From Parafrankia sp. EUN1f (lineage in GTDB: Bacteria > Actinomycetota > Actinomycetes > Frankiales > Frankiaceae), in NCBI RefSeq assembly GCF_000177675.1, contig NZ_ADGX01000046.1:1-61506 (forward strand): a stretch of 61,506 nt of DNA. The letters run 5' to 3'. The notes under the pieces were generated by a model that searched no databases, was not told where the DNA came from, and saw only the letters and a list, made by a program, of their open reading frames with translations. The position numbers were made by a program, and so were the translations under genes. Below, one piece after another: positions 1 to 61,506 of this stretch (position 1 is the stretch's first letter; every line of letters starts with the position of its first letter).

Positions 1-305
1 CCGAGGCTGTGCCCACCGAAGAACCGCGGGGCCAGGCCGAACTCGGCCGCCAGCACCCGGAAGACGGCGATCTCCATGGTGAGCAGGCAGGGCTGCGTGA
101 ACTCGGTGACATGCAGGCGCGGGTCGTCGGTGAAGCAGATCGCGCAGATGTCGATCCCGATGGCGTCCGAGGCCTCCTCGAACGCCGCCCGGGCGGCGGG
201 AAACCGCTGGTGGAAGTCCTGGCCCATGCCCTGGCGCTGCGAGCCCTGCCCGGGGAAGACGACGACGTCAGCCCGCGACAGGGGTGGCCAGGTCTGGTCG
301 GTCAA
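1..305 (-). CDS. Discrete acyltransferase (trans-AT, FabD-like), cut by window edge
   Basis: Only the N-terminal ~101 codons are inside the window. The protein has the FabD/malonyltransferase opening VVVFPGQGSQRQGMG near residue 15 and reaches the nucleophile elbow GGHSLG, whose Ser codon is at 6-8, just before the edge. A stand-alone acyltransferase loads malonyl-CoA onto carrier proteins in trans. The preceding PKS C has four carrier-protein domains and no AT, so this gene is the obvious supplier. The start is a TTG at 305-303 that overlaps the PKS C stop (TTGA), which indicates translational coupling. The other frames hit stops early. Whether the full gene is a single AT, a tandem AT or an AT-ER fusion cannot be seen. 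The fold is clear; malonyl specificity is inferred. Confidence 0.85.
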   Translation of the reverse strand, partial: MTDQTWPPLSRADVVVFPGQGSQRQGMGQDFHQRFPAARAAFEEASDAIGIDICAICFTDDPRLHVTEFTQPCLLTMEIAVFRVLAAEFGLAPRFFGGHSL

Positions 306-3300
306 CGCCCCTCCTCCGCCAGGGCGGGGCGACGGGCCGGGGCGGGACGATTCGGCGGTGGGATGTAGCCGACGTCCGCGCAGTGCTCCAGATAGCGGGT
401 GACCAGGTCACCGATCGTGGGGCAGTTGATGCCCGCCGCACCCAGCAGGTTCCGGGTGTAGGTGGAGTCGGCGTAGGTGCTGCGGTCGTAGTGCTCGGGC
501 CCCCAGGTCTCGACGCCGTACTTCACCATCTCGATCATCTGGCTGGCATAGGGTTCGGCGGTCCCGTTCGCGGTCCCGTTCGCGGAGCCGTTGGTGCTGG
601 CACCGGGTCGGAAGAGCGCCTCGACGGCATGCCGGTGGTACTCGTCCACGCTCAGCGGCGCGATGTCGTACCCGTGCTCGCGGATCATCCGGTAGACCTC
701 GCCCAGGCTGCAGATGTCCGGGTTCGTCAGGTGGTAGGTCTCGCGGTAGCTGGGCCGGCGCAGCGCCAGGTGCAGCAGACCGGTGCTGACGTAGTCCACC
801 GGCGAGATGTCCCAGTATGTCGACGCGTCCAGGTAATAGCCGGTGTCGACGGCCGTCCTGATCAGGTCGTAGTAGACGCCCTTGACCGTCACTTCGCGGA
901 ACGGATAACGCCCGGTGTCGCCGGTGCCCATGATGTTGCCCGGCCGGAAGATGTTCCATACCAGGCCCCGCTCCGAGGCAGCCCGGATCAGTTTCTCCGC
1001 GTGGTATTTCGTCTCCTGGTACGGCAGGTGGTCGTAGCCCTGGCCGAGTTCCAGGTCATCCTCGGTGAACGGCCGGTTCGCGTCGAGCTGCCAGTCGCCC
1101 AGCGCGCTGAAGCTGGACACGTGGACGAGATAGCGGTGCCGGGTCCGCAGACTGAAGTCGATGATCCGCTGGACACCGTCGACGTTCACCGCGCTCAGGG
1201 AGTCGTAGAACGTGACCAGTGTGGTCCGCGCCGCCACGTGGATGGTGACGTCCACGTGCGCGGTGAGCTCGTCGAGGGCCGCGGCGCTCAGGCCGAGGTT
1301 GTCCTGGCTGACGTCCCCCAGGACGACCGAGACGCGGTGCGCGAACTCGTCGACCAGCAGCTGCTCCTGGTCGTAGACCTGCAGGAAGTACTGGACACGC
1401 TCCCGCGCGGCCTGTTCGTCCCGGCCGCGCACCAGGCAGGTGATCCGCGCCGAGGTCTCGGTGAGCAGGTCGTACAGCAGCCGTCCGCCGAGCACCCCGG
1501 TGACCCCGGTGACGAACACCGACTCGACGGGAAACGGCTCGGGCCGAATGACCTTCGCCGGGCGCAGCGCCGGTGCGGTGAGGATCCTGGTCATCTCGTC
1601 AGCAGCCGCCCCGCCCACGTCGTTGCCGGCGATGTAGCCGCCGGCGACGACGTGGTCCACGAAGGAGCCGATGGTCGTGCACTCCTCGATCAGCGTTCCG
1701 GGTATGCGCACCCCGTAGTGCTTCATGACACGGTTGAGCATCCGGACGACCACCACCGAGTCGAAGCCGTAGTCGAGGAAGTTCGTGTCCTCGGTGAGCT
1801 CATCGACCGGATAGCGCGTCAGGTCCGCGAAGATCGCCTTGACCTGGACGACCAGATCCTGCCGGACCTCGTCGTCGCCACGCCCGACGATCGGCGTCGG
1901 CGTCGGCGTCCGCCCCTCGGTCAGGGGCGAGGCCGGGTTCCGCACCGGGGTCTGGGCCTGGGTCTGGGCCTGGGAGTGGGGCTGGGCCGGAATCTGGGCC
2001 GGAGCCGGGATCTGGCCCGGGGCCGGAATCCGGTCCGGGGCCGGAATCCGGTCCGGGGCCGGAATCCGGTCCGGGGCTGAGACCTGGGCCGGAGCTGAGA
2101 CCTGTCCCGGGGTTCCGGAGCGGCGGAACTCGTCGCCCTCGACCCAGTGCCGGTCGGCCGCGAACGGGTAGGTCGGCAGGCTGACGACGCGTCCTCGCAG
2201 CGGCGCCCAGATCTGCTCCCAGTCGATGGTCCAGCCCTGCGTCCACAGCTCGGCCAGCCGGTGGGTGTGCCCCGCCTCCCGCAGGGACCGCAGGTAGGCC
2301 CGGTCGGGCTCGCTGTCGCCGCCGTGGTCGACGTGCGCCGCGACGACTCCGGTGCGCACCCGGCCGTCCGGCGTGCCGGCCACGAAGGCCTCGATCGCCT
2401 CAGCCGCCTCCTGATGCGTGCCCGCGACGAGCGCCAGCCGGTGCTCGAAGGATTCCCGACCGACCATCAGCGTCCATGCGATGTCGACGAGGGGATGCCG
2501 CCGGCCCTCCGGGGAGCCGAGGAGCGCGGCCAGCTTCGTGGCCTGTTCACGCAGCCGCTGTGGGTCTCGCGCGGACAGCAGCACCGGCGTCGGCCCCGTC
2601 CACGGCGAGCCGGCCCCGGCCGGGTGCTGGCCGCTCCCGAGGCCGTCGGGGCCGGTCACGGGATCGCCGAGGATGACGTGCGCGTTGGAGCCACCGGCCC
2701 CGAACGAGCTGACCGCGGCGAGGCGCGGCTGCCCGGTGGCGGCACGCGGCCACGGCCGTGCGTCCCGCGCCACGGTGAACGGGCTGCCCGCGAAGTCGAT
2801 GTGGGGATTCGGCGGGTCGGCGTGCAGGGTCGGCGCGATGGTCTCGTGGTGCAGCTGCAGCAGCGTCTTCGCCACCCCGGCCAGACCGGCGGCCGCCTCC
2901 AGGTGACCGATCGCGGACTTGACGGAGCCGATCGCGCAGTAGCCGCGGTCGTCGGTTCCTTCCCGGAAGGCCGCGGTCAGGGCGCTGACCTCGATCGGAT
3001 CGCCGAGTGCCGTGCCGGTGCCGTGCGCCTCCACGTAGCTGAGCGCCCGTGGGTCGACGTCCGCCTTCGCCAGCGCGTCGCGGACGAGGGCCGCCTGGGC
3101 GACCGGGTTGGGCACTGTGAACCCGTTGGTCCGGCCGTCCTGGTTGACCGCCGTGGCGCGGATCACGCCGTAGATGCGGTCCCCGTCCTCGCGGGCGTCG
3201 GCGAGCGGGCGAAGCAGCAGTGCCACGACGCCCTCCCCGGGCACGTAGCCGTCGCCGCCGGCGCCGAAGGTGCGGCACCGGCCGTCGGTCGACGCCCATC

Positions 3301-6300
3301 GCCCGGACCCCAGCAGCAGGTACTTGCCCGGATGGATCGTGACGTTCACCCCGCCGGCCAGCGCATAGGCGCTCTCGCCCCGGCGCAGGCTCTCGCACGC
3401 CAGGTGCAGCGCGGTGAGCGAGGACGAGCAGGCGGTGTCGACGGCCATCGACGGCCCGTCGAATCCGCAGTGGTAGGAGACTCGGTTCGCCACCGCCCAG
3501 TAGGGGGCGACGGGTGCTCCCGCGACCGCCTGGTACTCCCCATAGGTGACCCCGACGTAGACGGCCGCGTCGCGCTTGCCGCGGCGGCGGGCGGCACGGC
3601 GGATCCGTTCGGGTGGGCTGCCGGCGTCCTCCATCGCGGCCCAGGCGACTTCGAGAAACAGCCGTTGCTGGGGATCCATCAGGTCGGCGTCGCGGGGAGC
3701 GATACCGAAGAACCGGGCGTCGAAGCGGTCGACGTCGTCGAGGAACCCGCCCCAGCGGGCGTAGGTTGCGCCAGGTTCATCCTGGTTGGTACTGAGATAG
3801 CGGGAATGGTCCCAGCGCTGCGGTGGAACCTCGGTGATGCAGTCGCGCCCGGCCAGCAGGTTCGCCCAGAACGCCTGGTTGTCGGCGGCGCCGGGGTAAC
3901 GCCCGGCCATGCCGACGACGGCGATGTCATCCGGCCGGTCCACGATCGCCGGCCGTGCGGGGTGCGCCGCCACGGCCGACCGCATCGGCTCCGGGCGCCG
4001 CGCCACCGTCGCGACGGGCGTCGGCATGACCGGGGCCACCACAGCGGCCCCGGTCGGCGCGGCGGCCCCGGTCGGCGCGGCGCTACCGGTCGGCGCGGCG
4101 CCCGCTCGGGCGTCGCTGCCCGGCAGGTCCGGCTCCGGTGGGACGAACGCCGCGACGAGCTGGTCGGCGCGACTGGTCGCGAGGTGGGCGGCGACGGCGC
4201 TGATGGTCTGGTGCTCGAAGAACAGGGTGGACGGCAACGGTCCGAGCACCGCCTCCAGCCGGGACATCAGCCGCGCGATGAGAACCGACTCGATGCCGTA
4301 GTCCTGCAGGGGAGCCTTCGGCCGGATCCGATCGGCGGGAATGCGGGCCTCGGCTGCCAGCACGTCGAGCAGGAAGCGCTCGGCGAGCACGGTGAGCGCG
4401 GTGACGTCCCGCGGCGGCACAGGCCCGCGCGTGGACGCCGGAACGTCGGCGCCCGCCGCGACAGTGGCCGCTGCCGCTGCCGCGGGAACGGGAGCGGGAA
4501 CGGGAGCGGGAGCGGTACGGTTCCACTCGCCGGACACGATGGTGTCCACCAGCTGGCGCAGCGACGTTCGCACCGTGAGCACACCGGGCGGGAGGTCCAG
4601 CCCCAGTGCCTCGCCGAGGCGGCCGGCGAGGCGGGCCCGGCCGGGGCCGTCGAATCCGAGATCCGCCGACGAGGCCTCCCGGTCGAGCTGGTCACCGGCG
4701 AGCCCCAGCTCGGTCCCGGCCAGGTCCAGCACAACCGGCCAGACCAGCTCGGACGGCACCCCGCCCACCGGCACCGATGCTGGTCCCGGTACCGGCCCGG
4801 ATACCGGCTCCGCCGACTGGGGCCGCAGGCCCGGTGCCGGATGATTCGGGTCGTCGGCGGACGGGATCCAGCACCGTTCGCGGGCGAAGGCGTACCCCGG
4901 CAGGTGCGTCCGACGCGGCAGTGTTCCCTGGTACAGCCCGGCGAAGTCGTATGCGGCGCCGTCGGCCCAGGCCGCGGCGACGACGGCCGGATCAGCCCCG
5001 GATGTCAGCCGCTCGGCCGGCGGTACCGGGCGGTCGGGGTCGACCCGGCCCCGCACACTGTCAGGGCCGGTGCTCCCACGCGCCGCCTGCTCAAGCTCCG
5101 CCCGCAGCCGGGCGACGGACCCGGCCCGGACGGCGAGGCGGTGCTCGTGCGAGGCCCGCCCGAGCTGGGTGGTCGCGGCCAGGTCCGCGAGGGCGACCGA
5201 GGGCGTCCCGTCCAGGAATCGCAGCAGCTGCCGAGCACCGTCCCGGAGGCTGTCCTCGGTAGCCGCCGAGAGCAGGACCAGGGCCGGATCGGACGGCCGC
5301 GCGAACGGCGCGCGGGTCGGCGGGCGGGTCTCGCGATGCTCCTCCAGGACGACGTGGGCGTTGGTCCCGCTGAAGCCGAAGGAGCTGACGACCCCCCGGC
5401 GCGGCTGCGGCGCCTCCCACGGCAGCAGCTCCGTGTTGACGAAGAACGGCGTCGCAGAGAAGTCGATCAGCTCGTTGGCCTGGTCGAAGTGCAGCGAGGG
5501 CGGAATACGCCGCTCACTCAGCGCCAGCAGGACCTTGATCACCCCGGCCACACCGGCCGCGTGGGATGTGTGGCCGATGTTCGACTTGACGGATCCGATC
5601 GGCACCGTCGCGACACCTGGCCGGGGCTCAGGTGTGCCACCGAGCCGGCCGCCTCCAGCGGTCCTGAAGGCGGCGTTGAGTGCCTCGATCTCGATCGGGT
5701 CGCCTAGGCGGGTGCCGGTGCCGTGCGTCTCGACGTAGCCGATGGTCGCCGGATCGATCCCGAACCGGCGGTACACCTCGACCAACAGCTCGGTCTGGGA
5801 CCGCGCGCTCGGCGCGGTGATGCCGTTGGTGCGGCCGTCCTGGTTGACTCCCGTGCCCTTGATCACGCCGTGGATCGGATCGCCGTCGGCGAGCGCCCGG
5901 GTCAGCGGCTTGAGCACCATCACACCGACGCCCTCGCTCATCACGATGCCGTCGGCGGCGGTGTCGAACGGTCGGCAGCGGCCGGTCGGCGACAGCATGC
6001 CGATCGACGAGGTGAGCAGGTGGTGCTCGATCGTGGCGAAGACCGTCACCCCACCGGCCAGGGCGAGCTCGCACTCACCGGCCGCCAGGCTCTGGCAGGC
6101 CTGGTGCAGGGCCACCAGCGAGGACGAACAGGCGGTGTCGACGCCGACGGTCGGGCCGGTGAGATCGAGGTGGTAGGCGACCCGGGCCGGCAGGATCGCC
6201 GGCGAGTTCCCGGTGAACACGTGGGGCGAGCCGAAGTAGCCGCGGTCGCGGATGAGCTGCAGGTAGTCGGACGGCGGAGCTCCGACGAACACCCCGGTCC

Positions 6301-9300
6301 GCGACCGGCGAAGCTGACGGGCGTCCAGGCCGGCGTCCTCGATCGCGTTCCAGCTCTCCTGCAGGAACACCCGCTGCTGCGGGTCCATGAGCTCGGCCTC
6401 GGCGGGGACGATCCCGAAGAACAGCGGGTCGAACCGGTCGACGTCGGCTATCTGGCCGCCCCAGCGCGAGTAGGTCCGGCCCGGCGCCGGCGGCCACGGC
6501 TGGAAATGGTCGGCGAGGTTCCAGCGGCCGGGTGGGATCTCGGTGATCGCGTCGTGGCCGGTGACCAGGTTTCGCCAGAACTCGCGGTAGTCGGCCGCGC
6601 CCGGGTACCGCGCCGACAGGCCGATCACCGCGATGTCGACGACGCCCGTGTCACCACCTCGGCCCGCCGCCACCGACGTGCCGGACGCCGCCACCGACGC
6701 TCGCGGTCCGGCCGCCGCTGCCGGCGATGGCGCGGGAACCGCGGTGGTCGGGTGCGCTGGAACCGGCGGGGGCGAGGGAAACGGCGGGATCGCCGGAACG
6801 GGCGGGGGCGCGGGCGCGGGCGGGGGCGCGGGACGAGCAGTGGCGGGCTCGGCGGCCGCGGGCTCGGGTCGTCCCCCCTGGGCGAGCGCGAACGCCGCGA
6901 GGGCGCGCACCGACGGATGGTCGAAGATGACCGTGGCGTGGATGTCGACGGCCAGGCTGGAGTTGATCCGCTCGACGATCCGCACCGCGAGGATCGAGTC
7001 CACCCCGTACTCGGCGAACGACGCGGTCGGGCGCACCTCGGCCACCGGCACGCCAAGCTCGTCCGCGACGATCTCGGCGACCGCCCGCTCCACGGCGTCG
7101 GGGTCCGGCTGTGCCTGGACGTCCTCCGCCCCGCGCCCCGGCGACGGGGCCCGCCCGGTCACGGCGCCGGCCGGGATCACGAGAAGGCGATGGCTGCTGG
7201 ACGGATCGGCCGTGAGCCCCTCGCCGTAGGCGCGGAGCTCACCGAACCCGGTGCGCAGCGCGCTCGCCCGCCAGCCGTCGACGGAGAGCAGCGGCGAGTC
7301 GGGCAGCCGGTGCTGCGGGTCCCGGTACAGATGCCAGCCGTCCAACAGGCCGATGGTGAAGGCCATGATGTCGTGGTTCTCGACCGCCTCACCGAGAACG
7401 AGCAGGCCGTCGTCGGCGAGCAGCGCACGGACCCGGCGCATCGCCGCGTCGATGTCGGCGACCGCGTGCAGGGCTCCGACCGCCAGCACGACATCGAAGG
7501 CACCGAGCTCGAAGCCCTGGGCGGCCGGGTCGTTCTCGATGTCCAGGACGCGGAACCGGGCGAAGGGGTGTTCAGCGCCGAAGGTTCGCCGGCCGTGCGC
7601 GACGAAGCTGCCACCGATGTCGGTGTAGTGGTATTCCAGCTCCACGCCGGAGGCGGCGAGCGGCGCCAGCGCGGCCAGCACCTGATGCGAGGTTCCGCCG
7701 GTGCCCGCGCCGATCTCCAGGATGCGTACGGGTCGACGGCCCCCGGAACCGGAGCCGGCCGCCGGCCCGGAATCCGCCGTCCTGGCGCGGGCCGCGGCGG
7801 CGACGAACCGGGCCACCAGGGAGCTGTAGAAGTCGTAGACCCGGTTGCCGCGGTAGATCCCCGCCATCAGATCCATGCTGGCGCCGGGGAACAGCACCTC
7901 GGTGGCCGGCCGGACCCCGCGCAGGACGTCGGGGTAGGCGTCGAGGCAGACGTCGAGCAGCCGAAGGAACGGGGCTACCTGGGGGTGGCGCGCCAGCAGC
8001 TCGGCTCGCTGGAGGTCGATGTCGTCGGCCAGCCCGGCCGGATGAAGCAGACCGTCGCGCTCGTACAGCAGGCCGTGCCGGCGCAGCACCCGCAGGCAGA
8101 CGTCCAGGAACCGCTCGAACCGGTCCGGGACGCCGAGCAGCCGGCGCAGCTCAGGCGCGGTCGCGCCGTCGGCGGGCAGGCCCATGCCCCGCAGCCGACG
8201 GAGGACGGCGCCGGCCGCATGGGCGCCGAGCATCGGATAGGCCGCTTCCAGCTCCTCCGCCACGGGCGCGAGGCCGGCCTCGAACGGCTCACATGCGGCG
8301 TCGAGGAACGTCATCACCGCGGGTCTCCTCCTTTGCTCCGGCGCGTGCTCCGGCACGCTGTTCTCCGGGGCGCTGCGCTCCGGGGCGCAGCGCCCCGGCA
8401 CGGGCGAGTCAGGGTGTCCGGTGCGCGCACCGAGGTCGATCCAGAACCGAGAGGTCTCGAACGGGTAGCCGGGCAGCGCGCGGCGCCGACCCGGCCCGCC
8501 GTTGACCGCCGCCCAGTCGACGGCGCCGCCGCCGGCCCAGCGCCGCGCGACGTCCGTCAGGTCGCCGCGGCGGTAGCTGTCGGCGATCACGTCCGTTTCG
8601 CCGCCATCGGCGATGGGCTCACCCGCCCGGCCGGTGAACACCTCGCCCCCACCGCCCGCGCCATCCGCATCACCCGCACCCCCGAGGAAGGCGGACAGCC
8701 GCTCGGCCGCCTCGGCCGGCCCGGACGCGACGAGTGCCAGCCGGGCGGGCAGCGCGGGACGTCCGACCTGCAGGGTGCGGGCGAGATCAGCGAAGGGCAC
8801 GGATCCCGCCGCCGCCACCTGCCGGAGATGACCGGCGATACGGGCGGCGTGCACCCGCAGCCGCTCCTCGGTGGCGGCGGAAAGCACGACGACCTCCGGG
8901 CCCGCCGGCCCGGCCATACCAGGCCCGGCCACATCAGACGCGGCGCCACCAGGCATCACGGTCGGAGCACCGGGATCCGGTTGCTCCGGGTACTCCTCCA
9001 GCACGGCGTGCGCGTTCGTGCCACCCGCTCCGAAGGAGCTCACCCCGGCCCGGCGGGGCAGCTCGCCGTCCGCGCCACGAAGGCGCGGCCAGGCCAGGCG
9101 CTGTTGGGGGACCTCCAGCACCGCGCCGAGGTCCATGTCCGGGTTCGGCACGTCCGAGTGCAACGACGGCACGATCACGCCGTGGCGCAGCTGCAGGAGG
9201 GTCTTCGTGAGGGCCGCCATCCCGGCAGCGGGCTCAAGGTGGCCGATGTTCGACTTCACCGAGCCGAGAGCGCACGGTGCCGCCCGGGGACCGGCCGCGT

Positions 9301-11524
9301 CGAGCACCAGGCGCAGGCCGGCGACCTCGACCGGATCACCCAGCGCGGTGCCGGTGCCGTGCGCCTCGACGTACCCGGCGGTGGCCGGATCCACCTCGGC
9401 CCGCTCCCACGCCCGGCGGATGACGTCGGCCTGCGCGGCCGGCTGCGGCACGAGGTAGCCGGCGCCGGTGCCGCCATGGCCGACCGCGGTTCCCCGGATG
9501 ATCCCGTAGACGGTGTCGCGGTCCGCGAGCGCCGCGGACAGCGGACGCAGCAGCAGCGCGCCGACCCCCTCACCGGGCTGGTAGCCGTCGCCACCGGCGC
9601 CGAACGAGCGGCACCTGCCATCCGAGGAGGGCAGGTTCATCCGGTCGAGCAGGGCGAACTTGTCCGGGTGCAGCACCAGGTTCACCCCGCCGACCAGGGC
9701 GGCGTCGCACTCCCCGAGGAGGAGAGCCTGGCAGGCCAGGTGCAGCGCGGCCAGCGAGGACGAGCAGGCCGTGTCGACCGTCAGGCTCGGCCCGGTGAGG
9801 CCGAGGGCGTAGGAGACACGGTTGGCGATGGACGACAGTCCCGAGGTGACCGTCTGGGGAGCGCCGCGCAGGGTCGCCTCGACGCCGCGCAGCCGGTAGT
9901 CCGTCCAACTCGCGCCGACGAAAACCCCCGTGGTGCCGCGCGGGGCCGCGAGGTCGGCGGGCACGTGCCCGGCGTGCTCCACGGCGGCGTAGGCGGTCTG
10001 CAGGAACAGGCGTTCCTGCGGGTCCATGGCGGTCGCCGCGCTCGGGGGGATGCGGAAGAACCGCGGGTCGAAGGCCTCCGCGTCGGTGAGGAAGGCCCCG
10101 ACGCCGTGTGGTGACGATCCGGCGGTGGGGTAGTCGCCGACACGCCATCGGGATGGCGGCACCGCACCGCTGGCATGGTGGCCGCGTTCGAGGTTGCGCC
10201 AGAACTCGTCCAGGTCGGCCGCATCCGGGTATCGGCCGCTCATTCCGACGACGGCGATCTCGAACCCGCCCGCGCGCGCCCGCCCGGGCCGCTCGGACGG
10301 GGCCTGCTGCCACCCAGGCCCGGTCGGGCCGGGGTGACTCGGCTGGCTTGGCTGGCTTGGCTGGCTGCGCTGGCTGGGCCACCGCGGCGGCTGAGCGCGC
10401 CCCGCCCCGCCCTGATCGGACGGATCACGCCGGGGCGCCGTCCCGTTGCGCTCCGGTGCCCCGGCCAGGTGGGCGGAACCGCCCGGTGGGCCGAACGCGA
10501 GGCCTTCCACGCTGGCGACGGGTGTCCCGGCCGTGTCGTAGAGGGTCAGCCTGGCCTGCCCACCACGGCCACCGGCGGGACGGGCGTCGACGTACACCGT
10601 GGTGAGGGCGTCCGGGCGGTCCGCGCCGGCCGCCACCCATATCCGCACCCGGTCGATGCCGGCGAGCGGTGTCAGGCCGGGCCGGACCCCGCCGGCAGCG
10701 GCGGTCGCAGCGGGCTCGCCGAACCCGGCGGAACCGGCGAACCCGGCGGAACCGGCGAACCCTGCGGAACCGGCGACGGTGACCACGATGGCCGCCTCCA
10801 GCAGGGCCGGATGCAGCAGGAACCCATCCGAACGGCCCAGCGCGGCCGCGCCGAGCCGGACCTCGGCCAGCACCCGTTCACCGACCCGCGCACAGGCCCC
10901 GCCCGCCCGCATGAAGCCCTCGTAGTCGACGCCGGCGCCCGCGAGCCGGTCGTAGACGGTGTCGAGGGCGACGCTGTCGGCGCCGGCCAGCACCCGGCGG
11001 ACCTCGTCGAGCGCCAGCGGCCCCGGCCGCGCGCCGGAATCGGCCGGCAGCACGGCGCAGACCACCCGCAGCGTCTCGCCTCCGGCCGGCACCGCACCGA
11101 CCGCCGCCGCATCGACCGGCACCGCACCGACCGGCACCGCACCGACCGGCGCCGCACCGCCCGGCACCGCATCAGCCCGGCTCGTGATCCGCATCCGCTG
11201 CCCGCCGCCGTCCGGGCGGCAGCGCAGCAGCAGCCGGTGGTCCACACCGTCCGTCCCGGACAGCGGTTCGACGAACCGGACGTCCCGCAGCTCGACCTGC
11301 GCCGTCCGCCGCCCGCTGGCACCCGCCGAGCGGTAGATCGCGTCCAGGTAGGCGGCGGCGGGCAGCGTCGGGACACCGTGGCGCCGGTGGTCACGCAGCA
11401 CCGGGTCGCCAGCCCGGAGCAGCGTCTGGACGTCGGCGATCCCCGGCGGCACGGCGGAGGGGACCACCGTCGCGCCGGTATCCGTCCCGGCTGGCGCGTC
11501 CGTCAGGGCTGGTGCTTCTGGCAT
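302..11524 (-). CDS. Trans-AT polyketide synthase (PKS C): DH-like / KS-MT-ACP / KS-ACP*-ACP / KS-ACP-reductase
   Basis: 3,740 residues. The start is the ATG at 11524 overlapping the PKS B stop (TGATG), with GGAG upstream. Domains in order: a double-hotdog DH-like region (about 1-350) with HRRHGVPTLP at 44-54 but LLEAA where the second catalytic Asp motif belongs; KS4 (420-845, Cys587, EAHGTGT and NIGH intact); a C-methyltransferase with EIGAGTGGTS near 1270; ACP4 (Ser1510); KS5 (1630-2050, Cys1799); an ACP-like fold with LGFDG, so Gly2293 replaces the phosphopantetheine Ser; ACP5 (YGIES, Ser2413); KS6 (2530-2950, Cys2699); ACP6 (Ser3256); and a thioester reductase (TGVTGVLGG near 3330, YxxxK near 3505-3512). 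No AT lies between any KS and ACP, only short docking-like linkers, so malonyl must be loaded in trans. No KR is present. The chain should leave as an aldehyde, or an alcohol after a second reduction. The alternative start at 11632 would lie inside PKS B. Confidence 0.93.
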   Translation of the reverse strand: MPEAPALTDAPAGTDTGATVVPSAVPPGIADVQTLLRAGDPVLRDHRRHGVPTLPAAAYLDAIYRSAGASGRRTAQVELRDVRFVEPLSGTDGVDHRLLLRCRPDGGGQRMRITSRADAVPGGAAPVGAVPVGAVPVDAAAVGAVPAGGETLRVVCAVLPADSGARPGPLALDEVRRVLAGADSVALDTVYDRLAGAGVDYEGFMRAGGACARVGERVLAEVRLGAAALGRSDGFLLHPALLEAAIVVTVAGSAGFAGSAGFAGSAGFGEPAATAAAGGVRPGLTPLAGIDRVRIWVAAGADRPDALTTVYVDARPAGGRGGQARLTLYDTAGTPVASVEGLAFGPPGGSAHLAGAPERNGTAPRRDPSDQGGAGRAQPPRWPSQRSQPSQPSQPSHPGPTGPGWQQAPSERPGRARAGGFEIAVVGMSGRYPDAADLDEFWRNLERGHHASGAVPPSRWRVGDYPTAGSSPHGVGAFLTDAEAFDPRFFRIPPSAATAMDPQERLFLQTAYAAVEHAGHVPADLAAPRGTTGVFVGASWTDYRLRGVEATLRGAPQTVTSGLSSIANRVSYALGLTGPSLTVDTACSSSLAALHLACQALLLGECDAALVGGVNLVLHPDKFALLDRMNLPSSDGRCRSFGAGGDGYQPGEGVGALLLRPLSAALADRDTVYGIIRGTAVGHGGTGAGYLVPQPAAQADVIRRAWERAEVDPATAGYVEAHGTGTALGDPVEVAGLRLVLDAAGPRAAPCALGSVKSNIGHLEPAAGMAALTKTLLQLRHGVIVPSLHSDVPNPDMDLGAVLEVPQQRLAWPRLRGADGELPRRAGVSSFGAGGTNAHAVLEEYPEQPDPGAPTVMPGGAASDVAGPGMAGPAGPEVVVLSAATEERLRVHAARIAGHLRQVAAAGSVPFADLARTLQVGRPALPARLALVASGPAEAAERLSAFLGGAGDADGAGGGGEVFTGRAGEPIADGGETDVIADSYRRGDLTDVARRWAGGGAVDWAAVNGGPGRRRALPGYPFETSRFWIDLGARTGHPDSPVPGRCAPERSAPENSVPEHAPEQRRRPAVMTFLDAACEPFEAGLAPVAEELEAAYPMLGAHAAGAVLRRLRGMGLPADGATAPELRRLLGVPDRFERFLDVCLRVLRRHGLLYERDGLLHPAGLADDIDLQRAELLARHPQVAPFLRLLDVCLDAYPDVLRGVRPATEVLFPGASMDLMAGIYRGNRVYDFYSSLVARFVAAAARARTADSGPAAGSGSGGRRPVRILEIGAGTGGTSHQVLAALAPLAASGVELEYHYTDIGGSFVAHGRRTFGAEHPFARFRVLDIENDPAAQGFELGAFDVVLAVGALHAVADIDAAMRRVRALLADDGLLVLGEAVENHDIMAFTIGLLDGWHLYRDPQHRLPDSPLLSVDGWRASALRTGFGELRAYGEGLTADPSSSHRLLVIPAGAVTGRAPSPGRGAEDVQAQPDPDAVERAVAEIVADELGVPVAEVRPTASFAEYGVDSILAVRIVERINSSLAVDIHATVIFDHPSVRALAAFALAQGGRPEPAAAEPATARPAPPPAPAPPPVPAIPPFPSPPPVPAHPTTAVPAPSPAAAAGPRASVAASGTSVAAGRGGDTGVVDIAVIGLSARYPGAADYREFWRNLVTGHDAITEIPPGRWNLADHFQPWPPAPGRTYSRWGGQIADVDRFDPLFFGIVPAEAELMDPQQRVFLQESWNAIEDAGLDARQLRRSRTGVFVGAPPSDYLQLIRDRGYFGSPHVFTGNSPAILPARVAYHLDLTGPTVGVDTACSSSLVALHQACQSLAAGECELALAGGVTVFATIEHHLLTSSIGMLSPTGRCRPFDTAADGIVMSEGVGVMVLKPLTRALADGDPIHGVIKGTGVNQDGRTNGITAPSARSQTELLVEVYRRFGIDPATIGYVETHGTGTRLGDPIEIEALNAAFRTAGGGRLGGTPEPRPGVATVPIGSVKSNIGHTSHAAGVAGVIKVLLALSERRIPPSLHFDQANELIDFSATPFFVNTELLPWEAPQPRRGVVSSFGFSGTNAHVVLEEHRETRPPTRAPFARPSDPALVLLSAATEDSLRDGARQLLRFLDGTPSVALADLAATTQLGRASHEHRLAVRAGSVARLRAELEQAARGSTGPDSVRGRVDPDRPVPPAERLTSGADPAVVAAAWADGAAYDFAGLYQGTLPRRTHLPGYAFARERCWIPSADDPNHPAPGLRPQSAEPVSGPVPGPASVPVGGVPSELVWPVVLDLAGTELGLAGDQLDREASSADLGFDGPGRARLAGRLGEALGLDLPPGVLTVRTSLRQLVDTIVSGEWNRTAPAPVPAPVPAAAAAATVAAGADVPASTRGPVPPRDVTALTVLAERFLLDVLAAEARIPADRIRPKAPLQDYGIESVLIARLMSRLEAVLGPLPSTLFFEHQTISAVAAHLATSRADQLVAAFVPPEPDLPGSDARAGAAPTGSAAPTGAAAPTGAAVVAPVMPTPVATVARRPEPMRSAVAAHPARPAIVDRPDDIAVVGMAGRYPGAADNQAFWANLLAGRDCITEVPPQRWDHSRYLSTNQDEPGATYARWGGFLDDVDRFDARFFGIAPRDADLMDPQQRLFLEVAWAAMEDAGSPPERIRRAARRRGKRDAAVYVGVTYGEYQAVAGAPVAPYWAVANRVSYHCGFDGPSMAVDTACSSSLTALHLACESLRRGESAYALAGGVNVTIHPGKYLLLGSGRWASTDGRCRTFGAGGDGYVPGEGVVALLLRPLADAREDGDRIYGVIRATAVNQDGRTNGFTVPNPVAQAALVRDALAKADVDPRALSYVEAHGTGTALGDPIEVSALTAAFREGTDDRGYCAIGSVKSAIGHLEAAAGLAGVAKTLLQLHHETIAPTLHADPPNPHIDFAGSPFTVARDARPWPRAATGQPRLAAVSSFGAGGSNAHVILGDPVTGPDGLGSGQHPAGAGSPWTGPTPVLLSARDPQRLREQATKLAALLGSPEGRRHPLVDIAWTLMVGRESFEHRLALVAGTHQEAAEAIEAFVAGTPDGRVRTGVVAAHVDHGGDSEPDRAYLRSLREAGHTHRLAELWTQGWTIDWEQIWAPLRGRVVSLPTYPFAADRHWVEGDEFRRSGTPGQVSAPAQVSAPDRIPAPDRIPAPDRIPAPGQIPAPAQIPAQPHSQAQTQAQTPVRNPASPLTEGRTPTPTPIVGRGDDEVRQDLVVQVKAIFADLTRYPVDELTEDTNFLDYGFDSVVVVRMLNRVMKHYGVRIPGTLIEECTTIGSFVDHVVAGGYIAGNDVGGAAADEMTRILTAPALRPAKVIRPEPFPVESVFVTGVTGVLGGRLLYDLLTETSARITCLVRGRDEQAARERVQYFLQVYDQEQLLVDEFAHRVSVVLGDVSQDNLGLSAAALDELTAHVDVTIHVAARTTLVTFYDSLSAVNVDGVQRIIDFSLRTRHRYLVHVSSFSALGDWQLDANRPFTEDDLELGQGYDHLPYQETKYHAEKLIRAASERGLVWNIFRPGNIMGTGDTGRYPFREVTVKGVYYDLIRTAVDTGYYLDASTYWDISPVDYVSTGLLHLALRRPSYRETYHLTNPDICSLGEVYRMIREHGYDIAPLSVDEYHRHAVEALFRPGASTNGSANGTANGTAEPYASQMIEMVKYGVETWGPEHYDRSTYADSTYTRNLLGAAGINCPTIGDLVTRYLEHCADVGYIPPPNRPAPARRPALAEEGR
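2019..2072 (-). repeat. 18-bp tandem repeat, three perfect copies, in PKS C linker
   Basis: The unit GGGGCCGGAATCCGGTCC occurs three times in direct succession, with degenerate copies on both sides (about 1984-2108). It stays in frame and encodes PAPDRI-type hexapeptides in the linker between KS6 and ACP6. The flexible linker can tolerate copy-number change. Confidence 0.9.
10721..10774 (-). repeat. 18-bp tandem repeat in the DH-like domain of PKS C
   Basis: Three copies of GAACCCGGCGGAACCGGC, the third with one mismatch. On the minus strand they encode repeated AGSAGF units just after the LLHPALLEAA segment of the N-terminal DH-like domain. The repeat sits inside a domain that normally carries catalytic residues. 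Confidence 0.9.
11114..11158 (-). repeat. 15-bp tandem repeat in the DH-like domain of PKS C
   Basis: Three copies of GACCGGCACCGCACC, the last with one mismatch, encoding VGAVP pentapeptides. They lie in a surface loop between the two hotdog halves of the N-terminal domain. Confidence 0.88.
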
Positions 11525-14500
11525 CACAGCGGCTCCAGCTGAAGTTGGGGCGACTCCCCCGCGACAGCGGGAGGATCGACGGTCGGAAGGTCCGCGATCA
11601 GGCGGCGGGCCAGCGCGTCGGCTGTGGGGCACTCGAAGACGAGCGTCGCGGGCAGCCGAAGCCCGGTGACGGCGGTGAGGTGGTTGCGCAGCTCCACCGC
11701 CATCAGGGAGGTGAGACCCAGTTCCAGTAGCGGTGCGTCGGGGTCGACCGCGCCGCTGGAGTCATGTCCGAGAACGGTGGCGACCGCGCCGCGCACCAGG
11801 TCGGTCGCGGCGGCGAGGCGCTGCGCCGGCGAGAGCGTGGCAAGGCGCCCGAACCCGGCCGCGGTCGGTCCGCCGCCTACCCCCGGCGATCCGTCGGTCC
11901 TGGCGCCGCCCATGGGGCCCGCCACGACGCCGGACGGCACGCCCGACACCGGGTGGGGCGCCGCGCCGGACCGCGGGGAGGGCACGGTGTGGGAGATCGG
12001 GCCGGGGCCGTCGTCCACCCGTGCGGGTACGGGCGTGACCGCGCGGGACGGCCGGCCCCGCAGCACCGCCGGCCGCCCGAGCGGACCGGTGAGCGCCGTG
12101 TCGTCGAGGCGGATCGGCACCATCACGGCCCGGTCGACCCGCCGGGCCAGGTCGTACAGGGCCAGTCCCTCGTCCGTGCGCAGCGGTGCCGCCCCCAGGC
12201 GCCGCATCCGCCTCAGGTCGCTCTCGGCGAGCGCACCCGCCATCCCGGCCGCCGCCCAGGGACCCCAGGCCAGTGACCGGACCGGTCGGCCCGCGGCCCG
12301 GCGCCGCGCGGCCAGGGCGTCGAGGAACGCGTTGGCCGCGCCGTAGGCCGCCTGACCGGGGCTGCCGATGGTCGCCGCCGCCGACGAGAACAGGGTGAAC
12401 TCGGCCAGCTCGACGCCGCGGGTCAGCTCGTCGAGGTGGACGGCCGCGTCGACCTTGACCGCCAGCACCCTGCGCAGCTGGTCGGCGGTGAGGCCGGTGA
12501 GCAGCGCGTCGTCCACGACTCCGGCCGCGTGCACGACACCGGTCAGCGGGTGCGCCGGGTCGACGGTGGCGAGCGCGCCCGCGAGCTGCTGGCGGTCCGT
12601 GACATCACAGCCGAGCAGCCGTGCCGTGGCACCGAGGCCGGCCAGCTCGGCCCGCAGGGCCTCGACGCCTGGCGCGCGGTCCGCCCGCCGGCTGACCAGC
12701 AGCAGATGCCGGACCCCGTGGCGGATGACCAGATGCCGTGCCAGCGCGGCCCCGAGCGCACCGGTCCCCCCGGTGATCAGCACCGTGCCCTGGGGGGCCA
12801 GCGCCGGCGCCGGGCCCGCCTCGGCACCGGGGACGGGCGCCAGCCGCGGTGCCAGCGTCCGGCCCGCACGGACCGCGAGCTGCGGCTCGCCCGAGGCCAG
12901 GGCATCCGGCAGCAGCGCCCGGCTGGCCGGGTCGCCATCGAGATCGACGAGGACGAACCGGTCGGGATGCTCCAGCTGGACGGCGCGCAGGAAACCCCAG
13001 ACCACGGCCTGGGCGGGGTCGGGAGGATCATCGCCGACGGCGACGGCGCACGCCCGTGAGGTCACGATCGCCAGCCGGGAACCCTCGTGTCGTTCGTCGT
13101 CCAACCACCGGCGGGCCCTGTCCCAGGCCCAGCCGGCGAGCCGATGGCCCGCGGCCCGCAGCAGTTCCGGATCGTCGGCGAACGTGCCCGTGTCGGGGGC
13201 GAACGCCACGGCGGGCGCCACCACCGCGCCCGGCGCGGGCGCCCCGCCGACGGGATCCCAGTCGAGTGCGTGCAGCGGACCGGCCGCGCCGCGCAGGGCG
13301 TCCGGGCGGATCGCCCGGACCGTCAGGGACGTCACGAGCGCGGCCGGGCGCCCGACGCTGTCGGCCAGCTCCAGGCGGATGCCGTCGGCACCGGCCGCGG
13401 TCAGCCGGGCCCGAAGGAGCGGCACACCGACGGTTCGCACCCGCACGCCGGCCACCGCGAACAGGACCGGGACCGCGTCGCCCGGCGCTCCGCCTGCGGC
13501 ACCGACACCGGCACCGGCACCGAACGCCTCGAGCTGGACATGGCCCGAGGAGTCCAGCAGAGCCGGGTGGATGTCGTAGCGGTCCGCCGTCCCGCCGTGC
13601 TCGTCGGGCAGCTGTACCTCGGTGAACCACTCGTCGCCGCGCTGCCAGGCCGCGCGCATGCTGCGGAAGGCCGGGCCGAAGGTGTACCCGCGCTCACGCA
13701 GCCGGCCGTACAGCTGGTCCACGTCGACGGGGCTGGCCCCCGGCGGCGGCCAGGACGCCTCTCCGTCGGCCTCCCCGCCGCCTCGCACGGCCGGCCAGCC
13801 GGCCGCGGCCGCCTCGGAGGCCAGGACGCCGACGGCGTTGGGCGTCCAGATCTCGGCCTCGGCGCCCGCCGGGTCGGGGCGGGTGTGCACCCGCACCCCA
13901 CGCCTGCCGTGGGCGTCCGGCGGATCAATCCAGACCTGGACCCGCACCGCCTGGACGTCCCCGAGCACCACCGGGTTCTGGAAGGTCAGCTCCTCGACCC
14001 CGCCGGCGCCGACTTCCCGGCCGGCCCGCAGTACCAGCTCGACGAACGCGAGTCCGGGAACCACGATGGTGCCCTGCACGGCGTGGTCAGCCAGCCACGG
14101 ATGCTCGGCCAGCGAATACCGGCCGGTGAACAGCCAGCCGCCGGACGCGCCGATGAGGGTCGCCGTCTCGAGCACGGGATGGTCGAGCCGCCGCGCGCCG
14201 CCGACATCCGATCCCACGGTCACGGCGCTCTCCCGCTCACCCGCGCGCCGCCCGCGAGAGCCGGGCCGACCACCGGCGGGCAGCCAGTGACGCTGGCGCT
14301 GGAACGGGTAGGTGGGCAGCTCCACCGGCCGCCGCCCGGCGGCCGGGACGTCGCTCAGATCGACCGGTACCCCGTGCACATGCAGCGCGGCGAGGGTCGC
14401 CGCCAGCGCCCGAGGCTCGGGCCAGGGCGGGCGCAGCGCCGAGATGCGCAACGGTGTCGCGGAACCGAGCGGGGCTGCGCCGCGGCCCGACGCACCGGTG

Positions 14501-17500
14501 CCGCCGGGATCACTCCCGAGGACATCCAGACACGAGTCGACCATCGAGGTGAGAACGCCGTCCGGCCCCAGCTCGACGTAGGCGGTGACACCGCGCTCGG
14601 CGAGCCATCGGACACCGTCGCCGAAACGGACCGCCGCCCGGGCGTGCCGCGCCCAGTACTCGGGCGGCGGAACAGCCTCCAGCGGGGCGCCGGTCACCCC
14701 CGAGACGATCGGCACCCGGGGCGGGGACCAGGTGCATTCCGCGGCCTCGCGGGTGAACGCGGTGAGCATCCCGTCCATGTGCGGGGAGTGGAAGGCGTGG
14801 CTGACCGCGAGCCGGCGGGTTCGGCGCCCCCGGGCCGCCCATCCGGCCACGATCTCGGCCACGGCGTCCGCGTCACCCGAGACCACGACAGCCGACGGCC
14901 CGTTCACCGCGGCGAGGGCCACCTGGTGCTCCCGGCCCGCCAGCTCCAGGCCGATCTCGTCCTCCGACGCCTCGATCGCGGCCATCGCGCCCGTCGCCGG
15001 CAGCGCCTGCATGAGCCGTCCGCGCGCCGCGACCAGGCGGGCCGCGTCCGGCAGCGACAGCATTCCGGCCACATGGGCGGCCGTCAGCTCGCCGACGGAG
15101 TGGCCGATGAGGTGGCGGGGCCGCACGCCGCGGGACGTCATCAGGTCGTGCAGCGCCACCTCCAGCGCGAACAGCGCCGGCTGCGCGTACTCGGTGCGCT
15201 CCAGCGCGGCAGCCGCGGACGAACCCGGCGCTGCGAGCACGAGGTCGTGCAGGGGATGGTCCAGGTGCGGGGCGAAGGCCGCACAGACCCGGTCCAACGC
15301 CTGGGCGAAGACGGGCTCGGCGGCGTACAGCCCACCGCCCGCGCCGGCACGCTGGCTGCCCTGGCCGGTGAACAGGAAGGCGACCACCGGCTCGGTGCGG
15401 GCGACTCCGGCCGCACCGACCGGCGGTGGTCCGCCGGCCGCCACGGCGGCGAGCCCGGCCAGCAGCCGCTCGTGGTTCTCGGCCACCACGGCGGCCCGGT
15501 GGGACAGCTGGGCGCGGCCCGCCGCCAGGGTGTGCGCCACGTCGGCGAGCGCCGGGCCGTCGCCCCGGTCGGTCAGGTGCGCACCCAGCCTCGCGGCCTG
15601 GGCACGAAGCGCGGCGGCTCCCCGGCCGGACAGCGGGACGACCGCCGGCCGGTCCGGTCCCGCCGGCGCCTGTTCCGGGATCCCCGGCGCCTGTTCCGGG
15701 ATCGCCGGGGCCTGTTCAAGGATGAGGTGGGCGTTCGTGCCGCTGATCCCGAACGCGGAGACACCCGCGCGGCGGGGCCGGTCGTGGGCCGGCCAGGGCA
15801 CCGGGCCCGTGAGCAGCCGCACGTCGCCGGCCGACCAGTCGACGTGGGGGGTCTCGGCATCCACGTGGCGGGTCGCCGGCAGCACGTCCCGCCCCAGCGA
15901 GAGCACCATTTTGATCACCCCGGCCACACCGGCGGCGGCCTGGGTGTGCCCGATGTTCGACTTGAGCGTTCCCAGCCACAGCGGATGCCCGGGCGGTCGG
16001 CCCTGGCCGTAGGTGGCCAGCAGGGCGTGCGCCTCGATCGGGTCCCCGAGGGTGGTGGCGGTCCCGTGTGCCTCGACCACGTCCACGTCGGCCGGGCCGA
16101 GCTGGGCGTCGGCCAGTGCGGCTCGGATCACCGCTTCCTGCGACGGTCCGTGCGGCGCGGTCAGGCCGTTGCTGGCACCGTCCTGGTTGACTGCCGAGCC
16201 GCGGATGACCGCGAGCACCGGATGCCCGTGCGCCACCGCGTCGGACAGCCGTTCGAGCAGCACCATGCCGACGCCCTCACCCCAGCCGGTGCCGTCCGCG
16301 GAGGCGGCGAACGCGTGGCAGCGCCCGTCGGAGGACAGCCCGCCCTGCCGGGCGAACTCGACGAACGGGGTCGGCGTGGCCATGACAGTCGCACCGCCGG
16401 CCAGCGCCAGCGTGCACTCGGCGCGGCGCAGCGACTGACAGGCCAGATGCAGTGCGACCAGCGAGGACGAACACGCGGTGTCGATCGTCATCGCCGGGCC
16501 GGCAAGGCCGAGGCAGTAGGCCACCCGACCGGCGGCGACCGCCGGTGAGCCACTGGTCAGCCGATATCCCTGGTACTCCTCGGCGGCGTCGGCCAGCCGC
16601 TCGCCGTAGTCCTGGGAGACCAGTCCGACGAACACGCCGGTGGGGGTTCCGCGCAGCGAGGACGGATCGACACCGGCACGTTCGACCGCCTCCCACGACG
16701 TCTCCAGCAGAAGGCGCTGCTGTGGGTCGATGGTCGCGGCCTCGCGCGGGCTGATCCCGAAGAAGGCCGCGTCGAAGTCGCCCGCCCCCGCGAGGAAGCC
16801 GCCCACCACGGCATCCGCGTCCGGCCGGAGCGCCCGGAGCTCCGCCAGCGCCGAGTCCCAGTCACGGTCGGCCGGCACCTCCGTCATGGGATCCCGACCC
16901 GACGTGATCAGCTCCCACAGGGCGTCCGGGGTTTCCACCTCGCCCGGGAAGCGGCACCCCATGGCCACGATGGCGATCGGCTCATCCCCGGCGTCCCCAC
17001 CGTGACCGGGCGGGACGTCCACCGACGACCCGGTCGCGCCGCCCACGGGCGGGCCGCCGCCCACGGGCGGGCCGCCGGTCACGAGCGCGGTCAGGTGCGC
17101 CGCGAGTGCTCGTGGCGTGGGGTGGTCGAAGACGAGCGTCGTCGGCAGGCGCAGCCCGGTCGCCGCCGACAGCCGGTTGCGGATCTCCACGGCGGTCAGC
17201 GAGTCGACGCCTGTCTCCCGCAGCGCTCTGGCCGCCGGCACGGCCTCCGTGCCGCGATGCCCGAGCACGTCGGCCACCAGGGCTCGGACGAGATCGAGGA
17301 CCTCCGGCTCCCGCTCACCGACTGGCAGGGCCGCCAGCCGCGCTGCCAGCGCGCCGGCGCCGCCGCCGTCCCGGCCGCCGACGCCGTGCCCGCTGAGGCC
17401 ACCGCCGTGACCGTCGGCGACGTGGGTGACATCCTGCTCGCCGGTTGCCAGCTCGGCCTCGATCGCGGCCAGCAGGGTGCTCTGCCGGGTGGCGGTGAAG

Positions 17501-20500
17501 CCGGCGGTGAAGGCGCTCCAGTCGATGTCGGCGACGACGAGGTCCGGGCACGTGTCGTTCAGGGCCGCGTCCAGCGCCAGCAGGGCCCGCGCCGGGTCCA
17601 TCGCGACCATGCCGTGCCGGCGCAGCCAGCGGCCCGTCTCGCCGCCGCCCATGCCCTCCTCGTCCCACAGCCCCCAGGCGACGGAGGTGGCGGGCAGCCC
17701 GCGGGCCCTGCGATTCGCGGCGAGCGCGTCAAGGCCCGCGTTCGCCGCCGCGTAGGCGGCCTGGCCCCCGGACCCCCACACGCCGGCACCCGAGGAGAAC
17801 AGGACGAACTCCGTCAGGCCGCTGTCGGCGCCGAACAGGTCGTCCAGCGCCACCGCGCCGCCCAGCTTCGCCGCGCCGGCGTGCGCCAGGTCGTGCGGTC
17901 CCAGCTGCCCGACTTCGGTGGCCGCAGCCGCACCGGCGGTGTGGTAGACCGCGTCGACGGGTCCGGCCTGTTCCAGCAGGCGGGTGACCGCGGCGCGGTC
18001 CCGCAGGTCCACGGCCACGACACGCGCCTCGGCGCCCAGCCGCCGCAGCCGCTCGACCAGGTCGCCCGTGCCGGCCGCCGCCGTTCCGGCCCGGCTGGCC
18101 AGCACCAGGCGCCGCACCCCGCGCCGGGCCAGGTGCTCGGCGACCCGGCGGCCGAGCGCCCCGGTGCCGCCGGTGACAAGGGCGCATTCCGGCGGCGGGC
18201 CCGGGCGCCACCCGCCCCGTGCCGGGTGGCGCACCAGGCGACGCACCAGCACGCCGGACGGACGCAGCGCCACCTGGTCCTCGTACCGCCCGCCGGCACC
18301 GTCGGCGTCGCCGTCGGCACCATCGCCGGCACGAACAGCATCGCCGGCACGAACAGCATCGCCGGCACGAACGGCGGCGGCGGCCGCCAGGACCGCGCGG
18401 AGCTGGGCCGCGGTGCGCTCGTCCGGCACCTCGGGCAGGTCGACCAGGCCACCCCAGCGGCGCGGCTGCTCAAGGGCCACCACACGTCCGAAGCCCCAGA
18501 TCGTCGCCTGGGCCGGGTCCGCGGGACGGTCCAGGCGCCCGGTGGTCACCGCTCCCCGGGTAAGGCACCACAGCGGTGCCGCCCAGCCCAGCTCGCCCAG
18601 TGCCCGGACGAGCGACGATGTGGCGCCGAGGCCGTCGGGCACCCCGTTGACCGGCACCGGCGCCGGGTCGGCCGCCAGCAGGGACACGACCCCGACCGGC
18701 GCGGCGGCGCAGGCCTCCCCCAGCGCCCTGACCAGGTCACGCTGGTCGGCGGATCCGACTGCCACCGGCAGCCTCACCACCTCGGCGCCCGCGCCGGCCA
18801 GCGCGCGTTCGCACCAGCCGGCCAACGAGTCGCCGTCCGCGCCCTCCAAGCCGGCCGTGGCGGCCGCGGTTGCCGCGGTTGCCGCGGCGGTCACCAGCAG
18901 CCAGGTTCCGGTGCCCGTCCGACGGCCCGCGCGAGGCGGGGCGGCGGGCGGCGGGGCGGTGGGAACGGTGTGCGATTCCCAGACGACGCGGTAGCGCCAG
19001 CCGTCGACGACGGCGCGATCGTCGGCGCGCCGCCGCCAGCCGGCGATCACGGCAAGCGTCTCCGCGAGGCGCTGCGACCCGGCCTCATCGACCGCACCGG
19101 TGCCGCCGAGCGGTTCGAGCGCGCCCGGTTCCTCCTCGCCGAGCAGCTCGGCGAAGGCCTCGGCGTCGCCGGACTCGACCACCGACCAGAACACGTCGTC
19201 CCGCCGGGACCGAGGTGCCCGCGACGGCCTGGCCGTGTCGGGAACCGTCCGGCGCGCCTGCGGCGCAGGCCAGTAGCGGCGGTGTTGGAAGGCGTAGGTC
19301 GGCAGCTCGACGGGCGGCTCGGAACCCGCGGGGACGAACGGCGGCCAGCTCACCGGGACGCCGCTGACATGCGCCTCGGCCAGGGAGCGCGCCAGGCGGT
19401 GCGGCCCGCCGTCGTCCCGCCACAGGGTCGCCAGCACCACCTGGTCCTCGTAGCCCTCGGCCTCGCCCGTCGCCGCGAGCCCGGCGGTGAGCACCGGATG
19501 CGGGCTCACCTCGACGAACACGTCGTGGCCGTCGGCGAGCAGTCGCCTGGTCGCCCCGTGCAGGTCGACCAGGCCGCGAAGGTTGCGGAACCAGTACCCG
19601 GCGTCCATCTCCGCCCCGTCGCACGGCTGGCCCGTGACCGTGGAGTAGACGGGGACCTCGCCGGACTGTGGGCGAAGCCCCGCCAGGTCGGTGAGCAGCC
19701 GCGCGCGGATCTGCTCGACCTGCGGCGAATGCGAGGCGTAGTCCACTGGCAGCAGGCGGTTGCGGACGTCCCGCCCGTCGCAGGCGGCGGCCAGCCGTGC
19801 GAGCGCCTCGGACCCGCCCGACACGACGGTGGCCGCGGGCCCGTTGACGGCCGCCACCGCCAGCTCGTCCGCCCAGGGCGCGAGGATGCGTTCGACGTCC
19901 TCGCGCGGCGCGGCGATCGAGAGCATGCCGCCCCGCCCGGACAGCGCCGACAACGCGCGGGCCCGGCACGCCACCACCCGCGCCGCGTCCTCCAGGCTGA
20001 GGACCCCCGCGACACAGGCGGCGGCGATCTCGCCCTGGCTGTGGCCGACGACGGCGTCCGGTGTGACCCCGTGGGCCCGCCACACCTCGGCGAGGGCGAC
20101 CATGACCGCGAACAGGGCGGGCTGGACGACGTCCACCCGGTTCAGGTCGGGCGCCTCCGGCCGGCCACGCAGGACGTCGAGCAGCTCCCATCCGGTGTGC
20201 GGCGCGAGAGCGGCGGCGCACTGCTCGATCCGCCGGGTGAACGGTTCCGAGACGCCGAGCAGCCCGCCGGCCATGCCGGCCCACTGCGTCCCCTGCCCGG
20301 GGAAGACGAACACCGTGCCGGCCCGGGACGTCACCACACCCGCCGCCCCGCCGGAGCCGGCCAGGCTGGTCGTCCCCGTACCAGTTCCCGTCCCCGTCCC
20401 CGTCCCCGGCCCCGGCCCGGGCACCGCCGAGCCCGTCACGAGGCCGGGTGCCGGGTGACCCGCGGCGAGCGCGTCGAGGCCCTCGCGGAGCTCGGTCGCG

Positions 20501-22125
20501 TCCCGGCCGAGCACGACCGCGCGATGCTCCAGCGGCGCGCGGCTGACGGCCAGTGCGTGCGCGATCGCGCCCGGGCTGGCCGACGCCCCCACACCGGTGT
20601 CCAGATGGTCGGCGAGCCGGGCGGCCTGGTCACGCAGGGCCGCCGCCGAGCGTGCCGACAGCAGCCAGGGAACGACCTCGGGAGCGGGCGTGCCGCCGGG
20701 CACGGGTGCGTCGCCGGTGATCACCGGCTCTGACTCGGGCGCCTGTTCCAGAATCAGGTGGGCGTTTGTGCCGCTGATCCCGAACGAGGACACTCCGGCA
20801 CGCCTCGGCCGGTCGGGGTGCCGTGGCCAGGGCGTGCTGTCGGTGAGCAGGGCCAGCGGACCGCCAGCCCAGTCGATGTGGGGGCTCGGCGGGTCGGCGT
20901 GCAGGGTCGGCGCCAACACCCCCGACCGCATCGACATGATCATCTTTATGACGCCGGCCACCCCCGCGGCCGCCTGCGCGTGCCCGATGTTCGACTTGAG
21001 TGAGCCGAGCCAGAGCGGCTGGTCGGCCGGCCGGTCCCGGCCGTAGGCAGCCAGCAGCGCCTGGGCCTCGATCGGATCGCCGAGCGCCGTACCGGTTCCG
21101 TGCGCCTCGACGGCGTCGACGTCACCGGGGCTCAGCCCGGCGTCCGCCAGGGCCTGGCGGATCACCCGTTCCTGGGCCGGGGCGCTCGGCGCGGTCAGGC
21201 CGTTGCTCGCGCCGTCCTGGTTGACCGCGCTGCCCCGGATGAGCGCCAGCACCTGATGGTTGTTGCGGCGTGCGTCCGACAGCCGCTCCAGCACCAGGAC
21301 GCCGACGCCCTCACCGAGCCCGAACCCGTCGGCCGCGGCACCGAACGCGCGGCAGCGACCGTCGGGTGACAGTGCCCGCTGCCGGCTGAACTCCACGAAC
21401 GAGGTCGGCGTCGCCATCACCAGCGCCCCACCGGCCAGCATCAGGTCGCACTCACCGCGCCGCAGCGACTGGCAGGCCAGGTGCAGGGCCACCAGCGAGG
21501 ACGAACACGCCGTGTCCACGGTGAGCGCCGGTCCCTCAAGACCGAGGGTGTAGGCGACCCGCCCGGAGGCGACGCTCAGCGTGCTGCCGGTGAGCACGTA
21601 TCCCGCCAGCTCGCCGCCGGCTCCGGCGTCGGTGACACGGCTGTCGAAGCCCTGGTGGATGACGCCGAGAACGACCCCGGTGGACGTGCCGCGCAGCGAG
21701 GTCGGGTCCGTTCCGGCACGTTCCACCGCCTCCCACACGGTCTCCAGCACCAGCCGCTGCTGGGGATCCATGGCGGCGGCCTCACGCGGGCTGATGCCGA
21801 AGAACTCCGCGTCGAAGTCGGCGACTCCGTCGAGGAACCCGCCCGTCTCCGGGCAGCTCCCGCCCGACTGCGCGGAACCGAGCCGAGCCAGGTCCCAGCC
21901 TCGGTCGGCGGGGATCTCGGAGACGACGTCGCGCCCCTGCGCCGCGATCCGCCACAGGTCCCGCGGGGAGCGGACGCCACCGGGGTAGCGGCAGCCGATT
22001 CCGACCACGGCGACCGGCTCCCGCAGGCCGGACTCGGCCCGCTCCAGCCGGGCGCGGGTGTTGTGCAGCTCCGTCGTCACCCGACGGAGGTAGTCCAGCA
22101 GTCGTGTGCGCTCCTGCGTTTCCAT
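11524..22125 (-). CDS. Cis-AT modular polyketide synthase (PKS B): KS-AT-KR-ACP / KS-AT-DH-KR-ACP
   Basis: 3,533 residues, two complete modules. The ATG at 22125 has GAGG upstream. An N-terminal coiled-coil docking segment (residues 1-35) matches the docking tail of PKS A. Module 2: KS (Cys207), AT (GHSQGE near 693, YASH at 796-799, the methylmalonyl signature), KR (TGGTGALG near 1316, Tyr1458; no LDD motif and a GVWGS Trp, so A-type), ACP (Ser1642). Module 3: KS (Cys1885), AT (GHSVGE near 2340, HAFH at 2443-2446, the malonyl signature), DH ([10 protein letters not shown] from His2681, Asp2858 in LLDSSGH), KR (VVDD motif, Tyr3261; B-type), ACP (GLTSL, Ser3473, with Thr replacing the usual Asp). 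Expected chemistry: a methyl-branched beta-hydroxy unit, then an alkene. The tail after the last ACP is only about 30 residues and shows no docking helix. Confidence 0.95.
15665..15720 (-). repeat. 21-bp tandem repeat in PKS B
   Basis: Two near-identical copies of a 21-nt unit (GGCGCCTGTTCCGGGATCCCC, second copy with one change) plus a partial third. They encode heptapeptides of the IPEQAPA type in the linker after KS3. Confidence 0.85.
18322..18375 (-). repeat. 18-bp tandem repeat in PKS B KR region
   Basis: Three copies of ATCGCCGGCACGAACAGC, the third with one mismatch, encoding RAGDAV hexapeptides in the structural half of the module 2 ketoreductase, before the NADPH motif. Confidence 0.9.
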
Positions 22126-22179
22126 ACCGGGGCCTCACCGCACTGTGCTCGACGGATTCGAAGGTCTCGAGGGCGTGCT

Positions 22180-22199
22180 ACGTCCGGCGATCCGGACGT
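22180..22199. other. Hairpin in the PKS A-PKS B intergenic gap
   Basis: A perfect inverted repeat, ACGTCCGG-CGAT-CCGGACGT (8-bp arms, 4-nt loop), lies in the 119-nt gap between the PKS A stop and the PKS B start. This is the only sizeable gap inside the operon. It could act as an RNA structure that tunes read-through, or be a protein-binding site. It is short for a strong terminator. Confidence 0.55.
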
Positions 22200-22244
22200 C
22201 TCGACGGGGAAGGTGGGGGCGGCGACAGGCCGCGGGCGCGGGCG

Positions 22245-25200
22245 TCACCCTCCGGGCACACGCAGTTCCCGGTCGATGATGGAGAACAGCTCCTCGGCGG
22301 AGGCGAGTGCCAGGCGCCGCTCGACGTCCTCCGCGTCCGGGGCCGTGGGGTCCACGCCGCTGATGTCCAGGTCTGCCGGGTCCGCTCGGTCTGCCGGGTC
22401 CGCTCGGTCTGCCGGGTCCACTCGGTCCGCTCGGTCTGCCGGGTCTGCTCGGTCGGCCCGGTCGGCCGGGTCAGGGGCCGGGTCGGTGGGTTGCGGGGAC
22501 CGGTCCGATGGGGGGAACAGGTCCGCGAGCAGGCGGTCCGCCAGCGCGGCCGGCGTCGGGTGGTCGAAGACGAGCGTCGCCGGCAGCGGCAGCCCGATGG
22601 CTTCCGACATCCGGTTTCGCAGCTCCACCGCCGTGAGCGAGTCCACGCCGAGCTCCCGGAAGGTGCGGTCGGACCCGATCGCGCCAGGACCAGGCAGGCT
22701 GAGAATCGCGGCACCGTGGGTGCGCACCAGGTCAAGCAGCTGCCGCTTCCGCAGTGGTTCGGGCAGGCCAGCCAGCCGCCCGCGGATCGAGTCCCGCGAA
22801 CCGCCCAGGCTGCCGGGCGCACCGGGGCCACCGCGGCCGTCGGCACCACCGGCCGCGGCCTGGTCTGCCACGACGCGCGGCGGCTCCGTCGCGCGGGCGA
22901 GGTCGCGCAGCACCGCGGGCAGGGCCGAGGCGGTGGCGCGGCGCAGGGCCGCCTGGTCCAGCCGTGCCGGGACGACGACGGCGCGGTCGGTGGTCAGGGC
23001 CTCGTCGAACAGGCGCAGAGCCTGGTCCGTCGGCAGGGGCACCAGGCCCGTGCGCGCCATCCGGTCCAGGTCGGCCCGGCGTAGCTGCCCGGTCATGCCG
23101 CTGGACGTCTCCCACAGCCCCCAGGCGAGGGAGACGGCCGGCAGGCCCCCATGTCGCCGGTTCCCGGCCAGCGCGTCGAGCGCGGCGTTGGCCGCGGCGT
23201 AGTTGCCCTGGCCGGCGTTGCCGAGCAGACCGGCGATCGAGGAGAAGAGCACGAAGGCCGCCGGATCACGGTCGCGGGTGAGTTCGTGCAGGTGCCAGGC
23301 GGCGTCGATCTTCGGGCGCAGTACCTCCTCGAGCTGCTCGGAGGTGAGTGCCGACACGGGTGCGTCCGACAGCACCCCCGCGGCGTGCACCACGGCCGTG
23401 AGTGGCCGCTCAGGCGGGATCGCGGACAGGACGGCGGCCACGCCGGCCCGGTCGGAGACGTCCACGGCGACCACCGTCACCTGGGCGCCCAACCGGCGCA
23501 GCTCGTCGACCAGACCGCCCGTCCCGGCCGCACCGTCGGCGCCCGTCACGCCGTCAGCGCCCGTCACGCCGTCAAGACCTGTCACGCCGTCAGAACCTGT
23601 CACGCCGTCAGGACCTGTCACGCCGCGGCGGCTCGCCAGCAGCAGGTTCCGCGCGCCGTGCCTGGTGACGAGGCGACGCGCGACCAGGCCGCCCAGCCGC
23701 CCGGTGCCACCCGTGATCAGCACGGTGCCGTCGGGGTCCAGTCGGCGGGGCGGGACGAGGACGAGCTTGCCGACATGCCGGGCCAGGGAGAGCGTTCGGA
23801 AGGCCTCGCCGGCACGCGACATCGGATACGCGGTCAGCGCCAGCGGCCGCAGCGATCCGTCCGCGAACGAGGCCGCCAGTGCGGCGAGCATGCGCGCCGT
23901 GTGGTCCGGGCCCGGGTCGGTGGTGACGTCGAAGGCCTGGTAGGAGACACCGGGGTACTCCCGCGCGACCTGGGCGGGATCCCGCAGGTCGGTCTTGCCG
24001 AGCTCCACGAACCAGCCACCGCGCGGCAGCAGGCGCAGGCCCGCGTCGACCCGCTGCCGGGCCAGCGAGTTCAGTACGACGTCGACGCCCCGCCCGTCGG
24101 TCGCCGCGAGCACCTGCTGGTCGAAGTCGGTACCGCGGGAGTCCGCCACATGCCGTTCGTCGAGGCCCGCCGCGCGCAGGACATCCAACTTCGCCCGGCT
24201 TGCCGTGGCGAAGACCTCGGCGCCGGCCAGGCGTGCCAGCTGCATCGCCGCCAGGCCCACCCCGCCGGTGGCGGCGTGGATGAGCACCCGCTGCCCGGCG
24301 CGCAGCCCGGCGAGTTCCCGCAGCCCGTAGTAGGCGGTGAGGAAGGCGGCCGGCACGGTGGCCGCCTCGGTGAAGGTCCACGAGTCCGGCACCGGCGTCA
24401 GCAGCCGGTGATCCGCCACCGCCACCGGCCCGAACGCGGCCGGGAAAAGGCCCATCACGCGGTCACCCGGGCGGATTCCCGGCACGCCGGGGCCGACCTC
24501 CGTCACGACACCGGCGCCTTCCAGCCCGATCCCGCCCCCGTCGTCCACCATGGCCAGCGCGAGGACCAGGTCGTGGAAGTTGACACCGGCGGCGCGCACC
24601 GCGATGCGCACCTCCCCGGCCGCGAGCGGCCGGCGGTCCGCGTCGCCGGCGACCACGGCCAGGTTGTCCAGGCTTCCCCGGCTGGTCAGATCCACCCGCC
24701 AGCCGTCCCCGGGCGGCAGCACGAGCCCTCCGCCGGCAGACCAGCCGTCGGCAGGTCCGCCGCCCGCCGGCCCGCCGCCGGCGGAACCGTCGCCGGTCGG
24801 CCCGGCCAGCCGGGGGACGACCATCTCGCCGGCCCGGACGGCCAGCTGTGGTTCGGCCCCGCCACCAGCGGCGGTCAACGCCTCCGCGGGCGGAGGCCGG
24901 TCACCGACGTCCAGGTCGAGCAGGGCGAGCCGGCGCGGGTTCTCCGTCTGCGCCGACCGGACGAGCCCCCACACCGCCGCGCCGGCCAGGCTGGCGGGCC
25001 GGTCGGCGTCACCGGCCTGGACGGCACCCCGGGTGACCAGTACCAGCCGGTTGTCCGCGAAGGTCTCGTCCAGCAACCATCGCTGGAGCAGATCGACGGC
25101 GGCGCCGGTGGCACGGTGGACCGCTTCCACCGGCGCCGCCGGATCCGGTACGCGGTCCGGCTCCGCGACCGGCGCGGGGTGGAACACCACGCTCGGCGCA

Positions 25201-28200
25201 CCGGCGCCGGCCGCCACAGCCGCGCGCAGCTCGGTCAGGTCGCGATAGCGGGGGACGGCGCCACCGTCGCCCGCGCCCGCGTGCCCGGCGCCACGCACGA
25301 TGCTGTCCACCCGCTCGACGAAGGACGGCGGCAGGTCGCCGACCAGAGCCCAGTCCGTGGCCGCGGCCGCGGCCGGCGAGCCGGTCCGCTCCCGGCCGCG
25401 GACCCAGCCGAGCTGGTAGGAGCCCGGGCCTGCGGACCCCGGCTGGGCGGGTGCGGGGCGCAGGCTGAGTTCGCCGACCCGCAGCACCAGCCGGCCGTCG
25501 CCATCCCGCAGTCGCACCTCGGCTCGATGGGGGCCGGTTCGAGTCAGCCGTACCCGCAGCCTGGTCGCGCCGACGGCGTGCAGGCTCACGCCTCGCCAGG
25601 AGAACGGGAGCAGCGGGCCGTCAGCCGCCGCCGGTGGCGCGGCCGACGGCGTCGCGGAACCAGGACCGGGCGCCGCGGAACCAGGACCCGCCGGCACGTC
25701 GCCGGGGCCGGAGCCGGGTGTGGCGCCGAACGCCGCGAGCAGCAACGGGTGCAGGGCCGCGTCCACCAGCGCCGGGTGCAGCGCGAACCCCGCTCCCGCT
25801 GGTTCGGGTGTGCCCCGATCACCCCCCGGGGACAGCTCCACCTCGGCGTACAGTTCGTCGCCGTCCGCCCACAACGCGGTGAGCCCCCGAAAGGACGGGC
25901 CGTAGCCGTGGCCGCGGTCCGCCAGCAGTTCGTACACGTCGGCGATGTCGACCGGCACCGCCCCGGCCGGCGGCCAGTCCTCCGGGACGTCCGCCGACAG
26001 CGCGCCGACGGGTTCCCGGGCCAGCCAGCCGGTGGCGTGGCACACCCACCCGCCCTCGCCGTCCGATTCGTCCCCCGCGCCGTTCGCCGTGGCGGTCCCG
26101 GTGGCGCCGAGCCCGCCGGCCGCGGCGGCGTCAGCACCGCCCGGGTGGGAGTAGAAGGCGAAGCCGCGCCGCCCGGACTCGTCCGCCGCCGCCAGATGCA
26201 GCTGGACGGCGACACCGGATCCACCCGGCGCCGGCGCTGGCAGGGTCAGCGGTGCGGTCAGCGTCAGTTCGCCCAGCCACGGTGTGCCGGCGGCTCGCCC
26301 CGCGTGCAGGGCGAGGTCGAGGACCGCGGCCGCGGGCAGCACCACCGTGCCGTGCACCTGGTGCTCCCCGAGCCAGGGCTGGGCGGCCGGCGAGAGGCGG
26401 CCGGTCAGGATCCGCCGGCCGTCGGGGAGGCGCACCACCGCGGTGAGCAGCCCATGCCCGGCCGCGTCGAGCCCGCTCTCGGCCACGGCCACCGCGGCGG
26501 GAGCGACCGGCGGCAGCCAGTAGGACGTCCGGGCGAACGCGTAGGTCGGCAGCGGCGTCACGCGCCCGGACGGCCGGGGCAGCACCGCCGACCAGTCGGG
26601 CGTGACACCGTGGGTGTGGGCTTCGGCGAGGGAGAGCATGAACCGGTCGAGGTCGCCCTCGCCCCGGCGCAGGGTTCCGACGGCGGCCGCGATGACCCCG
26701 TGCGCCTCGGACGTCTGCGTGCTGCTGACGGTCAGGACCGGGTGCGGGCTGATCTCGATGAGCACCCGGTGCCCGGCGTCGAGCAGCGCGCGGCAGGCCT
26801 GCTCGTACCGCACCGGTTCGCGCAGGTTGCGGTACCAGTACTCGGCGTCGAGCCCGCGGCCGTCGGCGCGCGCCCCGGTCAGCGTGGAGTAGAAGGGCAC
26901 CGAACCGGTGGACGGCGTGAGGCCTTCCAGCGCGGCGAGCAGCTCGGCGCGGACCTCCGCCACGTACGGACTGTGCGAGGGGTAGTCGACCGGCACGCGG
27001 CGCGCGTGCACCTTCACCCGCTCGCAGGCGGCGAGCAGCGCGTCGAGCGCCTCGTCGGCACCGGAGACGACGGTGCTGGCCGGGCCGTTGACCGCGGCGA
27101 TCGACAGCCGGTCCGGCCAGTCCGCGAGCAGTTCGGTGGTTCGTACCGCCCCGACCTGCAGGGCGACCATGCCGCCCCGGCCGCGTAGCCGGCCCAGCAC
27201 CCGGGCCCGCAGCGCGACGACGCGCGCGGCGTCGGCGAGGCTCAGCACGCCGGCGACGGCCGCGGCGGCGATCTCGCCCTGGGAGTGCCCCACCACCGCG
27301 TCCGGCTCGACCCCGTGCGCCCGCCACAGGGCTGCGAGCGATGTCATCACCGCGAACAGCGCGGGCTGCAGCACCTCCGCCCGGTCCAGCGGTGGCGCGT
27401 CCGCCGAACCGGTGATCACGTCGAGCAGGTTCCAGCCCACATGCGGCCGCAGCACGTCGTCACAGGCCCGCATCTGGTCACGGAAGACCGCCGAGGAGTC
27501 GAGCAGCCCCGCGGCCATGCCCTCCCACTGCGCACCCTGCCCGGGGAAGACGAACGCGATCCGGCCCGCCAGCGCCTGACCTCGCACGACCCGCGGCAGC
27601 CGGCCGGAGATCTCGGTGACCGCGTCGCTCGGCCCATCGGCGGACGCCCCACCCGACGCGTCCGCGACGTCGACGGGCACGAGCCCCGCCAGCCCGGTGA
27701 GGAGCTCCTCCCGGGTGCGGGCGACGACCGCGGCCCTGCTGGGGTGCGCCGTGCGGGTCGTGACCAGCGCGTGTGCGAGCGCCGCCAGCGGCGTCCGCTC
27801 CTCCCGGCGCAGCTGGTCGACAAGGCGGGCGGCTTGGCCGGCCAGATCATCCGGACGGGCCGCGGAGAGCACGAACGGCATCGCCGTGGTCACGGCGGAC
27901 GGACCAACGGCCCCGGCCCCAGACCCGGCCCCAGCCGCTCCAGCGCCGACTCCGGCCGCTCCAGCGCCGGCTCCGGTGGCTCCGGCGGGCTGCGCGGCCA
28001 CGTCCGGGAGCGGATCGCCCTGCTCCACGATGACATGCGCGTTCGTGCCGCTGATGCCGAACGACGACACACCGGCGCGCCGGGGGCGACCGGCCTGCAC
28101 CGGCCAGGCGACTGGTTCCGTCAGCAGCCGGACCGTGCCCGCGGACCAGTCGACGTGCGGGGTCGGCTCGTCCACGCCCAGCGTTGCCGGCAGCAGCTCA

Positions 28201-31200
28201 TGGCGCAGCGCCTGCACCATCTTGATGACCCCGCCGACACCCGCGGCGGCCTGCGGGTGGCCGAGGTTCGACTTGAGCGACCCCAGCCACAGCGGACGTC
28301 CACCGTCTCGCGCACCGTAGGTCGCGATGATCGCGTCGGCCTCGATCGGGTCCCCGAGCGTGGTCCCCGTGCCGTGCGCCTCCACCGCGTCGACATCCGC
28401 CGGGGCAAGCCCGGCGTCGCCCAGGGCCCGACGGATCACCCGCTCCTGCGACGGGCCGTTCGGGGCGGTCAGCCCGTTGCTCGCGCCGTCCTGGTTCATC
28501 GCGCTGCCCCGCAGGACGGCCAGCACCGTGCGACCGTTGCGGCGGGCATCGCTCAGCCGCTCCAGCAGCAGCAGGCCCGCGCCTTCCGCCCAGGCCGTGC
28601 CGTCGGCGGCGGCCGCGAACGGCCGGACGCGGCCGGCGGGCGACAGCCCACGGTGCCGGCTGAACTCGATGAGCAGGCCCGGGGTGGCCAGGACGGCCAC
28701 CCCGCCGGCCAGCGCCAGATCGCACTCGCCGGCCCGCAGCGCCGTGCAGGCCTGGTGCATCGCGACCAGCGACGACGAGCAGGCGGTGTCCACGGTCACC
28801 GCCGGCCCCTCGAGGCCCAGCACGTAGGCCAGCCGGCCGGACACGACACTGCCCGTCGTCCCGGTCAGGACATAGCCGGCGACGTCCCCGCGGGCCTCAT
28901 GCAGACGTGGGCCGTAGTCGGCCGCCATGGCACCGACGAACACCCCGGTCGCCGAGCCACGCAGGCTGGCGGGCACGATCGCCGCTCGTTCCAGGGTCTC
29001 CCAGGCGACCTCCAGCAGCACCCGCTGCTGCGGGTCAAGCGCCAGCGCCTCCCGTGGACTGATGCCGAAGAACTCGGGGTCGAACATGTCCGCGTCGGCG
29101 AGGAACCCGCCACGCCGGGTGTAGGACCTGCCCGGCCGCGGCTCGGGCCCGGGGTGATACCAGTCGAGCCGGTCCCAGCCGCGGACCCGCGGGACCTCCC
29201 CGGTGGCGTCCACGCGGTCGACGACCAGGCGCCACAGGTCCTCGGGCGAGCGGACACCCCCCGGATAGCGGCAACCCATCGACACGATGGCGATCGGATC
29301 CCGCGACAGCGTCTCGTTCCGGCGCCGGCCCCCGTCGCGACGCGGCGTCTCGTCCCGGTGCGTGATCTCAGGTCGGTCGGCCCCGTCGCCCGCCGCGCCC
29401 GGTGCCTGGCGGGACGTCGGCTCAGGGCGCAGCGTCAATCTCAGGTGGCGGGCGAGCCGGCGCGCCGTGGGCTGGTTGAACAGCAGTCCGCTCGGCAGCC
29501 GCAGGCCGGTGGCGGCAGCCAGCCGATCACGCAGGCGGACGGCCGTCAGCGAGTCGAGGCCCAGGTCGTCGAACGGGCGGTCCGGGTCGACGGTGGACGG
29601 GTCGGTGTGCCCGAGGACCCGCGCTGTCTGCTCCCGCACCAGGTCGAGGACGGCCGCGTCCGCCGCCGAGGGCGTGAGGCCGCCCAGCCGGTCGCGAAGC
29701 GCCTCGGCTCCCCTCGCCGGCCCGGCACCCCGCGCACCTGGAACAGCCGGAACAGCCGGAACAGCCGGCGGCCCAGCGACATCCGGCGCGTCTGCGACAT
29801 CCGGCGCGTCTGCGGCATCCGGCAGGACCGGGCCGGCGGACAGATCCGGGACGCCCACCGAATCCGAGAGGTCCGCTGCCCCCGGCGCATTCCGGGAGGC
29901 GGGGATGGCCGCGCCGGGCCAGTGACGCGTGCGCTGGAACGGGTAGGTCGGGAGGGCGACCCGCCGCGCGGTGCCCGGGCCGAAGCAGCCACCCAGATCG
30001 ACCTCCACCCCCGCGACCAGCGCCTCGGCCACCGAGGTCAGCATGCGCCGGGGGCCACCGTCGTCCCGGCGGAGCGACCCGATGACCGTCACCGGACCGA
30101 GCTCGGAACGCTCTGCCTCGTCGTCGGCGGTGTCCCGCACGCTGGCGGCCAGCACCGGATGCGGGCTGACCTCGATGAACACGCGATGCCCCGCGGCGAG
30201 CAACGCCCGCGTGGCGGCCTCGAAGCGAACGGGCTCGCGCAGGTTGCGGTACCAGTAGGCGGTCGTGATGCCGGCGGCGTCGAACCGGTCGCCGCTCACC
30301 GACGAGTAGAACGCGACGCGCCCCGCGCGCCCGGTGGGACGGGCCGAGCCGAGATCGCCGAGATCGGCGAGGATGCGGTCCCGCAGCTGCTCCACCTGCG
30401 GAGAGTGCGAGGCGTAGGTCACCGGCAGCCGCTGCGCGCGGATGCCGTCGGCCTCGCAGGCCGCGACGAGCCGGGTGAGCGCCACGGGGTCGCCCGCGAC
30501 CACACTCGACGCGACACCGTTCGCGGCGGCGACGTGCAGGCCGTCGAACTCTCCGGCCAGGCCGCCGGCCCGTGCTTCGGCCAGCCAGGCCTCGACGGCC
30601 TCGGAGCCCAGCGCGACCGCGACCATCCCGCCCCGGCCGGTCAGCGCACGCAGGGCACGGGCGCGCACCGCCACGATCCGCGCGGCCTGCCGCAGGGAGA
30701 GCACGCCGGCGACGCAGGCCGCGGCGATCTCGCCCTGGGAGTGCCCGACGACAGCGGCGGGGCGCACCCCGTAGGACCGCCACACCTGGGCCAGGGAGAC
30801 CATCACGGCGAACAGCAGCGGCTGGACGACGTCGACCCGCTCCAGGTCGGGGATCTCGTCCCGGCCACGGAGGACCCGCGCGGGCAGCCAGTCGAGATGC
30901 GGTTCGAGCGCGTCGCCGCACGCGGCGAGCTGACGGCGGAAGACCTCGGACGTGTCCAGCAGGCCGGCGAGCATCCCGGCCCACTGCGAGCCCTGCCCGG
31001 GAAAGACGAACACGGTCCCGCCGGACGTCCCGGACGGCTCCCCACCGGCGTCCCCGCCCGCCCACGCGACGTCGCCCGGCTGTCGGGCCTCCCTCGACTG
31101 CCGGACGGCGGTCGCCCGCCCGACAACGGCCGCGGGCCCAGGGGCGTGTCGTGCCAGCGCGTCGAGCTCGCCCAGCAGCTGGACACGGCTGCCACCGAGC

Positions 31201-32936
31201 AGGACCGCCCGGTACTCGAACAACGACCGAGTGGTGGCCAGGGAATGACCGACATCCCGCATCGACCAGTCCGGCCGGCCCGCGAGGTGCTCGCGCAGCC
31301 GGGCGGCCTGCGCCGCCAGCGCCGCCTCGTCCCGGGCCGACAGCACCCAGGGCATCGGGCGGTCCGCGGCGCCCTCCGCGTCTTCCGAACCGTCCGCGCC
31401 TTCCGTACCCTCCGCGAGCTCCGCGCCGGCCGCGGCGGCGTCACGCGTCTCGCGGGCGCTCCCGAGCTCGATGATCTCGGAGTCGTCCTCGAGCCCGGCG
31501 CACGGCTCGGGCCGGGCCATGGGCGCCTCGCCCACCACGACGTGGCAGTTCGTGCCACCCACCCCGAACGAGCTCACCCCGGCCAGCAGCGGTTCCTGGG
31601 GGCGGGGCCACCGTCCGAGCTCGGTGTGCACCCGCAGGTTCAGCTCGTCGAGCGGGATCCGCGGATGGGGGTTGTGGTGGTTCAGGCTCGGCGGCAGCTG
31701 CCGCGCTTCGATACTCAGGATCACCTTCAGCAGGCCGACGAGACCGGCCGCGCCCTCCAGGTGGCCGACGTTGGTCTTGGCCGAACCGACGAGCAGCGGT
31801 CGGCCGGTACGCGGCGACGATCCGAACGCGGCGCCGAGCGCGGCGGCCTCCACCGGGTCGCCCGCCGGGGTGCCCGTCCCGTGCAACTCGACGTACTGGA
31901 CGTCCGCCGGGTCCACCGCCGCCTGCCGGTGGGCCTCGCGCAGCAGCTCCGCCTGCGCCGCGGCGCTCGGGTGCGCCAGCGACGGCCCGCCGCCGTCGTT
32001 GTTGACGGCACCGCCCAGGATCACGCCTCGGATCGGATCGCCGTCGGCCATCGCCTGGGCGAGGGGCTTGAGCAGGACGGCCACCCCGCCCTCGCCGCGC
32101 ACGAAGCCGTCGGCGCCGGCGTCGAAGACCCGACAGCGACCGGTCGGCGACAGGCCGCCGAACGCGGCGGCCGCCAGCGCACGCTCCCGCGCGAGGTTGA
32201 GATGCACCCCGAGGACGAGCGCACAGGTGGACTCGCCACGGCGCAGGTTCTCGGCAGCCATGTGCACGGCCACCAGGGACGATGCCTGCGCCGCGTCCAC
32301 GGTGAGGCTCGGCCCGCGCAGGCCCAGCAGGTAGGAGACCCGGTTGGCGATGACGGCCGGCTGCACGCCGGTGAAGGTGTGTGGGGTGATCCCCTCCGGT
32401 CCGTGGGCGGCCAGTGTCCAGACGAAGTCGGCGCCGACCGCTCCGGCGAGCACGCAGGTCGCGCTTCCGCGCAGCGTGGCGGGCACGATGGCGGCGTCCT
32501 CGATGGCCTCCCACGCCAGCTCCAGGGCCAGCCGCTGTTGCGGATCCATCACAGCGGCCTCGCGCGGGGAGATCCCGAAGAAGGACGCGTCGAAGCGGTC
32601 GACATCGGTCAGGAACGCCCCATGGCGCAGCGGGCTGCCCGCGGGCGGCAGGAACTGCCCATCGGAGCCGGCCCCAGCCCTGGGCCCGGCCTGATCGTCG
32701 GGGGTGGTTCCGGTCCAACGCCACGCCGGCATCTCACCGACGCCGCTGGCACCGTCGCGCAGCAATCGCCAGAAGGCGTCCGGCGTCGCCGCGCCAGGAA
32801 GCCGGCAGGCCACGCCGATCACGGCGATGCCGTCCTGCGGCGGCGCACCGTCCCGGGTCCCGTTTCTCCTGGGCGAGCCGAACCTTCCCATGGACGAACC
32901 GGGTATTCCCCTGGGCGAACTGGACACCACGGTCAC
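22245..32936 (-). CDS. Cis-AT modular polyketide synthase (PKS A): KSQ-AT-ACP loading / KS-AT-DH-ER-KR-ACP
   Basis: 3,563 residues. The GTG start at 32936 overlaps the thioesterase stop (GTGA). The loading KS has Gln217 in place of Cys (VDAAQASSL, codon CAG at 32288-32286), the KSQ signature of a decarboxylating starter module. Its AT has GHSQGE near 729 and YASH at 841-844 (methylmalonyl), so propionate is the likely starter. ACP0 Ser1129. Module 1: KS (Cys1386); AT with GHSQGE and the variant motif YPSH at 1985-1988; DH (HQVHGTVVLP from His2192, Asp2392 in DAALH); ER (AGVNFHDL near 2779, GGVGLAA near 2890); KR (TGGTGRLGG near 3073, Tyr3246, LSD instead of LDD); ACP (Ser3433). This module should fully reduce its beta-carbon. 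A DPADRA-rich linker and a C-terminal docking helix (EELFSIIDREL) follow, suited to the PKS B N-terminus. Confidence 0.95.
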   Translation of the reverse strand: MTVVSSSPRGIPGSSMGRFGSPRRNGTRDGAPPQDGIAVIGVACRLPGAATPDAFWRLLRDGASGVGEMPAWRWTGTTPDDQAGPRAGAGSDGQFLPPAGSPLRHGAFLTDVDRFDASFFGISPREAAVMDPQQRLALELAWEAIEDAAIVPATLRGSATCVLAGAVGADFVWTLAAHGPEGITPHTFTGVQPAVIANRVSYLLGLRGPSLTVDAAQASSLVAVHMAAENLRRGESTCALVLGVHLNLARERALAAAAFGGLSPTGRCRVFDAGADGFVRGEGGVAVLLKPLAQAMADGDPIRGVILGGAVNNDGGGPSLAHPSAAAQAELLREAHRQAAVDPADVQYVELHGTGTPAGDPVEAAALGAAFGSSPRTGRPLLVGSAKTNVGHLEGAAGLVGLLKVILSIEARQLPPSLNHHNPHPRIPLDELNLRVHTELGRWPRPQEPLLAGVSSFGVGGTNCHVVVGEAPMARPEPCAGLEDDSEIIELGSARETRDAAAAGAELAEGTEGADGSEDAEGAADRPMPWVLSARDEAALAAQAARLREHLAGRPDWSMRDVGHSLATTRSLFEYRAVLLGGSRVQLLGELDALARHAPGPAAVVGRATAVRQSREARQPGDVAWAGGDAGGEPSGTSGGTVFVFPGQGSQWAGMLAGLLDTSEVFRRQLAACGDALEPHLDWLPARVLRGRDEIPDLERVDVVQPLLFAVMVSLAQVWRSYGVRPAAVVGHSQGEIAAACVAGVLSLRQAARIVAVRARALRALTGRGGMVAVALGSEAVEAWLAEARAGGLAGEFDGLHVAAANGVASSVVAGDPVALTRLVAACEADGIRAQRLPVTYASHSPQVEQLRDRILADLGDLGSARPTGRAGRVAFYSSVSGDRFDAAGITTAYWYRNLREPVRFEAATRALLAAGHRVFIEVSPHPVLAASVRDTADDEAERSELGPVTVIGSLRRDDGGPRRMLTSVAEALVAGVEVDLGGCFGPGTARRVALPTYPFQRTRHWPGAAIPASRNAPGAADLSDSVGVPDLSAGPVLPDAADAPDVADAPDVAGPPAVPAVPAVPGARGAGPARGAEALRDRLGGLTPSAADAAVLDLVREQTARVLGHTDPSTVDPDRPFDDLGLDSLTAVRLRDRLAAATGLRLPSGLLFNQPTARRLARHLRLTLRPEPTSRQAPGAAGDGADRPEITHRDETPRRDGGRRRNETLSRDPIAIVSMGCRYPGGVRSPEDLWRLVVDRVDATGEVPRVRGWDRLDWYHPGPEPRPGRSYTRRGGFLADADMFDPEFFGISPREALALDPQQRVLLEVAWETLERAAIVPASLRGSATGVFVGAMAADYGPRLHEARGDVAGYVLTGTTGSVVSGRLAYVLGLEGPAVTVDTACSSSLVAMHQACTALRAGECDLALAGGVAVLATPGLLIEFSRHRGLSPAGRVRPFAAAADGTAWAEGAGLLLLERLSDARRNGRTVLAVLRGSAMNQDGASNGLTAPNGPSQERVIRRALGDAGLAPADVDAVEAHGTGTTLGDPIEADAIIATYGARDGGRPLWLGSLKSNLGHPQAAAGVGGVIKMVQALRHELLPATLGVDEPTPHVDWSAGTVRLLTEPVAWPVQAGRPRRAGVSSFGISGTNAHVIVEQGDPLPDVAAQPAGATGAGAGAAGVGAGAAGAGSGAGAVGPSAVTTAMPFVLSAARPDDLAGQAARLVDQLRREERTPLAALAHALVTTRTAHPSRAAVVARTREELLTGLAGLVPVDVADASGGASADGPSDAVTEISGRLPRVVRGQALAGRIAFVFPGQGAQWEGMAAGLLDSSAVFRDQMRACDDVLRPHVGWNLLDVITGSADAPPLDRAEVLQPALFAVMTSLAALWRAHGVEPDAVVGHSQGEIAAAAVAGVLSLADAARVVALRARVLGRLRGRGGMVALQVGAVRTTELLADWPDRLSIAAVNGPASTVVSGADEALDALLAACERVKVHARRVPVDYPSHSPYVAEVRAELLAALEGLTPSTGSVPFYSTLTGARADGRGLDAEYWYRNLREPVRYEQACRALLDAGHRVLIEISPHPVLTVSSTQTSEAHGVIAAAVGTLRRGEGDLDRFMLSLAEAHTHGVTPDWSAVLPRPSGRVTPLPTYAFARTSYWLPPVAPAAVAVAESGLDAAGHGLLTAVVRLPDGRRILTGRLSPAAQPWLGEHQVHGTVVLPAAAVLDLALHAGRAAGTPWLGELTLTAPLTLPAPAPGGSGVAVQLHLAAADESGRRGFAFYSHPGGADAAAAGGLGATGTATANGAGDESDGEGGWVCHATGWLAREPVGALSADVPEDWPPAGAVPVDIADVYELLADRGHGYGPSFRGLTALWADGDELYAEVELSPGGDRGTPEPAGAGFALHPALVDAALHPLLLAAFGATPGSGPGDVPAGPGSAAPGPGSATPSAAPPAAADGPLLPFSWRGVSLHAVGATRLRVRLTRTGPHRAEVRLRDGDGRLVLRVGELSLRPAPAQPGSAGPGSYQLGWVRGRERTGSPAAAAATDWALVGDLPPSFVERVDSIVRGAGHAGAGDGGAVPRYRDLTELRAAVAAGAGAPSVVFHPAPVAEPDRVPDPAAPVEAVHRATGAAVDLLQRWLLDETFADNRLVLVTRGAVQAGDADRPASLAGAAVWGLVRSAQTENPRRLALLDLDVGDRPPPAEALTAAGGGAEPQLAVRAGEMVVPRLAGPTGDGSAGGGPAGGGPADGWSAGGGLVLPPGDGWRVDLTSRGSLDNLAVVAGDADRRPLAAGEVRIAVRAAGVNFHDLVLALAMVDDGGGIGLEGAGVVTEVGPGVPGIRPGDRVMGLFPAAFGPVAVADHRLLTPVPDSWTFTEAATVPAAFLTAYYGLRELAGLRAGQRVLIHAATGGVGLAAMQLARLAGAEVFATASRAKLDVLRAAGLDERHVADSRGTDFDQQVLAATDGRGVDVVLNSLARQRVDAGLRLLPRGGWFVELGKTDLRDPAQVAREYPGVSYQAFDVTTDPGPDHTARMLAALAASFADGSLRPLALTAYPMSRAGEAFRTLSLARHVGKLVLVPPRRLDPDGTVLITGGTGRLGGLVARRLVTRHGARNLLLASRRGVTGPDGVTGSDGVTGLDGVTGADGVTGADGAAGTGGLVDELRRLGAQVTVVAVDVSDRAGVAAVLSAIPPERPLTAVVHAAGVLSDAPVSALTSEQLEEVLRPKIDAAWHLHELTRDRDPAAFVLFSSIAGLLGNAGQGNYAAANAALDALAGNRRHGGLPAVSLAWGLWETSSGMTGQLRRADLDRMARTGLVPLPTDQALRLFDEALTTDRAVVVPARLDQAALRRATASALPAVLRDLARATEPPRVVADQAAAGGADGRGGPGAPGSLGGSRDSIRGRLAGLPEPLRKRQLLDLVRTHGAAILSLPGPGAIGSDRTFRELGVDSLTAVELRNRMSEAIGLPLPATLVFDHPTPAALADRLLADLFPPSDRSPQPTDPAPDPADRADRADPADRADRVDPADRADPADRADPADLDISGVDPTAPDAEDVERRLALASAEELFSIIDRELRVPGG
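22371..22451 (-). repeat. 18-bp tandem repeat before the PKS A docking domain
   Basis: Copies of GTCTGCCGGGTCCGCTCG at 22371, 22389 and 22407 (one mismatch), then a half unit and a further degenerate copy. They encode Asp/Pro/Ala/Arg hexapeptides (DPADRA type) linking the last ACP to the docking helix. Confidence 0.9.
23545..23625 (-). repeat. 18-bp tandem repeat inside the PKS A ketoreductase
   Basis: Four consecutive 18-nt units beginning GTCACGCCGTCA, plus a partial fifth. They encode DGVTGx hexapeptides placed directly after the RRG of the NADPH-binding region (about residues 3104-3136). They extend a loop in a catalytic domain rather than an inter-domain linker. All catalytic KR motifs flank it intact. 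Confidence 0.92.
29778..29813 (-). repeat. 18-bp tandem repeat, two perfect copies, PKS A
   Basis: GACATCCGGCGCGTCTGC is repeated twice, with a degenerate third copy downstream. It encodes ADAPDV hexapeptides in the linker between the loading AT and ACP0. Confidence 0.88.
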
Positions 32937-33697
32937 TCCAACCTGCCGGCCAGGCGCTCGGCCACTGCGGCGAGCAGTGCCGGCCGGTCAGAATTCAGGT
33001 AAAAATGGTCACCGGGAAAGGTACGGACCTCGACGGTCGTGGGCAGCAGAGCCCGCCACGCCCGCAACTGCGTGGTATTCACGCTGGCGTCCATCCGACC
33101 GCCGTAGATATGGACGGGGCATCCCGGAGGATCTCCCGAGCGATGTCGATACGTCTCGAAAAGCTCGAAATCGGCCCGCAACGCCGGCAGAAAGAGGCGC
33201 ATTGTCTCGTGGTCGGCCAGCAGGAGCTCCGGCGTACCGCCGTGGCCCCGCAGTTCGTCGATGAACTCGGTGTCGGGCAGGGCCGCGATCTCCCTACGCC
33301 GACGGGGCAGATGCGGCGCGGCGGCGGCGCTGAGGAAGAGCAGGGCCGGTTCGGGCCCGCCCTCGGCTCGCAGCCGACGGGCGACCTCGTAGGCGACGAG
33401 CGCCCCCAGGCTGTGACCGAAGAAGGCGAACGGCTCGTCCAGGCCGGGCCGCAGGCCGGCGACGACCGCGTCCACCATGGCGTCCATCCTGCGGATCGCC
33501 GGCTCCCGGCGGCGCTGCCGGCGGCCGGGCGGTTCCACCGCGCAGACCTGCACCTGCGCACCGAGCTCCGCCTGCCAGCCGAGGTAGGACGCGGCGCTGC
33601 CGCCCGCGAAGGGAAAGCAGTACAGCCGTATCCGCGCACCCGTGACGCGGCCGCGATGAATCCACGGGTTCCTCGGGAGCGCCCGGTCCGCCGGCAC
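32933..33697 (-). CDS. Type II thioesterase (alpha/beta hydrolase)
   Basis: Stand-alone thioesterase at the head of the PKS operon. It most likely removes aberrant or stalled acyl groups from carrier proteins, and it is not needed for release because PKS C ends in a reductase. Visible motifs: RLYCFPFAGGSAASY at the start of the fold, nucleophile elbow FFGHSLGALVAYE (Ser codon near 33410), a distal Asp in YGGRMDA, and GDHFYL carrying the catalytic His near the C-terminus. The frame stays open to 34018, but residues upstream of about NPWIHRG are Gly/Pro/Arg-rich without family resemblance. I chose the GTG at 33697, which gives 254 aa, the usual size. No clear ribosome binding site supports it, so the start is uncertain. 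The stop overlaps the PKS A GTG. Confidence 0.85.
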   Translation of the reverse strand: MPADRALPRNPWIHRGRVTGARIRLYCFPFAGGSAASYLGWQAELGAQVQVCAVEPPGRRQRRREPAIRRMDAMVDAVVAGLRPGLDEPFAFFGHSLGALVAYEVARRLRAEGGPEPALLFLSAAAAPHLPRRRREIAALPDTEFIDELRGHGGTPELLLADHETMRLFLPALRADFELFETYRHRSGDPPGCPVHIYGGRMDASVNTTQLRAWRALLPTTVEVRTFPGDHFYLNSDRPALLAAVAERLAGRLE

Positions 33698-33904
33698 GTC
33701 CGAACCAGGCGTCGCCCCCGCGCCGTCGCCGACATCCGCGCCACCGGCACCGGGACGATCAGGGACGGCGGCAGCGGCACCGGAGCCGTCGGCGGGTGGG
33801 CGACAGGGCCCTGCCAAGGGATTCTCCGATCCCGATAACCCGCCCCGGCCGGGCACGCGCGTCGTCACCCGGCAGACGATAGGAATCCTCGTTGACCGCT
33901 CGGA

Positions 33905-33948
33905 ACCCCTAAAACCGACGCACCCCTGACGCGTCCGATGACCCCTAA
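33905..33948. promoter_or_regulatory. Repeated ACCCCTAA boxes (TTAGGGGT on the PKS strand)
   Basis: ACCCCTAA occurs exactly at 33905-33912 and 33941-33948, with ACCCCTGA at 33922-33929 between them (spacings 17 and 19 nt). They lie about 210-250 nt upstream of the proposed thioesterase start and read TTAGGGGT in the direction of the PKS operon. Clustered identical octamers suggest an activator or repressor array. No regulator gene for it is visible in the window. Confidence 0.45.
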
Positions 33949-34045
33949 TCAGAGGGCCGAGGTCGACATCCGGACCAGCACGCCCCGGAAACCCCCGCCC
34001 ACCTGCCCAATCCGACACCGCCGGGCAGGCGGGTGGGTCCGGCGC

Positions 34046-34068
34046 CCCCTACCGGAACCTTGTAGGGG
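34046..34068. promoter_or_regulatory. Inverted repeat CCCCTAC-N9-GTAGGGG
   Basis: Perfect 7-bp arms at 34046-34052 and 34062-34068 in the divergent region. The arms share the CCCCTA core of the ACCCCTAA boxes nearby, so the same protein may bind both. It could serve nifJ, the PKS operon, or both. Confidence 0.45.
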
Positions 34069-34414
34069 TCCGGATTCTTCACTACCTGAACGAGGCGGAC
34101 GACCTATGCGATCAGAAATTCGGAGATCTCCCCGCCCATCTTCTCCTCGCCGGGCAGATCTCCTTCTCCGGATCACCATACGATGCCGTCGCATATTCCT
34201 GTGCAGATGCGTCTGGCGGGTTCCGGCGGACCCGGGCGGAACACCGAGCCGGCCCGAGCAGGATGGCGAGCGGGCCTGAGCGGGACGCGGGGCCATCCGG
34301 CAGGTGACGAGAGGTGATCTCCGCCCCGGCGCGGAGCGCGGTCCGTCGGGCGGGCCCGGGGAGATCAGTCCCGGGAATGGGGGCCGATGTCCTCGGCTGA
34401 CGCGGCCCTGGTCC

Positions 34415-37400
34415 ATGCACTCTGGCTCCATGGGGCAGAAGACGATCGACGGCAACGAGGCGGCCACGTCCGTTGCCTACCGGGCGAGTGAGGTCATCGC
34501 CATCTACCCGATCACTCCGGCCTCGGGGATGGGTGAGCTCGCCGACGTGTGGGCCGCGGCGGGGCGCCCGAACCTGTGGGGCGGAGTGCCCGAGGTGGTG
34601 CAGCTGCAGAGTGAGGGTGGTGCCGCGGGTGCCGTGCACGGTGCGCTGCAGGCGGGCGCGCTGTCCACCACCTTCACCGCGTCGCAGGGGCTCCTGCTGA
34701 TGCTGCCGAACATGTTCAAGATCGCCGGCGAGCTGACGCCGATGGTTCTGCATGTCGCCGCCCGGACGCTGGCCACGCAGGCGCTGTCGATCTTCGGCGA
34801 CCACAGCGACGTGATGGCGGCCCGGTCGACCGGCTTCGCCATGCTGTCCTCCGCCTCCCCGCAGGAGGCACACGACCTCGCCGCGGTCGCGCATGCCGCG
34901 ACCATGCAGACCCGTGTTCCGTTCCTGCACTTCTTCGACGGCTTCCGCACCTCGCACGAGCTGAACGAGGTCACGCTGATCGACGACCCGACGCTGGCCG
35001 GGCTGCTGGCCGACGGGCACGTCGAGGCGCACCGGCTCCGGGCGCTGTCCCCGGACCGCCCGGTGATCCGCGGCACCACCCAGGACCCGGACACGTTCTT
35101 CCAGTCCCGGGAGGCGGCGAACGCGTACTACGCGGCGGTCCCGGGTGCGGTCCAGCAGGTGATGGACCGGCTGGCCGCGGCGACGGGCCGGGCCTACCGG
35201 CTTTTCGAGTACCACGGGCACCCGCAGGCCGAGCGGGTCGTGGTGATCATGGGTTCGGGCCGGTCGGCGGTGCGGGACGCGGTCAGCCGGCTGGTCGACC
35301 GTGGTGAGCGGGTCGGGTTCGTCCAGGTCCGGCTGTACCGGCCGTTCGACACCGGGGCGTTCCTCGCCTGCCTGCCGCCGACGGTGCGCTCGATCGCCGT
35401 CCTCGACCGGACGAAGGAGCCGGGAGCCACCGGCGAGCCGCTGCGCCTCGATGTCATCGCGGCCCTCGCGGAGCGGCCGGAGCGGATGCCGCGGGTCATC
35501 GGCGCCCGCTACGGTCTCGCCTCCAAGGAGTTCACACCCGCGATGGCGGCGGCCGTGTTCGACGAGCTGACCCGGGAGAACCCGCGGCGCGAGGCGACGG
35601 TCGGCATCGACGACGACGTCACCCACCTTTCGCTGCCGGTGGACGAGGCCGGCTTCCCTGCGGAGGCCGGCGACGTCCTGCGTGCCGTCTTCTACGGACT
35701 GGGCAGCGACGGCACCGTCGGCGCGACCCGGACCACGGCCGGCATCGTCGGCGACCACACGCCGCTGCACGCGCAGGCCTACTTCGTCTTCGACTCGAAG
35801 AAGTCCGGTTCGATGACGGTGTCGCACCTGCGGCTGGCGCCGCGGCCGGTGGACGCGCCCTGGCTGATCCGCGACGCCCAGTACGTGGCCTGCCATCAGT
35901 CGTCGTTGCTGGAGCGGGTCGACGTCCTGGCGGTGGCCGGGCGCGGTGCCACGGTGCTGCTCAACACCGCTTACCCGCCGGACCGGGTGTGGGACCGGCT
36001 GCCCGCCGAGGCGCAGCGGCATCTGCTGGAGAAGCAGGCGCGGCTGTTCGTCGTCGACGCCGACCAGGTGGCGGCGGCCGCGGGCATTCCCGGCATCGTC
36101 AGCCCGGTGCTGCAGACCTGCTACCTGCGACTGTCCGGGCTGTTCGAGGCCGAGGCGGCGGTCGCGGCGGTCAAGGAGGGCGTGCGCGCCGCGCAGTACA
36201 AGCGGGGTGAGGACGTCCTGCGGCGCAACATGGCGGCCATCGACGGCGCGCTGGGCGCGCTGCACGAGGTGGATCTGCGCGGCCGCGTGGTCACCGGGCA
36301 GCCACGCCCGCGGCTGACCGGCAACGTGCCCGACTTCGTCCGGACGGTCACCGCGCGGATCATGGCCGGTGAGGGCGACCAGCTGCCGGTCAGCGCGCTG
36401 CCCGCCGACGGCACCTTCCCGGTGGGGACGGCCCGGTACGAGAAGCGCGGCATCGCCCGGGAGCTGCCGGTGTGGGACGCCGAGCTGTGCGTCAGCTGCG
36501 GCAAGTGCGCGATCGTCTGCCCGCACGCGGCCATCCGGATGACGCTGTTCGACCCGGCGCGGCTCGCCGACGCGCCGGCGACGTTCCGCCACACCCGGCC
36601 GAAGGACCCGCGCCTGGGCGACTACCGCCTCACCATCCAGGTCGCGCCGGACGACTGCACCGGCTGCGGGGTCTGCGTCGAGGCGTGCCCGGCGAAGAGC
36701 CGCGAGATGCCGGACCATCGTGCCCTCGACATGGTCGACGCGGCGTCGCGCTTCGTCGAGGAGCGGGCCAGCTGGGCGTTCCACGAGACGCTGCCCGCGG
36801 TGGAGCCGGCGCTGGCGTCGGCGACGACCGTGCGCGGGTCTCAGCTGCGGGAGCCGCTGTTCGAGTTCTCCGGGGCCTGCGCCGGCTGCGGCGAGTCGCC
36901 CTACCTGAAGCTGCTCACCCAGCTGTTCGGTGACCGCATCGTGGTCGCGAACGCCACCGGCTGCTCATCGATCTACGGCGGCAACCTGCCGACGACACCG
37001 TGGACGACGAATGCGCAGGGGCGCGGGCCGGCGTGGGCCAATTCGCTGTTCGAGGACAACGCCGAGTTCGGGCTGGGGATGCGGCTCGCGCTCGACGCCC
37101 GGGCCCGGGAGGCCCGCCGGCTGCTGCGCGCCGAGGGCGCGCTGGTCGGCGACCAGCTGATCGGGGCGATCCTGGACGCCGACCAGTCGACCGAGGCCGG
37201 CATCTCCGACCAGCGCGCCCGGGTGACCGAACTGCGGCGCAGGCTGGCGGGCATGGAGCACGCCGGGCGGCTGGACGCCCTGCTCGACGACCTGGTCGAG
37301 AAGAGCGTGTGGATCGTCGGCGGCGACGGGTGGGCGTACGACATCGGCTTCGGCGGCCTCGACCACGTGCTCGCCTCCGGACGTGACGTCAACGTGCTCG

Positions 37401-37957
37401 TCCTCGACACCGAGGGGTATTCGAACACCGGCGGGCAGGCGTCGAAGTCGACGCCGCGGGCGGCGGTCGCGAAGTTCGCGGTCGGCGGCAAGCGGACCCG
37501 CAAGAAGGACCTCGGGCTGGTCGCGGCGGCCTACGGCGACGTGTACGTCGCGCAGGTGGCGCTCGGCGCCAACGACGCGCACACCGTGAAGGCGTTCAAC
37601 GAGGCGGCGAGCTGGAACGGCCCGTCGCTGATCATCGCCTACAGCCACTGCATCGCCCACGGCATCAACATGACCGCCGGGATGGAGCACCAGAAGCGGG
37701 CGGTACGGTCCGGGTACTGGCCGCTGTACCGGTTCGACCCGCGCGAGGAGGAGCAGCCGTTCTCGCTGGACTCCGGGGCACCGTCGATCCCGTTCAGCGA
37801 GTTCGCGGCGGCCGAGTCCCGCTTCACCCGGCTCAGCCGGGCCAACCCGGCGGAGGCCGGCCGGCTGGAGGAGCTCGCGCAGAGCGACATCCTCGGCCGG
37901 TGGCGCAGCTACGAGCGCGAGGCCGCGCAGGGCCGCGGGCCCGCCGCGGACAGCTGA
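34415..37957 (+). CDS. nifJ: Pyruvate:ferredoxin (flavodoxin) oxidoreductase
   Basis: 1,180 aa, the full length of the single-chain enzyme that oxidises pyruvate and CoA to acetyl-CoA and CO2 while reducing ferredoxin or flavodoxin. Seen: the N-terminal pyruvate-binding segment TIDGNEAATSVAYR...YPITPASGMGE; two 4Fe-4S ferredoxin motifs, CVSCGKCAIVCP (near 691) and CTGCGVCVEACP (near 747); the third cluster ligand site CAGCGESPYLK; and the thiamine-diphosphate pocket GDGWAYDIGFGGLDHV plus DTEGYSNTGGQASKSTP (968-1012). The ATG at 34415 is chosen; the ATG at 34430 is equally possible and neither has a good ribosome site. In nitrogen fixers this enzyme can feed electrons to nitrogenase, but no nif genes are in the window. 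It is followed by a strong hairpin and appears monocistronic. Confidence 0.97.
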   Translation: MHSGSMGQKTIDGNEAATSVAYRASEVIAIYPITPASGMGELADVWAAAGRPNLWGGVPEVVQLQSEGGAAGAVHGALQAGALSTTFTASQGLLLMLPNMFKIAGELTPMVLHVAARTLATQALSIFGDHSDVMAARSTGFAMLSSASPQEAHDLAAVAHAATMQTRVPFLHFFDGFRTSHELNEVTLIDDPTLAGLLADGHVEAHRLRALSPDRPVIRGTTQDPDTFFQSREAANAYYAAVPGAVQQVMDRLAAATGRAYRLFEYHGHPQAERVVVIMGSGRSAVRDAVSRLVDRGERVGFVQVRLYRPFDTGAFLACLPPTVRSIAVLDRTKEPGATGEPLRLDVIAALAERPERMPRVIGARYGLASKEFTPAMAAAVFDELTRENPRREATVGIDDDVTHLSLPVDEAGFPAEAGDVLRAVFYGLGSDGTVGATRTTAGIVGDHTPLHAQAYFVFDSKKSGSMTVSHLRLAPRPVDAPWLIRDAQYVACHQSSLLERVDVLAVAGRGATVLLNTAYPPDRVWDRLPAEAQRHLLEKQARLFVVDADQVAAAAGIPGIVSPVLQTCYLRLSGLFEAEAAVAAVKEGVRAAQYKRGEDVLRRNMAAIDGALGALHEVDLRGRVVTGQPRPRLTGNVPDFVRTVTARIMAGEGDQLPVSALPADGTFPVGTARYEKRGIARELPVWDAELCVSCGKCAIVCPHAAIRMTLFDPARLADAPATFRHTRPKDPRLGDYRLTIQVAPDDCTGCGVCVEACPAKSREMPDHRALDMVDAASRFVEERASWAFHETLPAVEPALASATTVRGSQLREPLFEFSGACAGCGESPYLKLLTQLFGDRIVVANATGCSSIYGGNLPTTPWTTNAQGRGPAWANSLFEDNAEFGLGMRLALDARAREARRLLRAEGALVGDQLIGAILDADQSTEAGISDQRARVTELRRRLAGMEHAGRLDALLDDLVEKSVWIVGGDGWAYDIGFGGLDHVLASGRDVNVLVLDTEGYSNTGGQASKSTPRAAVAKFAVGGKRTRKKDLGLVAAAYGDVYVAQVALGANDAHTVKAFNEAASWNGPSLIIAYSHCIAHGINMTAGMEHQKRAVRSGYWPLYRFDPREEEQPFSLDSGAPSIPFSEFAAAESRFTRLSRANPAEAGRLEELAQSDILGRWRSYEREAAQGRGPAADS

Positions 37958-37963
37958 TCCGGC

Positions 37964-37994
37964 CCGCGGGTCCCCGGTCCGCGGGGACCCGCGG
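37964..37994. terminator. Strong hairpin terminator between nifJ and the NUDIX gene
   Basis: A perfect 12-bp stem, CCGCGGGTCCCC / GGGGACCCGCGG, with a 7-nt loop starts 6 nt after the nifJ stop. It lies between convergent genes and can serve both. There is no long T-run, as is common in high-GC actinobacteria. Confidence 0.8.
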
Positions 37995-38039
37995 TTCGCG
38001 ACGCCGCCGGCCTGTCGGCCCGGTCAGCCGGTCAGCCGG

Positions 38040-38567
38040 TCAGCTCGTGGATGCTGGCGCCCGGCGGGCGCGGCGGGTGAAGTAGGACGCCAGCGCGTCG
38101 GTGTGGGTCGGGAACACCAGCGGCTGCGGCTGGGTGACGACCAGCCATTCCGTCGTCTCGTCCGTCGCCGTCACCGGCGGCAGGTCGGCCCAGGGCCGCT
38201 CGGGCAGGAGGCCGAAGACCAGCAGCACCGAGCCGTCGGTGCCGCTGTGCACGTCGAACAGGCTGACGTCGGCGGCGTCCGCGAGGATTCCCGTCTCCTC
38301 GCGGAGCTCCCGTACGACGGCCTCCTGCCAGCTCTCGCCGACGTCCATGAAGCCGCCGGGCAGCGCCAGCTCGCCGCGACCCGGGTCGATGTCGCGGCGG
38401 ATCACCACCAGGCCGTGCCCGCCGTCAGGCTCGACGACGGGCACCAGCGCCACCCCGACCGGAGACGGGTTGCGCCACGTGGTCTCACCGCAGTCGGCGC
38501 ACAGCCGTGGCCAGCCCGCGTCGGCCTGGTATTTCGTACCGCAGTGGGCGCAATACGAGTTCCGCAT
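38040..38567 (-). CDS. NUDIX hydrolase with N-terminal zinc ribbon
   Basis: 175 aa from the ATG at 38567 (GAGG upstream). The N-terminus has a four-cysteine zinc ribbon, CAHCG...CADCG, followed by the complete NUDIX box in GGFMDVGESWQEAVVRELREETGI order (catalytic REL-EE and the leading Gly/Glu all present). The family hydrolyses nucleoside diphosphates linked to another moiety. The ribbon arrangement resembles NADH-pyrophosphatase-like and ADP-ribose-type members, but the substrate cannot be read from sequence. An upstream extension to 38642 is rich in Arg and shows no homology. It lies downstream of the oxygenase gene but is separated from it by a hairpin, so it is probably transcribed alone. 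Confidence 0.9.
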   Translation of the reverse strand: MRNSYCAHCGTKYQADAGWPRLCADCGETTWRNPSPVGVALVPVVEPDGGHGLVVIRRDIDPGRGELALPGGFMDVGESWQEAVVRELREETGILADAADVSLFDVHSGTDGSVLLVFGLLPERPWADLPPVTATDETTEWLVVTQPQPLVFPTHTDALASYFTRRARRAPASTS

Positions 38568-38612
38568 GATCCTCGACCATAACCGACGTGTTGATCTGCG
38601 CTGCCACGGGGT

Positions 38613-38643
38613 GATGCCCCGCGGCGCGCTGCCGCGGGGCATC
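38613..38643 (-). terminator. Hairpin terminator after the Lcp-like oxygenase gene
   Basis: A perfect 13-bp stem, GATGCCCCGCGGC / GCCGCGGGGCATC, with loop GCGCT. It lies 30 nt past the oxygenase stop and upstream of the NUDIX start. Confidence 0.75.
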
Positions 38644-38672
38644 CGTCGTGCGCTGTTGCCTGGCGTCCGGGG

Positions 38673-39875
38673 TCAGGAAGTCGGGCGGTTCCTGTCGGGG
38701 ATCTCGATCGGGGTGGTCTGGGTCGAGGTGCCCCCGTTGAGGAACGCCATGGCGATGGCGCGGATGAGCTGGTCGAACAGGTAGAAGTTGGCCGGCATGA
38801 GCGGCAGCAGCCCCTCACGGAAGGCGATGTACGACGGCCAGCCGATCTTGATGATGCCGGCCGAGATGTAGTCGCGGGGCAGCCCGAGCCAGTTGGCGAT
38901 CTGGTCGCCGAGCACGTAGCGGGTGAACTCGTTGAGGAAGCCGCGGGTGAGGCCCAGGTCGACCTCGGAGACGAGACCGAGCAGGACCTCGGCGAGCTCC
39001 TGGCCCTCGAAGGTGTGCGTGAGGATCGGCGTGAGCACCTGCGCCGCCTGGGCGTGCGCGTCGTTCCACGTCGCCGGGATGAACTCGTCCCGCACACCGA
39101 GCAGCGAGATGGCGACCTGCCACGAGTGGAGGAAGGCCTCCTCGTCGGCGGCCGACATCGGGACCTTCCACTCCTTCAGCTTGGAGTGCACGAAGGTGCC
39201 CAGGCTGTGGAAGGTGACGAGGATGTCGGCGTTGCTGATCGGGATCTTGTTGGGCTCGTCAGCCACCGCCAGCCAGTTCGGCAGCGTCGGCAGGATGTGC
39301 CGGACGGTGGCGTGCACCAGCCGCGTCTTGTTCGCGGTGACGATGAACTGACCGTTCGGTTCGAACGCGCCCAGCTGGCTCAGGTCGTACCCGAAGGAGA
39401 AGGTCTTCGCCGCGCGGTCCTTCATGTCGGCGCCGCCCTTGGACCAGTACACCGACTTGGCCTCGCGCGGGATGACCGTGCTCATGATGCCGCTGCCGAG
39501 CCCGTACAGCATGAACAGGTAGGTGTCCTTGCGCCGGTTGAAGTCGGCGGCCCGCTTCAGCTTGGCCATGTCGGCCCACGCCGGCAGCTTGTTGTGGTTC
39601 TGCAGCCACGTCTGGAGGGGCGCCGGCAGGCCGGTCGGCAGCGGGTCGTTGTTGTCGACCCAGGGACGGATGGCCGTGTTGACCGCGGCCACCTGGCCGT
39701 TGTCGAAGACATCGGCCATGATCTGGTCGATCTCGGGGTCCCAGACCCAGTTGGCAGGAGTGCCGGAACTGGTCGCGCCGCCGACGGCGCTCCAGGCCGG
39801 AAGCACGTCCGCGACGCCGACCAGACCGAGCGCGGCGCCTAAGGTCAGGACACCTCGCCGATGGAGATTGCTCAT
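38673..39875 (-). CDS. Tat-exported DUF2236 oxygenase, latex-clearing-protein (Lcp) like
   Basis: 400 aa from the ATG at 39875 (AGG-rich ribosome site 8 nt upstream). The N-terminus NLHRRGVLTLGAALG followed by a hydrophobic stretch is a twin-arginine signal, so the folded protein is exported. The body resembles the DUF2236/MpaB-Lcp oxygenases: YGLGSGIMSTVIP, then NKTRLVHATVRHILP, the region carrying the Lys/Thr/His set around the b-type haem of latex clearing proteins, and FHSLGTFVHSKL with further conserved histidines. Lcp cleaves cis-1,4-polyisoprene outside the cell. I infer a rubber-oxygenase-like or related lipid/terpenoid oxidase; substrate is unproven. The longer upstream frame (to 39938) lacks a signal-like start. 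Single gene, terminated by a hairpin. Confidence 0.82.
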   Translation of the reverse strand: MSNLHRRGVLTLGAALGLVGVADVLPAWSAVGGATSSGTPANWVWDPEIDQIMADVFDNGQVAAVNTAIRPWVDNNDPLPTGLPAPLQTWLQNHNKLPAWADMAKLKRAADFNRRKDTYLFMLYGLGSGIMSTVIPREAKSVYWSKGGADMKDRAAKTFSFGYDLSQLGAFEPNGQFIVTANKTRLVHATVRHILPTLPNWLAVADEPNKIPISNADILVTFHSLGTFVHSKLKEWKVPMSAADEEAFLHSWQVAISLLGVRDEFIPATWNDAHAQAAQVLTPILTHTFEGQELAEVLLGLVSEVDLGLTRGFLNEFTRYVLGDQIANWLGLPRDYISAGIIKIGWPSYIAFREGLLPLMPANFYLFDQLIRAIAMAFLNGGTSTQTTPIEIPDRNRPTS

Positions 39876-40777
39876 TTTTACCTGCTTCCCGAGAGCGACA
39901 GCACGAGGGAATCCTGCTGCATCACAGCGACGCAGCACGCCAACAAATAGGGAGGGCCACTCGTTTGACGAGCGGCGACTGCAAGTACGTTATTCGACGT
40001 TCCGGGCATTACGCAAGGCTTTTTTCTGGACGGGTTTCGCGCGCGACAGAACTTCCGGAGGACGGCGGCGGGCATGGTCGATGAATCAAAGCCGAACAAC
40101 GCATTCACGCCCGGCCCGGCGGGAGAACACACTGGCCGGGTGAGGATGAGCGCTTCCGAGCCGGTCAGCCGGCGGCCTTTCGTACCGCGGTACCACGGTC
40201 GATTCCCATTGGGATGGCCGGTCCGAGCCGATTCTGGATCCAGGGCGAATCTAGTACGCCATCACGGCAAACGCCAGCGGCCTATCGCCCTTTTCGACGA
40301 AGGCGAACATCACCTAACGCATTCCACCACCACCCGTGGCAATCAGTGAACACCAAGCCCTTTCCATCGTCGTCTCACTATCGCGGCACCCCTTACCGGG
40401 CACCGCGGGACAGAAAAGGCTCATCGCACCCACCTGACAAGGTCACCCGAAGCAGCCTTCACCGGTCTGCCGATACCCGGCCCCCTCTCGGTTCGCGACG
40501 TGTGCGCCGCCAAGCAGGTCGGCCCGGCCGATCCCGCCGGCCCGGCCGGGCCGGCGGTCCCGCAAAGCCTGATTGGCTCAGAAAGCCTGGTTCCCCCGAG
40601 CGGCTCGGCCAGCGTCCGCGGCCGGGCCCGGTCCTCGTGGTGGCAGCGATGCTCGCGCCTCGCGACAGGTGGGCACCCAGTTCCACCCCAACCCGTCTCA
40701 TATCTCATATGTTTGATAGGCAGCGCTGCGACCGGCCGCTCACACATCCCGCGGCGGGCGATTAGGAAGGGCGGCAC
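39876..40777. other. Long intergenic region, lower GC
   Basis: About 900 nt between the oxygenase start and the GntR gene, with noticeably more A/T than the surroundings at about 39,900-40,420. Open frames in it are short, mutually overlapping and have no recognisable motifs. It must contain the oxygenase promoter and the GntR promoter (see the 11-bp box at 40708). Otherwise I see nothing definite in it. Confidence 0.6.
40708..40718 (+). promoter_or_regulatory. Candidate GntR operator upstream of its own gene
   Basis: TATGTTTGATA lies 60 nt before the GntR start and differs at two positions from TATATTTGGTA upstream of the neighbouring aldehyde dehydrogenase. Both lie in A/T-rich islands within otherwise GC-rich DNA. 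Autoregulation and control of the dehydrogenase are inferred. Confidence 0.45.
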
Positions 40778-41473
40778 ATGACCAGGCCAGCCGGAACACC
40801 ACGCACCCGCCGCGGCACTCCGCTGCCCCGAGCACCCCAACTCGCCGACGAAGTCGCCGCCCACCTGCGCGACCTCATCATGTCCGGCGAAATCTGGCCC
40901 GGCCAGTACATCCGCCTCGACGACGTCGCCCGCGAACTCGGCGTCAGCGTCACCCCCGTCCGCGAAGCCCTCGTCCGCCTGCGCAGCGAGGACATGGTCG
41001 AACTCGAACCCCGCCGCGGCTACGTCGTCACCCCCCTGTCCCAACAGGACGTCCGCGACCTGTTCAACCTCCAGGGCCACATCGCCGGCGAACTCGCCGC
41101 CCGCGCCGCCACCACCATCGACCCCCCACACCTCACCCAGCTCCACGACATCCAACAAGCACTCCGCAACGCCGTGGACACCGAGAACGTCGACCAGATC
41201 GAACAACTCGAGTTCGAGTTCCACCGCGTCATCAACCGCCTCGCCCACGCCCGCAAACTCTCCTGGTTCCTGCACACCGCCAACCGCTACACACCCGCCC
41301 GCTTCTACTCCACCGACCAGGCCTGGCGCGCCGACATGCTCCAACGCCACGACGCCCTGCTCACCGCCCTCGAGAACAAGAACACCGAAGAAGCCCGCGC
41401 CATCACCGTCCGACACTTCACCGACGGCGCCGACCGCCTCATCAACCACCTCGCCAAACTCGGCATGTGGTGA
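40778..41473 (+). CDS. GntR-family transcriptional regulator, FCD (FadR) subfamily
   Basis: 231 aa with an excellent ribosome site (GGAAGG, 9 nt before the ATG). Residues ~20-88 form the GntR winged helix (LADEVAAHLRDLIMSG...RLDDVARELGVSVTPVREALVRLRSEDMVELEPRRGYVV). Residues ~95-225 form the all-helical FCD sensor domain with the usual metal-binding histidines (EFHRVI, RHDALL, VRHF). Such proteins repress catabolic genes and release DNA on binding a small acid. It faces the aldehyde dehydrogenase tail to tail, and a shared upstream box suggests that gene is its target. Its coding strand is unusually C-rich and uses GAA and CAA more than its neighbours, possibly a sign of separate origin. Confidence 0.93.
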   Translation: MTRPAGTPRTRRGTPLPRAPQLADEVAAHLRDLIMSGEIWPGQYIRLDDVARELGVSVTPVREALVRLRSEDMVELEPRRGYVVTPLSQQDVRDLFNLQGHIAGELAARAATTIDPPHLTQLHDIQQALRNAVDTENVDQIEQLEFEFHRVINRLAHARKLSWFLHTANRYTPARFYSTDQAWRADMLQRHDALLTALENKNTEEARAITVRHFTDGADRLINHLAKLGMW

Positions 41474-41484
41474 GGCCGGTAACC

Positions 41485-41535
41485 GCACGGGCGCCAGGCC
41501 CCGGCCCCGCGCCCGTGCCCGCTCGCAGGAGCGGG
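41485..41535. terminator. Two tandem hairpins between GntR and aldehyde dehydrogenase genes
   Basis: First stem GCACGGGCGC (41485-41494) pairs perfectly with GCGCCCGTGC (41509-41518). Second stem CCCGCTC / GAGCGGG with a 4-nt loop (41518-41535) follows at once. They lie between convergent genes and act as a bidirectional terminator. Confidence 0.75.
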
Positions 41536-41547
41536 CCCGCTGCCCGT

Positions 41548-43038
41548 TCACCGGCGCCCGTGCCGCAGCCGGAAAATCCGCAGCGCGCTCGGCACCGCCT
41601 TCGGTGAACGCTCCAGTGTCATCAGATCCACGGGGCTCGCGAACCGGACGCTCGTGATCGCCTTCGGCCGGCTGAACTCCCGCAGGCCGTCGGCACCGTG
41701 GATGCGGCCGAACCCGGAGTCACCGACGCCACCGAAGGGCAGCGCCGGAATCGAGGCGAACCCGAGCACGCTGTTGACGGAGGCGGCGCCGGTGCGCAGC
41801 CGGCGCGCCACGTCGAGCCCACTGCGGCGGTTGCGGGTGAACACCGAGGCGGCGAGCCCGAACCGGGAGTCGTTCGCCCGGCGGACGGCCTCGTCGAGGT
41901 CCGCGACCTTGTCGATGACCAGGGTCGGCCCGAACGTCTCCTCACGTGCGGCGAGGCTGTCGGCCGGCACGTCGACGAGCACCACCGGTGCCACGAACGG
42001 CGCGTTCACCGCGTCCAGCCCGCCGACCAGGGCCCGCCCCCCGCGCCCCAGCGCATCGGAGATGTGGGAGCGGATGATGTCGACCTGGGCGGGCATCGTG
42101 ATCGGGCCGTAGTGGTCGCCCTCGCCGTCGCCGGGGCGCACCCGGGCCGCGAGGGTGGTGACCCGGGAGACGAAGTCGTCGTACACGGTGTCGACGACGA
42201 AGACCCGCTCGACTCCGGCGCAGGTCTGGCCGGAGTTGCCCATCCCGCCGAAGATCGCCGCCTTCGCCGCGGCGTCGAGGTCGGCGTCGGCGGCGACGAT
42301 CAGCGCGTCCTTGCCACCCGCCTCGATCACCACCGGGGTGAGGGTGCGTGCGCAGGCGGCCATGACCCGTTTGCCGGTGGCCGTCGAGCCGGTGAAGGCG
42401 ATCTTGTCGACGCCGGCCTCGCACAGCGCGGCGCCCGTCTCGCCGAACCCGGTGACGACCTGCAGCACCGGCTGCGCGGGCAGCAGCTTCGCCCAGGTGT
42501 CGGCGAGCCAGCGCCCTACACCCGGGGTGTACTCGCTCGGCTTGAAGACCACCGCGTTGCCCGCCGCCAGGGCGTAGGAGATCGAGCCCATCGGCGTGTA
42601 GAGCGGGTAGTTCCAGGGACCGATGACCCCGACGACTCCGAACGGCGCGTATTCGAGGATTGCCGTCTGGTTGATGGCGAGCAGGCCCGTGCGCACCTTG
42701 CGCGGGCGCAGTACCGCGCGGGCGTTGCGGGCGGCCCAGTCCAGGTGCTCGACGGCCAGCATGATCTCGAGCACCGCGTCGTCGAACGGCTTGCCGGTCT
42801 CGGCGCGGATGATGCCGGCCAGGGTGTCGACCTCACGGACCATCGCCAGGCGCAGCGCCGACAGGTGCGCGCGGCGGCGCTTCCAGCCGATGGAACGCCA
42901 CCATTCGCCCGCGCCGCGGGCGGCCTCCACCGCGGCGCGCACGTCGGCGGGCGCCGCGACCGGATAGGACGCGGCATCCGCACCGGTGGCCGGATGACGC
43001 GTCACTAAGACAGCAGGCTGATCGGCCGTGGTCGTCAT
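41548..43038 (-). CDS. NAD(P)-dependent aldehyde dehydrogenase (succinate-semialdehyde type)
   Basis: 496 aa from the ATG at 43038 (GGGG upstream). It oxidises an aldehyde to the acid with NAD(P). The catalytic set is complete: Asn in GPWNYPLY, general base Glu239 in VIEAGGKD, nucleophile Cys273 in GQTCAGVE, cofactor motif FTGSTATGK and EETFGPTLV. The C-terminus (SPVDLMTLERSPK...IFRLRHGRR) extends beyond the core as in actinobacterial semialdehyde dehydrogenases. The exact substrate is not readable from sequence. It lies next to a GntR/FCD regulator and has a matching upstream box, so induction by its substrate or a related acid is plausible. It is transcribed alone, divergently from the GXWXG protein gene. 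Confidence 0.93.
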   Translation of the reverse strand: MTTTADQPAVLVTRHPATGADAASYPVAAPADVRAAVEAARGAGEWWRSIGWKRRRAHLSALRLAMVREVDTLAGIIRAETGKPFDDAVLEIMLAVEHLDWAARNARAVLRPRKVRTGLLAINQTAILEYAPFGVVGVIGPWNYPLYTPMGSISYALAAGNAVVFKPSEYTPGVGRWLADTWAKLLPAQPVLQVVTGFGETGAALCEAGVDKIAFTGSTATGKRVMAACARTLTPVVIEAGGKDALIVAADADLDAAAKAAIFGGMGNSGQTCAGVERVFVVDTVYDDFVSRVTTLAARVRPGDGEGDHYGPITMPAQVDIIRSHISDALGRGGRALVGGLDAVNAPFVAPVVLVDVPADSLAAREETFGPTLVIDKVADLDEAVRRANDSRFGLAASVFTRNRRSGLDVARRLRTGAASVNSVLGFASIPALPFGGVGDSGFGRIHGADGLREFSRPKAITSVRFASPVDLMTLERSPKAVPSALRIFRLRHGRR

Positions 43039-43065
43039 CGTCAACACCCCTGGGCAGACATCCAA

Positions 43066-43076
43066 TATATTTGGTA
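43066..43076 (-). promoter_or_regulatory. Candidate GntR operator upstream of the aldehyde dehydrogenase
   Basis: TATATTTGGTA sits 28 nt before the dehydrogenase start inside the near-palindrome CCAATATATTTGG. It matches the box upstream of the GntR gene at 9 of 11 positions. A protein bound here would overlap the promoter, fitting repression. Confidence 0.45.
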
Positions 43077-43191
43077 TCCGGCACGATACAGGCCATGAGG
43101 CCGACGCGGGAGACGGCAGCACGCACGGATCCCACGAATTCGCGCGGCCGGGAGACGTCGACAGTCACAGCCACCGTGCCGGGAGAATGAG

Positions 43192-43644
43192 ATGAAACTG
43201 ACGAGCAGTGCGGCAGCCATCCTGGAGCTCATCAGGACAGGCGCGAACGAGTCCGCGGAACCGCTGCTGGCGTTGTTCGACGAACTCGATCCGGTACCAG
43301 CGACGTTCATGTATGGCCGCTGGCGCGGCGGCCTGCTCACCGCCGATCGCGAGCTGGGCGTACTGCTTACCCGGATGAAGTGGTACGGCCGACATTTCAC
43401 TGACGCGGAGCACGCCGACCCGCTGTTATGCCGTCGCAGCGACGGCACCCTCTACTCGTTCGCCGGGCTGGGCCTGGCCCGCCTGCGGGAACTGAGCTTC
43501 CGCGGCAAGGTCTCCGCGGCGATGATCTACGACGACCAGCCGATGATCGATGTCTTCCGGAAGATCTCCGAGAACGTGGTGCTCGGCGTGACGGACACCA
43601 AGGGCCGCCCCGCCGACTTCTTCTTCCACCTCACCCGCGACTGA
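43192..43644 (+). CDS. GXWXG / DUF4334 domain protein
   Basis: 150 aa. The ATG at 43192 has GGGAGA upstream. The motif YGRWRGG near residue 42 is the GXWXG signature. The C-terminal half, YDDQPMIDVFRKISENVVLGVTDTKG, matches the partner DUF4334 domain. Together they make the usual small two-domain protein found in bacteria and fungi. Function is not established; the fold is predicted to be a small beta-barrel that may bind a ligand. It is transcribed divergently from the aldehyde dehydrogenase and may share its regulatory region. It ends at a long perfect hairpin shared with groEL. Confidence 0.88.
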   Translation: MKLTSSAAAILELIRTGANESAEPLLALFDELDPVPATFMYGRWRGGLLTADRELGVLLTRMKWYGRHFTDAEHADPLLCRRSDGTLYSFAGLGLARLRELSFRGKVSAAMIYDDQPMIDVFRKISENVVLGVTDTKGRPADFFFHLTRD

Positions 43645-43671
43645 CTCACTCGCGACCACTCACCCACGACT

Positions 43672-43712
43672 GAGGGGAACCACCGGGCCCGCACGGCCCG
43701 GTGGTTCCCCTC
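43672..43712. terminator. Long bidirectional terminator hairpin
   Basis: A perfect 18-bp stem, GAGGGGAACCACCGGGCC with its exact complement at 43695-43712, and loop CGCAC. It lies between the convergent GXWXG gene and groEL and should stop both. It is the strongest hairpin noted in the window. Confidence 0.9.
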
Positions 43713-43745
43713 ATCAGGTGATGTCAGCTGCCGGCAGCCGTGGGC

Positions 43746-46028
<2,283 letters not shown>

Positions 46029-47414
46029 TCACCGCCGAGCAGGCACCGGCCGACCGCCGACACCCAGATGCTCGCGCAGAGTGGTGCCCTCGTAGTCGGC
46101 CCGGAACACGCCGCGCTCCTGCAACAGGGGGACGACGGTGTCGGCGAACTCGTCCAGGCCGGCGGGGGTGATGTGCGGGGCGAGGATGAACCCGTCCGCC
46201 GCCTGCTCCTGCACGAAGTGGTTGATCGTCTCGGCGACCGTCGCCGGGCTGCCGACGAAGGTCTGCCGCGCGGTCACCTCGATGATGACCTCCCGGGTGG
46301 TGAGCTTGTGCTGCTCGGCCAGCTCCCGCCACCGCCGGGCGGTGGCCAGCCGGTCGTCGAACATCCGCACGCTGGCCCGCCCCTGGGCGATCGTGTGCTC
46401 ACCGGGCAGCGGGTCCTCGGTGGGCAGCGGCCCGTCCGGGTCGTGGCCGCTCAGGTCCCGGTTCCACAGCTGCTCGAGCAGCAGGATGGCGGTGGCGCCG
46501 CTGACCTGCTGGCGGCGGACCTCCGCCGCCCGTTCCCGGGCCTGCGCGTCGGTGTCCCCGAGGACGAACGTCGCCGCCGGCAGCACGAGCAGGTCCTGCG
46601 GCGCCCGGCCGTACCGGGCGAGGCGGCGTTTGACGTCCGCATAGAACGCCCGCCCGGCGTGGAACTCGCCGTGCCGGCTGAAGATGGCGTCCGCGGACGA
46701 GGCGGCGAACTCCCGGCCCGCGTCCGAGTCACCCGCCTGGAAGATCACCGGCCGGCCCTGCGGCGAGCGGGGCACGGTGAAACGCCCGCGGATGTCGAAA
46801 TGGCTGTCGGTGTGCTTGAACGAGCCCGCGGCGGCGTCGCGCAGGAAGACACCCGACTCCTTGTCCGCCAGGATGTCGCCGGGCGCCCAGGAGTCGAACA
46901 GCTCCAGGGCCGTCCGCAGGAACTGTTCGGCACGCTCGTAGCGCTGCTCCTGGGGCAGGAACCCGCCGCGGCGGAAGTTCTCCCCGGTGAACGCGTCCCA
47001 GGAGGTGACGACGTTCCACGCGGCGCGGCCGTCCGAGAGATGGTCGAGGCTCGCGAACTGGCGGGCCACCTCGAACGGCTCGTTGAACGTCGAGTTGATC
47101 GTGCCGGCCAGCCCCAGCCGGTCGGTCACCGCGGCCAGGGCGGCCAGCACGGTGAAGGTGTCGGGGCGCCCGACCACGTCGAGGTCGTGGATCCGCCCCC
47201 GCTGCTCGCGCAGCCGCAGGCCCTCGGCCAGGAAGAGGAAGTCGAACCGGGCACGCTCCGCGGTACGCGCGAAGTGGACGAACGACGCGAAGTCGATATG
47301 ACTGCCCGACCTGGGATCGGACCAGACGGTGGTGTTGTTGACCCCCGGGAAGTGCGCCGCGAGATGGACCTGCCTGGCCTTGCCGCGCACCTGACCGCTC
47401 GGCTGGCCGCTCAC
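46029..47414 (-). CDS. LLM-class FMN-dependent monooxygenase (NtaA/SnaA/DszA family)
   Basis: 461 aa. The GTG start at 47414 overlaps the upstream gene stop (GTGA). It is a TIM-barrel flavin monooxygenase using FMNH2 supplied by a separate reductase. The family pattern is clear: NNTTVWSDPRSGSHIDF near residue 28, AERARFDFLFLAEGL, DLDVVGRPDTFTVLAALA, NEPFEVARQFASLDHLSDGRAAWNVVTSWD and GRPVIFQAGDSDAGREFAA. Relatives oxidise nitrilotriacetate, dibenzothiophene sulfone, dimethyl sulfide or pristinamycin precursors, so a small N- or S-containing substrate is likely but not identifiable. It is the last of three coupled LLM genes; no flavin reductase is adjacent. Confidence 0.93.
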   Translation of the reverse strand: MSGQPSGQVRGKARQVHLAAHFPGVNNTTVWSDPRSGSHIDFASFVHFARTAERARFDFLFLAEGLRLREQRGRIHDLDVVGRPDTFTVLAALAAVTDRLGLAGTINSTFNEPFEVARQFASLDHLSDGRAAWNVVTSWDAFTGENFRRGGFLPQEQRYERAEQFLRTALELFDSWAPGDILADKESGVFLRDAAAGSFKHTDSHFDIRGRFTVPRSPQGRPVIFQAGDSDAGREFAASSADAIFSRHGEFHAGRAFYADVKRRLARYGRAPQDLLVLPAATFVLGDTDAQARERAAEVRRQQVSGATAILLLEQLWNRDLSGHDPDGPLPTEDPLPGEHTIAQGRASVRMFDDRLATARRWRELAEQHKLTTREVIIEVTARQTFVGSPATVAETINHFVQEQAADGFILAPHITPAGLDEFADTVVPLLQERGVFRADYEGTTLREHLGVGGRPVPARR

Positions 47415-48703
47415 GTGGCCGCGACCGCGTAGCGGTTGGCCGGCAGGCCCAGGCCCAGCGTCCCGCGCAGCGTGTCGGCGCTGTACTCGGCCCGGAACAG
47501 GCCGCGGCGGCGCAGCTCCGGTGCCAGCCCACGGGTGATCGCTACGAGGTCGGTGGGCAGCACCGCCGGGCGCAGCTGGAAACCGTCGATGCCGAGGCCG
47601 CTCCACTGCTCGATGAGGTCGGCCAGGCCCGCCGGCGTGCCGACGAAGATCCGCGCGTCCGAACGGTAGGGGCGCCGCCGGCCGGAGCGCTCGTCGAGGC
47701 GTTCCCGGCGCGCCACGGCCCGGCCGGGGTCGTCGTCGAGGAACACCACGAGATCGGCGAACACCCTGGCATCGGCCGCCGGGCGCCCGGCGGCCTGCCA
47801 GGCGGCCCGCACCTCGGCGACGATCCGGGCGGCGTCCGCCGCGTCGGACGGGGTCACGTGGACGAGGTCGGCCGACCGGGCGGCGAACCGGTACGGCAGG
47901 TCGGCATGCGCCAGCGCGGTGACCAGCGGCTGCCCCTGCGGCGGGCGCGGGACGATCGACGGGCCGCGCACGCTGAACCAGCGGCCGGCGAAGTCGATGT
48001 AGTGCAGCTTCTCCCGGTCGATGAAGCGGCCGGTGGCCACGTCACGGATCTCCGCGTCGTCCTCCCAGCTGTCCCACAGCCGGCGCACCACCTCCACGTA
48101 GTCGCCGGCCTCGTCGAACAGGTCCGCGACGAACTCCGCCGGCAGCGCCCCCGGGGAGGCCGGCGGGACGGGGACGTCGCGCCGGCCGAAGTGGGCGGCG
48201 TCGGCCGGCGACCCGGCGACCCGCACCCGAACCCCGGCCCGCCCGGAGCTGACATGGTCGAGCGTGGCGATGGCCTTCGAGAGGTGGAACGGCTCGGTGT
48301 GCGTGACCACCGCCGTCGGCACGATGCCGATCCCGCGGGTGCGCGGGGCCACCCGCGCCGCGATGAGAACCGCGTCGAGCCGGCCCCGCACCTCGTCGAC
48401 ACGCTCGTCGGGCCCGTCGAACCGGGACGACTGCAGCGCGAGGGTGTCCTCGATCGTCACGAAGTCGAGCCGGCCGTGCTCGGCCTCCCCGACGAGCTCC
48501 GTCCAGTAACGGCCGGAGAACAGCTCCCCCGGCCGGGCCTCCGCCTCACGCCATGCGGCGGGATGCCACCCACAGCCGTCCAGTGCCACGGCCAGGCCCA
48601 GCCCGCGGCCGCCGGGTACCGACTCACGCTGTTCCGCCGGCTGTGCCGCCGACTGCGGCAGCGGCTGCGGCACCGGCTGCGGCGTCGTCCCAGGCGCGGT
48701 CAC
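47411..48703 (-). CDS. LLM-class flavin-dependent oxidoreductase
   Basis: 430 aa. The GTG at 48703 overlaps the preceding gene stop (GTGA) and its own stop overlaps the next start, so the three genes are one translational unit. The N-terminus is a Pro/Gln-rich tail of about 35 residues, then [19 protein letters not shown] and [55 protein letters not shown] and [27 protein letters not shown], all typical of the luciferase-like fold in the NtaA branch. Substrate unknown. The sequence is clearly different from the downstream gene, so it is not a recent duplication. Confidence 0.9.
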
Positions 48704-49902
48704 TGGTTGTTCCAGGCGTCGGCGAGCAGTTGGTAGGAGCGCACCCGGTCGGCGTGGGAGTGGGTGATGGTGGTGATGAGGAGCTCGTCGGCTCCGGTGA
48801 CATCCCGCAGCACCTGCAGGCCGCGCACCACGGTCTGCGGCGAGCCGACGAACTGGGTGTCGAGGCGGTCCGCGATCAGCGCACGCTGCTCGTCGCTCAG
48901 GGCCGCCGCGGCCTGCGCCGCCTCCGGTGGGCTCGGGTAGGGGATCGCGCCCCCGCCCGCCCGGATGCTCGCCACCCACGGCGCGTAGCCGCTGGCGAGG
49001 TGCCGTGCGCTCTCGTCGTCGGGGCCCACGACGACATCCGCGGAGACCATCACCCGGGGCCGCGTGAGCACGCCTGGGCGGAACGACGCCCGGTACGCGT
49101 CGATCGTGTCGAGCACCCCCGCCGGGGTGATGTGGTAGTTCGCCGCCAGCGGCAGGCCGAGCTCCCCCGCCGTCCGGGCGCTCTCGCCCGCGGTCGACGC
49201 CAGGATCCAGATCTGGGCGTCCGCCCCCTGCGCGGCGGGCGCGGACAGTTCGGTGCCGTCCTCGGCCCGCAGTGTTCCGGCGAACAGTGCCTGGATGTCG
49301 CGGACGAGCCCGGCGTAGTCGTCGTCGGGATCGTCCCGGAAGCCGACGAGCCGAAGCAGCCGGCCGAGCCGCTGCAGGTCGAAGCTGAGCGCCGGCTGCG
49401 CCGGGACCAGCAGGCCGCCGACCACCCGCGAGGACGCCGCCGGCGACGACGACGCCCGTGCCGGTTCCGGTGCCGGTGCCGGTGCGGCGGCTGCGACGGG
49501 TACGGCCGGTGGGGCGGGTGCGGGGGCCTGACCGGCCCGCTCGAGCAGTCGCCCGACGCTGGACCGGCCGAGGCCGAGGTCGATCCGGCCGGGATGCAGG
49601 TGGGCGAGGGTGCCGAACTCCTCGGCGATGACGACCGCGGTGTGGTGACCGGTCTGCACCGCTCCCGAGCCGACCCTGATCCGTTCCGTCGCCGAGGCCA
49701 CCAGCCCGATCAGCACCGCCGGCGCGGCGGAGGCGACCCCCGGGGTCAGATGGTGCTCGGCGAGCCAGTACCGGCTGTAGCCGAAGGTCTCGACCCTGCG
49801 GGCCAGGTCGATCGTGTTGCGTAGCGCGTCGGCCGGCGACGAGCCGGCGGTGACAGGCGCAAGATCCAGCACGGAAAGTGGAACAGCTCCAGGTGAGGAC
49901 AA
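48700..49902 (-). CDS. LLM-class flavin-dependent oxidoreductase (MsnO8-type)
   Basis: 400 aa, first gene of the three-gene unit. The start is a TTG at 49902 with AAGGGG upstream, leading into the family opening [32 protein letters not shown]. Further family motifs: [50 protein letters not shown] and [11 protein letters not shown]. An insertion of about 35 Pro/Ala-rich residues (near 128-162) follows the GLGR motif, where other members have a short loop. FMN or F420 use cannot be told from sequence. A more A/T-rich stretch at 49,920-49,980 is the probable operon promoter. Confidence 0.9.
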
Positions 49903-50045
49903 CGGGCCACCGCCCCTTCGATCACCACGGGTGACAAGGCATGAAACGCCACTTTGTTCATCTGATTAGTGAAGATTAGAAGCGAAGTGCCGGCTCGTCC
50001 AGTGGAAGCGCGCACCGCGTTCGGGCGCGCCCCTCCGAACCCCTG

Positions 50046-50507
50046 TCAGTCCAGGCAGAACTCGTTGCCTTCGGGATCCGCCATCACGATGAAGCCGTTC
50101 TCCATCGGAGGTGCCGGCTCGTGGCGACGCACCCGCGTCGCACCCAGCACGACCAGCCGATCACCCTCGGCCTCCAGCGCCGCCATCCGCTCCTCGCCCG
50201 ACAGCCCGGGAGCGGCACGGACGTCGAGGTGCACACGGTTCTTGGCGACCTTGTCCTCCGGCACCTGCTGGAAGAACAGCCGCGGGCCGTGCCCGGCCGG
50301 GTCCTCGATGGCCGACCGGGAGTTGCGCTGCTCCGGCGGTACACCGATCCTCGCGAGGAACTCGTCCCACGCGGCCAGCGGGTCCGCGCCTGCCGGCAGG
50401 TCAACCCCCGGCGGGGCCGGGTGGACGTAGCCCAGCACCTCACGCCAGAAGCACGACAGCGCCCGCGGATCGTGCGCGTCAAACGTGACCTGGACGTGAC
50501 GGCTCAT
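50046..50507 (-). CDS. VOC (glyoxalase/bleomycin-resistance) family protein
   Basis: 153 aa; the ATG at 50507 follows CGGAGTGAGCC. Two beta-alpha-beta-beta-beta modules: the first begins HVQVTFDAHDPRALSCFWREVLGY, and the second carries RVHLDVRA and ends GFIVMADPEGNEFCLD, the standard VOC closing motif with its metal-ligand Glu. Actinobacterial members of this type are numerous and mostly uncharacterised; enzyme, binding or resistance roles are all possible. It lies upstream of the LLM operon on the same strand but 143 nt away, so it is probably separate. It is divergent from the next gene. Confidence 0.88.
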   Translation of the reverse strand: MSRHVQVTFDAHDPRALSCFWREVLGYVHPAPPGVDLPAGADPLAAWDEFLARIGVPPEQRNSRSAIEDPAGHGPRLFFQQVPEDKVAKNRVHLDVRAAPGLSGEERMAALEAEGDRLVVLGATRVRRHEPAPPMENGFIVMADPEGNEFCLD

Positions 50508-50804
50508 GGCTCACTCCGTTCGCGGTGGTGGCTTCTCGGCGCTACCCCCCAGGATCATAGAGATTCCGATCTCGGCGGCTTCTGTCGGACTGGTCCGGGC
50601 CCGCGATTTATCGGCACCGGGGCGGGCAGCGAAGAGATACGGCGGAGACGGCGAGGGCACAGGCTCTCCGCTGCGGAATGCTTCCAGCGCCGCGATGTCC
50701 GGCGTGCTGCCGTGATGTTGGGCGTGCCGCCGTGGTGCCTGGTGCGCGGGGCCTGGGACGACCCGGCCAGAGCATCGGTCAAGTCAGTCTTTTCGGGAGG
50801 TTTC
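50508..50804. promoter_or_regulatory. Divergent intergenic region
   Basis: 297 nt between the VOC gene (leftward) and the SHEVLE-motif protein gene (rightward), so it should hold two promoters. I could not assign -10/-35 elements or a repeat with confidence. Confidence 0.4.
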
Positions 50805-51680
50805 ATGCTGGTACGTGAGATTGCGCTTGTGCCGTACGACCCTGACGGCGAGGGCGGGGAGAACATCGAGTTCGACAACCTGAAGCATCACCAGGTGATG
50901 GAGGTCGCGGCGGCGCTGCAGAAGCAGGTCACGCGCGATTTCTCCCCGATCTGGGGTGTTTCGGCAACCGTCGACTCCTTCGCCAAGCTCTCGGACGTCC
51001 CGCTGGGCTATTGGCCGGTGCTGCTGGTGGAGGACGTGCGCGGGGCCGCCGGCGTTCACCTTGACGACGACGGCCAGCCATTCGCGCTGGTCGAGGTCGG
51101 CAGCAGTTGGTCGCTGACCGCGAGCCACGAGGTGCTGGAGATGCTCGCGGACCCCTTCGGGAACCGCCTTGTCGCGGGGCAGGCCCCGGTGGTCAGCCAG
51201 GGCCGGGTGCAGTTCCTGGTCGAGATCGCCGATCCATCCGAGGACATTCGGTGGTCCTACACCGTGAACGACATCGTGGTGTCGGACTTCTACACGCCGA
51301 GATACTTTGACCCCGTGGCGGCCAGCGGCGTCCAGTACAGCTTCACCGGCGCGATCACCGAGCCGCGCCAGGTGCGCGAGGGCGGCTATCTGAGCTGGCA
51401 CAACCCGGATGACGACCACTGGTACCAGCACACGTTCTTCGGCTCGCAGCTGGAGCTCCGAGATCTTGGGAAGTTCACCCGGGACGGCCGGAGCATACGC
51501 GAGGCGATCGACGCGAACACCCGGCGCGAGTTCGCCGAGATCCAACGCCAGTCGAATCTCGACGCCGGCACACCGAGGCTGCAGGAGGCGGTCACGACGA
51601 AACAGTCCAGCGAGCGGATCTCGGCAAAGCGCGCGAAATTCCTCGACGAGTACATCAGCAGGAAGCTGATGGAGCGGTAA
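50805..51680 (+). CDS. Uncharacterised protein with SHEVLEMLADP motif
   Basis: 291 aa; the ATG at 50805 has GGGAGG 6 nt upstream. No transmembrane segment or signal peptide is visible. The central segment WSLTASHEVLEMLADPFGNRLV (about residues 101-122) recalls a metallopeptidase-like His-Glu-x-x-Glu site followed by Asp-Pro. The same pattern occurs in a group of bacterial hypothetical proteins that I recognise only by this motif. The N-terminal part starts as LVREIALVPYDPDGEGG. The C-terminal ~50 residues are charged and helical. I cannot assign a function; metal binding is an inference from the motif. A small gene follows after 14 nt, probably co-transcribed. Confidence 0.8.
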   Translation: MLVREIALVPYDPDGEGGENIEFDNLKHHQVMEVAAALQKQVTRDFSPIWGVSATVDSFAKLSDVPLGYWPVLLVEDVRGAAGVHLDDDGQPFALVEVGSSWSLTASHEVLEMLADPFGNRLVAGQAPVVSQGRVQFLVEIADPSEDIRWSYTVNDIVVSDFYTPRYFDPVAASGVQYSFTGAITEPRQVREGGYLSWHNPDDDHWYQHTFFGSQLELRDLGKFTRDGRSIREAIDANTRREFAEIQRQSNLDAGTPRLQEAVTTKQSSERISAKRAKFLDEYISRKLMER

Positions 51681-51694
51681 CGAGCAGGGACGAA

Positions 51695-52021
51695 ATGGCA
51701 GCGGACGACGAAGCGAAAGCTGACAAGGGTGACCGCCGTGCGGCCGAGCAGCGCGCACGGCGGTGGGCGGGCCAGGTCAACCGGCTCCTGGCGGGCGAGG
51801 CGCGTTCCTCGCCCGACGAGGCGGGCCCCGGCGCGCGTACCCCTCGGGAACTCACCGATCAGGCGGCCCGCGACGCCGCTGGCGAGTGGCGCGACAAGCC
51901 TGGCCCCTGCGACGAGCCCGGCGCCGACAAGCCTGCGCAGGGGCAAGCCCGGGGGCCGTCGTCGGTGACGCCGGCGGCTGGTACGGCTCGTCCTCCCCGT
52001 GATGATCAGGCATCCCGGTAG
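51695..52021 (+). CDS. Small hydrophilic protein, function unknown
   Basis: 108 aa, starting 14 nt after the preceding stop with GCAGGGA upstream of the ATG. It is almost entirely charged or Ala/Gly/Pro (AADDEAKADKGDRRAAEQRARRW), with no hydrophobic core, and is probably disordered. It is likely co-transcribed with the upstream SHEVLE-motif gene. I do not recognise a family; a chance open frame cannot be fully excluded in such GC-rich DNA. Confidence 0.5.
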   Translation: MAADDEAKADKGDRRAAEQRARRWAGQVNRLLAGEARSSPDEAGPGARTPRELTDQAARDAAGEWRDKPGPCDEPGADKPAQGQARGPSSVTPAAGTARPPRDDQASR

Positions 52022-52201
52022 CGCGTCGCCGGGGTCGGTGGAGCGCTTCGGGCGTTTCGCCGGCGCCGGTCCGGGAGCCGGCGAGCCCGCGGTCAGGGCC
52101 CCGTGAGCCGGTCGTCCGCGCTGCCGGGCAGCGGTGGCCGGCCTGCCACGTACACGACGGCGTCTTCCGCCACCCGGTCCGCGGACTTCCGGTCACCGCG
52201 C

Positions 52202-53784
52202 TCAGTTCGCCTCGCCCGGGGCGGTGGCCGCGCGGTCGTCGGCGGGTATCGCGTCCGTGGCCGGGTGGGCGCGGCCGGCCGGGCCGGCGGCGAAGGCGGT
52301 CAGCAGGTTCGTGGTGATCTGGGTGATCGGGACCTGGATGGCCGGCCCGTGTGCGCCCGGCCCGCAGACGTCGGCCAGGGCGCACACCCAGGCGCTGGTT
52401 CCGCTGTCGAACACACCGGCCCCGGATGCGGCGGTGTAGTAGGAGACGTCGGAGCTGTCCTGCGCGCCGCGGCAGGTGATCGGGGAGTGGGCGATCACCT
52501 CGATCGGCCGCGGGGTGGGATAGGCGAGGTTGACCCGGTCGTATTCGGAACCGATCAGACCCGGCAGCCGGGCTCCGGCCGTCAGGCCCGTCCCGGCCAG
52601 CAGCCACGACTGCGGCCGCGTGATGACCATGTCGCCATGGACGGGGTTGCGCTGGTACATCCCGCCGGTCAGCGAGCTCTCCGGATCGGCGTGCGGCGGC
52701 GACGGCCAGTTGGCGGTGATCTGCGCGTCGTCATGGCCGTAGACCGGATCCTCCTGAGCCACCTTGTACGCGGTCTCCAGCCGGTCGGGGCCGACCGGCG
52801 ACGGGTCGAGCCGGATCCGCCGGTACACCGCGTTCGCGCCGAGGAAGGCCAGATTGGTCCCGTGGTCGCGGGCCGTGGTCAGCGCGGCACGCATGGCCGG
52901 CGAGTAGTACTCGTCGTGACCCAGGGAGATCACCGCGCGGGCGCCGTCGAGCAGATGTGGATCGCTGTGCAGGTCGACGTCGGTCGCATAGTCCACCGGC
53001 ACGTTCAGCCGTTCGGCGAGGGCGACCAGCGGCATCTCGTTGCCGGTGAAGTCGGCCGCGCCGTCGCCGTAGTCATAGGGCCGGTCGAACGACACCACCC
53101 GAGCCCGGTCGGCGAAGCCGCGCGGCCCGTGGTACAGGCTGTAGCCCCCCCAGGCGTTGTAGGCCTGCCAGGTGGTGACCGCGTTGAGGATGACGACCCG
53201 ACCGGCCGCGCCCGGCCCGCGCACGGTCAGCGGCACGTATCGGTGGTTGCCGTCCGCGGCGTCCAGGCGGAACAGGTAGTTCCCGGGCGGCCAGGAACCG
53301 GTACTGAAGGTCGCGGTGGGCTGCCAGGCTGCCGCGGAGATCGTGTTCACCCCCGCGGTATGGGTCGGATCGGCCTGCCGGATACCGGGGATCGGGTCGG
53401 TCGTCGTGATCAGCCGACAGGTCCGCCCGCCATACCATCCGATACGGAACACCGAGATCGTCAGCGAGGGCGCCGTCGTCGAGGCGAACAGCCGCACTGG
53501 TTCACCCGGCGTGATGCTGACGCGGTCGGCCCAGCCTTCTACGGCGTGCTGCGGGCCCAGCTGGATCAGCCCGCAATCGGCGCCGGGTTGGCTGTTCTCC
53601 GCCCGGACATCGAAACCGGCCGGAGCCACGGTTGCGCCGGGAGCGCTGCCAGGGGTGGCGCCGGCGGGCGGGTCCGCGGTGTGGGGGCCGGTGAGGCACC
53701 GCCCAGCGCACAGCCGGCCAGCGTGAACACGGAGACGATCACGCCGATGCAAGCCGCCACGCGGGAGGACCGACGCCAGGACAC
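52202..53784 (-). CDS. N,N-dimethylformamidase beta-subunit-like secreted protein, frameshifted near the N-terminus
   Basis: The body (one frame from about 53,700 to 52,202, ~500 aa) matches the C-terminal domain shared with the large subunit of N,N-dimethylformamidase: SVFRIGWYGG, YLFRLDAADG, WQAYNAWGGYSLY, RVVSFDRPYDYG and SLGHDEYYSPAMRAAL. The family is widespread in actinobacteria, mostly uncharacterised. The natural N-terminus is in another frame: GTG at 53784 gives MSWRRSSRVAACIGV followed by a hydrophobic run and lipobox LAGC, a good lipoprotein signal, then a Pro-rich linker that leaves frame. In the body frame the same stretch (start 53791) is Arg-rich and not signal-like. A one-base shift at about 53,640-53,720, near runs of G and C, would join them. 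It is either a sequencing error or a real loss of export. Confidence 0.8.
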
Positions 53785-53891
53785 GGCTCATCCTCGCAGA
53801 GCCTGACAGCGCCGGCGCCGCGGGTCAGCGGTGAACGTCATCGGCAGGCGGCGGACACGAACCGAGCGCCCTTGCGGACGCGTCTGCAGCA

Positions 53892-54130
53892 CTAGGCCGG
53901 TGCCGGCCCGGTGCGGGTGGCCGTGGCGAGGGGGACGACGATCTGGTCGGCCACCGCGGCGACGAACTCGTCCGGCACCATCGGCTCACGGACCAGCGAG
54001 TACTGCACCAGCATGGCCGGGCCGCTGGCCGCCACCAGTTCGCTCGCCGCCGCCGGCGGCACCTCACCGCGCTCGGCCGCCTGGCGCAGCACCGTCAGGA
54101 TGATCCCGATGCACGGCTCGACCACGTGAT
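53892..54130 (-). pseudogene. TetR-family regulator remnant (C-terminal part only)
   Basis: Only the ligand-binding C-terminus survives: HVVEPCIGIILTVLRQAAERGEVPPAAASELVAASGPAMLVQYSLVREPMVP...QIVVPLATA, typical of TetR proteins of the multidrug-exporter type. The DNA-binding helix-turn-helix that should lie to the right is gone. The frame instead runs into unrelated Arg/Ala-rich sequence from about 54,130. The adjoining MFS gene has lost its N-terminus at the same point, so one deletion probably removed both. It cannot bind DNA as it stands. Confidence 0.8.
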
Positions 54131-54139
54131 CGGCTGCTT

Positions 54140-54753
54140 CCGAGGTTCGGCCCGAAGCCGCTGATGCTCGTCGGCGCCGCGCTCGGCACCGGCGGCATGG
54201 CCTGGCTGTCACAGGTCTCGACGGACTCCAGCTATGTTTCGATCACGCTCGGCCCGCTGCTGATGTTCGGCTTCGGGCTCGGGCTGCTGTTCGTGCCGTT
54301 GAGCGTGAGCCTCGTCGCCGGGGTGCCGCCGCAGCTGTCCGGCGCGGCGGCCAGCATGATGGTCACCGTCCAGCAGGTCGGCGGGGCGCTGGGCGTGGCG
54401 GTACTCGTCACGGTGTTCGGGACGGCCAGCCGGCATGCCCGGGCAGACGTGCCCGCGGGATCCTCCGCGGCCGACGCGGCCCGCTACGTGCTCGCCCACG
54501 GCGTGGCCCGGGCGTTCCTCGTCGGCGCTTCCTGGTCGCCGCCATCTTCCTGATCGTGCTGGCCGCCCGACCCCTCCGGGTCGGCGACGCGATGCCGCCG
54601 GCAGCCGGCCCCTCCGCCGGCCGGAAGGTTCCCGGGCAGCCGCCCGCCGCGGACAGAACCACGCCCGCGCACCGCGAAGCGGCCGCCCGCGACGGCGCCG
54701 CGGCGGCCGGCTCCGGGCGCCCGGACGACGCCGGCGCCTCGCCGGGCGGCTGA
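54140..54753 (+). pseudogene. MFS drug-exporter remnant (EmrB/QacA type, C-terminal part, frameshifted)
   Basis: Homology starts abruptly at RFGPKPLMLVGAALGTGGM, a cytoplasmic-loop and helix segment from the second half of a 14-helix exporter. It continues through LGPLLMFGFGLGLLFVPLSVSLVAGVPPQLSGAAASMMVTVQQVGGALGVAVLVTVFG. Near 54,530 the frame breaks: one frame stops at 54553, while the last membrane helix (FLVAAIFLIVLAARP) continues in another frame to 54753. The N-terminal helices are absent. With the divergent TetR remnant it forms the fossil of a regulator-exporter pair. Confidence 0.8.
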
Positions 54754-54929
54754 ACCCGGCGTCCTCGACGCGGTCACGGGCGGCGGATGTGCCGGCCGGT
54801 CAGGCGGCCACAACCAAGTAGATCGAACCCGGCGTCGGGGCCGCCGGCATTTCACCGATCCGGACCACGACCTGCCACCATCCCGGCCTAATCTGGTACT
54901 GATCGGATTGGGCGGGAAAGGGGATCTCC

Positions 54930-54971
54930 ATGTCCAGCTGTTCGAACGCGTGCTGTCGACGGTCCCGATGA
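54930..54971 (+). CDS. 13-residue cysteine-rich leader peptide
   Basis: ATG at 54930 preceded by a strong AAAGGGG ribosome site 7 nt away encodes MSSCSNACCRRSR and stops with TGA at 54969-54971, overlapping the ATG of the flavoprotein gene (ATGA). The flavoprotein start itself has no ribosome site, so its translation is probably coupled to this leader. Three cysteines in 13 residues suggest a sensor of cysteine (charged tRNA) supply, as reported for short cysteine-rich upstream frames in mycobacteria. The function is inferred. Confidence 0.55.
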   Translation: MSSCSNACCRRSR

Positions 54972-57619
54972 GCGCGCCGGTGGTCGTCGCGGTGGTGGGT
55001 GGCGGGGCGAGCGGTTGCCTCACGACCATCCAGTTGGCAAGAGCCGTTGCGGTTACCGGCAAAAAACTCACGGTACTGCTCGTCGAGCCGGACGATCTCG
55101 GTGAGGGCCTGGCCTATGTGACCCGGGATCCGCGGCACCGGCTCAACGTCCCGGCCGCGAAAATGAGCGCCTTCGACGATGACCCGCAGCACTTCCTGCG
55201 CTGGCTCCGTCGGCACGTCGCGGTCGACTTTCCTCCCGGCGACTTCGCGCCCCGCCAGTTCTACGCCGACTACCTCCGCCATACGCTGGAGGAAACACTG
55301 CGCGCCGCGACCGGGGTGCGCTGCGAGCAGGTCCGGGCCCGCGCGACGGACGTCCGCCGGCACGGCCGCCGGCTGCGGCTGACACTCGACGACGGGACCA
55401 GCCATCCGGTCGACGCAGTCGTCCTCGCGCTCGGGCACGGCGCGCCCTCGACGTTGTGGGCTCCGGCGGCGCTGGCCCAGTCGCCGCGGTTCGTCGCTGA
55501 TCCCTGGCGGGCGGACTCCCAGCCCCGTGTCCCGGCCGGCAGTGACGTCCTGCTCGTCGGGGCGGGCCTCACCATGGCCGACATGGCCCAGCGCTGGAGC
55601 CGGTCCGGCGTCCGCGTGCACGTGACCTCACGGCACGGGCTGCTTCCGCTGCCCCACGCGCTGGACCCGGCTCCGCCGTTCCCCGCCCCGGAGCTGCCCG
55701 ACGGGCCGGTGAGCCTCGCACAGGCCCGGCGCCTCGTCTTCGATCACATCCGCGCGGCCGGTGGCGACTGGCGGCAGGCCGTGGATTCGATGCGCCCGGT
55801 GACCGCCGAGCTGTGGTCACGCCTGGACGCCACCGCCCGGTCTCGATTCGTCGCCACGACGATGCGCCGCTGGGACCAGGTCCGGCATCGCGTCGCCCCC
55901 GCCATCCACGCCTGGCTGGAGCAACGTCGCGCCGAAGGCTCGCTGGTCGTGCACGCCGCGCAGGTCATCGACGCGCAGGACACCGCCGCTGGAGTCGAGG
56001 TCTCGCTCAGCGACGGTTCCCGGGTACTCGCCGCGGCCGTGGTCAACTGCACCGGTGCGGGCGCCGGCGTGCGAACCAGCCATGATCCCCTGGTCATGAA
56101 CCTGCTCGCCGCCGGCCTGGCAACCCCGGACGGCCTCGACCTGGGCTTCGCCACCGAGGCGTCCGGGCGGGTGGTCGCGGCCGACGGACCCCGGCCGGCG
56201 ATCTGGGCCATCGGGCCGCTGCGGCGGGGAGAGCTGTGGGAGAGCACGGCGATTCCCGAGATCCGCGGCCAGGCCGCTGTACTCGCTCGCGCCGTCATAG
56301 CCGCCCTGCCCGGGCCCCGGGTCCCCCTGCGGGTACTCGACCCCTACGGCCTGCCCCTCACCGCCAGCCCGGAGGCGGCCGACCGCTATGTCGCCGGGCT
56401 CGGGCGGATCCTGCGAGTGCGCTCCGGAGCCGAGACGCTGGTCGCCGAGGCGGTCGAGGCCGACCCCCGGTTCGCCCTCGGGCAGGCGGTGCTGGCGCTG
56501 CTCGGTGCCGAGTGGGGCGCCAACGTCGACGTGGAGACGGCGCTGCGGAACGCGCAACGCCACGCCCCCCGGGCCGACGAGCGTGAGCGGCGCTTCATCG
56601 ACGTCGTCGCCGCCCGCATCCGCGAACCGGGGTCCGCTTCGGCCGCGGCGCTGCTGAGCTACATCCACGCCTACCCGGAAGACGCCCTGGCCGTCAGCAT
56701 CGCCGTGCCGACAATCGCGTTCAGCGGCGCGACGGAGATCCCGGCCGAAGCCTGGGCCCTGGTCGAAGGGCTGGCGCCCGTCTACCGCGACGACTGGTGG
56801 TATCGGGGGCTACTCGCCTTCACCCGCCAGGAGCAGGAGAACTGGGACGACGCGGCCGAACTCGCCGCAATGGCGCTGGCCGTCGAACCGACCTCCGGTC
56901 ACGCCGTCCACGCGAAGACCCACATCCACTACGAGACCGGCGACCACGAGGCCGGGCTGGCCTGGCTGGACGGCTGGATCTCGACCTGCGGGTCGGATTC
57001 GTCGCACCGCGCGCACTTCGCCTGGCACGCGGCCCTGCACGAACTCGCGCTCGGTGACGACATCGCGGCCCGGGCACGCTTCGCGACGCAGCTCTCGCCG
57101 CCGGCCGTCTCCGGCGTCCGGGCACTGATCGACTCCGCGTCGCTGCTGTGGCGGGGCTTCGCGGCGGGTGCCTGGACGTCGGTCGAGGTCGGGCCGGTAC
57201 TGGAGACTGTTCCCGGCGCGCTGCTTGTCGATCCACCGACCCCCTTCGTCGGGCTGCACGCGGCGGTCGCCCTCGCCGCCGCGGGCGACTGCCACCGGCT
57301 GGCGCAACTGCGCCGCTCGGCGGCCGCCCGGACCAACGCGGTATTCACCGACACCGTCGCACCGCTGGCCGATGCGCTGATGCACCTCGTCCACGGTGAT
57401 CCCGACCGGGCCACCGACGCGCTGATCGCCCTGCCCGGCGTCGCGGGGCTCGGGGGCAGCGCGGCCCAGCGCGAGATCATCGAGGACACCACGATCTACT
57501 GCGCCATCCAGGCCAACCGGCCCGACCTCGCCCGGTCGCTTCTACAGACCCGGCTCAACCGCCGCTGCTCCCCCCGCGACGTCCACCGCAACGCGCAACT
57601 CCTCACCGGCAAGCCATAG
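54968..57619 (+). CDS. FAD/NAD(P)-binding protein fused to a TTC38-like TPR domain
   Basis: 883 aa from the ATG at 54968. In-frame upstream GTG and TTG lack ribosome sites. Residues 1-~470 form a flavoprotein of the FAD-NAD(P)-binding group: first dinucleotide motif VVGGGASGCLTTIQLA near 9, GLAYVTRDPRHRLNVPAAKMSAF, and a second Rossmann motif VLLVGAGLTMADMAQRW near 197. These proteins resemble hydroxyacylglutathione/siderophore-type oxidoreductases without a known substrate. From about residue 560 the sequence changes to helical repeats: YPEDALAVSIAVPTIAF, WWYRGLLAFTRQEQENWDDAAELAAMALAVEPTSGHAVHAKTHIHYETGDHEAGLAWLDGW and HRAHFAWHAALHELALGD. This resembles the tetratricopeptide protein TTC38 family. 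I have not seen this pairing described; activity is unknown. Confidence 0.82.
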   Translation: MSAPVVVAVVGGGASGCLTTIQLARAVAVTGKKLTVLLVEPDDLGEGLAYVTRDPRHRLNVPAAKMSAFDDDPQHFLRWLRRHVAVDFPPGDFAPRQFYADYLRHTLEETLRAATGVRCEQVRARATDVRRHGRRLRLTLDDGTSHPVDAVVLALGHGAPSTLWAPAALAQSPRFVADPWRADSQPRVPAGSDVLLVGAGLTMADMAQRWSRSGVRVHVTSRHGLLPLPHALDPAPPFPAPELPDGPVSLAQARRLVFDHIRAAGGDWRQAVDSMRPVTAELWSRLDATARSRFVATTMRRWDQVRHRVAPAIHAWLEQRRAEGSLVVHAAQVIDAQDTAAGVEVSLSDGSRVLAAAVVNCTGAGAGVRTSHDPLVMNLLAAGLATPDGLDLGFATEASGRVVAADGPRPAIWAIGPLRRGELWESTAIPEIRGQAAVLARAVIAALPGPRVPLRVLDPYGLPLTASPEAADRYVAGLGRILRVRSGAETLVAEAVEADPRFALGQAVLALLGAEWGANVDVETALRNAQRHAPRADERERRFIDVVAARIREPGSASAAALLSYIHAYPEDALAVSIAVPTIAFSGATEIPAEAWALVEGLAPVYRDDWWYRGLLAFTRQEQENWDDAAELAAMALAVEPTSGHAVHAKTHIHYETGDHEAGLAWLDGWISTCGSDSSHRAHFAWHAALHELALGDDIAARARFATQLSPPAVSGVRALIDSASLLWRGFAAGAWTSVEVGPVLETVPGALLVDPPTPFVGLHAAVALAAAGDCHRLAQLRRSAAARTNAVFTDTVAPLADALMHLVHGDPDRATDALIALPGVAGLGGSAAQREIIEDTTIYCAIQANRPDLARSLLQTRLNRRCSPRDVHRNAQLLTGKP

Positions 57620-57665
57620 CCGCACCGGGCCCGGGGTGCTCGACGGCGGGAGCATCGTGGGCCGC

Positions 57666-58787
57666 TCAGAAGGTGATGACGGCGCGGCCGGGTTTGACGC
57701 CGAGCTCGGCCATCGCCTGGCCGATGTCCTCCAGGGGGTAGCGGCGGGTGACGAGGCGGTCGAGGGGCAGCCGGCCGGCCCGGTAGAGGTCGAGGATCCG
57801 CGGGATGTCGACCTGCGGGCGGATGCTTCCGTTCGTGCTTCCGGTGAGTACCCGCTGGTCGATCAGGTGGTACAGCGGGACGGACACCGTCGCCCGGGGG
57901 TCCGCGACGCCGACGACCACCGCACGCCCGCCCCGGCGCAGCGCGTTGAACGCCGCGGCGGCGGTGCCCCCGGTGCCCACGGCGTCGATCGCGACGTCGA
58001 CGCCACCGCCACCGCCACCGAGCCCACCGCCACCGGTGCCGCGGGTCAGCGCGCGGACCCGGGAGACGAGGTTGGTGTCCTCGTCCACCACGATGCTGTC
58101 CGTGGCGCCGAGGTCCTCGGCGAGCTGGCAGGCCGCCGCGCTGCGGTCGGCCACGATCACCCGGGCCGCGCCGGCGGTGACCGCGCCGAGCACGGCGGCC
58201 AGGCCGACCCCGCCGGCGCCGATGACCAGCACCGTCTCGCCGGCTTCGACGCCGGCCCGCACCACCGCCGCGCCGAAGCCGGTGGAGACGCCGCAGGCGG
58301 TGAGGCAGGCGATGTCGAACGGCACGTCGTCGGGCACCTTCACCGCGGCCCGGCGGTCGACGACCGCGTACTCCGCGAACGACGACTGCAGCGCGAAGTG
58401 GTTGATCCGCTCGGCGCCCTTGGTGAGCCGTTGCTGGCCGTACGACAACCGGCCGTCGATCATGTGCGGGGCGGCGACCTCGCACAGGCCGAGCGCGCCT
58501 AGCTGGCACTGCCGGCACACCCCGCACCCGGGCGTGATCGTCAGGACGACATGGTCACCGACGCTGAGGTCGGCGACGCCCGCGCCGACGGCGTCGACCA
58601 CCCCCGCGCCCTCGTGGCCGAGCACGACCGGCCGCGGGACGGGCATCTTCCCCTCGACGACCGTGAGGTCGGTGTGGCAGACCCCGGTGGCCCGGACCTG
58701 GACCCGGATCTCGCCCGGCCCGGGCTCGGGGACGTCGAGCACCTCGATCGCCAGCCGGCCCGCTTCGCGAAGCACCGCCGCTCGCAT
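57666..58787 (-). CDS. Zinc-dependent alcohol dehydrogenase (MDR superfamily)
   Basis: 373 aa from the ATG at 58787 (AAGGGAA upstream). The catalytic zinc ligands are in GVCHTDL and GHEGAGVV. The structural zinc loop is complete (CGVCRQCQLGALGLC). The nucleotide motif VIGAGGVGLAAV is followed by an acidic residue in VADRS, favouring NAD. The type resembles actinobacterial class III-like alcohol dehydrogenases acting on medium-chain or hydroxymethyl substrates. An insert of nine glycines (GGGGLGGGGGG) after RALTRGT lies in the loop before VDVAIDAVGTGG and is unusual. It is transcribed alone: a strong terminator separates it from the upstream flavoprotein gene. Confidence 0.93.
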   Translation of the reverse strand: MRAAVLREAGRLAIEVLDVPEPGPGEIRVQVRATGVCHTDLTVVEGKMPVPRPVVLGHEGAGVVDAVGAGVADLSVGDHVVLTITPGCGVCRQCQLGALGLCEVAAPHMIDGRLSYGQQRLTKGAERINHFALQSSFAEYAVVDRRAAVKVPDDVPFDIACLTACGVSTGFGAAVVRAGVEAGETVLVIGAGGVGLAAVLGAVTAGAARVIVADRSAAACQLAEDLGATDSIVVDEDTNLVSRVRALTRGTGGGGLGGGGGGVDVAIDAVGTGGTAAAAFNALRRGGRAVVVGVADPRATVSVPLYHLIDQRVLTGSTNGSIRPQVDIPRILDLYRAGRLPLDRLVTRRYPLEDIGQAMAELGVKPGRAVITF

Positions 58788-58834
58788 CGGCAGGTTCCCT
58801 TCTGTGCTGGATGAGCGCCCGTCCGCGCGAGGGT

Positions 58835-58873
58835 GCGGGGCTCCGCGGGTGGCGGATCCCCGCGGAGCCCCGC
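58835..58873 (-). terminator. Strong hairpin after the nitronate monooxygenase gene
   Basis: A perfect 15-bp stem, GCGGGGCTCCGCGGG / CCCGCGGAGCCCCGC, with a 9-nt loop. It lies 30 nt past the stop of the monooxygenase gene and before the alcohol dehydrogenase start, so it ends the fadB operon. The bases after the stem (CGCGGTTCGCG) recur after the nifJ terminator. Confidence 0.85.
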
Positions 58874-58902
58874 GGTTCGCGGGTGGCCGGTGACGGGCCG
58901 GT

Positions 58903-61506
<2,604 letters not shown>

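Follow-up and report, generated by a model that had tools for sequence, protein, structure and literature searches.

The window analysed here is the whole stretch of 61,506 nucleotides from Parafrankia sp. EUN1f (genome G000), which corresponds to one whole contig and holds seven KS domains. The genes of interest lie towards its left end and, like every feature below unless otherwise stated, are read from the minus strand. A discrete thioesterase (TE) gene (about 32933 to 33781, the position of the start codon being approximate; PF00975, 184 bits) precedes PKS A, and the enzyme is presumably of type II (editing). PKS A (22245 to 32936) consists of a KSQ-AT-ACP loading module and one KS-AT-DH-ER-KR-ACP module. 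PKS B (11524 to 22125) has the order KS-AT-KR-ACP / KS-AT-DH-KR-ACP, the first AT carrying a methylmalonyl motif and the second a malonyl motif. PKS C (302 to 11524) is organised as DH / KS-MT-ACP / KS-ACP*-ACP / KS-ACP-R, without an AT. Its start is most likely the ATG at 11524, which overlaps the stop codon of PKS B in the sequence TGATG and on that ground replaces the position 11632 given in the first-pass annotation. The last gene opens with a TTG at 305 that overlaps the PKS C stop; only its 5′ part (1 to 305; Pfam Acyl_transf_1, 53.7 bits) is in the window, as the contig ends inside this AT gene at base 1.

The remainder of the cut gene lies on a second contig of this genome (C179, 8809 to 11250), joined by an exact overlap of 504 bases. 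Completing the gene in this way gave an AT fused to a PfaD-type enoylreductase (AT-ER), followed by a gene for a berberine-bridge-like (BBE-like) oxidase with a twin-arginine-like signal. The discrete AT gene coupled to PKS C that had been proposed thus stands, but not as an AT alone. The protein scores 402 bits against the pfaD model TIGR02814 (cut-off 449) and 232 bits against fabD (cut-off 261), below the cut-off in both cases, and is predicted from its sequence to unite a malonyl AT and a PfaD-family ER.

Three TAGGGGTY sites (33904 to 34070, strand not assigned) are located upstream of the PKS operon and two more on C179 upstream of the BBE-like gene; the pattern was picked post hoc from looking at the sequence, and a fourth match in the window lies elsewhere (56339 to 56346). 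The genes to the right of the thioesterase, among them a NifJ-type oxidoreductase, a NUDIX protein and luciferase-like monooxygenases, look unrelated to the PKS.

The junction in other actinobacteria

The junction between PKS B and PKS C (B//C) is also carried by a second genome of the same genus (G003), two Streptomyces, Micromonospora qiuiae and Dactylosporangium aurantiacum. In G003 a 183-kb contig carries the genes and domains in identical order, and the junction therefore did not arise in the assembly of the window genome. Misassembly was rejected as its source, as G003 and the four named genomes each carry it on one contig. PKS B//PKS C with R and the BBE-like oxidase is found in all six genomes and the AT-ER alongside in five of them. 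The C179 AT-ER gene is 97% identical to that of G003, and the AT-ER adjoins the PKS genes in three of the four named relatives. In D. aurantiacum a genome-wide search at E<=1e-60 found no AT-ER, which means that AT and ER are supplied differently in that strain. A full PKS A occurs in the window and in G003, and part of one in Streptomyces 8K308. At the M. qiuiae locus, a FAD_binding_3 monooxygenase and a methyltransferase lie close by, the former seen in that locus only.

With the DH as query, the cluster was found in two of six genomes of the genus. The MT query matched 12 of 35 genomes of the order at E<=0.001, but identity exceeded 42% in G000 and G003 alone. In a class sample of 393 genomes, with scoring confined to the top 3-5 candidates of each genome, the MT was matched in 28 genomes at E<=1e-25 (26 besides G000 and G003, at <=47% identity), the DH in three at E<=1e-12 (the third being G356, aligned in part at 42%) and R plus ACP in two at E<=1e-60. 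One MT homologue, in G016, was rejected as a family member, since it sits in an NRPS/PKS with its own AT. Wider contig scans seeded with six exact peptide patterns found no relative with the DH domain and four with the R domain; such seeding causes the scans to miss relatives. Literature searches yielded no paper recognised as describing the cluster or naming its product. The B//C architecture is not unique and looks like a conserved pathway found in different actinobacteria.

From cis-AT to trans-AT modules

As first annotated, every module of PKS A and PKS B carries an AT by Pfam and by a custom AT profile, and their KS domains fall in the cis clade. Three of the four PKS A/B KSs of the window lie in a 16-row tree set (15 cis rows and 1 trans row; support 100), and the KSQ of PKS A, with the active-site stretch AAQASSL, lies in a 3-row cis set (98). 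The extender choices of these ATs are predicted from AT motifs. The methylmalonyl motif of the B1 AT is readable as in the window in three of the four named relatives and the malonyl motif of the B2 AT in all four, while the A1 AT carries an unusual YPSH. The DH of PKS B module 2 looks intact. A check for a class 1 docking helix at the A to B junction gave PF08990 at the PKS B N-terminus (24.7 bits, cut-off 20.9). At the B to C junction there is nothing but a short tail after the last PKS B ACP.

PKS C contains three KS domains, one MT, four ACP-like domains and one reductase. ATs hidden in its linkers would have spoken against an AT-less protein; none was present across the three modules by Pfam or by the custom AT profile at its 30-bit floor, and no KR was among the Pfam matches. 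KS1 (8978 to 10267), with its Cys and both His motifs present, and KS3 (2663 to 3955) lie in a 24-row tree set (20 trans and 4 PKS C rows; 100/97) and KS2 (5363 to 6649) in a 6-row set (4 trans and 2 PKS C rows; 96/87), the label “trans” being given by the absence of a following AT. Among solved structures, 7zma and the AT-less 4tkt came first for KS1 and KS3. KS2 is nearer the middle, with 7zma, PksL and PksJ followed by PikA1. The catalytic Cys and HGTGT are kept in 18 of 18 PKS C KSs of the six genomes, the Cys of the D. aurantiacum KS2 having been read separately; the NxGH His motif had no match in KS2 of the named relative Streptomyces hainanensis DSM 41900. The C-methyltransferase of module 1 (7193 to 8155) has the MT of DisA, which we take to be a trans-AT system, as its best solved relative. 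The second ACP-like domain, ACP* (4562 to 4726), reads LGFDG and lacks its serine, as it does in the four named relatives. Between G000 and G003, dN/dS is 0.04-0.13 for KS1-3, ACP*, ACP4 and R, and higher in the MT (0.31) and ACP3 (0.38).

The thioester reductase annotated at the end of PKS C is borne out by PF07993 (165 bits, cut-off 20.1) and by the Y-x-x-x-K motif in its core (785 to 1513), which takes the form YQETK here and in all four named relatives; the TIGR01746 score of 202.1 falls short of the curated cut-off of 213.35. Against the broad NCBIfam model NF045894, PKS C scores above the cut-off (1753 over 1740) as a sum of eight stretches, a match that was given no weight.

With PKS A and PKS B among cis-AT sequences and all three PKS C KSs among trans-AT ones, the trees indicate a true hybrid, not cis modules minus their ATs. 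PKS C could instead be a cis-AT protein that has lost its ATs and is served by a housekeeping or neighbouring AT; the operon is otherwise cis-AT, and its discrete thioesterase is of the kind usual in cis-AT systems. We hold this to be very improbable, given KSs in tree sets otherwise of trans-AT rows, the kinship of the MT with that of DisA, and two trans-AT features, the AT-ER and the trans-AT-type N-terminal DH. The switch at one protein boundary within one operon is upheld by domain content and KS trees, and the junction recurs in G003. The sequence of cis-AT, trans-AT and reductive release agrees with these data together with the discrete AT-ER and the R domain with its Y-x-x-x-K motif.

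The predicted dehydratase fold at the boundary

The “DH-like” start of PKS C (10457 to 11440) can now be specified as a predicted dehydratase fold of trans-AT type. Sequence and structure searches placed the trans-AT DHs 5e1v and 5kku (split-module and N-terminal) in the top ranks. The best fold matches of its model are trans-AT DHs with Z scores of 31.9 and 30.9 (5kku, 30.9). Other trans-AT DHs score near 5kku (29.6-30.7), which leaves the assignment to the N-terminal subtype tentative. In the window the His is kept and the catalytic Asp is replaced by Glu; His and an acid (D or E) are kept in five of five lineages. Every PKS C of the family opens with such a domain, and the last residues of every PKS B follow the pattern P-[LQ]-L-Q-L-E-[PL]-[LI]-(S) (11527 to 11559 in the window), a conserved candidate docking peptide. 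With a regex composed after inspection of the tails, 16 of 1775 ORF tails matched, all of them PKS B ends, with overlapping loci counted repeatedly. PKS B and PKS C also co-diverge (identity correlation 0.70-0.87; 10 pairs from five genomes, G003 left out). We infer from the sequences that tail and DH are candidates for a docking pair linking cis-AT and trans-AT proteins. Of the features of DHD docking, an N-terminal DH without an added docking domain is present on PKS C by sequence and model; a C-terminal extension of ~70 residues on a KS at a KS/DH junction is absent, this being an ACP/DH junction with a short tail.

The domain may also simply be catalytic. As an active dehydratase or double-bond isomerase it would act on the B2 chain, and the PKS B tail would have another role. 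The retained His and acid speak for such activity, as do a dN/dS (0.54, G000 vs G003) like that of two ordinary DHs (0.51 and 0.51) and superposition on the enoyl-isomerase 4u3v (Z 24.4). The same conservation and dN/dS weakened the idea of a fossil DH. However, module 2 of PKS B already contains a DH that looks intact, the Q/H position of the second motif is V or A in five of five lineages, other residues stand in for the GP of the YGP motif usually seen, and PKS C, without a KR, generates no beta-hydroxyl of its own. A purely enzymatic role thus appears a sizeable possibility that falls short of an even chance. A pyran-synthase role was ruled out on chain geometry, itself an inferred argument.

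Alternatively, the PKS C modules might form a non-reducing aromatic synthase with the DH-fold domain as a product-template-like cyclase, analogous in bacteria to the C-MeT- and R-containing non-reducing PKSs of fungi. A resorcylaldehyde would fit the number of carbons and the place of the methyl group, the model superposes on the PksA PT (Z 24.7), and the extra M. qiuiae enzymes would be in keeping with this. It nonetheless seems improbable, as trans-AT DHs are the better matches (Z 31.9 and 30.9), the domain is at the opposite end from the last ACP, Pfam gave no PT match, and the FAD monooxygenase occurs in one locus only.

Proposed pathway and relation to known systems

The favoured reading, in which the DH is retained for docking, is that the operon probably makes a polyketide reduced at its head but not at its tail. 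Methylmalonyl-ACP would be decarboxylated by KSQ to a propionyl starter, after which a unit reduced in full would be added by A1, one with a hydroxyl and a methyl branch by B1 and an enoyl unit by B2. The chain would then pass from the last PKS B ACP to KS1 of PKS C, the PKS B tail binding the N-terminal DH and so holding the partners together. This DH would be a trans-AT split-module DH retained as a docking surface, whether or not it also catalyses a reaction. With the PKS C ACPs loaded with malonyl by the discrete AT, KS1 to KS3 would add three unreduced C2 units, the first one C-methylated. Release by R would give the aldehyde ...CH=CH-CO-CH(CH3)-CO-CH2-CO-CH2-CHO. It could stay an open chain, form a hemiketal or gamma-pyrone, or undergo a C2-C7 aldol to 2,4-dihydroxy-5-methyl-6-alkenylbenzaldehyde. 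The B2 alkene is possibly saturated by the trans enoylreductase, and the BBE-like oxidase would perform a final oxidation. The predicted product is a C-methylated triketo-aldehyde or a resorcylaldehyde derived from it by a putative ring closure. No cyclase or PT is seen in the operon, which counts against an aromatic product.

Fungal non-reducing PKSs with C-MeT and R are iterative and combine non-reducing extension, C-methylation and reductive release. The locus shares these three traits, but is modular and bacterial; no SAT or PT domain was among the Pfam matches of PKS C, and the DH model is nearer to DHs than to PT. A broader proposal, put forward tentatively and doubtful as a whole, is that of a conserved actinobacterial family in which a former split-module DH docks the PxLQLEPLS tail of a cis-AT protein. 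The chain would then pass to a non-reducing, C-methylating, reductively released trimodule and receive a resorcylaldehyde-type end group, so that the family would parallel, in modular bacterial form, the HR/NR-PKS pairs of fungi.

Hybrids of the two AT styles are already known. Kirromycin synthesis in Streptomyces collinus, a model case, likewise joins AT-containing and AT-less PKSs with discrete ATs in one line; ATs are missing there from KirAI-KirAV, and KirAVI, further downstream, is the one cis-AT protein (PMC5818483), so that trans precedes cis there, whereas cis precedes trans here. The kirromycin line also includes NRPS parts, and chain release in the present locus is by R. An AT with a C-terminal ER fusion is described for trans-AT lines of the PksE/DisD type, and a discrete TE class like the present one is assigned to cis-AT systems, in PMC11775670; here the AT-ER is found beside a line whose first modules own their ATs, together with a TE of the cis-AT class. 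In gladiolin KS/DH split modules, the N-terminal DH similarly lacks an added docking domain. DHD docking is placed there solely at KS/DH junctions, where a disordered upstream C-terminus of ~70 residues binds the DH (PMC9113145), whereas in this locus a cis-AT ACP, followed by a short conserved candidate tail, forms the upstream end.

The two styles meet at one protein boundary, which Streptomyces, Micromonospora, Dactylosporangium and the genus of the window all share and which carries a short candidate docking tag. Should the proposal hold, nature would offer here an adapter for building cis/trans fusions. From the conserved trimodule at the end of the line, a common end group can be predicted for a compound family, which can be searched for in named strains.

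Organization of the operon and its companion genes

The window is an entire contig of a 9.35-Mb draft genome, and its minus strand carries a run of genes for a discrete thioesterase (TE), PKS A (22245-32936), PKS B (11524-22125), PKS C (302-11524) and an acyltransferase (AT). Pfam and custom profiles resolve PKS A as KSQ-AT-ACP / KS-AT-DH-ER-KR-ACP, PKS B as KS-AT-KR-ACP / KS-AT-DH-KR-ACP, and PKS C as DH / KS-MT-ACP / KS-ACP*-ACP / KS-ACP-R (the DH through Pfam), where ACP* is a serine-less ACP-like domain and R a thioester reductase. Neither type of profile found an AT domain in PKS C, in agreement with the first-pass annotation that every module of PKS A and B carries an AT and the three modules of PKS C none. 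The catalytic cysteine is replaced by glutamine in the loading KS and kept in the other six KSs of the window. AT motifs suggest that the ATs of the loading module, of A1 (the PKS A extension module) and of B1 (the first PKS B module) select methylmalonyl and that of B2 malonyl; the A1 motif, YPSH, is unusual. Overlaps of a few bases at the TE/A, B/C (TGATG) and C/AT borders suggest that the operon genes are translationally coupled.

Genes resembling those of general metabolism lie to the right of the TE. A gene for a NifJ-type pyruvate:ferredoxin/flavodoxin oxidoreductase (34304-37957, plus strand) adjoins the PKS operon, and an ORF of equal length occupies the same place in G003, a same-genus genome with the same cluster. 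The minus strand further holds a 737-aa ORF (43746-45959) in which the cpn60/TCP-1 chaperonin domain does not start until residue 213, a run of three overlapping ORFs for luciferase-like monooxygenases (46029-49902), and then genes for a glyoxalase-like protein (50046-50507) and a DMFA2_C-type protein (52202-53791).

The AT gene is truncated at window base 1. Another contig of the same genome, C179, ends in 504 bases identical to the window start and carries the full-length gene, with 97% identity to that of G003, which Pfam and NCBIfam identify as an AT plus a PfaD-family enoylreductase (ER). The discrete AT annotated after PKS C is thus present, but it is fused to an ER rather than standing alone. 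The closest solved structures are FabD-type and discrete ATs, including DisD, for the AT part, and DfnA and MlnA for the ER part; AT-ER fusions are already known (PMC11775670). The gene is adjoined by one for a berberine-bridge-type (BBE) FAD oxidase (PF01565 and PF08031 in the G003 copy, with the C179 copy likewise found), whose N-terminus appears twin-arginine-like by eye.

Three copies of the element TAGGGGTY lie upstream of the TE and PKS operon (33904-34070), with a fourth window match elsewhere, away from this region (four in all against 0.90 expected). The element recurs three times in the equivalent place in G003 (L023, 256-422; 0.17 expected) and twice upstream of the BBE-type gene (L046 on C179, 8537-8655; 0.14 expected). 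A pathway regulator may bind at this element, and a candidate regulator ORF of 921 codons (C179, 2222-4984) is taken as LuxR-type since its length and place match a G003 gene. As the pattern was chosen after looking at the sequences, co-regulation of the operon and the BBE-type gene is only suggested.

Conservation of the cluster and its predicted product

The cluster is present in two of six genomes of the genus; in G003 the entire operon, at high identity, lies on one 183-kb contig. The genome collection, scanned by a pattern-seeded search with the R domain as query, gave four named relatives (62-71%): Streptomyces hainanensis DSM 41900, Streptomyces sp. 8K308, Micromonospora qiuiae NBRC 106684 and Dactylosporangium aurantiacum NRRL B-8018. 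In all four, the second PKS B module (KS-AT-DH-KR-ACP) precedes, on one contig, a PKS C that includes the MT. All four also have R and the BBE-type gene, which M. qiuiae and D. aurantiacum carry on the other strand. The AT-ER gene is adjacent in three of the four, and the D. aurantiacum genome gave no AT-ER match at E≤1e-60. Strain 8K308 additionally encodes, further upstream, a KS-AT-DH-ER-KR-ACP protein resembling the end of PKS A. In each Streptomyces PKS C is split over two contigs with no detectable overlap, so we infer its continuity there. A terpene-synthase-like gene lies beside the cluster in D. aurantiacum (L094, 2659-3780) and a FAD_binding_3 monooxygenase gene in M. qiuiae (L092, 7080-8336), each with a methyltransferase nearby.

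Between the two same-genus genomes, dN/dS is 0.04-0.13 for KS1-KS3, ACP*, ACP4 and R of PKS C, 0.31 for MT, 0.38 for ACP3 and 0.54 for the DH. ACP* (window 4562-4726; equivalents in loci L084, L086, L091 and L105) lacks the modification serine in all five lineages, i.e., the window with G003 and the four relatives (Gly, Glu, His, Asp and Asp). This absence and the slow change between the two same-genus genomes (dN/dS 0.10 over 76 codons) make a structural role probable.

The chain would begin with a propionyl starter, followed by one saturated methyl-branched unit, one methyl-branched hydroxyl unit and one enoyl unit. PKS C would then add a C-methyl beta-keto and two further beta-keto units before reduction to the aldehyde. 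The keto order and methyl position would suit closure to 2,4-dihydroxy-5-methyl-6-alkenylbenzaldehyde, with open-chain, hemiketal and gamma-pyrone forms just as admissible. The genes of the operon showed no cyclase.

Descent of the AT-less protein

KS trees were built from same-genus KSs and those of actinobacterial AT-less clusters reached via the MT domain, the rows being termed cis or trans for AT-containing or AT-less modules. From 75 KSs of more than 380 residues, the 8 that lacked readable context were omitted, leaving 67 rows in a quick tree; removal of the long branch G280_515 left 66 in a careful one. The careful tree groups KS1 and KS3 of PKS C within a 24-row set, with 20 trans members and 4 from PKS C (100/97); KS2 belongs to a 6-row set with 4 trans members and 2 from PKS C (96/87). 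Of the window's four PKS A/B KSs, the quick tree assigns three to a set of 15 cis rows and 1 trans row, and the KSQ to a separate cis set of 3 rows. By this placement PKS C is of trans-AT descent and the operon is a true cis/trans hybrid, which bears out the proposed switch at the B/C boundary. The quick tree also holds a KS of an AT-less module of G370 (G370_61; L070, contig G370:C244) inside the cis-AT set. Cis/trans mixing is therefore not unique to the window, and that contig is another possible mixture.

In the reference hybrid, kirromycin, AT-less proteins come first and one cis-AT protein later (PMC5818483). The window, in contrast, has the reverse order (cis then trans), no NRPS part in its operon, and reductive release. 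Its individual parts are all known; a conserved cis-to-trans junction with the PKS C trimodule was not found described in the accessible portions of the open-licence literature.

The PKS B/PKS C junction

The PKS A to B junction resembles ordinary class 1 docking, with PF08990 at the N-terminus of PKS B; the PKS B to C junction does not. In all five lineages PKS B ends in P-[LQ]-L-Q-L-E-[PL]-[LI]-(S), preceded by a linker varying in length and sequence; the last 24 residues are the same in the window and G003. Among 1775 six-frame ORF tails of the loci examined (ORFs of at least 200 residues, overlapping loci being counted more than once), this pattern matched 16, all of them PKS B ends.

The N-terminus of PKS C is DH-like in all five lineages. 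A predicted model of the window DH (26-row alignment; pLDDT 76.1, pTM 0.78) best matched 5e1v, a monomeric DH from a split module of the trans-AT kind (Z 31.9, rmsd 2.2, 266 aligned), followed by 5kku, the difficidin line's N-terminal DH (Z 30.9), and closely by other trans-AT DHs (Z 29.6-30.7); 5e1v and 5kku also led the sequence search. N-terminal DHs of this type are reported to serve as docking partners for a disordered DHD at the C-terminus of the KS upstream (PMC9113145). In the trans-AT cluster G356, the C-terminal ends of the two proteins that come before DH-first proteins are SARLDLTFT and FFELEFPTVPEGKK, loosely like the PKS B tail in their alternating hydrophobic residues. We therefore propose, on grounds of conservation, a short DHD-like peptide at the PKS B C-terminus that would dock onto the N-terminal DH of PKS C as its receptor. 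The DH may instead simply be catalytically active, as all five lineages retain its histidine and an acid (D in three; E in the window/G003 and D. aurantiacum).

Across the family, sequence identity in parts of PKS B rises and falls with that in parts of PKS C (r 0.70-0.87; 10 pairs, 5 genomes), which is in line with one ancestral fusion.
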